Origin: Pegea sp. RAD2-039
Lineage: Eukaryota; Chordata; Thaliacea; Salpida; Salpidae
DNA: 64,000 bases
Assembly: GCA_034620365.1 (NCBI GenBank)
Contig: JAQGEQ010000061.1
Location: 431,025-495,024 of the forward strand
Direction: 5' to 3'
Shown one piece after another: positions 1 through 64,000 of this stretch; the stretch's first letter is position 1, and each line of letters starts with the position of its first letter. Under the pieces are notes generated by a model. The model was not told the DNA's origin, made no database searches, and was given only the letters and a program-made list of their open reading frames with translations. The position numbers and the translations under genes were made by a program.

Positions 1-1029
1 TTATAACTAAATTCAAATAAAAAATTTCAGAATTTACATGCACATAAACGATTATTTATTTGCTTGATGAAATAATCATTCTGTTTTATGAAGTAATGTC
101 TTCCGATTTAAATATCTTAAAGAATGAGACTAAATGTAAAAAGAAGTTTCAAGCGCTAATTTGCTGCATTTGTTCTTTCTTATGCATAATGATAGCTTTT
201 ACGAAGGGCAAATGATCATAATTTGTGGTTTTTTCTGAAAAAAGTCACGTTAACGTCTAACTTAATCTATTATTAGCCCATTCAGCTGAAGTTCAAATAA
301 ATCCTGAATGTCATTATATGATGATGCTCTGAAGTAAGTTTAAATTTTTTGTAATAAGCAAATTTAGAGCTTAAGTTATCTTCAGTAGTTCCAGCTGTTG
401 AGAATTTCAGAAATTTTTATGAAGAGCTTCTCAATGGTTTTAGTTAACTGTAAGAGGTTTGATTGCTTTTAAAAACATCTCTGAAGTGCTACGGATTTGC
501 ATTTTTTGGTTTTGCGGAGTTAATTGTAGTTGTAATACCATTGTAAACATGTACGGCGATGTTGATAACGATCCAATTTTTTGGTTGGGGAGAATGTGGT
601 TTATTTGAACATAACAGAATAACCACCGCATATGAAAACGTCATTTGATGGCAGATATTCGCGCGCTTACTTATTTATATGTTAATTTTTGTCGTCTACA
701 GTTGTGTTAATCAATATTTATTGTTGTTGTAGAGCAAATTTATAATATAATAGCTTTCTTAAAGAGTTATTCTTGTTACACTATAAAATAGTTATTCTTC
801 AAACAAAACTTTTATAAAAGTATATTTTTTCACTCAAATAAATTTTCAAAAGCAGATAGACAAAAAATTAGTTACTTTTGAAAATTTACACACATAGAAC
901 TTGTTGATATCAACAAATTAAACATCAGGCTAGATGAACATACAATTACAATTTACTTTGTTAGAACTTATATCTGCTAGAAATATTTCATATTTTCGAA
1001 AGTTGATTTGTAAATTAAATCAGTCATTC
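1..1029. other. AT-rich stretch, no gene seen
   Basis: No open frame of useful length and no recognisable protein similarity on either strand. The right edge abuts the LTR-like end of the retroelement on the minus strand. Confidence 0.6.
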
Positions 1030-1220
1030 AACTTTTAATTTGAGAAAGATGTTTATTTATTGTGTTTTATTTTGGCTAACACAGCGATAAATATATCAAC
1101 GATATGCACTATCCAAAACAAGCCTATGATCGAATAACAATCGTACATACAACAGTTACATTCAACACATTTAAGTCAGCGGTAAAATACTTTAATATTT
1201 TACATTTCGAATGTATCACA
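1030..1220 (-). repeat. 3' LTR of the decayed gypsy-like element
   Basis: The minus-strand sequence beginning TGTGATAC at 1220 aligns with the array LTRs (for example 45425-45610) over the shared blocks AAAGTATTTT, GCTGAC, GTGTTRAA and TATCGTT. It follows a GGGAGAA purine tract, as a 3' LTR should. The inner end near 1030 is approximate. Confidence 0.6.
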
Positions 1221-2475
1221 TTCTCCCGGACCTAATAATTGGGTTTCTTGAAAAAAACGCTTATATCTCTCCCGTCGCCGTTTGTGATTACTTCCGTCCT
1301 GCTCTTCCTCTCAGCGAGAAATCTTATTGAAAAAAATTGTTCTTATTGATCCGTGATTAGATCCAGTAGAGCCCGTTCTTTAGTCCGTGAGGTAGAATCT
1401 CTTCTTCTGCTTTACCTTTTTATCTGTTCTACCTCATAATAACTGGAGGGTCGGAATGCCTTTTCATTAAGTTGAGTAGAACACAAATACTCAGTTCTTG
1501 TCTTGGCCATCATCTCAGCTCTTCTCTTATTGCCTTTCCTATGCGGCTGCTTCCTAGATGACCAAATTTGAATATTACACGAATAACTTTAATGTCATCT
1601 CTGTTTACATCTAAAACATTTGGCATGACAATTTTGTGTTTGTTTCCTGTTTTTAATGTTTACCACTAAATCATATTATGGGCTCCCTAACTCAAGCACA
1701 ACCGTCTTATGAGTTTTAAGGAAGTATCTTCCAGTAACCACCTCTACATTGAGGCCCTCCATGACAAACAGATTTATAAATCTCTACTGTTTTTCTAATA
1801 GATGGAGGTTGACTTTGCGAAATTTATTTATTTTGCACATCTTAGATGGCAGAGCCATTTCCATCTTAAATGGATTTTGAATTTTGTGAACTTTCAAGTT
1901 CTGAGAAACCTTTCCACTTACCAAGCTCTTCAAGGATCCAGTATCTATAAGAGGTTTAAATACCTTACCCGCAATAGAGACATCCACCATCGCATGGTTC
2001 AACTTCCTGAAAAATTGAGTAATGGGCTAGTCTTTGCAGCACTCGCCATTCCTTGTCTCTCTGGATGTGTCTTAGGAGACCTCTTCTGAAAATGACAGGC
2101 TCGACTATAGTATCTCTTCTCTCAACATTTGAAACTTATACTCGAACCAGCTGGGCATCTTTTAAAATCATGAAGTTTACTACCTCCGCAATTTAAACAA
2201 ACTCCTTTCATGGTTGCTACTGTTGGTTCCGCTTGGTCCTCCTCCTTGAGTTCCATCGAATTCACTACTTTTTCTGCAGCTTCAACCGATCTGCCAGCCC
2301 AAAGTATTGGTTGTTCCGCCGGGTATTCTCCAGTGTTACCACTTGGTTGAAGACTTCCTCCAACGTTAAATTTTCACGCTTTAACAACCTTTGCCCGATA
2401 TCTGATTAAGATAATCCATTTATAAACAAATCCCTGGTCATGCCATCCCTGCGTTCTGCTGCCGTGACACTCTTA
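1030..2475 (-). mobile_element. Decayed Ty3/gypsy-like LTR element (gag-pro remnant plus 3' LTR)
   Basis: Reading the minus strand from 2475 downwards, there is a gag tail that closely matches the gag fragments of the 38-64 kb array, including a CCHC zinc knuckle (C-x2-C-x4-H-x4-C) near 2200. It is followed at 2002-1784 by an aspartic-protease segment carrying the active-site motif D-T-G-S after a short beta-strand-like lead. Reverse transcriptase and integrase are absent or unrecognisable. At about 1230-1221 a purine-rich tract (GGGAGAA) immediately precedes TGTGATAC, which begins a roughly 190-bp stretch resembling the LTR in front of gag in the array; this fits a polypurine tract and 3' LTR. 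Several stops interrupt gag. It is a dead, internally deleted copy. The Ty3/gypsy assignment rests on the gag-pro layout and the single-knuckle CCHC; family level is not resolved. Confidence 0.72.
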
Positions 2476-3788
2476 GAATCATAGTTCTTATTTTATATTC
2501 TTTTATATTTCTTTCTTTGCTTATCCAGTTATTTCTAAAATTTCATAATTCCTTGCTTTATTAGTGCTTGGTGAGATCTTAGTTTAATTAGATATACCTC
2601 CAAAGCAACTTTATGAATCTAAACTGTGAATAAAGGACTTTTTCAAGAGCTATAAGCTGCCATTGAAGTAGTGTTTTTTCGTAAACTAATTAAAAAGTAG
2701 AATTTTTTCTCAATTATACTCTAGCAAGCAGCAAGTGACTGATGGAATATATAATAATAAAGATTTAATATATCTTTGCACCATCAACAGAAGCTTGTAA
2801 TACTTAAGTTCATAATTTTTTATTATGTCTCTTTTACTACTTTCTTTTTGGTTTATTTACTTTCGAATGTAACAAAATTAATTTTAGCGATTTCTCAATA
2901 TTTGTAATGCTCAATAATACGCTTTTATATCAATTAGTTTTTTGGATAAAAACTTCACATGTTTAATCTTGATAGTATAACTAGCTCTTTAAGAAAAAAC
3001 AAAACTTTGAAATCATTTTTTAATTCTTAATTTAATTTCGCAAATATTTTCTAACTATTAACATCATTACTCGGAAATATAAAATGAAAAATTTACTCAA
3101 CATTCTCAACTAGCAGAAATTTCAAAGTTAACTTTTCAACAGAAAACTAATTAAACTTGAAGATTTATTTTCATCTCAAATGAAGGGGCTGTTATTAGTT
3201 GCTGAAGTTTATGTGAGTAAAAGCAAGAGGATAAGCCGATGAAAGCCTTTACTAAAGTAATCTTAAAATTTAGAGAATATTTTCCAAATATTAAAAGTTA
3301 ATGACAACAATTTATTTTTTTAACAATTTTATTCTTTCAATGCAAAACAGAAAATTAAATAAATTCCAAAAAAGTATAATCCGATAAAATAATTATGTTT
3401 TTACCTCAACATCAACTTATAATTTATCTAAAGCCAAAAGCTAGCAATGAAAGATGTGTGCCTCCTTGCCAATTATATTTATTTTTTTTTTAATATCAAA
3501 CAAACGACAATTTCCTAATAACCTTGAATCAATCAACCCTAATCACATAGCAAATACAGACCTTAACCAACTTAATATTTCCTGAATTGAAAGTTGTAGA
3601 TAAAAACATTGAAAATATCCCATTATTAAGAGAAAATTGTCGAACAACCGACAAACCCAGGTAATAGTATTGAAAAGACCCACACAATTAAAACAAGACT
3701 AGTGAAAATAGATGCAGAAGAGATTGATAATCAGTATCGTTAGAAGCTTGTGAGTAAATGGGGTGTGTATGGATGGGGGAGAGTAGTT
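2476..3788. other. Intergenic, no gene seen
   Basis: AT-rich DNA downstream of EIF3B. It should hold the EIF3B 3' UTR; a minus-strand AATAAA at 3483-3478 is the first reasonable poly(A) signal. Nothing else is recognised. Confidence 0.5.
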
Positions 3789-6700
3789 CTACTCCTTACT
3801 AGCTTCTACTACTTCAATATTTTCAGAGATCATGACTTCTACAATGATTTCAGTCCAGTCGTCCTCAACTTTGCTTTCTATCTCATCTGTATTTACTCCT
3901 GAAAGAAATGTTTCAGCTAATAGAAGATTCACAGAGATCGACTCACCATTACGAAGTTCACGACGATAAGGAGTATTCTCTTGGTACTGAAGTGAGCACT
4001 TCTTACGGAACTCTCTGTAGTTGTCCATCAGACTTTTACGATGATCAAGTATCTTTTTAGATACTTTGCTTTGAAGAAGGCGATCTTTAACTTCAAACAT
4101 TTTACTGTACTGTTTATTGTTCTTTTTGATTTTCTGTCAAATTTTCAACATTTTTGTTGGAATTTCATCAAAGTCGATTGAAACCAACTTTTATTTGATT
4201 AGCTGACAGTAAGGTTGGTGGTCGAGGTCTCCACAGAACTTGAGATTGCTGTTCCTTTTCAATTTTCCTCAAAAGTCGTCCTTGAAAAGACCATATGAAG
4301 GATCCATGATCAGCCTGTCACCATAACAACTGAAGTTGGTCGAGAAAATGTGACGTCATACATACCCGCGGCATCCACCAGTTAGCAGTGGTGATAACAA
4401 AGCGGCCAGTCGGGCACCATTCGATGGCACTGGCACCAGAGTGCTCGTTGGTATGCAGAATTCTCATGTCAGAGGTGTCCACGAACATCAACTTACCCGA
4501 GTTTCTATCAGTTTAAAAGATTAGTTTGAAAATTGGAATCCTTTGGAGGTACTAACGGTTCGAGAGATGCGAGGACGAGAAACTGGCCAGCTGGTGACCA
4601 GAAGATATGACTGGAGGTGCTACGTTCCAACGTGGCTGTAAATGAAGTGATGACGAATGAGGTGGCAACGAGAGGTTGTCATAGTTACCGATTTGTTCAA
4701 CTTTTCCGTTTTTAATTTCATAAAAACAGGGGGTAGTGTAACCAGATACGACGGTTTGTAGGCAGCAGAACTTGTTGCCATTTGGCTCCCATGCAAACGC
4801 TTGAACCTGCGAGATGTGAAGTAGATGGGAGCACAGGCAGCAGGGGAGAACTTACATGTTCCTGAAGCTCGATAATATCAACCGGAACCTGCTTCTCGTT
4901 GATATGAAATATTTCAAAGGTGGAAAAATGAATCTGCAACAAACAAGTTGCACGTTGAAATGAAGATAAGGGCAGGGTGAGATGGTCACCTTCTTGGTTT
5001 TATTGTACCGGTCCACCTTGACACAAAGAAAATTGCCCTGATTGTGCCAATGTAAACGGATCAGAATGACGTTGAAGACATTCTTTACACGAATCTCACG
5101 TCGTGAAGGGATATGGATGATTGTGACTCTGGCAGGAATTTGATCCTTTTCCATAACCCAATACGCGAGAAGGTTTTCAGAAGGCGACCACACAAACTGC
5201 CTGCATAGAAGGTGGTGAGTGAAGGCGCCGGAGTTACAAGAGTTATCGACTTACTCGACGTTCGATACTTCGATGCCTTTGTTGTCAAGTAACTTCATCG
5301 ACTGTAAAAAGAGTCAACTGAAGTTAGTGGGTAACAACGGGTCTGCTGACTTACCGGCGTCTCGTAAATGCGAATAGCGCTCTTCGTCTGTCTTGCAAAA
5401 TACTGCCCATCATGGCTCCATCTAGCGGCAATGATAATTGTTTAAATTAAAAGTTAAGTGATGAAAGAGAGACGAACTTGAAAAGAGGCCAGACTGAGTT
5501 TTCCTTCAAAGTCATATCAATTGGGAAAGTTCTTTTCATCAATCCTGAAAAGATGTCCCAAATGATAATGCAATGAGAGGTCTCACCTCCAAAGGTGACC
5601 AGATACCTGAAAAGACCTAATCATAAAAAGGAAGTGAATGAGATTTGATGAAGGTGACCTTTCACAAGGAGAAAAGTCGACGAAACAAACTCCTTGATGA
5701 ATGAATCGTTGAACTTGTTTGAACTTTTCACCAGCCCAAAGAGCTATCCCTTTTGTATGAAGTGTTGCTAAGTAAGCTCCCTTAGGTGACCATCTAACAT
5801 ACATTTCTGTCCACCTCTGTAAATATTAACGACCTGACAGTGTAGGAAATGTGAATTTGAAGTGCTTACGTCACGTTGTTCAAGAAGAACAGGTTCAGTG
5901 ACAGTGTTCAGGTAAATGGCCGTCATGGTTTTGTCGGCATAGATCACTGAGAACTGATCGTTGCAATTTTCATCTTCAAGATACCAATATAAATTACCCT
6001 GTCAATATTCAGATGAAAATTTATTAAATATTTGTTATTGTTTTCTGTTTCATCTTTCAATAAAATACAATTATTACGAAGTAAAAGAAGCAAAATCGAA
6101 GATAATATCAACTGACCACACTCTTTAATTGCTTTCTCTCCGGTGCTGCCCAATTATCTGTGACATTCTTAAACCTACAAAGATATGTGAGTTGTTGAAT
6201 CATATTCAACTTCTGCTGCTTCTAGTCATAGAAGCAAGCCAGAAGACAAAGACTTACTTGTTAAAGTCCAAAAAGGAATTGACCTTAAAGGTGTGGGATT
6301 TATCAAGTTTGTAGCCACTTTTGGTCTCGATGGCTACAACTGCATGTTCACTTTTTTCGTATTCAATAAAAGCAAACCTAAAAATCAACAAGTACATAAA
6401 TCAGTTAGTTTTTCACAAGAAATCAATGTATAAAAAACAATCAAAATATTATGAAATTGTAATTATACTACTTATAACCATTATTTACATATTTTAAATA
6501 CCAATTATATTACAGAAGATGCTTAAATATAAATCCTTAATATTTGAAGCTGATATTAATTTTTTAAATTACCCCTTCGTTTTGTTTGCCTCGTCTTTGG
6601 GCATGTGGAACGATTTAACTGCCCCAATTTTACCAAAAATGTTTTGTAAAACAGTTTTTAATTTATTAAATCTGCTTTCTTCCACTTTTGGTATACCATC

Positions 6701-7160
6701 AACTACTATTACTTTTTCTTCAACATTAGCTGGCTTTTTAGGTTCTTCAGCTAATATGTCACCCAAAAGTTCTAAAAAAGATTAGATTTATGAAAATCAA
6801 AAAACATTAAACTTATATTACAATGAATAATCAGAAAAATATTTAGAATTAAACAACAAATTCATCCATTTATAATTAAAATAAAAGTTAACATAAACTC
6901 ATTTTTATATAATTAAACCAATATCCATTTAAGTTGAATCTTGAGGAACTACATACTTGACCTAGTTGTATGTATGAAAATAAAAACAAAACTAATTTAA
7001 TAGAACTAAACACAATCTCTTTTGATCATTATTAATATACCAACTTTAAAAATATTTTACCACTGTCTGAAATATCATCCACATAAGATTCTGGATCAGA
7101 ATAATCTGAATCGCCATCATAGGAGTTTAACTCCTGCAGATCAATGTCTATTTCAACCAT
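3789..7160 (-). CDS. EIF3B: Eukaryotic translation initiation factor 3 subunit B
   Basis: Core subunit of eIF3, the scaffold that brings the 43S preinitiation complex together in the cytoplasm. Sixteen exons: 7160-7061, 6771-6573, 6377-6258, 6174-6117, 5998-5870, 5816-5659, 5606-5478, 5421-5355, 5301-5255, 5200-4990, 4933-4856, 4806-4689, 4635-4557, 4504-4366, 4314-4189 and 4133-3789. All phases join to one 700-aa frame, close to animal eIF3b length. Order of domains: acidic N-terminus, RRM (exon 2 has VIVVDGIP; exon 3 has GFAFIEYE), a WD40 propeller ([44 protein letters not shown]) and a charged helical tail that binds eIF3a/i/g. The ATG at 7160 opens an acidic N-terminus, as in orthologues. 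Introns are mostly 45-90 nt. EDC4 and the CAS gene lie upstream on the same strand, with no functional link implied. Confidence 0.97.
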
Positions 7161-8739
7161 TTATAAAATTATCAACAAATATGTATAAAGTAATTAAATA
7201 AGCCTAAAAGAATTTGAAAAAAATTCATAAATTATCTAAAAAAAATTATCAATAATTAAAAGTTATTAAATTAGTCAAAACAATTGTTTATTATACTTTT
7301 ATTGTTGTAATATTTATATAGTTATCTACAAATTATATATTTGATACATAACTTAGTTTGTTTTTACATATATTTTATCAAGATCATATCAACAGTAAAT
7401 TAATATTAAATATATAATTATAACATTTTTAACTAAATTTGATTTAATAAAGCTAAAATTTGCTATAGACATTTATCAGTACAAAATTTTGATAAAAATG
7501 AATCATTTAAAAACCATCTAAAAATATTATTAAGTTATTTTTTAATAAATAATAAAACTAATTCAAATAAAATAATTTAGCAAATCAAATAATCAATAAA
7601 ATATCAACTTCATTAATTATTTTCTAATCGCATAAAAATAATTCAATTTGACTTGTGTAACATTATCATCTCTTACAAACAGAAAACATATTTAAAAAAA
7701 AACAGTCTAAAATACTTTCTTCTAACAAGAATATACAAAATTAAACTTTACTAAAATAAAATAAAAACTTATAAGATATTGAAACTTTTATATGATAAAT
7801 TAAAATTCTTATATAAAAAAAAGAATTATCAGATTTTTAAATATGCAGATAAAGATAAAAAAAATATATATATTTTTATAAAACAGTAAATATTTTCAAA
7901 ATGGTCAGGTAAAATTGACGAAAAATAGTCAAAGTATTAAAAAATTGACTTGAAAAACACTATACATTAAAATTTTAATTTTATTCAGTTTAATTATTTG
8001 ATTAAAAACGATTATTCTATTTTAAACGGAAAATGATATAGGCTTCATCAGATCTTAAAACGTGTAGAATTATAAGTAATGAACTGACTAGCCAGGAAAA
8101 GTGTTACCATACATTTTAATAAAAAAGACGTCGGTGATATCTCATATTTAAACTTTCAAAATAATACTTTTTTGTTAAAAAAATTATTTAAAGAAATCTA
8201 TAAAATTGTATTATATTAAAAATTCAAGTTTGAAACTGACTTTTTACTTTTAATAACATCGATCTTGAGGTATTTTCCTTCAACTTTTATAAAACTTTAT
8301 GCAAAAGGATATAACATTTTTTTAATGAATGAAGGCTACTCAAAATTTCTACAGGTTAATGCTTCTAAAAAGTGGAAGAATTTTTTCATATAAGTAATAA
8401 TAATTCTAATTTAATTCTTAGGGTTACCTTTCCGTACTTATTTCTAAAAGTTTTTAAAAACAAAAATTATTTAATAAAAGAAAATATTATTTATTTAAAT
8501 AGGGAATAAATTGTAAAATAGGATGTATGAAATGTTTGGAATATTTATTACTCTGTTATTATTCAGCTGTCAATTTAATGTTTGATTACCTTTTTTATCA
8601 ATTAATTTAAACTTTAAAAGTAGATTTCTGCTAAGTTTTTGAAGATAAGTTTTAAACAGATATATCCCAATTTGATACGAAATGCACGGAAAAATTTTTT
8701 CGTATTTGGTTCTAAATAAATTCTACATAAGATAGCTGA
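7161..8739. other. Intergenic upstream of EIF3B, no gene seen
   Basis: Extremely AT-rich sequence with no coding signal. It should contain the EIF3B promoter and 5' UTR, but I see no motif that defines them. Confidence 0.55.
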
Positions 8740-10460
8740 AAGAAAATTTTTCTTATTATCTTGCTTTATTAGTTCCTTTGTATATCACTATAGTTTAATT
8801 TGTTTTTAACTCTATTTTAATAAGGCTATAGGTTATATTCTATTGAATAGTTCTTATAAGTTGTGATAAAATCATTTTTAGTAAGTGATTTATATATTAC
8901 TTTTTTGGATTTGTTACACTAAAAAACTTTCATGAAAGTAAAAACTATGGTGGACCCAAATGAAAGCGGCAAGAACTTACGTTTCAGTATACGGAAAAAT
9001 TCTGACAAACCGACTTCATCAAAACAAGCTTGCAATGTCAATTGCCAATCCTGCTATAGAATTTGCTCTGTTAAAGGTCCAGCAATGGAATGTATTAAAT
9101 GCCTCTCCTAATTTCATATTTTAAAGCAACCAAATGAAGCAAATAGGATTTAGATGGCTCTGTATTTAATGTAGAACTATTGACATAACATCTACCTCAT
9201 CTAACTCGAATTCAAACCTATTATCCGACATCAGTAAATCAATATCCGCTGAATTGGCCAAATTTAAATCTAAAATTGACAACCATGTTGCTAAAATCAA
9301 CGATAAAATTTCTAGTTTGTCCAAATGTCTTAAAGATACAAATAAACCTGTCACATGGGTCTCGGTAGTCGGTGATTCCGATTTCGACAAAAATGCTAGC
9401 ATGGTGCTTATTGCCAAGAAGGTCACCGACCCGCACAAAAAATTTGCTTTGGTCCGTGAAGACAGAGAAAATAATACCATCATCTTTAATGTATTTGAGA
9501 CTAATAAAGATGATGACAGGAAATTTTTTAATTAAATGTGTTCTCAAAGTCTTGATTTTGTGGACGTTCCAAAGATACCAATGACCAGACTTGGAGCGAA
9601 GACCTCAGATAAATAAGACCTTAGAGAGTGTCCTTTCAGGAAAGTTGAGACATGCAAGTTTCTTGCCAAGCTTTAAATCTGTTTTGCGTTGTGACAGACT
9701 GCATGATAGAGGTGGCGGTGTTTACGTAATTTACAAAACATCGCTTGAACCCAAGATCTCCAGAATTCAGATTGATGCCATTAATTGTCTAGGGTTTGAG
9801 ATTATTGCTTTCGATTTTCATTTCTTCAGTTCAAATTTTCTCGATACCACCATCTAAAACTAATGACGGGGTTACTACTAAGGCCGTATTGAAGGTTTTG
9901 AAGAATGTTGGTTGTCCTGAGTTATATATTTTGGGGGGTTTCAATTTTAGTAAAATTGATTGGAATAACCCAAACTCAGCATTTATGGGAAAATCGCTTA
10001 GCTTGGATAGCGAAAATCCAAATTAAGCCATTTTAAGGCATGCCTTTGTAAGCTTCCTCAATGCCAATAACCTATCTCAGATGGTTACTTTTCCGACCCA
10101 AGTTAGTGATAATACTTTGGATCTTCTTATCACATCAAAACCCGAGAACATTATCTACATTGATCAAAAAGAACCTTTTGCTCTGAGATACGATCATAAC
10201 ATGATTAAATTCAAGCTCTATCAAACTTTTTCCATGAAAGTTAAAACTCTAAGCAAAAGAAGTTTTTATTGTGGAAATTATAATGGTACCAACAAGTTTC
10301 TATCAGGTGTTGACTGGATTTCTATTTTCAACTCTACCGAAGACATTAATACTATTACTCAAGGTTTACTAATTTCGTTAGTCAATTGAGAAATTCATAA
10401 TTTTTTATACAGTCATTAAAAAGCCACATTTGATCAAATATTTGGGAATTTTTGCTTCAC
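8740..10460 (+). mobile_element. Decayed CR1/Jockey-type LINE, 5' part (5' UTR, ORF1, start of ORF2)
   Basis: Same family as the array LINEs but much more diverged. 8740-8945 matches, in reverse, the segment at 47240-47040, so it is probably the LINE 5' UTR. 8950-9120 encodes the ORF1 N-terminus with a PHD-like cysteine pattern (C-x3-C-x2-C, later MECIKC and FH). 9254-9535 encodes a coiled-coil-like and RRM-like ORF1 part with the block REDRENN. After a stop come ORF1-tail and ORF2 endonuclease remnants (GGGVYVIYK near 9710; GGFNFSKIDWNNP near 9930; MVTFPTQVSDNTLDLLITS at 10081). Similarity ends at about 10460; no reverse transcriptase follows. Multiple stops and frameshifts make it non-functional. 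It is the only copy in the window that keeps the 5' end and the ORF1 order intact. Confidence 0.85.
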
Positions 10461-11099
10461 TTTTCGGAGAGGTGTTTGTACTTGACTATCGAGCGCGAGG
10501 TTTATCTAAAAGATAAGTTCTTAGTGATATTAGGCAGGGAATTTTTCAAGAGCCAACTTCTAACTCGATTTAACTGATCTTTGTATCGAATGTCTGTACT
10601 TCAAGACTTTATCATTATTACAAATCAAAGTTTCGCTGCCAAATAAGCAGTGCAAAATTGATGATAAAAATTAGTTCTATTAAATAAAAAATAATATCTA
10701 AGAAAAATATCAAAAGAATTTCAATCTGAAATATCATCGATTTCATTACTAACTTTTGTCATGCAATAAATCTGACTTTTAAACAATTTGTAATTAAAAA
10801 AGAAACATGTTTAAAATACTGAAAACTGATGAAATTATGCAAGTTGATAGAGAAGAATTTGATAGATAAAATATTCATTAGAAAAATATGTTTTATTTAC
10901 CACATACTTAATTTGGTTGGAAATTCTGTTTAAAACTTGATTCTATCAGTGTAAAAATTTATGTAACTTTTAAAAGTAATTTAACCTAAGTCAGGCCTTG
11001 AACTAAAAAGCGCTATGGCGCGAAAAATGTTTTTAGCAAAAGATGCAACAACAAAATACGATCAAGGTAAAAATAACCATAAAACTATGTCACATCTCT
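10461..11099. other. Intergenic and EDC4 3' flank
   Basis: No gene seen. A minus-strand AATAAA at 10897-10892, about 200 nt past the EDC4 stop, is the likeliest EDC4 poly(A) signal. The stretch 10461-10560 is somewhat less AT-rich and may be more LINE remnant, but I could not align it. Confidence 0.45.
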
Positions 11100-14000
11100 T
11101 TACATTAAAACAACTTTGGTAAAACTTCTACAAGCTAGAGACAGCATGCGAATTTCTTTGACTATGGAACCAGATGTTGTTTGGGTCTTTAACACCTTCA
11201 GTAACTTTGAGTTTAAATCAGATATTGTACTTTCAATATAAGGAGAAGTAGAAACGTCATTAGGATCCAAACACATAATGGTTTCTTGTAAAACTCTGTT
11301 TGTATAAAACAAATATAAGTGGAAGAGTAAATTATTGTTGTTGATGAGAAACTCACCTGACTTTCAGTTCTAATTTTGAATCTAAATCCGCTGAAAGTTG
11401 TTGAATAAGAGATAAAAGAATAGGTTGGGTTAGCTTACAGACATTGACATCAAACACAGCACTAGTGTCAATTGCCTCTAACAAAGTAATCAATAAGTCC
11501 AAATTTGATGCGTTTAAAACCTTCAAACAAATATCATTTGATCAATTTGAATATTGGATAGTAAAAAATATGATTTTTAAAGAGCTGATCTAAAGAAGCG
11601 TTTTAAATGAGATTAGTTTGAATTATTTATAGAATCTTGAAGAGTTACTGACAAGTTTGGTGAAAAATCTTACAGTAAAAAAAGCTTGCTGCATATCTCC
11701 AGCCTCCACAAGTTCCAGCATCGTCTTCCTGATACTTTGAAGACTTTTTCCATCTTTCATCCCATTTTCGCAAGATAATTGACTAGTTTTTAGCTGAGAA
11801 GTGATGGAAGCTGAAAGTTGGGGAACCATTTCCGATAACATTTGCTGGATGCTGAAAATTGAAAGTCAGAAGATGTGATCTTGAAAAGCAACAGAATCTA
11901 CTTGTGAGAAATCATCTGAGAGATTCTGGTTCCATTTTTCTCAGTCAAAGAGCTCATCAACTCATTCTGTAGATGATCATTGATTTGTTGGAAAGTTTTT
12001 TGAACTTCTTTCAAATGTCCCTCTTCTTTATCGAGTTGAACACGAAGCTTTTCTTCAGCGCTTGAAATGACTAAATAATTAAGTAAGAATTAAGAAGTGA
12101 AAGTCGGAGATGCCTTCTGTTTCTTACGTTGCTTCACCCCCATTTGATAAGTGTTCGAAAATGAGATAAAGGCGTTTTTAGAGACTTGTTCCATCGGACC
12201 CACAAAAGTCTTGTTGATCAGTTCAGGGAGTATCTTAGAGAACTCATTTATAAGGTGACTTGATAGTTTATCTGATATTTGATTCAACATTTCCTGCAAA
12301 GAATCAACTTTTTAAGATGAATAAATATGTTTTACAAGATCTGTCAGTTCTTAGCACCCCCTACGTGTAAGTGAGGTTGGCCGGGGAACTGTTTTATTTA
12401 TTTTAATAAATGCGAAAGAGGATGGCTGAAGAGAGCACCTCCCGCTAACACACATTTTCACTAATTTACAATGATCAAATCGAACCTTTGAAGTGAGGAT
12501 TTGAACACAATTATCAGTGATCAACTGTTGACTGGATGCGACACTTTGAAGGAACCTCTTTTCAATAGAACTCAAAGTGTTCTCAACACACTCTTCAACT
12601 CCTACAAGTAGAGAGATGACAACATGATCGAAGCAGACAGTCACTTACTAGGCATGAAGCGGTAACCAATCTCAGATTTGACCAACTCGTACAATTTGAA
12701 TTGTTGTTCAACAGTCAACAAACCCTGCTTCTCAATAGCAGTTAACCAGTTTCCCACCTCAGAATGGATTGCTTGTTTTGTCGAAGCAAACAAGTCTTGA
12801 AAGTTGATGACCAGCTGGTCGTTTTGTGCCATCATCATCTTCACCCTAGCATCGTGCTCAGCGCTGAGGCGTTGAATGATTTTGTAAACACAATCATCTG
12901 TTTGAAAGAGTTTGAAACACAGGTTTTGGTCACCTCACCACCTACTTTGTGTGGCGTGTTGTGCTTGTATATGACGTTGAGTATCAGCATACATGGAGTT
13001 CATGTTAGCGACTCCTTGCTGAAACATGGATTGCATATTTCGAAGCTCATTTCGAAGAGTCCCAACCATCCTTTGAAGATCATCAACACTTCGACGTCTC
13101 AGTTGTTCTTCTTTCGAAGAAGATGTCTGTGGGACACAGGAAGTGATCAAGAAGAAGATCAAGAAGCATTGAAGTTACTTGAGGAGCAGGAGAGGGTTGA
13201 ACCGGTGCTGGAGGTATACTGTGATCTTCTAAAGGTCGAACAGTAATGTCTTGAGGATGCGGATCACGTGGATTTTCAGATTTACTGGAATTAGTTAGAA
13301 AACTGGTTGAAATTGAGATGGACATGAAAAGTGGACAAACCTGGCCATGGTTACATCTGGACCAGCGGGCAACTTGTGCTTGAAATCCATTTTCTTCACT
13401 TCTGTGATAACATTTTAATTAATTCGATCGCTATAACTTAGAATCACAGATAATAAAACATTGATTTCATATCAAGTATGTTGCCAGGCAACTTCTCATT
13501 ACTACAACCCTCGACCACCGAACAAAGGGTTCGTTTTTAAATTAGAGTTGTTAGGCGAGGAGTTTTTACAGGTCAAGGTGCTAAGTTAACTCAACTAGTC
13601 TTTGATTAGATTCGCACCCTTGAATAGAGGACTCGCTCACAAGTCTATTTGTTGCGGGTCAACTAGCAGGACATAAGAGGAAAGACAAGAGGTGATGTGG
13701 ACCAACGCCCTGAAGAAGCCAATCACTGTCCTTTTCTGAGGTACCAGGGCAACACTAACATATGATTAAAAGCTGGAAATAGACGGGAGGAGTTCGCCGA
13801 AGTAAAAGGGCGGGACTAGGTTCTCTTTCAAGATAAATGAGATTCGAAGTAAGATCACTTTAAGATCATCAAAGTTGAAGAAGTTGATCTTACCGCTACT
13901 AGTTGATGCAGAAGTTGATGAATTAATTAAAGTGATTGAATTGAACTTCAAAGACTTCTGCTGTTCGCCGAGATAAGTTGAGGTAAAGTCTGCAAAAGGG

Positions 14001-17000
14001 TCTTGGTGGGAACTTGATGAGGCAGCTTCTACCACAGGGGCGTCAATTAAAGCTGGCAGCTTGGTTTCTGCGGTACTGTCAGTGGTAGAAGTAGACGAAA
14101 TAAGATCAGGGGAACCTTGTACCGACCCTACACGAGGTTGGAAGAACTAGAAAGAAACAGTTTGAGTATTTAAATCGATTAATAGATGTTAGTGACTTCT
14201 TTCAAGTAATGATGCTTCTGTTTTAGCGGCTCTTTTATTGTATTCAGCAATATTTTATGAGCTGGTTCCCCGGCTGCCTGCTGCTTGCTTCCCCCATCAA
14301 CTTGCGAGTCTTCTGCTGACGCTGGTTGTTGACTGGTACATGGTACAAGAGTTAGCTTCGCCATCGTTTCTTAGAAAAGAAAATGTTGCAAATTACCAAC
14401 TGGTTTTAGTTGGAACCAGCGACTGGTTTTAGTTGGAACCAGCGACTTACCGGCACTTTCGGGAAATTGTATTGAAGACGGAACTACTTCTAGCGGAGTA
14501 ATATCAGTGAAAGAACTCGATGTTGTTGGCTGATCCATATTTGAAGTCTGAATCGATTGTAAGGTATTAATTGTGAACAAGGAAGTGATGCAAGTACCTC
14601 AAGGATGCTGACAGTGTCTTGCTTGTCAGGAGGAGTCATAAATTCTTTAGGGGTCATCAGGTGAGGAGTGTTTGTAGGACTCGTAACATCCGGTGCTGTT
14701 TGTTGATCTGTTTCTTCAATTGATTTCGTCTCTTCTGTATCTGACAGATGATCCTGCAAATTAAAGATGATTGAGATGATAAAGATGACCTCTTCTTCTA
14801 CCTCATTGGATTGGGTTGATTCCTCTTCAGCCGAATACGAACATACGCTCTTCTCATCAACTAAATCTTCCTCTAGATCTGATCCTTTGTTCTCATCTTC
14901 TTTATCCTCTTCAACTTTTATCATTTCTTCTTTTGCTGTGAACCAATCAAATCACAAAACGACCAACAAGCACCACCAGGAGGGAGGGGTACCTTTCAAA
15001 CATTCTTTCTCTACGGCGTGTAAAGGCCGACCCGAGTGCAGTTTAAATGTCACGTTCATCTTCGTAAGACTCCTACACGACACAGATGATGAAGACGCAG
15101 AGGAAGATGATGAAGACACAGATGAAGATGATGAAGACACAGATGAAGATACAGATGAAGATGATGAAGATACAGATGAAGATGATGAAGATGATGAAGA
15201 CACAGATGAAGATGATGAAGACACAGATGAAGATGATGAAGATACAGATGAAGATGATGAAGATACAGATGAAGATGATGAAGACACAGATGAAGATGAT
15301 GAAGACACAGATGAAGATGATGAAGATACAGATGATGAAGACGCAGAGGAAGATGATGAAGACATAGATGAAGATGATGAAGAAACAGATGAAGATGATG
15401 AAGACATAGATGAAGATGATGAAGATACAGATGAAGATGATGAAGACACAGATGAAGATGATGAAGACACAGATGAAGATACAGATGAAGATGATGAAGA
15501 TACAGATGGAGATGATGAAGACACAAACAACGACTTACTTTTGTTGAATAGCTAAAAGTCGCAGAGTGACATCTTTAGAATCATCATCATTTTCATCTTT
15601 TGTTTCTGCAAACACATCCACATGTCATCAACATCTAAAAATGATGACGTCATCATCCCTACCGCTTTTAATCGAGCTTTCTGAATCAGTATCGGAAGAA
15701 TAGTGATCATCTATGAATGTTACATCATCAGCATCGAGATCATCTTCTTCACAGTATTTTCGGCTCATTCCCATAAACTCGAAGCTAATTAGCGGTGATA
15801 GTAGGTTGTAGTGCGCGAAAGATACCGCGATCATGTGATCTTCTTGATCGTTGTGGATGAACCGAAGGACATATAAGACCTTTAGAAGAAAGTTGAAAAG
15901 GTCATCTCATGGGTTGACATGCAATTGGTCATCAAATGAAGTACTTGTGATGAAGTTGTATTGTCATGTTGACACATCGGGTTTGTTTCATTTCTTTTTA
16001 TGACTTTATCAAATTATTTTTAACTATTTTATTTCTACTGAAGGTTTGTAGTTGAAATTGAATTGAATGAAAAAGTTATAAATATATAGAAGTGAAGTTT
16101 TAGTAGCATCACTAACAAACTGCCTGATTCAACAAAAACGTGCAATTGTCATTTTGAGGTCATTAAAGTTCAAATTACAAACAAAACAGCTGATCACATC
16201 AGCAGCAAGTGGCTGACACAACGTATTTTCCCGATAATTTGTTTTTATCAACGATTTTGTTCTAAATCTACTTCAATCATCCAAGTACTCACACTTCGGT
16301 GAAAATCGGAGATCATCAAGAACTCCGAGTTACGGCTGCAAGTAAAATGAAGATCAGGTTCAATCTCAGATTCATCTGAAGATCCAAATCTGATCGTCTG
16401 TTGAAGAAAAACATGAAGCTGATAGCAGCGTGGGTTTATTTTGGCACTGACCTGAAAACAGATCCATTTGACTGTACACCAGATTTTTAACTCACGATTT
16501 TTACAGCATCCAGTCAACACATACCTCCAAAAGACTCTATCAGTAAAAAATGTTTAAAGCAGGAAGAAACCAAATTGGGTTTTACTTCGAGTTTCGAACA
16601 GTATCATCTAAAAACTTGATGGCAGAAATGGGTGAATCACCATGTGGCTTCCAACAATGTAATCTGAAACAAATAAAGAGTAGAAGCAGTTGGTGGAAGA
16701 AGCAGCTGATTACTCGAGGGGCTTCACTTTCAGTCGACCGTCTAATTGCCAGAATTTGAACTCTCCAATCGAGTTGGTGATTGCGACCACGTTGCCATTG
16801 GGAGAAAGGTGACAGTCAGTGATGGTCTACAAGTGATTGGACATGAATTGGTCGGATTCAATATTTACTATCTTACCTGTGATTGGTTATCGATGATTGC
16901 AAACGGATGAGGTTGGATCAATCGTGTCTTCTCACCAGGTTTCTTGGATGCTTCACTCAAATTACAAATGACCACCTTAAAAGAGCTTCAAAATTTGAAA

Positions 17001-18810
17001 GAGTTTGAAGAAGAAGCAAGTTACTTTTGAGTTGTAAGTGATGGCGATTGAAAAATCACTTTTAGGATCATTAAGGATCTTTGAGTCATCAACAAAACCA
17101 TCGGATCCTTGATACTCGTTCAAATTGACCACCCTCATCCAGGTGACCCGATAATTGACTAACTCGCCACTTGGTGGCGCAGAAGCGGGGATTTGAAATT
17201 TGAAGAGGAGTTCATATCTAAATGAGATTAATGAAGAAAGTAGAAGATAGATTTGAGATTAAAACCTTGCATCATCAACACCAGGTCCAATTATGATCCT
17301 GAATATATAAGCCCCAAATTCAGAATCTACAACAGCTAGTAGATAACTGAGCGGATTGAAGAAAGACACATCACAAATATATCCTTTAAAATCTTTGATT
17401 AAAATCCTTGATTGATCAATAACAGACATAACTCGAAGAGAATGACCGTTGCGTCCTAAAAACAAATCTAGTTGATATATTGAACGTGAAATATGAGATG
17501 TGAAAACCTTTAATGCTGTAAGCTACATGAGTCTTGTTGGCACTGATGATTTTTCCGGGGTAACAATGCTTTTCCCATTCATAGCGAGTTAGATCACCAA
17601 CTTTTATCTAATTTCAATCAAAAGTTAATATATATTTTTTAACTGAGTTTAAAAAACGTCAAAGGTTAGAAAGAAGTTAAAAGTTTCTGATAAGCACACT
17701 TCTCAGCACCTTTGACCACCAAGATAACAATTTCTTAGCTAGGTGTTGTTAGCCGAGGAGGTTTTTCAACGCAGTGCAAGTGTTTTGGTAAAACGCGACG
17801 AGAAATCAAAGCTTTGGTCACGTTGAGATAGGTACAAGTGAAATTGCTTACATTGTTGCTACCAGAGCTTTGAGCTTCAGTTTCAGTCGAAGAATCAGCT
17901 TTGATGTAAACGTCTTTCTTGGTTAGATGGATTGCTTCACCATCTTCATTCATAGCTAGATCACTGTTGAAGAAGGCCTTTGATTTATATATTAAATCTT
18001 GAACTTTTTATAAAAACTATCCACAAAAAATTGAAATATTTGATTGATGCTATAATATTGGTTTGAAAAAGTTTTTACAATTATATTTCTTCAGATAACA
18101 TTTTTAAAAATCTCATAAAATATTTTCTCAAATCAATTAAAATATTTGAATAATTGTCAAATTATTGTAGTTTTAAGAATTCGAGATTTTTCATGTAAAG
18201 AAGTTTACATGATTTGGACTTTATCATCGTCTTCACTCGCATCATTATCGTTTTCATTTCTTCTTTTCATCGGTAGTTGGTTATTCTAAAAAAATTGTGA
18301 AAAATTCTAAATCATAAATACAATGAATGAAATATAAGAAAATTTGAAAATGGTTTCATTTGATCAGATAATAGAAAAATAAAGTAGATAATTCAAAGTA
18401 CAATAAACAATAAAAATCACCAGAATTTAAAGAGATTAAATTTGATGAAAGTTTATAAAAAATATCGTTAAAAGGAACAAGTAGATAATGAATTCAACTT
18501 TTAAAATGTCTAAAAAATAACCAAAAAATAGAAATTAATGATTCGATGACCATAATCTCGACAAAAGGTAGTTGGGATTTAATCAGTTAAACATTATTGT
18601 TATAAATTTGATCTTAATACAAACCTTGTTCTCATTTTCTACAGATTCATCCAAATCATCAGTGTTCGGTGTTGAAACTAGAAAATAATTTATTTATAAA
18701 TTGCTTCAAAATTATCATTTATTGGTGATTATATTGATAAGAAAAAGTAAAAAGATACCTTCATCATCTTGGTTTAAAGAAGGTGAAATTTTCAACATTT
18801 GTTTCAGCAT
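11100..18810 (-). CDS. EDC4: Enhancer of mRNA decapping 4 (Ge-1/Hedls)
   Basis: P-body scaffold that joins DCP1 and DCP2 to stimulate mRNA decapping in the cytoplasm. Thirty exons: 18810-18759, 18677-18625, 18285-18209, 17963-17852, 17607-17508, 17455-17266, 17217-17025, 16975-16877, 16826-16714, 16663-16586, 16536-16452, 16397-16293, 15879-15663, 15605-15539, 15072-14993, 14935-14802, 14753-14598, 14547-14451, 14369-14197, 14146-13894, 13401-13341, 13284-13179, 13126-12946, 12897-12649, 12601-12486, 12293-12128, 12070-11902, 11851-11674, 11520-11357 and 11295-11100. Phases close to 1339 aa (human protein about 1400). Evidence: N-terminal WD40 region (LSPNGNVVA, KFWQLDG, LTGCCKNRELKIWCTV), the MTPKEFMTPP motif in the Ser/acidic linker, long coiled coils and the C-terminal alpha-helical Ge-1 domain (LTQPILLSLIQQLSADL). 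Exon 19 ends in a weak donor (gtcact); that junction is the least certain. Confidence 0.95.
12385..12475 (-). mobile_element. LINE 3'-end fragment in EDC4 intron 25
   Basis: On the minus strand this intronic piece reproduces the extreme 3' end of the array LINE: a GTGTGTTAGCG-GAGGTGCTCTCTT block followed by the AAATAAATAAAA-type tail. It is about 80-90 bp, 5'-truncated and in the same sense as EDC4. Its tail places AATAAA inside the intron. Confidence 0.8.
13480..13492. promoter_or_regulatory. Perfect RFX X-box-like palindrome
   Basis: The 13-mer GTTGCCAGGCAAC is a perfect inverted repeat with a 1-bp centre and matches the known RFX-factor X-box form. It lies in EDC4 intron 20, at the edge of a small dispersed repeat, so function is only a possibility. 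Confidence 0.4.
13488..13585 (+). repeat. Small dispersed repeat in EDC4 intron 20
   Basis: About 90 bp similar to 17697-17785 in EDC4 intron 4, in the same orientation. Shared blocks are ACTTCTCA, CGACCACCgAA or GACCACCAA, GTTGTTAG and CGAGGAG with a following T-run. It has no coding content, and neither a tRNA-type B box nor terminal repeats were seen. Confidence 0.6.
14402..14447 (+). repeat. 22-bp tandem duplication in EDC4 intron 18
   Basis: The stretch GGTTTTAGTTGGAACCAGCG occurs twice, directly adjacent with period 22, in the short intron between exons 18 and 19. This is a recent local duplication, intronic only. Confidence 0.85.
15073..15538. repeat. 21-bp minisatellite forming EDC4 intron 14
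   Basis: The whole 466-nt intron consists of a 21-bp unit (plus strand ACAGATGAAGATGATGAAGA plus C) with variants and occasional 12-bp short units. In the EDC4 sense it reads TCTTCATCATCTTCATC, a continuous pyrimidine-rich tract, flanked by a strong donor (gtaagt at 15538) and an acceptor (tgtag ending at 15073). The exons on each side continue the EDC4 homology without a gap (exon 14 ends AIQQ, exon 15 resumes LTKMNVTFKL), so it is intronic. Both strands are open: poly-Ser in the EDC4 sense, Asp/Glu-rich on the other. Confidence 0.85.
17697..17785 (+). repeat. Small dispersed repeat in EDC4 intron 4
   Basis: Second copy of the element at 13488-13585, about 70 percent alike by eye. It sits between exons 4 and 5. 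Confidence 0.6.
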
Positions 18811-20104
18811 TTTAGTCTGAAGATTCATTCTTTTTTATACAAATAGTTGCTTATTATTGAGAAAAATACTTTAACAAAACACCTGCAAGAAGAAAGTGAA
18901 AAGCTAGAAGTTGAAGATACTGCTAAGAGTAGAAATGAATTATCATACAAGCAACATTGGTTTTGTCGTTTTATCAGCTCTGCACCAATCAAAAAACAAA
19001 TGTACCATAATTCAGTGTAGCAACTTTTAATCATTAAGAAAGCCATTTAATTGTGAAATAAAACTATAACCACAGTGAATAAATAATCATTATAATAAAG
19101 TCATACAATTCAATTAAACTTTTAATTAAATTTATTCAAATTATTTTTAAAAAGAATTACTTAAAATTTATTTAATAATTGAATATTTTATTATAAAATT
19201 GAAAATTTGTAAACAAGACAAGTTACAGATCAACAAACAAATATCAAATGTCACTTATATGCCATCAGGTTACAGTACCATTAAAACAAAAAGAAAAATG
19301 CAAAAGCATTAATATAAAAATAAGTTAACACAAAGTTAAGTGAAGTTTGAGAAGTGATTAGATGGACTTTTTCATGCAAACAAAACACAAATTGCTAATC
19401 AACAATGTAGTAAATGTTATCTGTAAAAATCAGAAGTGAAAAAGATCAATACAGAATCAGTAAAATATGAAAAGAAATTATGAGCTTGTGACATTAGGTT
19501 GATATGAAATAAAAATTTGATAGTTTTTCAGTTGTTACAGATTAGATTTTGAACGAAAGGAAGGGAAAATTCAAATCAATAAAATGAATTTTAAGGCGAT
19601 TGCAAAATGATGTAGCAAGCATTTTAAAGCTTGTATAATAAGGCCATTAAAACTTTTACAATTTTACAAATCAGTTGCAGTTATATATTAAATGAACGAA
19701 AAGTTATTAAAGAAAAGCATTTAATTTTTATAACAAAACCACATAAAATCATATATTTTGTTATATTGAGATATTTTTTTCAATGTGCATTTCATCTATA
19801 TATGTCTTGATTTCATAAATTTACTGTCATTACAAAACATTCACTGATCACAATTTACTTAAAACTATAAAAATAAACTTCATTTTGCAGATTTTGGAAA
19901 ATTTATTCAAACAGATCTTCTTCAGAATAGAGATGGAAATAATAAAAGTAATCTTAGGCCACTTAGATGAGGGGTACTCATGAAGAGATATAAACTTTTG
20001 AAGCTACAGAAGACAGTTTAAAAAAGAAATTATCATTTTGCAAATAAGTCACAACATTAATATGACAATGGGTTTAAAAATTATGAAAAAGTAAATGAAA
20101 TTAG
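18811..20104. other. Intergenic between EDC4 and the CAS gene
   Basis: Holds the EDC4 upstream region and the CAS-gene 3' UTR. AT-rich, with no further gene seen. Confidence 0.5.
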
Positions 20105-22420
20105 TTAAAGAAGCTGATAAAGAAGGGCTTTCAGCTGAGTAGCACATGTAGCAATATCATTTAATCTATCGACTACATCTTGCAAAGCAATTTTTGAAGG
20201 CCATTGATGAACAGCAGATTTTGTAGATGAAACTAATCGACGGATTGTGGCCCACATGGCCTCACATTGCTGGACCAGTGACTTTTTGGGCAATTTCAGG
20301 TCTACTTTTTCTTCAATGCACTCTGAGACTAACACAACTTTGTTTGCTGACAAGATAACTTGCTTGGTCAGTCCCACAAAGTCCTTGGGAGCGTTTCTTA
20401 CCTCAATGCTGTCGTAGACTTTCAATATTGAGGTTGAAAGATCAACCATCAATTGATTGACATCAATTTCCAACTTCAAAACTTTACGTTGAGATTTTTG
20501 AGGTAAATCAAACTTTTTATGAGGACTATTTGGATAATCTTTTAGCTCATTCAGCTTTGAGAGATTTGTTGTCAAATTAAAGTTACTTTCATCATTTGAG
20601 TTGACAACATCAAGCTCAGGACTCGCTTCAGGAGAACTTTGAAAAGAAACATAGTCATAATCATCCAACCATTCATTTTCCACATGATCATTAGTTGATG
20701 CCTCATTCATATTCTTGTTTGGTAAAGAAGGTAAAGGACGTGCCTGAAGAGCTTGTAAATCTTGAAGTGATTTGGTATCTTTTGATTGGTTGGTAGAAAA
20801 TGAGTTTAGGGAATCTGATCTAGAAGCTGTTGAAGAACGATCTGTAGAGAAGATATATTGAGCATGGGTATGAATGAAGATAGCCATTTGTCCAACGTCA
20901 TCACTAACAGCTCTTGATGACATCACAAAGCTATCAATAGCATCCAACTTGATAGGATTCAATGAGTCATCTTCATCTGTAGTTGTGGAAACGTTCCATT
21001 GTGATAATTGTAACTCATCTATTGCATTCTGTAACATTTTAAAATCTTCTTTTAAAGGTAGTATATACTTTCGAAAGGCTTCTTGTACATGTAAAGGGGC
21101 TCTGTCTTCATTTGTCAACAATTTTTTTCCAAAAGTATTACAGAAACATCCATCACTAAATTCAACAAAATCTTTCACCAGAGATAAAATATTGAAAAAC
21201 AAATTTTTGATATTATCCAAATTTTCTGATATGTTTAAAGAATTTTTCCAACCTTCATATACCATAGTAAGCAAGTCTGATACAGAATCTTCAACATTCT
21301 TCTTCAGCGTGATCATTTTTTGTAGTCCATCTTCATAACTTAAATGTATTTCATTATATTCAATCATTAAATCAGTTATCATACTAGTACTTGAACTTCT
21401 AGATATCATAGACAAACGTTTGCTGTCAGTTCCATGACTGCCAGCATCATTACTAATAGTCAGATCTTGTAACAAACCATCAACTACGTCATCATCATTT
21501 GATGGAGCTTTCTTTCTCATCAAAGTATTTTGTTTATTAACTTGAGGAGGGACATCATAAACATAATTTTGATTATCACTTATTTTTTTCAAACTTAACT
21601 GATTCTTCTTTTGAGAGCCTTCAGAAAACTCTCGTCTCATTCGTCTCAAACTATTTAATCCAGATTTTCCATAAGACACACTCTTTAGTGTACTAGGTTG
21701 TGGTACATCATACACAACATCTACATCCTCTACAGATGGTTGAGGATTAGACATTCTACGTAAAGTAGATGGAATATCATAAATACTTTGAGTATCCAAA
21801 ACATTGATCATCTCTTTTGAGCTCATTTGATTCACTCTAGTTGGTGGAACATCATATACTTCTTCAGCACCATTTTGAGAGATATAAACTGTTCTAATAG
21901 ACTGAGAACCTTTAGGGACAGTAGGTGGTATATCATAAATATCATTAAAATTAGAAGCCATTTGGCTATTTGGGATATTATAAATTTCTTGATCATCAGA
22001 AATGTTAGATGGTTTTCTGATCATTGATTTTCGTATTGAAGGTATATCATACACATCTTCTTTATTAAACCAAGTCCTAGGTGTATCATAAACATCATTT
22101 ATGGATTGAATATTATCAACACTTGTAGGAGGCAAACTTCTTGGAACATCATATTCTTCTTCTGATTCAAACAGCTTTTTATCTTTAACTACTAGTTGAG
22201 ATTGTGGTATATCATAAGCATCACTATCAACTGCTATTGGTAGTAACCTCAACCTATTGCCAGGTGCTATGCCCTGTCTACCGTGTAAAGAACATAGCCA
22301 CCAGCCTTCCAGACCAGATGTATTTTGTTCTAATACTTCAACAATATCTCCCCGTTTAAACTCAAGTTCATCGCTTGACTCCGCAACATTAGCATAAATT
22401 GCTTTGGCCAAAACACTCAT
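20105..22420 (-). CDS. CAS-family scaffold protein (p130Cas/BCAR1-NEDD9 type), intronless coding region
   Basis: Adaptor at focal adhesions that is tyrosine-phosphorylated by Src/FAK and recruits Crk-type SH2 proteins. A single 771-aa open frame shows every CAS module in order: an N-terminal SH3 (residues about 3-62, with GLEGWWLCSLHGRQGIAPGN, nearly the vertebrate motif); a substrate domain (about 65-300) with ten YDxP/YNxP repeats, the Crk SH2 sites; a Ser-rich four-helix region (about 340-520); the Src SH3 site RPLPSLP (about 560) and the Src SH2-type site DYDYV (about 590); and a C-terminal FAT-like domain ending at 771. The ATG at 22420 directly precedes the SH3 domain, as in orthologues. 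Vertebrate paralogues are split by introns, including one near the start codon; here the coding region is uninterrupted. Invertebrates usually have one CAS gene, so I do not choose between the BCAR1 and NEDD9 names. Confidence 0.94.
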   Translation of the reverse strand: MSVLAKAIYANVAESSDELEFKRGDIVEVLEQNTSGLEGWWLCSLHGRQGIAPGNRLRLLPIAVDSDAYDIPQSQLVVKDKKLFESEEEYDVPRSLPPTSVDNIQSINDVYDTPRTWFNKEDVYDIPSIRKSMIRKPSNISDDQEIYNIPNSQMASNFNDIYDIPPTVPKGSQSIRTVYISQNGAEEVYDVPPTRVNQMSSKEMINVLDTQSIYDIPSTLRRMSNPQPSVEDVDVVYDVPQPSTLKSVSYGKSGLNSLRRMRREFSEGSQKKNQLSLKKISDNQNYVYDVPPQVNKQNTLMRKKAPSNDDDVVDGLLQDLTISNDAGSHGTDSKRLSMISRSSSTSMITDLMIEYNEIHLSYEDGLQKMITLKKNVEDSVSDLLTMVYEGWKNSLNISENLDNIKNLFFNILSLVKDFVEFSDGCFCNTFGKKLLTNEDRAPLHVQEAFRKYILPLKEDFKMLQNAIDELQLSQWNVSTTTDEDDSLNPIKLDAIDSFVMSSRAVSDDVGQMAIFIHTHAQYIFSTDRSSTASRSDSLNSFSTNQSKDTKSLQDLQALQARPLPSLPNKNMNEASTNDHVENEWLDDYDYVSFQSSPEASPELDVVNSNDESNFNLTTNLSKLNELKDYPNSPHKKFDLPQKSQRKVLKLEIDVNQLMVDLSTSILKVYDSIEVRNAPKDFVGLTKQVILSANKVVLVSECIEEKVDLKLPKKSLVQQCEAMWATIRRLVSSTKSAVHQWPSKIALQDVVDRLNDIATCATQLKALLYQLL

Positions 22421-24679
22421 TATTATAGTTTATTAACAAAATGCACATCTAAACAAAATCAGAAGCTTTTTAATGTTTTTATCGTATTAACAAAGAAAGG
22501 ATTGCAGATAAATTTACAATCAAGCTAGGTGAAATGTTCAATGTATGATCATTATGTAAATTTTAGGCAGGCAATAAGAAGTTTTAGAATAAAACAAAGT
22601 TAAACTAAATAAGTTTAAGTTTAATAAACACCTCAATCTACAAAGTTATAAAGTTGTATAAAACTTGATGCTAATACTTTTATTGTTTTAAAACATATTT
22701 TAATATACTTATAATGAAAATATATACAAATATACACCTAATTGTAATCTTTTTCTAAAAATAAAAACCTAATAAACTCTCTAAAAAGTTCAAACTTGTT
22801 CACAATAATTAAATTTTAATATTCTAAATCATATAAATAAGAACTAAATATAGGTTTTTTAATGTTATCAACTATTTACACTATACATTATTAAAACTGA
22901 ATAATATGTTACAAAATAGAGAGCTGATATACTTATATGGATATTTCCAAAATATATAAATAAATAAAAATAAACAAAAATTTTATTTTTTTATAAAAAC
23001 TTATTAGTCAACATATATTTGAAAGCTGATTTGAGTATAAGCATTACAATTATCAATGAATTTAAATTTACAAGAGAAAGAAAAAATGTGTTAAGATTAA
23101 TATAAATAGACATGTTATTATAGAACTACTTAAATATAATTAAATTGAAAAAAGTTAGGTTTAATTGAAACTTTTATAACAAATCTAAAAAAATTATAAT
23201 CAAAATTATAAAATAAATAAAAACCAGATTCACAACAAATTTTTTACAAAAACATAAAAAAATTTGATTTACAAATATTTCATTATATGTTAAGCTTTCA
23301 AAGTTTAATAAAGTTAAATTATATAAAAATAAATATACAATTTATTAATTTAAAATACACAAAATATTAAATATGAAAGAGAAAAACTGAAAAATAAATT
23401 TAAATTTCAAATGATTGAATAATAGTTATTCAAAATATTCAATTAAAAAAAAGTCCAAAATTAAAATAAAATTAAAAATTTTTTTTTTAAAAACAAAATA
23501 TTTTAGACTATAATATTCAAAACATCAATTATAACTACTTATATAATGTTCAACTCAATATAGTGTTTAAAGTATCTAAAAAATTTATAAACTAATAAAA
23601 TCATAAAAAACCACAATAATTTTCTGCTGAATAACTGATAATAAATTGAGAAATAAAATATGTTAAAGTAAAAATAGCTTTGTCCTAGAATTAGATGATC
23701 AAAATAAATAATAAAACAATTTCTTATTTATTTCTAAAGATATTGAAAAATTATAAATAAGTTTTATTTAAGTTATGTGTTGATCTTTATGTAATCTAAT
23801 TCAGAGCACCTTATCTGGTTAAAATATCTTAGTTCACACTTTCTTTACAAATTAATTTTAAAACTAATTTCTTAAACTTAATTTATATTATTCAATGTCT
23901 TATGGTAAAATCATTAGCAAGCATCTTAGCAATAAACCCAAAATGAACAATTATAGAAAGCACTAAAAGATGGTTTGATCAGACATAATATAAATTCAAC
24001 CGAAAAAATGAGCTTCCTTACTCAAAGAAATGTGAAAAAGTGGCTTTATTTACATGCATTAAAGTTTAGATGAAACGGTCATATTTAAATAGGACTCAAA
24101 GTATCTTTGATCTTCACATACAAGTAAAATTTATTTTTAAAAGTTAGCAGGTTTTATCGACAAAAAACTATTACAAAAATTTTTAGACAATGTTATAATA
24201 TATAGATTGCTTTAGATGATGATTTTTAATTAATTTATTAAATTAAATTATTCTATTATTATAAAATTTGACTGAAATTTGCATGTTCCTACTTACTATT
24301 TTACATGTTAATACTATTATTATTATTTATTTTCTTATAATTAACCGACTTATAAGATACAGATTATTAAAAAGTTTATATTATCGTGCACAATTGATTA
24401 TAAAAAATTTTAAAACTTGAATTTACTTTACAAGAGTACTTTATCCTTAAAGTTAGTGAAATCAAGTAGTTTTCCTGCTTTTACAAGAGAGTAAATACAG
24501 ACTTACAGATACTTACTTTTTATGCAAGATCCCTGCTGTTTCATTTTATCTTTTATGTACATAATCTTTGATGATGTACTTTAAAAACTCTTAAACATTT
24601 CGTAAAACCTTACTTTTAACAAAAAAATCTTATTAGGAAGTTTTATTATAACAGTATTAATCTAATTTAACTGTAATGT
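22421..24679. other. Gene desert, no gene seen
   Basis: Very AT-rich, with homopolymer runs and no frame longer than about 60 codons. It probably includes the CAS-gene promoter; nothing specific is recognisable. Confidence 0.6.
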
Positions 24680-25470
24680 TCTATGCAGGTGATGTCAAAT
24701 ATTTTAGTACTAAGTTAGCTACTCTCTAATCTATTTGGAGTTTACAAACCCAGAGCTTCATTTATTCAATGTTATCTGTAAAACGCGTGGCTACAAGCTA
24801 CAAATTCAAATGCTCTTATAGCAACTATGGTGTAATGGATAAAATTATAAAGATTAAGTAGAGTTTTGCACGAACACTCTATCACAATACAGTGTGTAGA
24901 GCTTCGAAATTCATACCGTCCACCATCTCAAGCCTCCTAGCAGCTGGATTACAGGCGCACGCCACAACGCTAATAAATTTAAGCTAGCTACTAACTAATG
25001 CTTTGACCTCTTAATAAATAAACCATCAAGTCTAACCCATCACCATCTGAATTTTATCTAAACAGTAATGAATTTTTTTTAATTTAGTAAAGACTTGGGC
25101 ATCCTAATCTTTTACGATTTAAAATAGGTTTACCACTTAAATTATTTGTTCAGAATTATTTCAGTTGCTTCATACCAAATTCTCATATCTTTTCAGACCT
25201 AAAATGTTTGGACACTGTTGAAACTTTTCATTACATACATTCGTCCCAAGTTAGAATTTAACTCTTCCGTATGGAATCCTCACCTTGAAGAAGATATGTG
25301 GCATATCCTTTTCTTCATACATAGACCATATTTATAAGCTTAATATTAAATCCTTGCAATATTACCAACTTGTTTCTGACTTCGTACAACTATTTAAAAC
25401 TATTCATGATTTTTTTCATTTTAGATTACTAATAAAAATCTTTCATACGTTTTCAAAGATTTGTTATTAA
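24680..25470 (+). mobile_element. Decayed LINE reverse-transcriptase C-terminal fragment
   Basis: Frame-shifted remnants of a CR1/Jockey-type reverse transcriptase, diverged from the array family. A YADD-like remnant (YAGDVKYF) lies at about 24685, DLGI near 25090, then FITYIRPKLEFNSSVWNPHL at about 25225-25285 and a thumb-like segment (LFKTIHDFF) to about 25425. The order matches the array LINE. It is interrupted at 24850-24970 by a 7SL-like sequence on the opposite strand. No intact frame remains. Confidence 0.7.
24850..24970 (-). ncRNA. 7SL/SRP RNA Alu-domain-like sequence (probable truncated copy or SINE)
   Basis: Read on the minus strand from 24970, it gives GCGTTGTGGCGTGCGCCTGT, then AATCCAGC, CTAGGAGGCTTGAG and, further on, a GTGTTCGTGC block. 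This follows the 5' Alu domain of SRP RNA: the loop sequences, the UGUAAUCC U-turn, the GGAGGCUGAG helix and the region around CGGGUGUCCGCAC. The stretch also acts as a pol III A-box region (TGGCGTGCGCC). Past about 24850 I find no S domain: the conserved GGAGCAGG-type helix-8 sequence is missing within the next 250 nt. It is therefore most likely a truncated SRP RNA pseudogene or a 7SL-derived SINE, inserted in a decayed LINE. Confidence 0.6.
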
Positions 25471-26808
25471 ACATTAGCCGTCTAAGTAACTTTAATAGCA
25501 CTTGAATAATAGTTTTTTCTATAGAATTGTTTAAAAAAATATGATTTAAGTAAATTTGTTAAAAATCGAATTATGATGTAGCCAATGTTTTTGTTGTCTC
25601 TACTTATTCCTTACTTTTAATTCCTAACTTAAATTTATTGCCTCTGCAATGTTTCCAGTTTTTCTGCATTAGTTATTTTTAACTATGAAACTTAGGACCT
25701 TTCCATTATCTTCCTGCGACCATATATTTTTTTTCGTTGTAAGAGCTTTGTAAGAATTTGTCATCTGCAGTGTTGCATTGAATAAAGTAAATGAATAAAG
25801 TAATACAAAACTATTTTACCCTTTAAATTAGTAATATTTGGTACAAGCTTTCAAAATCAAAGGAAAAGTTGATATTAAAGTTGCAAATTTAGAATAAATT
25901 AAGGAAATTACTTATGATTGCAATTGAAATATAAATTTGTAACTTTCAATTCTTTTGATGAATATATTCTAGATATCTATAACAGCATTATATTTAAAAA
26001 GCTACGACTATATAAAAGTTGTATCAATTACTATTTCAAGCTTCTTTTGTATCTTGAATAAAACTAGTAGTTTGTACTTCATCAATAAATGGTTTTTCAT
26101 GAGTCTTTAAGCCTCAATTATTTTATAACTAAATAGAAAAAAATGTGATCTTGAAGTTTTAAATGTAAACATTTAAGATGCAAAGATAGTACTGCAATTC
26201 GTACAGTTGATAATGATAAGTCTGCTTATTAATAAGTTTAGTAATTTAATAAGTTGTGCTTAAGTTATGTTGTTAATCATCATTTTTACTATATCCATAG
26301 CCTTATACATAATTTTAATTGCCTTACAAGAAAGAGAATGTAAATCAAAAATATATTTAAATATCTATCAAAAGGAAAGTCATGTAGCGTCCTCTTGAGG
26401 TATCAAGAACAGTTTTAAAGGGGGTAATAAATTGTAATCATTGGTTTGATCAACAAAATCTTCAACTTAAAGTGATAGATAATTTAACAAGCTTTTAATC
26501 TATTTTAATTATTTTTTTTGTTTTTTCACAAATGTTTTTCATCAAAGATATATTTTAATTGTTTTATTTAACAATTAAGAAAGATCCTAAACTAGTTCAC
26601 AGTTTTAAAACTTTGCATCAATCAAAATGGCTAGAAGTTGCTGATATAAAGTGAGAAACATACTTAATTTCATTTATTAGCAATGTTTTCAATTAGAGAT
26701 TATTCTAGAATTTTTTTTTACTATTTCAAATTAATGATTGAGAAAATGTTTTTCAGTCAATATAAGTTGATTAGCGTGGATATAATAAATTAGTTTAGTT
26801 CCTTGTAG
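25471..26808. other. Intergenic, no gene seen
   Basis: AT-rich, with short frames only and no recognised repeat. Confidence 0.55.
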
Positions 26809-27240
26809 TTTGAAAGCGACTTCATATAAAAATCCAGGTAAAAGGGCCCCTGTGAGTCTGATTAATGACAACACTACTAGGAGATGGAAAACTCCGAATC
26901 TAAAGCCGGAGTTGGAGCGCGTAGCAGTTCGTTACTGTACTTAGTGTCGTTCTGGCAGCTCTTGCGATGCCAACCGGGCGTAACCGCATCAGTCCATCTG
27001 TTCTGCTACATAACCTCGCTATACATAAATGTGAAGAGCGGAATTCTGCTGCATGGGCAACAACTGGATCTCCATAACTTTTTCCCTGGCACATATATGC
27101 ATGGCATGTATATATACATGACCGAAGCGGACCAAACAACTGAATTAGTCACAGATAGTTATGGTAAAAAATATGAAGTTCATTTTTTGGAAAGAATCAA
27201 GATATAAATATTTTGTTAGGTTTGCTTGGTCGCTTTCAAA
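26809..27240. mobile_element. About 430-bp element with 12-bp terminal inverted repeats (MITE-like)
   Basis: TTTGAAAGCGAC at 26809-26820 is matched by its exact reverse complement ending at 27240. The core, 26850-27110, is clearly richer in GC than its surroundings and aligns with a block found once per array unit (39690-39940, 46420-46690, 55540-55800). Shared blocks include AGTCTG-TTAATG, AACTCCGAAT, TCGTTCTGGCAGCTC and TGCATGGGCAACAACT. A 107-codon plus-strand frame crosses it but is not kept in the other copies, so I do not call it a gene. No clear target-site duplication was seen. The array copies lack the terminal repeats, so the core may be a SINE or other repeat trapped between chance inverted repeats. 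Confidence 0.5.
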
Positions 27241-27401
27241 ACACTTAACTATGACATCATAATACTATATTGTTACAAATAGTTATTGAAAAACATCTTA
27301 AAATCATTTAATTATTTTAGAAATCAATGTACAGTCAGTTTTGTTTTTATAACCGTGAGCTCATTTTTTTGTAACTTGTGTTGTAAATATAAAAAGTCCT
27401 A
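27241..27401. promoter_or_regulatory. TPPP copy 1 upstream region
   Basis: Only about 160 bp separate the MITE-like element from the TPPP start codon, so the promoter or 5' UTR of copy 1 must lie here or overlap the element. No defined motif is visible. Confidence 0.3.
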
Positions 27402-28512
27402 ATGGCTAATATGGTAGATCTTCAAGCTACGTATACAAAGTATATGAAATATGGTGATGCTAGCTCCAGTGGTATGACTAGTAAAAACTTTGCCAAGGTA
27501 AGCTGCTAGAAGTTTGACACTTTGAGCAAACTTTAGTTGCTTATATCATAGTAAAATTGTTTTTTTTTTATATCATATATACTGCATTATATATCAAAAT
27601 ACTATATACTACATTACTGCTGTTTGTCATCTTAGATATTTATTTACTGGTAATAATTTATCAATTGATAACAATAATAATTTGTTGCTTTAAATAACTA
27701 CAAATCATCTACTTTCAATCAATTTTCATTTTTTTAACCTCTTTAGAGATAACTATCTTTAAAGATATTTAATAGTAAATTTAATTTCTTAGCTCTGCAA
27801 AGAATGTAAAATCTTAGGCTGGAAAAAATTGACACAAACCGATATTGATATGGAATTTGCAAGAAAGTAAACAAATTTCTATACTTAGCATGCTTTTAAG
27901 TTTATCAGATCATCAGTCTTTCATTGAAATTAAGTTATTTATTTTTAAATAAGCATAAAAAATAAATTTAAACCAGTGAGTCAATTAGAAATATTTTTAT
28001 TAGAATTAAAAAAGGGAGTAAAATGAGCTTTGAGGATTTTAAAGAAGTCTTAATGGCATTGGCTGCTAAAAAGAGTGAAGTTCCTGATGCTTTATTCGGA
28101 ATGGTAGCCGGCCAATCACCAGCTAGCGCTCACTCTGTTTGTATCCTATTTATAATAATAAACAAATTTTAATCTTTCTTTTTTATCATTAGAAAGTTAG
28201 TGATACTGTTGCAAGATTGACTGATGCCTCCAAATACACTGGAAGTCACAAGGAAAGATTTGATTCAAGTGGAAAAGGAAAAGGTAAAGCTTAAATAAAA
28301 GCCGATTTTTATTTTTCTTTCTGATGAACTTTAATTATCATTTTGTTGATTTTCTCATCAATTTCTTACACTAATCAAATTCATTTTTATTTGTTCAAAA
28401 TTAAGAAATAAATTTGTTTTTAGGCCTTGATGGTCGAGCAGATAGAGCTGAAAACAGTGGCTATGTTGGAAACTATAAAGGTCAAAATACTTATGATAAA
28501 AAAGAGCATTGA
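27402..28512 (+). CDS. Tubulin polymerization-promoting protein family member (p25-alpha), copy 1
   Basis: Binds and bundles microtubules; family members also occur in cilia and sperm flagella. Five exons: 27402-27497, 27793-27866, 28004-28136, 28193-28283 and 28424-28512, giving 160 aa. The p25-alpha domain spans nearly all of it: [20 protein letters not shown] (exons 1-2), [12 protein letters not shown] (exon 3), then the family signature [20 protein letters not shown] and the C-terminal SGYVGNYKG. It lacks the long disordered N-terminus of vertebrate TPPP1, as TPPP3 and many invertebrate proteins do. A second in-frame ATG lies three codons on (27411) and lines up with the start of copy 2, so either may be used. 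It is arranged tail to tail with copy 2. An AATAAA at 28587-28592 follows the stop. Confidence 0.95.
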
Positions 28513-28586
28513 ATGTTTTATTCATCACTACAACTGCCATGAAAAAGAATGTTTTGGTTGCAGTTATTAATTGATATGTGTGTAAT

Positions 28587-28592
28587 AATAAA
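28587..28592 (+). terminator. Poly(A) signal of TPPP copy 1
   Basis: AATAAA 75 nt after the stop codon. Confidence 0.65.
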
Positions 28593-28899
28593 AGCAAAAT
28601 AATTGAAAATGAACAGATTTCCCATTTTTGATTTTGCAAGTTTTGAGTTTAGGATGATTCAAATAATCAAAACTTTTATTTAATATTCGTCATTAGAAAA
28701 AAGTTAAACTGAATTTATCAAACTGTTAATTACTCGAAGGAAAACTTTACTGAAGCTTCAGGATAAACTTCTGTTTCAACTTTTCTCTAATAACTTCAAC
28801 TCCATCTTAAAAAAAAAACTTTCTATCTGCTGTTATCACCTCACATATAATTACTCTCAATCTTTAACAAGCTATCACTGCTAACAGAAATAATTATAC

Positions 28900-29190
28900 C
28901 AGATGACCAAGTATGATACAGTTTCTTGATACTGGCTGTTGCTATATGACTCATCAAAACTCTCATAAAAGCGACAGATTTCTACGAACTAACCCAACAA
29001 GTAGCCAACTGATTATATCGGAGATAGCAATCAAATAGACATCAGAGGCACGTGCAAAAACCAATTATTTTGAGAGGCTTACATTCTTAGATTCTAAGCT
29101 CCGAGCTTGATAGTAGTCAGCATGCTACTCAAGAAAGTAAGCCTTTCTCAGAATATTATAAAACATTTAAGACGGTTACACCATACATAT
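28900..29190 (+). mobile_element. Decayed Ty1/copia-like protease fragment (tentative)
   Basis: Translations in two frames resemble the copia protease: FLDTGCCYMTHQNSH (active-site D-T-G followed by the typical MTH) at about 28922, then a segment like IGDSNQIDIRGTCK at about 29020 and VSMLLKKVSLS at about 29115. The order and spacing fit, but the stretch is frameshifted and has stops. It lies between the two TPPP genes. Confidence 0.4.
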
Positions 29191-29571
29191 AGAAAAAAAC
29201 TATATTTGAATGTTTGTACTTGGCATGTTGGAAATGTAAACTAATCAATTACTAAGGTTTGACTTAAAGTTGCTTGTAAAAGCTCATCAAAATCCATTAA
29301 TCTATTTATAAGATAAATTAAAATGTCTTTTACAACAAGTTGCAATTTTCTAATCAATTAGTTTGCGGTGAAATTAATTTTGTTTATTTAGAAAAATTGT
29401 TATTTCTATAAGTTTCATGTGTTGTTAAAACCTTTCATTGAATTTCTTCTGTCCAACTATAACTGTTATGTTCATTAATTTAAGAAAAAACCTTACTTTA
29501 TTTTAATCATTTGTAATATTGTACCTAATGATAAAGCCTTGATGAAAGTTATATCAGAGTTAAAACATCAA
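29191..29571. other. Intergenic between the convergent TPPP genes
   Basis: AT-rich; no gene seen. Confidence 0.5.
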
Positions 29572-29577
29572 TTTATT
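29572..29577 (-). terminator. Poly(A) signal of TPPP copy 2
   Basis: AATAAA on the minus strand, about 85 nt past the stop. Another AATAAA overlaps the stop codon itself. Confidence 0.55.
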
Positions 29578-29661
29578 TGAAAGAAAAGATGTCATCAATA
29601 GAAAATCGTTTCATGAAAATTATTTGAAAGATATAAGTTGAAAATATTTGTCATGTGATTT

Positions 29662-30831
29662 TTATTTCTTGTATGAACCCTCGCCTTTGTAATTTCCAAC
29701 ATACCCACTGTTGTCGGCTTTGTTAACGCGACCATCTAAACCTAAAAAGCAATAACTTCAAGTTATAAATGAAGATCAAACAACTTTTGAATTGTTCAGA
29801 AATGAAAGCTAAGATTTAGAAGAAATATTTTGTGATACTGAAATATATTTTACCTTTTCCTTTACCATCGGCATCAAATCTTTCTTTATGACTTCCAGTA
29901 TATTGGGATGAATCAGTCATCTTTGAGACGTTTCCAGTTTTAGAAATTTTCTTTTAATAATTGAAAAGATTAATATAGCAAATATTCTATGCAAATTACT
30001 TACAGTTCCAGCTGTAACTGGTTCCTTTCCAATCACCATTGCAAACAAGACATCTGCATTTTCTTCTTTCTTCTTTACCGCCAAGCCGTTCAACACCAAC
30101 TTAAACTCGTTAAAACTCATCTTACTACCTTTCTTGATCCTGGCAAAATCTTATATGTCAGTAATTGAAATTAAATCTATTTTGTAATCATTAAAAAACT
30201 TCTTTAAAATGTTTTAATTCCGATACGATCAAATTGTTTCTAGTAACGTCAACGAGATATTAGTTTCAATATATTTTTAAAATTTAGTAGCTGAAACTGA
30301 AAAGTTTATCTCTAGCAATCTCAAAAATGTGCATCTTCTTACTTCTACCATTTCTTAACCTCACATAAGCTTAAGATAAGTTAAATGGGCGGTCGACATT
30401 TATCATCAATAAATTTTTGTTTTAGAGCAAATAGTATTCAGTAAAAGTATAAGTTTCTAGAAATTTCATAAAGCTACTTAGAATTACTTTTTTGCAAATT
30501 CCATATCGATATCAGTTTGAGTGAGTTTTTTCCACCCTAAAATTTTGCAATCCTTACAAAGCTGAAAATAAAAAGCATGAACAAGCAACTGTATTAAATC
30601 GTATAAGATGAAAAGCTTGTTAAAAATTATGATCAATATTTTTTTTCTAATTTTGATAACTTTTTTAAGATGAAAGCCAATACTAAGATAAACAAAATTA
30701 TTTATATAATTTTTTACCAAAAATATTGGGCTTACTTTTGAAAAGTTTTTACCAGTCATTCCTGTAGCTTTAGAATCACCATATTTCATAAACTTTTTGA
30801 AAGTTTCTTCAACTTGGTTCAAATCAACCAT
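29662..30831 (-). CDS. Tubulin polymerization-promoting protein family member (p25-alpha), copy 2
   Basis: Paralogue of the gene at 27402, also 160 aa. Exons are 30831-30736, 30561-30488, 30139-30004, 29950-29854 and 29741-29662, with the same intron phases (0, 2, 0, 1) as copy 1; both observations show a local inverted duplication of a whole gene. Conserved parts: [39 protein letters not shown], the signature [19 protein letters not shown] and the end SGYVGNYKG. The proteins have drifted most in exon 3 and the exon 3-4 border, and copy 2 is shorter at the C-terminus, where copy 1 ends TYDKKEH. This supports two expressed, diverged genes. GTTGCC/GCTAGCAAC-type motifs lie 0.6-1.5 kb upstream. 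Confidence 0.95.
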
Positions 30832-33586
30832 CTTATATCAAATCAATTGTTATATTAGTAACTTAATTCCTGAATTTAATTTTCAAAATGATTGAGCTTA
30901 AGTTCTTAACTTTTGTCCCATTTTACTTGTTTAAATGCAAACTTGGATATTTTCATCTTATTTACAACGATGATATCATTTTATCGCCTCAATTACTATT
31001 GCTATCACTTGAATCAAACTATTTTAAAACTACTGTCTGACTTTATATCTTACTTCTGATCACAATAAGTTGAAAATTTGAAGTATAACTTCTGTAAAAC
31101 TTTAAACGATAAAATACTTTTTTTAAATTAACTTTTGAGTAAATATCAATATTACAAACACACCCTACCAAGTCAACTTCACTCAAAACTTTCTACTAAA
31201 GTTGTCATGGCACATCAATTTTTCATGAAACTTTTTCACTTAAACAAATAGAAAAGCGCAATGTGTGACGTCAAGAAGACTGCCTGAAAAGTATTTGCTT
31301 TTATCTAAGCTGGCTGAATTATCATTAGCTATTGAATGCTTCACTATTACCAAAATCCGAGCAAACGAATTAAAACAAAAATCGAGACATTAAGAAAACT
31401 GTTGCTAGCAGCAACTTTCATATATCCTAGCAACCAAGAATTGTCATCATTAGTTTTTTTGTTCAAATATTTCTGTTTTCTTAATGCCTAACAAGTTTAT
31501 TATCTTGGTCTTTAATTATCTAGGTCTGCTGATGACGTCATAGACGTCAAAGTCTAGAGTTAAAAAGATTTTCTCCTAATTATAGGCGAATGATCTTCTT
31601 TTTTATCTGTAGTATTTGATTTTGAAAGTAACTAGCTTCAACTTTCTTGAATGTATCAATAGGTAAACTTTCTAAAACATCTTATCAAATAAAGTTTGAA
31701 TAAATTTTGAAGTAAATTTTTAAACATTAAATTTCTGGAGTTAGCTGAAGATATCTTTAGATAATCTTATCAGAAAAAAACTAATTTTACATCAGTTCTA
31801 TTTTTACCTTAAGCCCTTCACAACTGATTTGCTTTGAGAAAACTCGAAAAAGATCAAATTAAATTGTACAATACTCGAAAAGAGAGAAAAAAGATGAAAG
31901 TTGTCACTAAGCCCTTTCAACTTGATCAAATACAAAAATTGCGTTGTGAAAATGACTGCTGTCATGGCAACAAGTGAAGGTTCGGGTTGAACTGGTTGTA
32001 ACTTCTTCTCGAACGGCTTGTGCAAATTATATTCTAGTTTTCACAAAAAAAAAAATTATTTTTAAGGGATTTGCTGAAAGCGCTATTGATGAAAACGAAT
32101 TTTGAACACATTTTAATCTGTCCAAGCTATCATGATAGAAACTATTTCAAAATTGTAAGTCTTTTGTTAAATTAATTACCTATTTGAGTCATAAAACTAC
32201 TTGAAGAAAATACAATCATATTAATTAGCTAGAAAGTAAACTTTAATTCATTTAATTGAAAAGTTTCTGTTTAAATTCGAATCATCGCTATGGCAACAAG
32301 TTTCTACTTTCATTGAAAAGTTTGAAAATTTGAATTAAACAAATATATTTCATTTTACATTTTATCATAAGATTACTTTATACATAATTATCGATAATCA
32401 AGCTAAACAATAAACTTGAATTTTCTGTAGGAATGCTAAAAAGAAAAGAATTTGAAGGAAAATCGATTCCTAGTGACGAAATATCATGATAACTTAATTT
32501 CATTCTGTTTTGTATTTGTAATGAAACTTTTAATTTTTAGTTCTCCGTTTAACTGATTAAGTTTTAACAATATTTGCCATAGAATTTTGTAATTTGTCTA
32601 ATTGCAGTAATAAATCATTGAATAATCAAAATTCTGGTTAAATTCTTCATTTTTATGAAAAAATGATCAATTCACGAAAGAAAAAAAATGTTTTGTAAAA
32701 TTTAAGTTTATTATTTCATGTTTACACCGTTTATAATACAAATTTTATCTTTTCATTTATTTATCTCTAAATTTTACATTTTGAAATCCAGTTGAACGTT
32801 ATAAAGTTATAAGCTTACTTATATTTATAAAATTTATTTTTTCAGTTGAAATTTATAAATCAAACTTGTTGTAAAAATTATTCAATTATGTATTGATCAT
32901 TTTCAAAGTTTTTTTACATCAATCACTTTTATTGCTCCCTAACTGTACTTCCTGTAAAGCTAGTTAACGGCCTCAAACTTTCGATAAACATATCAATATT
33001 TTTGCAGCTGTAACCAATGAATCCGTTTCACTTTTTCCTACGAAACATTTTTTCATATGAGTCTCTTGCTTGTTACAGACAATTTTTATCATTATCAGCC
33101 TCGTGTTAGCTACTTTTTATAAACTGTTATGGCTAATGTGTTTCATTGTGTGATAGCTATTGAAAATCTACTGCTACATTGGTTATAAGTAAAAATTAAT
33201 CTTTATATTTTTTCTATTATTTATATTTAGTGCTTAGTTTCAAAATGAGAGATTAATATATTATTAATCAAATATCTTTAAGGTTTTTATGATATTTTAA
33301 ATGGTATATTTTGTTACTAATTAGTTACTCAATCATTTATTAAAGATGATACAGAGTTTGAACAAATATCTAAAGTTTGATACCAATGATATTTAGTGAA
33401 ATGGCAGATCTTTGTAACTTTTTGAGACCTTATAAATTATTTTTCAAATGATTAACTTTAGGACTTTAAGGTTTAAAAATATTTAGTAGAGCTCATTTTC
33501 AAATTCTTTTAAATTTTTTTATATATCTCTTCTTGTAGGTCTTTAATTAGTGACTTAATATTCTATTTAGTAGATTGAAATTAAAA
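30832..33586. other. Intergenic between TPPP copy 2 and the DIPK2-like gene
   Basis: Divergent upstream regions of both genes. No coding sequence is recognised. It holds a cluster of X-box-like motifs at 31395-32300, listed separately. Confidence 0.5.
31395..31435. promoter_or_regulatory. X-box-like (RFX) motif pair upstream of TPPP copy 2
   Basis: GTTGCTAGCAGCAAC is an inverted repeat of GTTGCT with a 3-bp centre, and CCTAGCAACC follows within 20 bp. Both resemble RFX half-sites. Weaker GGCAAC-type sites occur at about 31975 and 32290. RFX factors control ciliary genes in animals and TPPPs are microtubule/cilia proteins, which makes the placement suggestive only. Confidence 0.35.
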
Positions 33587-36500
33587 ATGTGCACCCTGCT
33601 TGATCGCCCATTTCAAAAATGCATCCAAGTGGTGTCTTTGTTTGTGATTTTTTTTGCATTATGGGTCTTTACAACCTCACTATTTTATCTGAAGTTTAAT
33701 TCGAGTGTCAAAGAGTTTGAAGCTAAGGTGTTAGACTCTAATTATACTGGTAAGTTTATCTAGCTTTCAAAATCAAGTTTGTTAAAAAACGATTGATACA
33801 AAATGAAAATGTTGTCGATTTAATTAAAAATTGAAGCATATTACTACTGAGGTTTAATTATGATTGTCCTGTAGTTCAGAAAATTAGATGAAAAACTTGA
33901 CAAAGCTTATGTGTTAACAAAAATTTGAATATAGAGTAGAGAAAGAAGCAAATTTACCGCTTTTTAATAATTTGTTATAGAACGAAATAATATCATTGTA
34001 TTCAATGAAACGAATTTTTTGTCAACTATAAGTTTTGTAAAATAAAATATTATCTTAAAATCGATCAAATTGTTCTTAGTATTATAGATATGTTGTATGT
34101 TGAATATATAATTATGATGTATACATCAGAAATATATTTTACTGCAGTAGTAAATGTGTCGTCAAGTTATTTTGGCGCCTTCTGCATTACTAGTTTAGCC
34201 TGTCGTCGTTTATTCAGCCGTTGCTTACCATCATTATTAGCCACTTTTTACGATTGAATAGCGTTATCAAAAAGATCACCAACTTTAAACAACTTTTATA
34301 TAAAGAAGTTTTTATACTTGTATGAGTGTAGTTAAGAGGATTCACTTTTTAGTTTAATTATTTTGTTTATTAACAAGATTTATTCATTATTTTAACTCAC
34401 AACTAATCAGTTAGATACTATGTTTAAAGATTATTATCTTGGAAGTATGATTCAACTTGCTGTTGTCATCACAGGCTATCAAAACTTAAAAGTTTAATAA
34501 AGAGTATTGAACCAAATTTCAAAATTTAATTATAAAGAGTTTACTTTAAAAAAAATTCTTTTTTTCATGGACAATGAAACTTAAATAAACCAACTTTTTG
34601 TAATTCATATTTTTTCTTACTGGGTTCTTATACCTTTACATTTTTCCAGGGAAAGAGATATGCGGAGATCTTGGGTGTTTTGGAACTGATTTATGCCTGG
34701 AATATATGAAAATAAAAGACAAAAGTTTTAAATTTCGTATTATACCTCTCTCACTTACACGTGGTTTGTTTTTATTAATTGTTTTAACTTTTACACATCC
34801 ACCAACAATTTCTTGAGTATCCTAAGTTTTTGAATATCAAATCTTTTCATTGCTGTTTACTCCAACTAAAAAAACTCAAACAACTTCTTCTCAACAACAG
34901 CTTCATTCAAAACTTAATCAGCATGAAAAAATAGTTAATTTAAAGTCAAATTTTTGTATTTATTCTAAAAATCGAATGAAGCTGTATCGTAACCCCAAAA
35001 AATACTTTTAATAGAATCTGGATTCATTAAAGCTCAAGGAAAGATTTACAGCTCTGAAATAAAAGGGAAAATATATGACTTCATGCTGCTATCAGATCAA
35101 ACTCAACCGACTAAACCTTCAAGCAGAGCCTCAAATTTATTCAACCAGTGCAGAATAGAATCAGAACTCTGTAAACAGTTCAAAGTTGACAAATGCGATG
35201 TTAGAGGTGTTATTAGACTTTGGTTCGAATACAATCTACCTCATAAAGGTATGTTTTAAATTTTATATTGTGTCTTATCATTATTTTGCAATGCTTCGGC
35301 GATAAGTTTTAGATTTCTCAAGCTATTTAGTACCATGCTTGTACAAATACAGTTAGCTTCTGGTTACAACACGCACATAATTGTTCTGACTCAGTAACTA
35401 AAGCTTTTTTGAATTTATCAATTTATCCTAGAAATTGTGTTGCTGATTTTAAATAAGGAATCAGACTTCCAACAATCTTACAATATTCTATTACCGACAA
35501 TAATCGTTTTACTTAATAAGAAAAAAAAATGTTATTAATAGTTTAAACTTACAAGCAGCTAATTGGTAAAAGGATATATTTCATAAAAGGATAACTTTAA
35601 AACTTATTTAAAAATTAATCATAATCTGCAAAATTTTTTATTACAACAACTACTTTAATATTTACAGGAAGACTTGATGCTAAAACACTAAAAAATCTCA
35701 ATCCAGCTTTTAGATGTGCTAGTGATCGACTTGGTGATACAATTTTGATGCGGTCATCACCTCCAAAATCATCCATCTTACTTGAACATTACACTCTAAA
35801 AGAACAAATGAATTTGTACTTGACTGCACTTATTTATCCTAGAACTATAATACAGGTTCATAAAACTAAAATCAAAATCTATAACAAGACGTCTAACTGC
35901 TTAGTGATGAGTTAAGTTTGTTTCTTTTTTCTAGAAAACGTTTTCTGCTGAAGAAGGATGGTCGGTACCTAGCCATCTTGGAAGTTGTAATTTGGCTTTT
36001 GTACAAGAGAGCACTAAATATTTTAAAAATATGTCATATATTTTTAATCAGTCTTGGAAATTACGAGTAGACATTGCTATTCAGGTATATATTTAAAAAG
36101 ACTTTACAATTTAAAGTTATTCTAAGAAAGCAATAAGAGATGTAAACGTTTTACTAACTGCTGAAGTTTTAGTTTTTAGAAATGGCTCACAAGTATACTG
36201 AAAACAAAGATAAGATTCATCTTATGATGCACAAAACTAGTACCGAAGATTACATGGTTTCCAATACAATGAAATTGATGGCTATTAAACCAGAGAAACT
36301 TATTCCATTTGATGTTGAAAGTAATCATTTATTAGTTTTTACTTCATATAATTTCCTACTTTTCAACTTGCTTGGCTTACTAATAAGTAGTGATTGAAAA
36401 AACTAGTTGTAGTTGACTAGAGTAGACTTTGCTGTCATAATTCGATCTAAAGTGATCCGAACGCTCATAGAGTAAAATATTTTAAGTAAAAGTTAGTTGG

Positions 36501-37188
36501 ACTTATTCAGCACCTTCTGTAAAACTCTTCAAATAGCAAAACTTGGTACTACATGTACATATACAATTTTTAGCAAGATACTTATAACAAATATGATTTA
36601 TTTTGTATTTTTATTCTCCATTTTATTTCAGAGACTCCTTTTGTTTCTACTTCTTATGAAGCTGCCACAAAACTAAAAGGTTGTGAATTAGGTAGTACAG
36701 ATATCAACTATTTGTTTGTGTGTAAGAATATTCTCGTCGGAAAGTGGTGGGGAAAGGATAAAATCCAACTGGAAGAAGGACTCTTACACGACCCTGAGAT
36801 TCTAGAGGTTTTTACTTATAATTTATAAAAAAAATTAATAGTTGCTAGCAAAATATTTGTTGCTGTTTACACAAATATATTATTTGTTCAGATTTACAAA
36901 TCTATTTACAAATCATTCTTTGTTTATTTATTTACAATCTTTTAATAGGCTGACAAGATAGAATTGCGTAATCTACTTCACTTGTGCATCAATGGAGCTG
37001 GCAGTAGTCTTAATGAGATTGAAAGCTCTACGATCAAAAGCAGAGTTCGTCAGACTGCAGCTTTACAAGCTCTTCATCTTCTTATGAAGTTTCGAGAATG
37101 CAATTCGCTTTATGCTTACAGATATCCTGAATGTCTGTTAAAACAATCCCATAAAAAAGTGGTTCAGATTACTAAATCACCTCATTAA
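33587..37188 (+). CDS. Divergent protein kinase domain 2 family protein (DIPK2A/DIPK2B type)
   Basis: Predicted secretory-pathway kinase-like protein; vertebrate DIPK2A (C3orf58, DIA1) is Golgi-resident or secreted. Eight exons: 33587-33749, 34650-34760, 35015-35248, 35668-35855, 35935-36084, 36173-36320, 36632-36807 and 36949-37188; phases close to 469 aa, near the family length (about 430). Features: an N-terminal signal anchor (residues about 14-35, VVSLFVIFFALWVFTTSLFY), the cysteine motif CFGTDLC typical of the family, then MNLYLTALIYPRTI, FSAEEGWSVPSHLGSC, WKLRVDIAIQ, the DFG-position-like IPFDVES, VCKNIL and EGLLHDP, all collinear with DIPK2. The HRD-equivalent segment (IHLMMHKTSTEDYMVSN) lacks the usual Asp, so catalysis is doubtful. 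I chose the ATG at 33587; the TTG four codons earlier is unlikely. Exon 2 ends in a weak donor (gtggtt). Confidence 0.86.
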
Positions 37189-38469
37189 ACATCAACTGAG
37201 TTAAAGATGAAACTCTAATTGGTGGTGTAGTGAATTTATGTTATTTTTAATCAATAAATCATATCAACAAACAAATTTTGATTAATTATATTTATTAGAA
37301 TTGTAGTGAAAAAAGAAATTATTGACTAGGTTAGATACTCTAAGCATTTTCAGTAAAAGAGCTAAGTTTCAAACCTTAAGATAGTTCTAAGCTGCAAGTT
37401 AATAACACAGAAATAAAAATAAATAAAATTCCAGAAAACTTAATCTGAACAAAATTAATTAAATAAATTAAATTTGAAACTTAATATTGATTTTGACAAC
37501 TTGAAGTTATATCAAAAAGAGAAGTAACTTTGCAGGGTTATTTACATAATCTATTCAAGATGTTTGTCAAATAATCGACTACAGTATTTAAGGGTTTTGT
37601 GTTGGGTTTTTTTTGTTGACTTTATTAAAAAGTCAGAACATGAATAAATGAAATGCAAAGATATTCTTCTATGCATTTGCTATTAAATTGATATTTTAAG
37701 CCTTTGGAGAATTTAAAAATACTTTTTCTTTTAAACAATTGGTTTAGCTAAATATGTAATTATGTGTTTGACAATTTCAATTCAATAAAAACTGAAACTA
37801 CAATTACATCTGCTGTCGCAGAACTTATAAACGGTTATATTAAAAACAAAAAGAATCAAATCTATGTATGTTACATTTGAACTCACCATTAAACTGCTTG
37901 TGAGCTGTAAATATGTTAACTTGATAAGATTAAGAATGGTTTTGTATTTATTCAACAAGCGATGCTTTTTAACGGCAAATTTTTTAATGAAAGCAAATAC
38001 TGCACTTTTTAACTCGTGCCATAGTAGATTTTTCTAAATATTCTTTTAAAGATGAAAGATACAGAGTAATATCAACCATGCAAGCCAAATCAGCAAGTGC
38101 TTTTTGTCTTCAAGCTCGGGGTATCTTTCTTTCGAAAAATCTTATTTTAACTGAAATAAAACAAAGAATCTTTTCAAGACAACCAGCAAAGCTCAACCAA
38201 CACATCGACTATTATCAAATCACTATTGATAATATCAAGAATATTTTTTTAAATTATAATGATTCAATGTCTTGTTTACCAACATTTACTTTTTAAATTA
38301 GAACTTTTGGTATATCAAGATCCTTGGAAATCATTTGCATGAAAATCGAGCTTATTTTGAAACCAAAGGCTTCTCCTTTCATTAATTAAAATCATCAGAG
38401 ATTTAAACAACTTAGAATTAGTATTATAGTTGTCCAATTGATAGAAGGAATTCTGTTGATTTCGTGAAA
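37189..38469. other. 3' flank of the DIPK2-like gene, then intergenic
   Basis: AATAAA at 37253-37258, 65 nt past the stop, is the likely poly(A) signal. A 72-codon frame at 38078-38296 has no recognised similarity and I do not call it. The left border of the macro-repeat array lies at about 38470. Confidence 0.5.
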
Positions 38470-38692
38470 CTTTAAACTTTTCGCCAAGAACATCAGAAAA
38501 ATAACCTGATGAATGAGGAAAAGTGTTTTAAATACCTCCCAAAATCATCTGCAACTATAAATCAGTTGATATAGTTTTCAAAATATGACGTTACCATGAT
38601 ATTGTCTTGGGTTGCAGGGAATTTACTAATCGTGGCATCAGTGTATACGGATGCTGGTGTTCTTATATCTTAAAATATACGCCATTAGATAT

Positions 38693-38878
38693 TGTGGTAT
38701 AACAGTAAAGTATTTTGCTGCTGACGTAAATATTTTAAACGTCATTCTTCTATGATTCTGTTGCAGGTATCGCGTATCATTAGTATACTTATCGTTGCTA
38801 TTAGTAACTTTAACTTACTTAGTATAGATTTGAATAAGATTCTATTTGAATAAGTATATTAGTATTATTAATGTAACA
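38693..38878 (+). repeat. LTR of the array gypsy-like element, unit A
   Basis: Starts TGTGGTATAACA and ends TGTAACA, 186 bp, immediately ahead of gag. It aligns with the 3' LTR at 1220-1030. No matching 3' LTR is present in the unit. The 22 bp between the LTR and the gag ATG show no obvious tRNA primer-binding site. Confidence 0.6.
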
Positions 38879-38900
38879 AATTTTTTTTTTATAAAAACAA

Positions 38901-39690
38901 ATGGATATATTGTTGAAACCAAGAAAGCTGTTTATAGACCCAAATAGCCCCTCGGCATCCAGCAAACGGTGTTACTGGAAGAGAACTTTTACCAATTACA
39001 TAGAAGAGTGTGGGTCTAATTGAACAGAGAAGAGAAAATTGGCAGCGCTCGTTAACAGCAGAACCAAAGACGTGTACCAGTACTTTGAGATCTGTCAGAC
39101 TTGTGTAGAAGCTGAAGCGACACTGGAACGGTTGTATATAAAGAAACTAAATGACATTTTTGTACTTCATCTACTACGAACGGAGAAGCAGAAGCCAAGT
39201 TAGCCTATAAAAGACTTTCGATGTACTTTTGTGAGTTAAGCCAAGAACTATGTTTTTAAGAAAGCCACAGCAGCAGAACACAGGAGAGACATGATCAAAG
39301 ATTTATTTATAGACGGATTATCCTCATCAGATATAAGGCAACGGTTGTTAGATCATAAAAGTTTTGCATTAAAGGAAGCCTTTAACTAAGCAGTAACACG
39401 GGAGAATACTCGACGGAATAACCAATACTTTGGGCTGGCAGATCGGTTCAAGCTGCAGAAAAAGTAGTGAATTCGATAGAACTCAAGGAGGAGGACCGAG
39501 CGGAACCAACAGTAGCAACCATGAAAGAAGTTTGTTTAAATTGTGGAAGTAGTAAACTTCATGAATTTAAAAGATGCCCAGCTGGTTCGAACATGTTTCA
39601 AATGTGGGAAGAAGAGACACTGTAGTCTGGCTCGTCATCTTTAGAAGAGGCCTCCCAAGACACAGTCAGGAAGACAAAGTAAAGATGGCT
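38901..39690 (+). mobile_element. Truncated gag of a gypsy-like element, unit A
   Basis: From the ATG at 38901 the frame encodes a gag-like protein with several stops. The single CCHC knuckle (CLNCGSSKLHEFKRC) lies at about 39533. It ends where the dispersed GC-richer repeat begins. Homologous to the gag remnant at 2475-2100. Confidence 0.75.
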
Positions 39691-39940
39691 CATAAGATAG
39701 AAAAGCCTTTTTAGTCTGGCTAATGGCAACACTTCTATGAGACGCAAAACTCTGAATTTAAAACCGAATTTGGAGCCTCGCACGCGGTTTGTCACTGTAT
39801 GCAATGTCGTTCTGGCAGCTCCTTCGATTCCAGCTGGGTGCAGCTGCAACAGTCCGTATGTTCCACCGCATACTTTGTTGGCGTGGAGAGTGGAATCCTG
39901 CTGCATGGGCAACAACTAGATCTTCATAACTTCAGTCCTT
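39691..39940 (+). repeat. Dispersed GC-richer repeat, unit A copy
   Basis: Aligns with 26850-27110 and with the unit B and C copies. It is cut at its right end by the unit A deletion. Confidence 0.75.
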
Positions 39941-41180
39941 TGTGATTTTTCTAACATTTTATCGGATTAAGTTTTTTTTTAATTTTTATTGAAAGAACTT
40001 AATCATTAGTAACAAGTTTGAAGATGTCTCTGGATAAAAATATAAATTTTTGAAAGAAATTCTTACTCGCTGTTGATTAATTTACAACAAATTCTCTTTA
40101 GTTATGTCAACATTATTTTAAATGTGTAATATCTTGTAGAAATATAATTCAACTTTAATTATTTGATCTTCATGAAAAGTTGTAAGCCTCAAACTCTTCT
40201 GTGTTTTTAGAGAAAACTTTCTGTGTTCGGAGTCTGATGATAACTAATTTCACTAACTTGTTAGTTCACATTAATATTGCAATTGAAGTTACATTTAGAG
40301 ATATCATTCAATTATTTTCTTTCAAATTTTCCACTAAATGAAATTATTAAACTTGTAACAAATCAATTATTCAAAAAGTTTCATACTTTCCTTCATTCCA
40401 TTTTAACGTAATTTTATTTCATTTTTCAATCTAAAAAAGTTTTTCGATTTTTATCTAATTATAATGACAACTTTCAAAAACTCGTTTTAACAATTATTTT
40501 CTTTGTGTAGGGAAATTAAGTGCAGCAATGACTACGGAAGGATGGATATTCTCAACTCTTTAGTAATTTTGTATGTCTACCTTCTATCAGACAAAAGCTG
40601 TTTAGTATAGATAATAATGCTTAATCTGTAATCTATTAAACAAATTAGTTCTTACAATAATGTGATAATTAAATTTGTGAAACTTACTTATATAAGCTTG
40701 CTAGAAAGGACTCATTCAAATTATCTTGTAACTAGTAAGCTAATAGCTAATTTTAAAATGGAATAAAAGTTTTGATTTATTTAGTTAATTCAACACATGA
40801 CTGCAGATGACAAACTTTACAGCTCTTATAGCAAACTCAAAACAATATAACTGTAGAAAGTTAATGAAAAGTTCTAAAGTACCACAGTTTAAAAAATTAA
40901 TGTAAAATACTGCAAAACGGTAAGAGGTGCAGGTAAAGGTTAGCTAAAATACAGAGTAACAATCTGCGATAGGCTTGGTCGTGGTATTGTCTTTTTAAGT
41001 TTTGATTTAATGTTGTAAAACTCTGGCTAAATTATAGAAATACTAATTCCTTTGTGTTTTCAGTCATCAGCAAAGTCAGATTTAACTAGAAACAATATTT
41101 TTTTAATTTCAAACAGTTTTGATTCTGAGATTAAGACTCATATTATAGAACTTTAATCAAACATGTTTTTAATAATTTTA
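39941..41180. other. Unit A spacer, no gene seen
   Basis: Matches 49030-50278 and 58170-59410. No open frame longer than 60 codons and no recognised domain. Confidence 0.6.
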
Positions 41181-44100
41181 ACCGGGAGGATAAAACCTGA
41201 GACTGATAAAGACGATGATATCAAGACTTTTAATCAAATGTGTACTCAAAGCCTTGGTGCTGTGGACGCTCCAAAAGTTTCAATGACCAGACTCGGGGCA
41301 AAAAGATCAAATCATAAAAGACCGTTAAAAGTGTCCTTTCAGGAAAGATGGGACAAACGTAAGTTTCTTGCTAAGCTGTGTAAACTTAAGCAGGACGAAA
41401 AATTCCAGGGCATCAGAGTAGCACATGATATGTGTGAAGATGATCGCTTAGAAAATAAGCGTCTTCTAAAAGAGGCGTACAGCCGAAATCAGAAAGAGCA
41501 ACCAACTGATTTCAAATATAAAGTTCGAGGTCCACCATGGGCTTTAAAGATTGTGAAGGTCTTTTCAAAAAACGGAAGTGCAAAATAACCACTGGACCCA
41601 CATCACCCTTATTCAACCTCTCTTCGCACAGAATTATTAATACTATGCTTCCAGCCCAAGATAACAGTACACAGAAGCCTACCACCAAATCTTACAAGTG
41701 TCAAAAAGACAATTTTTCTTTTATATTACGTATGTTTTTCAACGCACGGTCAATTGTCAACAAAATTTTCGAATTGAAAGCTCTTTTGCTTTTTTCAAGA
41801 TTTTACATTTGTTTTCATTACCGAAACTTGGTTGAAACCCTTTTATCCTGACTCCTTTCTGGATGACAGTAATCTTTACCGTGCTTTGCGCTGTGATAGA
41901 CTGTTTGATAGAGGCGGCGGTGTTTGTGTAATCTATAAAACATCACTGGTACCCATGATTTCAAGAATTAAGATAAATACCATTGATTGCCCAGGATTTG
42001 AGATTATTGCTTTCAATTTTCATTACTCAAAGTCTAAGTTTTCCCGCTTTATATGTACCTACCTACCACCGTCTAAAATTAACGATGAGGTTACTATTAA
42101 GGCCTTATTGAAGGTTCTGAAAAGCCTTGTTTGTACTGAGATTTATATTCTCGGGGTATTTAATTTTAGTAGAATTGATTGGAATAACCCAAATTTAGCA
42201 TTCAATGGAAAAATGTTTAATTTGAATGGAGACAAAACTAATTTAGCCAATCTGAGTCATGTCTTTGTAAACTTCCTTGATGCCAATAATCTATCTCAGA
42301 TGGTTACTTTTCCGACCCAAGTTAGTGATAATACTTTGGATCTTCTCATCACATCAAAACCTGAGAACGTTATCTACGTTGATCAAAATGAACCTTTTGC
42401 TCTGAAATGCGATCACAACATGATTGAATTCAAGCTCCAACAAACTTTTTCTACGAACGTTAAAACTCCAAGCATACGGAACTTTTATCGTGGAAATTAT
42501 AACAGTATAAACAAGTTTTTATCAGGTGTTGACAGGATTTCTGTTTTCAACTCTACCGAAGACACCAATGATATCTACTCGAGGTTTACTAACATTGTTA
42601 ATGAGTCAATTAAAAAGTTCATACCTTTATATAGAGTCAACAAGAAACCACACTTGCCAAGATATTTAAGGAATTTACAGCATTTGAAAAACCTCTTATA
42701 CAAACAAACTAAAGCAGATCCTTCCATCAAACCTCTATACAAAGATCTTTGTCTAGTCTACAAGAAATCAGTTTATAGCCTCTATTTAGGAAGAGAAAGT
42801 GCAATCTTATCTTCACCTAGCGAGAAAACGTTTTTTGGCTTCATTAATCAAAAGCATAAGGCAAGATCTCATCTACCTCCCTTGCTTGATAACGCCAATC
42901 AGCTGGTGATGGAACCAAAGAATAAAGCTGAATTGCTAAACAAACAATTTGAAAAGGTTTTTATAACCGATGATGGCAATACTCCTACTATTTCCTACTC
43001 CAATATCCTTTCAAATATCTCTGAGATGGTAGATCTAGACATAACAGTTGATATAGTATCTAAGGCTATTTCTTCTCAAAAATCAACAGTTTCCAACACC
43101 CCAGATCAAATCCCAGCTTTGTTTTTAAGAAAAAGTACTTCTTCGTTAGCGCTACCCTTATCGCTACTCTTTAACATGACTCTTAAGCGGGGAAGACTTC
43201 CACAAATTTGGAAGAATGCTATTATTATTCCAATTTATAAGAAGGGTCCCAGAAACACTTAACTACAGACCAGTTTCGCTGACTTCGGTTATCTGCAGAA
43301 CTCAAGAACATATCATTCACAACCATATAACTAGCCATTTGACGGAGCATCATCTAATATCTGATGTCCAGCATGGCTTTGTTAAGCAAAGATCTTCTTT
43401 GACTCAACATCTCACTTTTTTCAATGAGCTTACAGCTCATTACGAAAGTAATACTCCATGTGACATCATATACCTTGATTTTGCTAAAGCTTTTGATTCT
43501 GTTCCACACAATAAGCTCATTACTGTATTGAAAAACATAAAAATCAGCAACTCTATCTTAAAATGGATTGAAGATTTCTTATCAGGTAGAACCCAACGAA
43601 CCCGTGTAGAAAGATCTTTATCTACTACTAGTAAAGTCACCAGCGGCGTTCCTCAGGGTTCCGTTCTGGGTCCACTTCTCTTTTTGATTTTCATTGAAGA
43701 CCTCATCAGAAGAATAATAACAGTAGACAATGTCAGTGTGTTTGTGTATGCAGATGACATCAAGCTATTATCTGATTCTCACTCAAAACTCCAAACTGCA
43801 CTAAACATTGTAGAAAACTGGTCTGCGAATTGGCGACTTAAAATCCAGCCAAGAAAGTCTGAAGTTATAACATTCTCCCGTAAGCCAGCTGCCAACTTCA
43901 GCAACCAATACTATATCAATGGATCAATTCTTGAACGAGTATCCTCAGTCATAGACCTCGGCATTACTCTGACATCTGACTTCAAATGGCACAGTTATGT
44001 TTCCAGAATCTTTGGGAAATCTATCAAGCTTGTCCACCTCATCATAAAGACTTTTAATTCTAAAGATCCATGATTTTTCGTCAACCTTTTCAAACTGTAC

Positions 44101-44743
44101 ATACGCCCTATTCTTGAAGACAATGTCAGTGCATGGATGCCATATCAAGTTGGTGATATCAGAAAAATCGAATCTGTTCAGGCAACATTTACGAGATTGG
44201 TTTGCAGGAAACTTAATATCAAATACGAGAGTTATAAGCATCGTCTCAGCTTCTTCAATCTAGATACTTTGGAAATCCGAAGAATTAAATACGACCTTAT
44301 TCTGATTTTTAAAATTATTCACAATCTAATTGATCTTCAGTTGGATGACTTCTTTTCCATTAGTCCCTCCCTCAAGTTATATCAACTTAGAAGACATAAA
44401 CTACATCTTAATAAGCCCACTCCACCAGCTACGTTAACCAGATTAAGTTTTTTCTCATACCGCACAATCAGTGCATGGAACAATCTGCCATCAGAGATTG
44501 TCATGTCAAAATCACTTATGTTGTTCAAAAAAAAGCTGAATTGTTATAATATCGCCAACATTGCCATTTCTAAACTGTGAATTTTTCTTTTTTACAATAC
44601 TATGATTCTGTGCAATTCTTCATTGTCATATGCTTTTTCGTTTACACGTCAAATAGATCTAATTTGTGAGAATGTGTGTTAGCGAGAGGTGCTCTCTTTA
44701 GGCACCCTCCAGATTTATTGTAATAAATAAATAAAATAAATAA
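41181..44743 (+). mobile_element. CR1/Jockey-type LINE, 5'-truncated, unit A
   Basis: Begins inside ORF1 (41181), with a roughly 30-bp deletion just after. The ORF1 tail runs to 41588. ORF2 has an AP endonuclease region (GGGVCVIYK near 41915; the reading frame breaks at about 41795) and a reverse transcriptase in a second frame (43216-44073: DFAKAFDSVPH, GVPQGSVLGP, YADD). A nonsense change (TGG to TGA) at 44071-44073 separates the C-terminal part (to 44580: WNNLPSEIV, no RNase H). The 3' end carries GTGTTAGCGAGAGGTGCTCT and an (AATAAATA)-type tail. The frameshift at about 43240-43262 is shared with units B and C. Confidence 0.93.
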
Positions 44744-45207
44744 TATTAATGAGCCTTTCTTGAAACTTATGTTGGGTACACTTATTCAGTATAACAGTAA
44801 AATAGTTTTAACAGGTTTTATATCTAACTATAATAATGAAAGTAGTTGGGGACAAAATTGTCATTTTTCAAAAAGTATGAAACAAGTACCACCAAAAACA
44901 GCTGATTTCATTAAGGGGCTTAGGTATTTATTAGTATGAGTAAAACAAAATGTTTGAATAAAGTTTATCAGATTGCTTAAGTTATTCAAATTTGTATAAA
45001 GTTATCGACGTGATACAAGAGCGCTAACTATATGCGTTCGCTCATGAAGCAAAATGAATAAAAGCTGTAGACTAGTAACAATCAAGCTGATGTGACTAAA
45101 ATCAAAGCTATTAAAAGAAAAAGAAGAAATCTTCTTGTTATTAGAAGTAAGGCAAACTAAGCTTGTACAAGTCGTTATTCTTCCATGAAAGATTCCGACT
45201 TGTTTAA
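44744..45207. other. Unit A to B junction spacer
   Basis: Non-coding spacer, repeated at 53864-54328 and 62992-63452. Confidence 0.6.
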
Positions 45208-45424
45208 ACTTTTCGCCAAGAACATCAAAAGAATAACTTGATGAAAGAGGAAAAGTGTTTTAAAAACCTCCCAAAATCATCTGCAACTATAAATCAGTTG
45301 ATATAGTTTTCAAAATATGACGTTACCATGATATTGTCTTGGGTTGCAGGGAATTCACTAATCTTGGCATCAGTGTATACGGATGCTGGTGTTCTTATAT
45401 CTTAAGATATACGTCATTAGATAT

Positions 45425-45610
45425 TGTGGTATAACAGTAATGTATTTTGCTGCTGACGTAAACGTGTTAAACGTCATTCTTCTATGATTCTGTTGCAGGT
45501 AGCGCGTATCGTTAGTATACTTATCGTTGCTATTAGTAACTTTAACTTACTTAGTATAGATTTGAATAAGATTCTATTTGAATAAGTATATTAGTATTAT
45601 TACTGTAACA
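45425..45610 (+). repeat. LTR of the array gypsy-like element, unit B
   Basis: 186 bp from TGTGG to TAACA, the same boundaries as in unit A. Confidence 0.6.
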
Positions 45611-45632
45611 AAGTCTGTTTTTATAAAAACAA

Positions 45633-46420
45633 ATGGATATACTGTTGAAACCAAGAAAGCTGTTTATAGACCCAAATAGCCCCTCGGCATCCAGCAAATG
45701 GTGTCACTGGAAGAGAACTTTTACCAATTACATGGAAGAGTGTGGTTCCAATTGGACAGACAAGAGAAAATTGGCAGCGCTCGTTAACAGCACAACTAAA
45801 GATGTGTACCAGTACTTTGAGATCTGTCAGACTTGTGTAGAAGCTGAAGCGACACTGGAACGATTGTATATAAAGAAACTAAATGACATTTTTGTACTTC
45901 ATCTACTACGAACGGAGAAGCAGAAGCCAAGTTAGCCTATAAAAGACTTTCGATGCACTTTTGTGAGTTTAGCCAAGAACTATGTTTTTAAGAAAGCCAC
46001 AGCAGCAGAACACAGGAGAGACATGATCAGAGATTCATTTATAGACGGATTATCCTCATCAGATATAAGGCAACGGTTGTTAGATCATAAAAGTTTTACA
46101 TTAAAGGAAGCCTTTAACTAAGCAGTAACACGGGAGAATACCCGACGGGATAGCCAATACTTTGGGCAGGCAGATCGGTTGAAGCTGCAGAAAAAGTAGT
46201 GAATTCGATAGAACTCAAGGAGGAGGACCGAGCGGAACCAACAGTAGCAACCATGAAAGAAGTTTGTTTAAATTGTGGAGGTAGTAAACTTCATGAATTT
46301 AAAAGATTCCCAGCTGGTTCGAACATGTTTCAAATGTGGGAAGAAGAGACTCTATAGCCTGGCTCGTCATCTTTAGAAGAGGCCTCCCAAGACACAGTCA
46401 GGAAGACAAAGTAAAGATGG
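45633..46420 (+). mobile_element. Truncated gag of a gypsy-like element, unit B
   Basis: Best-preserved gag start: 100 codons open from the ATG at 45633, then a stop at 45933-45935 and further stops. In this copy the last zinc-knuckle Cys codon has changed to Phe (at about 46307), so the knuckle is broken as well. It is non-functional. Confidence 0.75.
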
Positions 46421-46690
46421 CTCATAAGATAGAAAGACCTTTTTAGTCTGGCTAATGGCAACATTTCTATGAGACGCAAAACTCCGAATTTAAAACCGAA
46501 GTTGGAGCCTCGCACGCGGTTTGTCACTGTACGCATTGTCGTTCTGGCAGCTCCTGCGATCCCAGTCGGGTTTAGCTGCATCAGTCCGTCTGTTCCACCG
46601 CATACTTTGTTGGCGTGGAGAGTGGAATCCTGCTGCATGGGCAACAACTAGATCTTCATAACTTCTGCCCTGGCATATGTACAAATATAT
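46421..46690 (+). repeat. Dispersed GC-richer repeat, unit B copy
   Basis: Full copy of the block at 26850-27110, with a further hairpin-prone end (CCGTTCTCGGGTGACGG) near 46701. No gene. Confidence 0.75.
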
Positions 46691-46819
46691 TATGCATAAC
46701 CGTTCTCGGGTGACGGAGACAAAATACATAAAAAAAGCTTGATTAGTTTTTATTTTTTAATATTGTAAGATTCTTATAGAAATAGTTTGTGAAGGTAGCT
46801 TGCGATGTAGATATAGTCA

Positions 46820-47250
46820 TTCATTAAGATGTTAGTAAGTACCACTTAGATAATCTAAAATTTTCTCTTTTCAAGTAATAATGATTAATACCTTCCATTG
46901 ACGGATCTTCATCAGAACAACATTTTTTGCAGGATTGGTAATTGACATTACAAGCTTGTTTTGATGAAGTCGGCTTGTCACAACTTTTCTGTATACTGAA
47001 ACGTAGGTTTTTTGCCACTTATATATAAATCCACCATAGTTTTAACTTTCATAAAAAATTTTTAGTGTAACCAAATCAAATAGTTCGAATCGATTTCTTA
47101 TCTAAATAGAATCATTTATCACAAGGTAATTAATTTTATTAAAATTTACTACCATTATTCAATAAAATATAACCTATAACCTTACTCAAATAGAATTTAA
47201 CAAATAAATAATTTAATAAAGTATGGCTTGCTGGATCGTTTGGAAACACT
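46820..47250 (-). mobile_element. Inverted LINE 5' fragment, unit B
   Basis: Minus-strand copy of 8740-9090: 5' UTR plus the ORF1 N-terminus (NLRFSI, DKPTSSKQACNVN and a PHD-like cysteine cluster), opposite in direction to the main LINE of the unit. The ORF1 stretch is open for 64 codons but runs out into unrelated sequence. Confidence 0.85.
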
Positions 47251-48193
47251 AATCAAATATTTTGAAGAATTTATTTATTTATTTTAAAATATCAAATTTA
47301 TACCGACATTACACAAGTATGAATGGCTGTTTAGTTTTATTTATTCTATGTTTATATTTTAAAATCAAATTTAAATGATGATGTTTTTAATGAACATGAG
47401 GTGCAACTGAAAGTTAAAGGCTTTGAATGTCTTTAAAAATTAGAATCACAGTTTATTGAGTTTATTTATAGAATCCAATTTAGTTTTCATTTTAATTCGT
47501 CAAATATTCATATTGTTACATTTTAATTAAACATTTTAAAGTAATAGTTTATATTATTAAAAATAAGGCCTTGTGATAATAGACTCACACACATGTGACT
47601 CAGTTGATGACGTGGCCTAGTATAACTCGATGCTTAGCAGTTGGGAGAGTATTCTAGTATAGGCCTGATAAATTTGGAAGAAATATTTATTAGAATATGA
47701 ACAAGATGATAGCTTAAAGATATATTTTAACTATTTTTAACTTTATTAAGTTTCTACATCACGATAATTTCTTAATCTGTTTCTAAAAAGTGTATAACTT
47801 GCTTAAAATAAAATATTGTCTTTGGTAATAAAAAAGTTTTCTTAAATTATAAATTAAAGAAATATAGATTTGATTGCTTTTGTTATGAATAAAGTTGATT
47901 CTTTTTTAATCAAAATTAACTTTACCAATTGAAAACCTTAATAAATTATTTGATTATTTCAAAAAGTTGCAGTAACATAATTATTAATTTAACTATAATT
48001 ATACAAGAAAAATTTCATATTATGAGATATTTATTTTATCAAATCATTAATATTAAGTTGTTAATTAGTTAAGTTTAATTGTAGCTTAAACATTACATTT
48101 ATAAAAAGTTGTTCTAATATTTTATTTGAGTAAATTTTAATCTTTAAATGTTTTTTTTTCATATAGGTTTTTACTTCAGCTTTTTGAAGTCAT
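47251..48193. other. Ly6-like gene upstream region, unit B
   Basis: AT-rich non-coding DNA. It holds the short, less AT-rich stretch ACACATGTGACTCAGTTGAT at about 47592, which includes TGACTCA, an AP-1-type site, and is kept in unit C. This would be the promoter region. Confidence 0.4.
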
Positions 48194-49021
48194 ATGATAA
48201 TGGATTTAAAAATTAAAAGTTTTATCTTTTTACTTTTATGTCACTTTTTTGTGGCAGGTGAGCTATAATTATTATTTTACTTTTAGCTTTGAGGTTTTTG
48301 AGACCATTTTCACCCACAAATCAAATGTTTTTTCTGTTTGTAGGAGACTCTGTTCGATGTTACAAGTGTGCTCCAACCCTACAAATCTGTCCGGTTCCAT
48401 TGATTAGTACAACTGAATGTGGCCCATTTCAAGGATGCAACTATGGCCATTGTAAGTTTCCCTGCTGTATAAAATAATTAATTCTTTTTATTGATATGTT
48501 TATTATTTCAATTTTTATCAACTTTTATTTTTTTAGTCTTTTTTGGGTTGGCTACTAGAGGCTGTGCACCACTACATAAGTCTTTTTGTTCTGAAGGTAA
48601 TCTAATTTAAAACATCTTAAACTTATTTGTAATAAACAAAAAATCATTTTATCAAACTGTTTTAAAAATCGGTATTAGTTTTAGATTTTGAAACTACAAT
48701 AACTAGCAAGTTGTTTGAAGATAATTCTTTTAGTTTTTCACTTTTATACTAAATTATTACTCAAGTGAAACCCTTGTAGATCTTTGTAATGGAATTACAA
48801 AAGAAGAAATTCGCATTTTTAACAATTTTATGATAAATTTGGAGAAATTGTTTGCCAATGTAATTGCCATTGCTAAAGAAATGATCAGCAATATAGGACC
48901 CTGTTTACGGCGGCTGTTGGATTCAGTTGTTAAACCAATTGTTCAACCCATCATCAAATGTAGTCAAGTATGCATCTTTTCCTTTCCTGTTTGTAGATTA
49001 AATATATTTTATAATTTTTGA
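48194..49021 (+). CDS. Ly6/uPAR-like secreted cysteine-rich protein, unit B copy
   Basis: Four exons, all in phase 1: 48194-48257, 48344-48451, 48537-48596 and 48780-49021, giving 157 aa. Exon 1 encodes a signal peptide (SFIFLLLCHFFVAG). The mature part begins VRCYKC and has further cysteines spaced like a three-finger Ly6 domain, closing with the diagnostic DLCNG. After it comes a roughly 65-residue amphipathic helical extension (EKLFANVIAIAKEMI, CLRRLLDSVV), which is unusual for Ly6 proteins. No GPI-type hydrophobic tail is seen, so secretion is likelier than membrane anchoring. A GT after codon CAA (48970) could be a donor to an exon outside the repeat; I chose read-through to the stop at 49021. 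Ly6 proteins bind receptors or other proteins; its partner is unknown. I infer the function only from the fold. Confidence 0.68.
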
Positions 49022-50278
49022 TCTTTAAAATAAGTGATTTTTCTAACATTTTAAAGGATTAAGTTTTTTTTTATTTTTTATTGAAAGAACTTAATCATTA
49101 GTAACAAGTTTGAAGCTGTCTCTGGATAAAAATATAAATTTTTGAAATAAATTCTTACTCGCTGTTGATTAATTTACAACAAATTCTAATTAGTTATGTC
49201 AGCATTAGTTTAAATGTGTAATATCTTGTAGAAATATAATTCAACTTTAATCATTTGATCTTCATGAAAAGTTGTAAGCCTCAAACTCTTCTGTGTTTTT
49301 AGAGAAAACTCTCTGTGTTCGGAATCTGATGATAACTAATTTCACTAACTTGTTAGTTCACATTAATATTGCAATTGAAGTTATATTTAGAGATATCATT
49401 CAATTATTTTCTTTCAAATCTTCCACCAAATGAAATTATTAAACTTGTAACAAATCAATTATTCAAAAAGTTTCATACTTTCCTTCATTCCATTTTAACG
49501 TAATTTTATTTCATTTTTCAATCTAAAAAAGTTTTTCGATTTTTATCTAATTATAATGACAACTTTCAAAAATTCGTTTTAACAATTATTTTCTTTGTGT
49601 AGGGAAATTAAGTGCAGCAATGACTACGGAAGGATGGATATTCTCAACTCTTTAGTAATTTTTTATGTCTACCTTCTATAAGACAAAAGCTGTTTAGTAT
49701 AGATAATAATGCTTAATCTGTAATCTATTAAACAAATTAGTTCTTACAATAATGTGATAATTAAATTTGTGAAACTTACTTATATAAGTTTGCTAGAAAG
49801 GACTCATTCAAATTATCTTGTAACTAGTAAGCTAATAGCTAATTTTAAAATGGAATAAAAGTTTTGATTTATTTAGTTAATTCAACACATGACTGCAGAT
49901 GACAAACTTTACAGCTCTCATAGCAAACTCAAAACAATATAACTGTAGAAAGTTAATGAAAAGTTCTAAAGTACCAGAGTTTAAAAAATTAATGTAAAAC
50001 ACTGCAAAACGGTAAGAGGTGCAGGTAAAGGTAAAGGTTAGCTAAAATACAGAGTAACAATCTGCGATAGGCTTGGTCGTGGTATTGTCTTTTTAAGTTT
50101 TGATTTAATGTTGTAAAATTCTGGTTAAATTAAAGAAATACTAATTGCTTTGTGTTTTCAGTCATCAGCAAAGTCAGATTTAACTAGAAACAATATTTTT
50201 TTAATTTCAAACAGTTTTGATTCTGAGATTAAGACTCATATTATAGAACTTTAATCAAACATGTTTTTAATAATTTTA
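49022..50278. other. Unit B spacer, no gene seen
   Basis: Same sequence as 39941-41180 and 58158-59410; no coding content. Confidence 0.6.
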
Positions 50279-53200
50279 ACCGGGAGGATAGAGAAAACAA
50301 TGTCATCATCTTTGGTGTCTCTGAGACTGATACAGACGATGATATCAAGACTTTTAATCAAATGTGCACTCAAAGCCTTGGTGCTGTGGACGCTTCAAAA
50401 TTTTCAATGACCAGACTCGGGGCAAAAAGATCAAATCATAAAAGACCGTTAAAAGTGTCCTTTCAGGAAAGATGGGACAAACGTAAGTTTCTTGCTAAGC
50501 TGTGTAAACTTAAGCAGGACGAAAAATTCCATGGCATCAGAGTAGCACATGATATGTGTGAAGATGATCGCTTTGAAAATAAGCGTCTTCTAAAAGAGGC
50601 GTACAGCCGAAATCAGAAAGAGCAACCAACTGATTTCAAATATAAAGTTCGAGGTCCACCATGGGCTTTAAAGATTGTGAAGGTCTTTTCAAAAAACGGA
50701 AGTGCAAAATAACCACTGGACCCACATCACCCTTATTCAACCTCTCTTCGCATAAAATTATTAATACTATGCTTCCAGCCCAAGATAACAGTACACAGAA
50801 GCCTACCACCAAATCTTACAAGTGTCAAAAAGACGATTTTTCTTTTATATTACGTATGTTTTTCAACGCACGGTCAATTGTCAACAAAATTTTCGAATTG
50901 AAAGCTCTTTTGCTTTTTTCAAGATTTTACATTTGTTTTCATTACCGAAACTTGGTTGAAACCCTTTTATCCTGACTCCTTTCTGGATGACAGTGATCTT
51001 TATCGTGCTTTGCGCTGTGATAGACTGTTTGATAGAGGCGGCGGTGTTTGTGTAATCTATAAAACATCACTGGTACCCATGATTTCAAGAATTAAGATAA
51101 ATACCATTGATTGCCCAGGATTTGAGATTATTGCTTTCAATTTTCATTACTCAAAGTCTAAGTTTTCCCGCTTTATATGTACCTACCTACCACCGTCTAA
51201 AGTTAACGATGAGGTTACTATTAAGGCCTTATTGAAGGTTCTGAAAAGCCTTGTTTGTACTGAGATTTATATTCTCGGGGTATTTAATTTTAGTAGAATT
51301 GAATGGAATAACCCAAATTTAGCATTCAATGGAAAAATGTTTAATTTGAATGGATACAAAACTAATTTAGCCAATCTGAGTCATGTCTTTGTAAACTTCC
51401 TTGATGCCAATAATCTATCTCAGATGGTTACTTTTCCAACCCAAGTTAGTGGTAATACTTTGGATCTTCTCATCACATCAAAACCTGAGAACGTTATCTA
51501 CGTTGATCAAAATGAACCTTTTGCTCTGAAATGCGATCACAACATGATTGAATTCAAGCTCCAACAAACTTTTTCTACGAACGTTAAAACTCCAAGCATA
51601 CGGAACTTTTATCGTGGAAATTATAACAGTATAAACAAGTTTTTATCAGGTGTTGACAGGATTTCTGTTTTCAACTCTACCGAAGACATCAATGACATCT
51701 ACTCGAGGTTTACTACATTGTTAATGAGTCAATTAAAAAGTTCATACCTTTATATAGAGTCAACGAGAAACCACACTTGCCAAGATATTTAAGGAATTTA
51801 CAGCATTTGAAAAACCTCTTATACAAACAAACTAAAGCAGATCCTTCCATCAAACCTCTAACAAAGATCTGTGTCTAGTCTACAAGAAATCAGTTTATAG
51901 CCTCTATTTAGGAAAAGAAAGTGCAATCTTATCTTCACCTAGCGAGAAAACGTTTTTTGGCTTCATTAACCACAAGCTTAAGGCAAGATCTCATCTACCT
52001 ACCTTGCTTGTTAACGCCAATCAGCTGGTGATGGAACCAAAGAATAAAGCTGAATTGCTAAACAAACAATTTGAAAAGGTTTTTATAACCGATGATGGCA
52101 ATACTCCTACTATTTCCTACTCCAATATCCTTTCAAATATCTCTGAGATGGTAGATCTAGACATAACAGTTGATATAGTAACTAAGGCTATTTCTTCTCT
52201 GAAATCAACAGTTTCCAACACCCCAGATCAAATCCCAGCTTTGTTTTTAAGAAAAAGTACTTCTTCTTTAGCGCTACCCTTATCGCTACTCTTTAACATG
52301 ACTCTTAAGCGGGGAAGACTTCCACAAATTTGGAAGAATGCTATTATTACTCCAATTTATAAGAAGGGTCCCAGAAACACTTAACTACAGACCAGTTTCG
52401 CTGACTTCGGTTATCTGCAGAACTCAAGAACATATCATTCACAAACATATAACTAGCCATTTGACGGAGCATCATCTAATATCTGATGTCCAGCATGGCT
52501 TTGTTAAGCAAAGATCTTCTTTGACTCAACATCTCACTTTTTTCAATGAGCTTACAGCTCATTACGAAAGTAATACTCCATGTGACATCATATACCTTGA
52601 TTTTGCTAAAGCTTTTGATTCTGTTCCACACAACAAGCTCATTACTGTATTGAAAAACATAAAAATCAGCAACTCTATCTTAAAATGGATTGAAGATTTC
52701 TTATCAGGTAGAACCCAACGAACCCGTGTAGAAAGATCTTTATCTACTACTAGTAAAGTCACCAGCGGTGTTCCTCAGGGTTCCGTTCTGGGTCCACTTC
52801 TCTTTTTGATTTTCATTGAAGACCTCATCAGAAGACTAATAACAGTAGACAATGTCAGTGTGTTTGTGTATGCAGATGACATCAAGCTATTATCTGGTTC
52901 TCACTCAAAACTCCAAACTGCACTAAACATTGTAGAAAACTGGTCTGCGAATTGGCAACTTAAAATCCAGCCAACAAAGTCTGAAGTTATAACATTCTCC
53001 CGTAAGCCAGCTGCCAACTTCAGCAACCAATACTATATCAATGGATCTATTCTTGAACGAGTATCCTCAGTCATAGACCTCGGCATTACTCTGACATCTG
53101 ACTTCAAATGGCACAGTTATGTTTCCAGAATCTTTGGAAAATCTATCAAGCTTGTCCACCTCATCATAAAGACTTTTAATTCTAAAGATCCATGGTTTTT

Positions 53201-53862
53201 CGTCAACCTTTTCAAACTTTACATACGCCCTATTCTTGAATACAATGTCAGTGCATGGATGCCATATCAAGTTGGTGATATCAGAAAAATCGAATCTGTT
53301 CAGGCAACATTTACGAGATTGGTTTGCAGGAAACTTAATATCAAATACGAGAGTTATAAGCATCGTCTCAGCTTCTTCAATCTAAATACTTTAGAAATCC
53401 GAAGAATTAAATACGACCTTATTCTGATTTTTAAAATTATTCACAATCTAATTGATCTTCAGTTTGATGACTCCATTAGTCCCTCCCTCAAGTTATATCA
53501 ACTTAGAAGACATAAACTACATCTTAATAAGCCCACTCCACCAGCTACGTTAACCAGATTAAGTTTTTTCTCATACCGCACAATCAGTACATGGAACAAT
53601 CTGCCATCAGAGATTGTCATGTCAAAATCACTTATGTTGTTGAAAAAAAAGCTGAATTGTTATAATATCGCCAACATTGCCATTTCTAAACTGTGAATTT
53701 TTCTCGTTTACAATACTATGATTCTGTGCAATTCTTCATTGTCATATGCTTTTTCGTTTACACGTCAAATGGATCTAATTTGTGAGAATGTGTGTTAGCG
53801 AGAGGTGCTCTCTTTAGGCACCCTCCTTCACATTTATTGTAATAAATAAATAAAATAAATAA
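50279..53862 (+). mobile_element. CR1/Jockey-type LINE, 5'-truncated, unit B
   Basis: ORF1 tail at 50290-50712. ORF2 endonuclease in broken frames (50956-51792, 52004-52384). The reverse transcriptase is the longest in the window: 452 codons open at 52338-53696, with QHGFVKQRSS, DFAKAFDSVPH, GVPQGSVLGP, YADD, the thumb and the C-terminal WNNLPSEIV block. It shares the ORF2 frameshift at about 52380 with A and C, and the endonuclease frameshift at about 50915 with A only. 3' tail of AATAAATA repeats at 53840-53862. Confidence 0.94.
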
Positions 53863-54328
53863 TATTAATGAGCCTTTATGAAAATTATGTTGGGTGCACT
53901 TATTCAGTATAACAGTAAAATAGTTTTAACAGGTTTTCTATCTAACTATAATAATGAAAGTAGTTGGGGACAAAATTGTCATTTTTCAAAAAGTATGAAA
54001 CAAGTACCACCGAAAACAGCTGATTTCATTAAGGGGCTTAGGTATTTGTTAGTATGAGTAAAACAAAATGTTTGAATAAATTTCATCAGATTGCTTAAGT
54101 TATTCAAATTTGTATAAAGTTATCGACGTGATACAAAAGCGATAACTATATGCGTTCGCTCATGAAGCAAAATGAATAAAAGCTGTAGACTAGTAACAAT
54201 CAAGCTGATGTGACTAAAATCAAAGCTATTAAAAGAAAAAGAAGACATCTTCTTGTTATTAGAAGTAAGGCAAACTAAACTTGTACAAGTCGTTATTCTT
54301 CCATGAAAGATTCCGACTTGTTTAAACT
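53863..54328. other. Unit B to C junction spacer
   Basis: Non-coding, as in the other units. Confidence 0.6.
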
Positions 54329-54542
54329 TTTCGCCAAGAACATCAGAAAAATAACTTGATGAAAGAGGAAAAGTGTTTTAAATACTTCCCAAAATCATCT
54401 GCAACTATAAATCAGTTGATATAGTTTTCAAAATATGACGTTATCATGATATTGTCTTGGGTTGCAGGGAATTTACTAATCGTGGCATCAGTGTATACGG
54501 ATGCTGGTGCTCTTATATCTTAAGATATACGCCATTAGATAT

Positions 54543-54728
54543 TGTGGTATAACAGTAAAGTATTTTGCTGCTGACGTAAACGTGTTAAACGTCATTCTTC
54601 TATGATTCTGTTGCAGGTAGCGCGTATCGTTAGTATACTTATCGTTGCTATTAGTAACTTTAACTTACTTAGTATAGATTTGAATAAGATTCTATTTGAA
54701 TAAGTATATTAGTATTATTACTGTAACA
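54543..54728 (+). repeat. LTR of the array gypsy-like element, unit C
   Basis: 186 bp, TGTGG to TAACA. Confidence 0.6.
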
Positions 54729-54751
54729 AAGTTTTTTTTTTATAAAAACAA

Positions 54752-55540
54752 ATGGATATACTGTTGAAACCAAGAAAGCTGTTTATAGACCCAAATAGCC
54801 CCTCGGCATCCAACAAATGGTGTTACTGGAAGAGAACTTTTACCAATTACATGGAAGAGTGTGGGTCTGATTGAACAGACAAGAGAAAATTGGCAGCGCT
54901 TGTTAACAGCAGAACCAAAGATGTGTACCAGTACTTTGAGATCTGTCAGACTTGTGTAGAAGTTGAAGCGACACTGGAACGGTTGTATATAAAGAAACTA
55001 AAGGACATTTATGTACTTCATCTACTACGAACGGAGAATTAGAAGCCAAGTTAGCCTATAAAAGACTTTCGATGTACTTTTGTGAGTTTAGCCAAGAACT
55101 ATGTTTTTAAGAAAGCCACAGCAGCAGAAAGGAGGAGGGACAAATCAGAGATTCATTTATAGACGGATTATCCTCATCAGATATGAGGCAACGGTTGTTA
55201 GATCATAAAAGTTTTGCATTAAAGGAAGCCTTTAACTAAGCAGTAACACGGGAGAATACCCGACGGGATAACCAATACTTTGGGCTGGCAGATCGGTTGA
55301 AGCTGCAGAAAAAGTAGTGAATTCGATGAAACTCATGGAGGAGGACCGAGCGGAACCAACAGTAGCAACCATGAAAGGAGTTCGTTTAAATTGTGGAAGT
55401 AGTAAACTTCATGAATTTAAAAGATGCCCAGCTGGTTCGAACATGTTTCAAATGTGGGAAGAAGAGACACTGTAGTCTGGTTCGTCATCATTAGAAAAGG
55501 CCTCCCAAGACACAGTCAGGAAGACAAAGTAAAGATGGCT
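54752..55540 (+). mobile_element. Truncated gag of a gypsy-like element, unit C
   Basis: As in units A and B, but with more damage: a stop about 40 codons in (at about 54873), a stop at about 55040 and small deletions near 55130. The zinc-knuckle cysteines are kept except the first, which is changed to Arg (ttcgttta at about 55380). Confidence 0.72.
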
Positions 55541-55805
55541 CACAAGATAGAAAAACCTTTTTAGTCTGGCTAATGGCAACAGTTCTATGAGACGCAAAAC
55601 TCCGAATTTAAAACCGAAGTTGGAGCCTCGCACGCGGTTTGTCACTGTACGCATTGTCGTTCTGGCAGCTCCTGCGATTCCAGCTGGGTGCAGCTGCATC
55701 AGTCCGTCTGTTCCACCGCATACTTTGTTGGCGTGGAGAGTGGAATCCTGCTGTATGGGCAACAACTAGATCTTCATAACTTCTGCCCTGGCATATGTAC
55801 AAATA
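55541..55805 (+). repeat. Dispersed GC-richer repeat, unit C copy
   Basis: Full copy, nearly identical to that in unit B. Confidence 0.75.
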
Positions 55806-55939
55806 TATTATGCATAACCGTTCTCGGGTGACGGAGACAAAATACATAAAAAAAGCTTGATTAGATTTTATTTTTTAATATTGTAAGATTCTTATAGAAA
55901 TAGTTTGTGAAGGTAGCTTGCGATGTAGATATAATCATT

Positions 55940-56370
55940 CATTAAAATGTTAGTAAGTACCACTTAGATAATCTAAAATTTTCTCTTTTCAAGTAATAAT
56001 GATTAATAGTTTTAATATCTTCCATTGCCGGATCTTCATCAGAAAAATATTTTTTGCAGGATTGGCAATTGACATTACAAGCTTGTTATGATGAAGTCGG
56101 CTTGTCAAAACTTTTCTGTATACTGAAACGTAGATTTTTTGCCACTTATATATAAATCCACTATAGTTTTTACTTTCATAAAAAATTTTAGTGTAACCAA
56201 ATCAAATAGTTCGAATCGATTTCTTATCTAAATAGAATCATTTATCACAGGATAAATAATTTCATTAAAATTTACTACCATCATTCAATAAAATATAACC
56301 TATAACCTTACTCAACTAGAATTTAATAAATAAATAATTTAATAAAGTATGGCTTGCTGGATCGTTTGGA
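55940..56370 (-). mobile_element. Inverted LINE 5' fragment, unit C
   Basis: Same as 46820-47250, with a stop and a 12-bp insertion that close the ORF1 frame. Confidence 0.82.
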
Positions 56371-57329
56371 AACACTAATCAAATATTTTGAAGAATTTAT
56401 TTATTTATTTTAAAATATCAAATTTATACCGACATTACACAAGTATGAATGGCTGTTTAGTTTTATTTATTCTATGTTTATATTTTAAAATCAAATTTAA
56501 ATGATGATGTTTTTAATGAACAAAAAAACATGAGGTGCAACTGAAAGTTAAAGGCTTTGAATGTCTTTAAAAATTAGAATCACAGTTTATTGAGTTTATT
56601 TATAGAATCCAATTTAGTTTTCATTTTAATTCGTCAAATATTCAAAATGTTACATTTTAATTAAACATTTTTAAGTAATAGTTTATATTATTAAAAATAA
56701 GGCCTTGTGGTAATAGACTCACACACATGTGACTCAGTTGATGACGTGACATAGTATAACTCGATGCTTAGCAGTTGGGAGAGTATTCTAGTATAGGCCT
56801 GATAAATTTGGAAGAAATATTTATTAGAAAAAGAACAAGATGATAGCTTAAAGATATATTTTAACTATTTTTCACTTTGTTAAGTTTCTATATCACGATA
56901 ATTTCTTAATCTGTTTCTAAAAATTGTATAACTTGCTTAAAATAAAATATTGTCTTTGGTAATAAAAAAGTTTTCTTAAATTATAAATTAAAGAAATATA
57001 GATTTGTTTGCTTTTGTTATGAATAAAGTTGATTCTTTTTTAATCAAAATTAACTTTACAAATTGATAACCTTAATAAATTATTTGATTATTTCAAAAAG
57101 TTGCTGTAACATAATTATTAATTTAACTATAATTTTACAAGAAAAATTTCATATTTTGAGATATTTATTTTATCAAATCATTAATATTAAGTTGTTAATT
57201 AGCTAAGTTTAATTGTAACTTAAAGATTACATTTATAAAAAGTTGTTCTAATATTTTTGTTGAGTAAATTTTAATCTTTAAATGTTTTTTTTTTTCACAT
57301 AGGTTTTTACTTCAGCTTTTTGAAGTCAT
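56371..57329. other. Ly6-like gene upstream region, unit C
   Basis: Counterpart of 47251-48193, with small indels; the TGACTCA stretch is kept at about 56730. Confidence 0.4.
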
Positions 57330-58157
57330 ATGATAATGGATTTAAAAATTAAAAGTTTTATCTTTTTACTTTTATGTCACTTTTTTGTGGCAGGTGAGTT
57401 ATAATTATTATTTTACTTTTAGATTTGAGGTTTTTGAGACCATTTTCACCCACAAATCAAATGTTTCTTCCGTTTGTAGGAGACTCTGTTCGATGTTACA
57501 AGTGTGCTCCAACCCTACAAATCTGTCCGGTTCCATTGATTAGTACAACTGAATGTGGCCCATTTCAAGGATGCAACTATGGCCATTGTAAGTTTCCCTG
57601 CTGTATAAAATAATTAATTCTTTTTATTGATATTTTTATTATTTCAATTTTTATCAACTTTTATTTTTTTAGTCTTTTTTGGGTTGGCTTCTAGAGGCTG
57701 TGCACCACTACATAAGTCTTTTTGTTCTGAAGGTAATCTAATTTAAAACATCTTAAACTTATTTGTAATAAACAAAAAATCATTTTATCAAACTGTTTTA
57801 AAAATCGGCATTAGTTTTAGATTTTGAAACTACAATAACTAGCAAGTTGTTTGAAGATAATTCTTTTAGTTTTTCACTTTTATACTAAATTATTACTCAA
57901 GTGAAACCCTTGTAGATCTTTGTAATGGAATTACAAAAGAAGAAATTCGCATTTTTAACAATTTTATGATAAATTTGGAGAAATTGTTTGCCAATGTAAA
58001 TGCCATTGCTAAAGAAATGATCAGCAATATAGGACCCTGTTTACGGCGGCTGTTGGATTCAGTTGTTAAACCAATTGTTCAACCCATCATCAAATGTAGT
58101 CAAGTATGCATCTTTTCCTTTCCTGTTTGTAGATTAAATATATTTTATAATTTTTGA
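57330..58157 (+). CDS. Ly6/uPAR-like secreted cysteine-rich protein, unit C copy
   Basis: Tandem duplicate of the gene at 48194. Exons 57330-57393, 57480-57587, 57673-57732 and 57916-58157; all four are open, all splice sites are kept and the product is again 157 aa. Only two amino-acid changes from the unit B copy were seen by eye (Thr to Ser before GCAP in exon 3, Ile to Asn in the helical extension, ANVNAIA), while introns and spacers carry more differences. Retained frames beside heavily damaged transposon frames suggest that the gene is under selection or very recently copied. The same uncertainty about the final exon applies. Confidence 0.68.
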
Positions 58158-59410
58158 TCTTTAAAATTATGTGATTTTTCTAACATTTTAAAGGATTAAG
58201 TTTTTTTTTATTTTTTATTGAAAGAACTTAATCATTAGTAACAAGTTTGAAGATGTCTCTGGATAAAAATATAAATTTTTGAAATAAATTCTTACTCGCT
58301 GTTGATTAATTTACAACAAATTCTATTTAGTTATGTCAGCATTAGTTTAAATGTGTAATATCTTGTAGAAATATAATTCAACTTTAATTATTTGATCTTC
58401 ATGAAAAGTTGTAAGCCTCAAACTCTTCTGTGTTTTTAGAGAAAACTCTCTGTGTTCGGAGTCTGATGATAACTAATTTCACTAACTTGTTAGTTCACAT
58501 TAATATTGCAATTGAAGTTATATTTAGAGATATCATTCAATTATTTTCTTTCAAATCTTCCACCAAATGAAATTATTAAACTTGTAACAAATCAATTATT
58601 CAAAAAGTTTCATACTTTCCTTCATTCCATTTTAACGTAATTTTATTTCATTTTTCAATCTAAAAAAGTATTTCGATTTTTATCTAATTATAATGACAAC
58701 TTTCAAAAATTCGTTTTAACAATTATTTTCTTTGTGTAGGGAAATTAAGTGCAGCAATGACTACGGAAGGATGGATATTCTCAACTCTTTAGTAATTTTT
58801 TATGTCTACCTTTTATCAGACAAAAGCTGTTTAGTATAGATAATAATGCTTAATCTGTAATCTATTAAACAAATTAGTTCTTACAATAATGTGATAATTA
58901 AATTTGTGAAACTTACTTATATAAGTTTGCTAGAAAGGACTCATTCAAATTATCTTGTAACTAGTAAGCTAATAGCTAATTTTAAAATGGAATAAAAGTT
59001 TTGATTTATTTAGTTAATTCAACACATGACTGCAGATGACAAACTTTACAGCTCTCATAGCAAACTCAAAACAATATAACTGTAGAAAGTTAATGAAAAG
59101 TTCTAAAGTACCATAGTTTAAAAAATTAATGTAAAACACTGCAAAACGGTAAGAGGTGCAGGTAAAGGTTAGCTAAAATACAGAGTAACAATCTGCGATA
59201 GGCTTGGTCGTGGTATTGTCTTTTTAAGTTTTGATTTAATGTTGTAAAATTCTGGCTAAATTAAAAAAATACTAATTCCTTTGTGTTTTCAGTCATCAGC
59301 AAAGTCAGATTTAACTAGAAACAATATTTTTTTAATTTCAAACAGTTTTGATTCTGAGATTAAGACTCATATTATAGAACTTTAATCAAACATGTTTTTA
59401 ATAATTTTAA
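58158..59410. other. Unit C spacer, no gene seen
   Basis: Counterpart of 49022-50278. Confidence 0.6.
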
Positions 59411-62400
59411 CCGGGAGGATAGAGAAAACAATGTCATCATCTTTGGTGTCTCTGAGACTGATAAAGACGATGATATCAAGACTTTAAATCAAATGTGCAC
59501 TCAAAGCCTTGGTGCTGTGGACGCTCCAAAAGTTTCATTGACCAGACTCGGGGCAAAAAGATCAAATCATAAAAGACCGTTAAAAGTGTCCTTTCAGGAA
59601 AGATGGGACAAACGTAAGTTTCTTGCTAAGCTGTGTAAACTTAAGCAGGACGAAAAATTCCAGGGCATCAGAGTAGCACATGATATGTGTGAAGATGATC
59701 CCTTAGAAAATAAGCGTCTTCTAAAAGAGGCGTACAGCCGAAATCAGAAAGAGCAACCAACTGATTTCAAATATAAAGTTCGAGGTCCACCATGGGCTTT
59801 AAAGATTGTGAAGGTCTTTTCAAAAAACGGAAGTGCAAAATAACCACTGGACCCACATCACCCTTATTCAACCTCTCTTCGCACAAAATTATTAATACTA
59901 TGCTTCCAGCCCAAGATAACAGTACACAGAAGCCTACCACCAAATCTTACAAGTGTCAAAAATACAATTTTTCTTTTATATTAGGTATGTTTTTCAACGC
60001 ACGGTCAATTGTCAACAAAATTTTCGAATTGAAAGCTCTTTTGCTTTCTCAAGATTTTTCATTTGTTTTCATTACCGAAACTTGGTTGAAACCCTTTTAT
60101 CCTGACTCCTTTCTGGATGACAGTGATCTTTTTCGTGCTTTGTGCTGTGATAGACTGTTTGATAGAGGCGGCGGTGTTTGTGTAATCTATAAAACATCAC
60201 TGGTACCCATGATTTCAAGAATTAAGATAAATACCATTGATTGCCCAGGATTTGAGATTATTGCTTTCAATTTTCATTACTCAAAGTCTAAGTTTTCCCG
60301 CTTTATATGTACCTACCTACCACCGTCTAAAGTTAACGATGAGGTTACTATTAAGGCCTTATTGAAGGTTCTGAAAAGCCTTGTTTGTCCTGAGATTTAT
60401 ATTCTCGGGGTATTTAATTTTAGTAGAATTGATTGGAATAACCCAAATTTAGCATTCAATGGAAAAATGTTTAATTTGAATGGAGACAAAACTAATTTAG
60501 CCAATCTGAGTCATGTCTTTGTAAACTTCCTTGATGCCAATAATCTATCTCAGATGGTTACTTTTCCAACCCAAGTTAATGATAATACTTTGGATCTTCT
60601 CATCACATCAAAACCTGAGAACGTTATCTACGTTGATCAAAATGAACCTTTTGCTCTGACATGCGATCACAACATGATTGAATTCAAGCTCCAACAAACT
60701 TTTTCTACGAACGTTAAAACTCCAAGCATACGGAACTTTTATCGTGTAAATTATAACAGTATAAACAAGTTTTTATCAGGTGTTGACTGGATTTCTGTTT
60801 TCAACTCTACCGAAGACATCAATGATATCTACTCGAGGTTTACTAACATTGTTAATGAGTCAATTAAAAAGTTCATACCTTTATATAGAGTCAACAAAAA
60901 AACCACACTTGCCAAGATATTTAAGGAATTTACAGCATTTGAAAAACCTCTTATACAAACAAACTAAAGCAGATCCTTCCATCAAACCTCTATACAAAGA
61001 TCTTTGTCTAGTCTACAAGAAATCAGTTTATAGCCTCTATTTAGGAAAAGAAAGTGCAATCTTATCTTCACCTAGCAAGAAAACGTTTTTTGGCTTCATT
61101 AATCACAAGCTTAAGGCAAGATCTCATCTACCTCCCTTGCTTGATAACGCCAATCAGCTGGTGATGGAACCAAAGAATAAAGCTGAATTGCTAAACAAAC
61201 AATTTGAAAAGGTTTTTATAACCGATGATGGCAATACTCCTACTATTTCCTACTCCAATATCCTTTCAAATATCTCTGAGATGGTAGATCTAGACATAAC
61301 AGTTGATATAGTATCTAAGGCTATTTCTTCTCTAAAATCAACAGTTTTCAACACCCCAGATCAAATCCCAGCTTTGTTTTTAAGAAAAAGTACTTCTTCT
61401 TTAGCGCTACCCTTATCGCTACTCTTTAACATGACTCTTAAGCGGGGAAGACTTCCACAAATTTGGAAAAATGCTATTATTACTCCAATTTATAAGAAGG
61501 GTCCCAGAAACACTTAACTACAGACCAGTTTCGCTGAATTCGGTTATCTGCAGAACTCAAGAACATATCATTCACAACCATATAACTAGCCATTTGACGG
61601 AGCATCATCTAATATCTGATGTCCAGCATGGCTTTGTTAAGCAAAGATCTTCTTTGACTCAACATCTCAATTTTTTCAATGAGCTTACAGCTCATTACGA
61701 AAGTAATACTCCATGTGACATCATATACCTTGATTTTGCTAAAGCTTTTGATTCTGTTCCACACAACAAGCTCATTACTGTATTGGAAAACATAAAAATC
61801 AGCAACTCTATCTTAAAATGGATTGAAGATTTCTTATCAGGTAGAACCCAACGAACCCGTGTAGAAAGATCTTTATCTACTACTAGTAAAGTCACCAGCG
61901 GCGTTCCTCAGGGTTCCGTTCTGGGTCCACTTCTCTTTTTGATTTTCATTGAAGACCTTATCAGAAGACTAATAACAGTAGACAATGTCAGTGTGTTTGT
62001 GTATGCAGATGACATCAAGCTATTATCTGATTCTCACTCAAAACTCCAAACTGCACTAAACATTGTAGAAAACTGGTCCGCGAATTGGCAACTTAAAATC
62101 CAGCCAACAAAGTCTGAAGTTATAACATTCTCCCGGTAAGCCAGCTGCCAACTTCAGCAACCAATACTATATCAATGGATCTATTCTTGAACGAGTATCC
62201 TCAGTCATAGACCTCGGCATTACTCTGACATCTGACTTCAAATGGCACAGTTATGTTTCCAGAATCTTTGGAAAATCTATCAAGCCTGTCCACCTCGTCA
62301 TAAAGACTTTTAATTCTAAAGATCCATGGTTTTTCGTCAACCTTTTCAAACTGTACATACGCCCTATTCTTGAATACAATGTCAGTGCATGGATGCCATA

Positions 62401-62991
62401 TCAAGTTGGTGATATCAGAAAAATCGAATCTGTTCAGGCAACATTTACGAGATTGGTTTGCAGGAAACTTAATATCAAATACAAGAGTTATAAGCATCGT
62501 CTCAGCTTCTTCAATCTAGATACTTTGGAAATCTGAAGAATTAAATACGACCTTATTCTGATTTTTAAAATTATTCACAATCTAATTGATCTTCAGTTTG
62601 ATGACTTCTTCTCCATTAGTCCCTCCCTCAAGTTATATCAACTTAGAAGACATAAACTACATCTTAATAAGCCCACTCCACCAGCTACGTTAACCAGATT
62701 AAGTTTTTTCTCATACCACACAATCAGTACATGGAACAATCTGCCATCAGAGATTGTCACTTATGTTGTTCAAAAAAAAGCTGAATTGTTATAATATCGC
62801 CAACATTGCCATTTCTAAACTGTGAATTTTTCTCTTTTACAATACTATGATTCTGTGCAATTCTTCATTGTCATATGATTTTTCGTTTACACGTCAAATA
62901 GATCTACTTTGTGAGAATGTGTGTTAGCGAGAGGTGCTCTCTTTAGGCACCCTCCTTCACATTTATTGTAATAAATAAATAAAATAAATAA
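59411..62991 (+). mobile_element. CR1/Jockey-type LINE, 5'-truncated, unit C
   Basis: ORF1 tail at 59421-59843, overlapping the start of ORF2. This copy keeps the longest endonuclease frame (59792-60967: FNARSIVNK, FITETWL, DRGGGVCVIYK, FSRIDWNNP, LDLLITS), which is broken in A and B. Private damage: an extra A in the A-run at about 60897, an extra G at 62135 that ends the reverse transcriptase after YADD, a TGA at about 62534 and a short deletion near 62760. The shared frameshift lies at about 61513. Confidence 0.93.
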
Positions 62992-63452
62992 TATTAATGA
63001 ACCTTTCTTGAAACTTATGTTGGGTGCACTTATTCAGTATAACAGTAAAATAGTTTTAACAGGTTTTATATCTAACTATAATAATGAAAGTAGTTGGGGA
63101 CAAAATTGTCATTTTTCAAAAAGTATGAAACAAGTACCACCAAAAACAGCTGATTTCATTAAGGGGCTTAGGTATTTGATACTATGAGTAAAACATAATG
63201 TTTGAATAAATTTTATCAGATTGCTTAAGTTATTCAAATTTGTATAGAGTTAGCGACGTGATACAAAAGCGCTAACTATATGCGTTCGCTCATGAAGCAA
63301 AATGAATAAAAGCTGTAGACTAGTAACAATCAAGCTGATGTGACTAAAATCAAAGCTATTAAAAGAAAAATAAGAAATCTTCTTGTTATTAGAAGTAAGG
63401 CAAACTAAGCTTGTACAAGTCGTTATTCTTCCATGAAAGATTCCGACTTGTT
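62992..63452. other. Unit C to D junction spacer
   Basis: Non-coding, as in the other units. Confidence 0.6.
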
Positions 63453-64000
63453 TAAACTTTTCGCCAAGACCATCAGAAAAATAACTTGATGAATGAGGAA
63501 AAGTGTTTTAAATACCTCCCAAAATCATCTGCAACTATAAATCAGTTGATATAGTTTTCAAAATATGACGTTACCATGATATTGTCTTGGGTTGCAGGGA
63601 ATTTACTAATCTTGGCATCAGTGTATACGGATGTTGGTGTTCTTATATCTTAAGATATACGCCATTAGATATTGTGGTATAACAGTAAAGTATTTTGCTG
63701 CTGACGTAAACGTGTTAAACGTCATTCTTCTATGATTCTGTTGCAGGTAGCGCATATCGTTAGTATACTTATCGTTGCTATTAGTAACTTTAACTTACTT
63801 AGTATAGATTTGAATAAGATTCTATTTGAATAAGTATATTAGTATTATTACTGTAACAAAGTTTTTTTTTATAAAAACAAATGGATATACTGTTGAAACC
63901 AAGAAAGCTGTTTTTAGACCCAAATAGCCCCTCGGCATCCAGCAAATGGTGTCACTGGAAGAGAACTTTTACCAATTACATAGAAGAGTGTGGGTCTAAT
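63453..64000 (+). repeat. Macro-repeat unit D, start only
   Basis: The first 548 bp of a fourth unit, including its LTR (63673-63858) and the first 40 codons of gag (ATG at 63881), up to the window edge. The array continues beyond the window for an unknown number of units. Confidence 0.93.

Follow-up and report, generated by a model that had tools for sequence, protein, structure and literature searches.

Tandem duplications that carry a whole gene have been described in the Drosophila simulans complex (PMC7919458), and the three-finger pheromone genes of salamanders (PMC8904931) encode secreted three-finger proteins that were multiplied by gene duplication. Among Ly6/uPAR proteins, the SmLy6 proteins of Schistosoma mansoni combine, in the sections of PMC4492491 used here, a hydrophobic N-terminus, a C-X-X-C start, a C-N end with four residues between the last two cysteines, and recent duplicates. 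The locus of Pegea sp. RAD2-039 described here shares something with each of them. It consists, like the Drosophila duplications, of tandem copies that carry a whole gene, and that gene has all of the above features of SmLy6, its likeness to the salamander genes being one of type only. Unlike the duplications presented in the cited sections of PMC7919458, the present array holds a LINE in three of its five units and lacks it in two. Repeats were fragmented and misassembled according to the same sections, as is probable for the present array. A search of one open-access literature collection returned no report of this locus.

A short tandem array at the end of a contig

The window analysed here comprises the last 64,000 nt of contig C259 (431025-495024 of 495024) and has a G+C content of 31%; the assembly searched amounts to 105.7 Mb in 387 contigs. 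Self-comparison of the window revealed head-to-tail units starting at 38471, 45203, 54321 and 63451, so that the macro-repeat array of the preliminary description is real and its unit starts were one to eight bases off. When shifted by one unit, the array aligns with itself over 14,997 columns at 97.4% identity. Units B (45203-54320, 9118 bp) and C (54321-63450, 9130 bp) are complete, with the LINE and an intact gene, and both follow the order described earlier, namely gag-like fragment, dispersed repeat, inverted LINE 5' end, four-exon gene and 5'-truncated LINE. The LINE is absent from the units E and F presented below, and unit A (38471-45202, 6732 bp) retains the gag-like part, the 3' flank, the LINE and the tail while its gene was removed by a 2.4-kb deletion (39939/39942, against 46672-49033 of unit B). 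The stub of a unit D (63451-64000, 550 bp) is cut by the contig end. Units A to D lie on the plus strand, as does the left flank of the array (36200-38470), which is single-copy except for one short weak match on contig C20.

The array shows the head-to-tail copies, the one repeated junction and the single-copy flanks of a tandem segmental duplication, and it looks like an ordinary short one, young and of known type, in which mobile elements landed later. That a single unit was merely stacked by the assembler is extremely improbable: the array does sit at a contig end and contig C60, which carries further units, looks chimeric, but the units diverge by 1-7% in most 300-column blocks, differ in the presence of the LINE, and include one without the gene.

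Elsewhere in the window, we detected a p130Cas-type gene (SH3, Serine_rich and CAS_C domains; 20105-22420, minus strand) that points to an animal genome and whose single unbroken frame encodes 771 residues, a partial p25-alpha (TPPP) gene (30484-30837, minus strand) and an imperfect 21-bp tandem repeat of about 19 copies (15084-15525) with long open frames on both strands. An Rfam scan of the window gave no match at the gathering score, and a check for viral contigs gave 24 pattern matches, none of which was confirmed. In the assembly as a whole, COX1 gave no match (8 of 14 control genomes gave one), and neither did the arthropod cuticle family Chitin_bind_4, a weak negative since no control genome matched either.

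The probable second half of the array

Two further units, E (5536 bp) and F (5503 bp), are located on contig C60, and neither contains the LINE. Over its 550 positions, the D stub shows 0 differences from the start of unit E, against 17, 16, 15 and 16 differences from A, B, C and F, respectively. C259 and C60 are also identical over the last 1865 bases of the window. The two contigs differ at 3 positions within 61017-64000 and at 34 within 59410-61016, the latter being close to the level found between the array LINE and a dispersed copy. The preliminary description had the array running off the window; it does reach the edge, but this edge is the end of C259, and the two LINE-free units and the right flank are found on C60. 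Apart from one short weak match each, neither the C259 left flank nor the C60 right flank has a second copy in the assembly, which argues that together they would bound one single array.

LINE2, the LINE of C60 at which the sequence type changes, is chimeric. Diagnostic sites, at which A, B and C share a base that distinguishes them from dispersed copies (LINE1 of C60, L048, L053, L054 and L056), show dispersed-type bases in its 5' half (60411 and 60412) and array-type bases in its 3' half (61118, 62170, 62581 and 62657); this count leaves out five of the nine dispersed loci (L049-L052 and L055), which were minus-strand, badly aligned and apparently in the wrong orientation. By eye, no target duplication fitting both sides of LINE2 was found. 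Beyond it, segment 294825-296899 of C60 gave 74 listed matches, all on C60 at or beyond 294825 and on C254, C255, C89 and C93. These come from the 40 candidates scored among 852, and weaker copies may exist elsewhere. Open frames of this region (L011 5294-5701 and L012 1522-2739) presumably resemble C2H2 zinc fingers. As an observation in its own right, a zinc-finger-like repeat family found, among the matches listed, only on those contigs (on C60 from 294825) would represent a large zinc-finger gene expansion.

The identity of D with the start of E, the single-copy flanks and the change of sequence type at LINE2 together argue that C60 is very probably chimeric, having been misjoined within a LINE (C60:290700-294824, L011) to an unrelated zinc-finger repeat region. 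From the sequences of both contigs, we conclude that they would hold one locus consisting of the left flank, the five units A, B, C, E and F (36,019 bp in all, with four gene copies) and the right flank; further units could have been lost or collapsed between C and E. Alternatively, there may be two real arrays, if a recent ectopic exchange between the array LINE and a dispersed LINE moved the array end to a correctly assembled C60. The chimeric LINE2 would fit such an event, and identical ends are likewise expected if LINEs truly exchanged sequence very recently. Yet the assembly holds just one left and one right flank, near-identity over 3 kb demands a very recent event, the sequence type switches exactly at LINE2, and C259 stops within the shared stretch as it would at an unresolved fork. 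We regard two arrays as unlikely, and return below to a single locus split between two contigs.

Origin of the unit and arrival of the LINE

Successive units meet at GATTCCGACTTG/TTTAAACTTTTCG, the left flank enters the array as ..CGTGAAAC/TTTAAACTTTTCG, and the array passes into the right flank as GATTCCCACTT/AAACAATTTT. The exact 19-base junction occurs at four places in the loci compared (B/C, C/D, the start of E, and E/F), and the A/B junction reads the same as the others. Since no repeat common to both breakpoints was found by eye, we propose that the unit was made by end joining with a short filler, as judged from this one junction.

The units contain retroelement pieces. In unit B, a dispersed retroelement fragment with broken frames (45425-46417, plus strand) is what we take to be gag-like from the appearance of its reading frames; Pfam returned no gag family for the two such pieces tried. 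Its listed dispersed relatives begin no earlier than unit base 223 (40 of 1421 candidates scored), which means that, among the matches listed, the unit begins 222 bp ahead of the dispersed part of the fragment. The inverted LINE 5' end (46885-47208, minus strand) is 75% identical to window positions 9098-8795, and 84 bp of it match the 5' part of a C60 LINE at 77%. The 5'-truncated LINE of unit B (50273-53859, plus strand), which we assume to be CR1-like, has broken frames with endonuclease (Exo_endo_phos_2) and reverse transcriptase (RVT_1) domains. It is followed by a 461-bp unit tail (53860-54320, plus strand) that extends up to the unit junction and ends in GATTCCGACTTG, directly before TTTAAAC.

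In units B and C, the LINE is flanked on both sides by TAATA, and the site is empty in E and F; the LINE thus entered after the first duplication and is a later passenger in the array. With its two domains, A/T-rich tail and short target duplication, it is like other 5'-truncated LINE insertions of the endonuclease/RVT_1 type, and differs from them in that it was copied onward inside a tandem unit. A first look at its family gave 3541 candidates genome-wide. The 40 that were scored comprise the query itself and 39 matches to it at 98%, including the copy in array unit A, which suggests that the family had a recent burst.

A driving role of transposons in the array is not supported, since the LINE postdates the first duplication and the junction lacks a repeat common to both breakpoints. 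Recombination between LTR or LINE copies could in principle have built the unit, for the units contain a LINE from a highly abundant family as well as the gag-like fragment. We rejected it as the maker of the unit because E and F are LINE-free with an empty site, the gag-like fragment starts within the unit (222 bp in, among the matches listed) and the junction shows no homology by eye, and we attach very little probability to it.

A four-exon gene encoding a Ly6-like protein

The gene in unit B, on the plus strand, has exons at 48200-48257 (with a putative signal peptide), 48344-48451, 48537-48596 and 48780-49021 (with the stop codon). Its copy in unit C runs from ATG to stop at 57336-58157 (plus strand), with four exons of the same lengths and a constant offset of 9136 to copy B. 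All introns are in phase 1 with GT-AG borders, and the product has 155 residues. The gene was found at four places at 98-100%, two on C259 (B and C) and two on the minus strand of C60. Copies B, C and E are open, copy F stops at codon 149 of 155, seven residues early, and the copy of A is deleted.

Searches of the assembly (5 of 5 and 19 of 19 candidates scored) gave these four copies plus one diverged paralog on contig C52, at about 309.18-309.85 kb (L013 4184-4845), of which the initial search had shown a 77-bp match. Its exons of 58, 108, 60 and 185 bases have the lengths of exons 1-3 of the array gene and a different tail. The two proteins share 51 of 85 residues over codons 1-85, with a dN of 0.29 and a dS of 0.70. 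The four-exon gene is real, as shown by this shared structure and divergence pattern, and the excess of dS over dN indicates that it was constrained before or outside the array. A weaker place on C11 matches at 36% and contains a stop.

To further compare the product with the Ly6/uPAR domain, we used the description of PMC4492491. Cysteines are located at residues 25, 28, 35, 45, 51, 65, 73 and 78, the last followed by N79. The C1-X-X-C2 motif is present as C25-YK-C28 in both the array gene and the C52 paralog, and a C-terminal C-N, expected 3-5 residues from the previous cysteine, is present as C73, four residues, C78-N79. The eight cysteines span 54 residues (C25-C78), against eight or ten in 60-110 residues in the domain description, and they are fewer than the ten or more used there as a search rule. 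The N-terminus is hydrophobic (best 19-residue mean of 1.67), and the product is probably secreted. A GPI site calls for a hydrophobic C-terminus; the last 19 residues average 0.94 in the array protein and 0.01 in the C52 paralog, with charged residues among them. No Pfam profile exceeded its cut-off for the array protein, and CD59 alone gave a match below it (E 0.055, 13.6 against 33.9 bits). A genome search with UPAR_LY6 gave one place each on C258 and C293, both below threshold and outside the array, and a PDB profile search gave four hits (E 0.26-1.8), none of them to a protein named as three-finger.

The protein thus differs from SmLy6, as presented in the cited sections of PMC4492491, in having eight cysteines (the C7-C8 pair is missing), a slightly short domain, a tail of about 75 residues, no clear GPI signal and no Pfam match over cut-off. 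It resembles a Ly6 domain minus the C7-C8 pair, and because no Pfam profile is over cut-off we call it Ly6-like rather than filing it as a member of the Ly6/uPAR family. Judging from the cysteine pattern and the N-terminus, the gene may well encode a secreted protein of the three-finger type.

Exchange between units and selection on the gene

Informative sites divide the five units in conflicting ways, revealing histories that change from one part of the unit to another. Variable sites among A, B and C amount to 83/3516 in the LINE and 29/1214 in the 3' flank, against 71/1198 at the unit start. The exchange between units proposed earlier is borne out by these conflicting splits and by the lower variation of the LINE and 3' flank.

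Variation was also counted among the gene-bearing copies B, C, E and F. The unit start has 97/1461 variable sites, the segment 46700-48199 has 66/1499 and the tail 31/458, whereas the exons have 10/468, the introns 10/354 and the 3' flank 39/1237. Exon variation does not differ from that of introns (p = 0.65) or the 3' flank (p = 0.33); it is lower than that of the unit start and the tail (p < 0.001) and, weakly, than that of 46700-48199 (p = 0.03). As gene, introns and 3' flank share the low variation, exchange is a likelier explanation of it than coding constraint. Of the ten changes in exons, 3 are silent, 6 missense and 1 nonsense, for neutral fractions of 0.24, 0.72 and 0.04, a total that gives selection tests low power. 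No exon indel was observed where 1.3-2.0 are expected (P 0.13-0.28), so intact frames over 468 bases are unsurprising at such divergence. According to the preliminary description, the gene alone kept all frames and splice sites; these are indeed intact in B and C, but the gene is not singled out, and we rejected it as the sole conserved part since its exons are as variable as the introns and the 3' flank.

The notion that exchange multiplies a dosage-selected or fast-evolving secreted gene fares no better. Copies might be kept for more product or for diversity of a fast-evolving secreted protein, given that three of the four have complete open frames and the remaining one is almost complete, and that B, C and E differ by three exon changes, all of which replace amino acids. 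Selected amplification is nevertheless not supported, because exons vary like introns and the 3' flank and the exon changes are near neutral proportions (with n = 10, at low power); in addition, one copy was deleted and one has an early stop. We hold it to be improbable. The same doubtful standing applies to the idea that the low-variation zone of gene, 3' flank and LINE (about 2-3% variable sites, against 6-7% at the unit ends) is a conversion zone in which both a secreted gene and a dead LINE are held uniform across units, i.e., a young concerted-evolution array in which the LINE insertion date-stamps the exchanges and the gene copies are kept for dose. Likewise, a reproductive role or positive selection as in the salamander pheromone genes, in the cited sections of PMC8904931, is not supported for the array gene. 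With four gene copies, the amplification is modest.

We consider the following account probable as a whole. A 5.5-kb stretch holding an old four-exon Ly6-like gene and older broken retroelement pieces would have been duplicated in tandem through the end joining of two unlike sequences, and unequal crossing over and gene conversion would then have produced the five-unit array (A, B, C, E and F). The LINE, having inserted into a single unit, would have been passed on among A, B and C, with the empty site retained in E and F, while unit A lost its gene by deletion and F acquired its early stop. The extra gene dose would be a by-product. The assembly would have split this locus, C259 keeping the left flank with A, B and C, and C60 keeping E, F and the right flank, with C60 wrongly joined inside a LINE to the zinc-finger repeat region.

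The array also shows how such a locus breaks assembly, since both its other half and a contig that is probably chimeric came to light through identity at the contig end. Rather than the large amplification under selection that it first suggested, the locus illustrates step by step the birth of a short tandem gene array, the arrival of a passenger LINE, the exchange of sequence among units and the loss of a gene.
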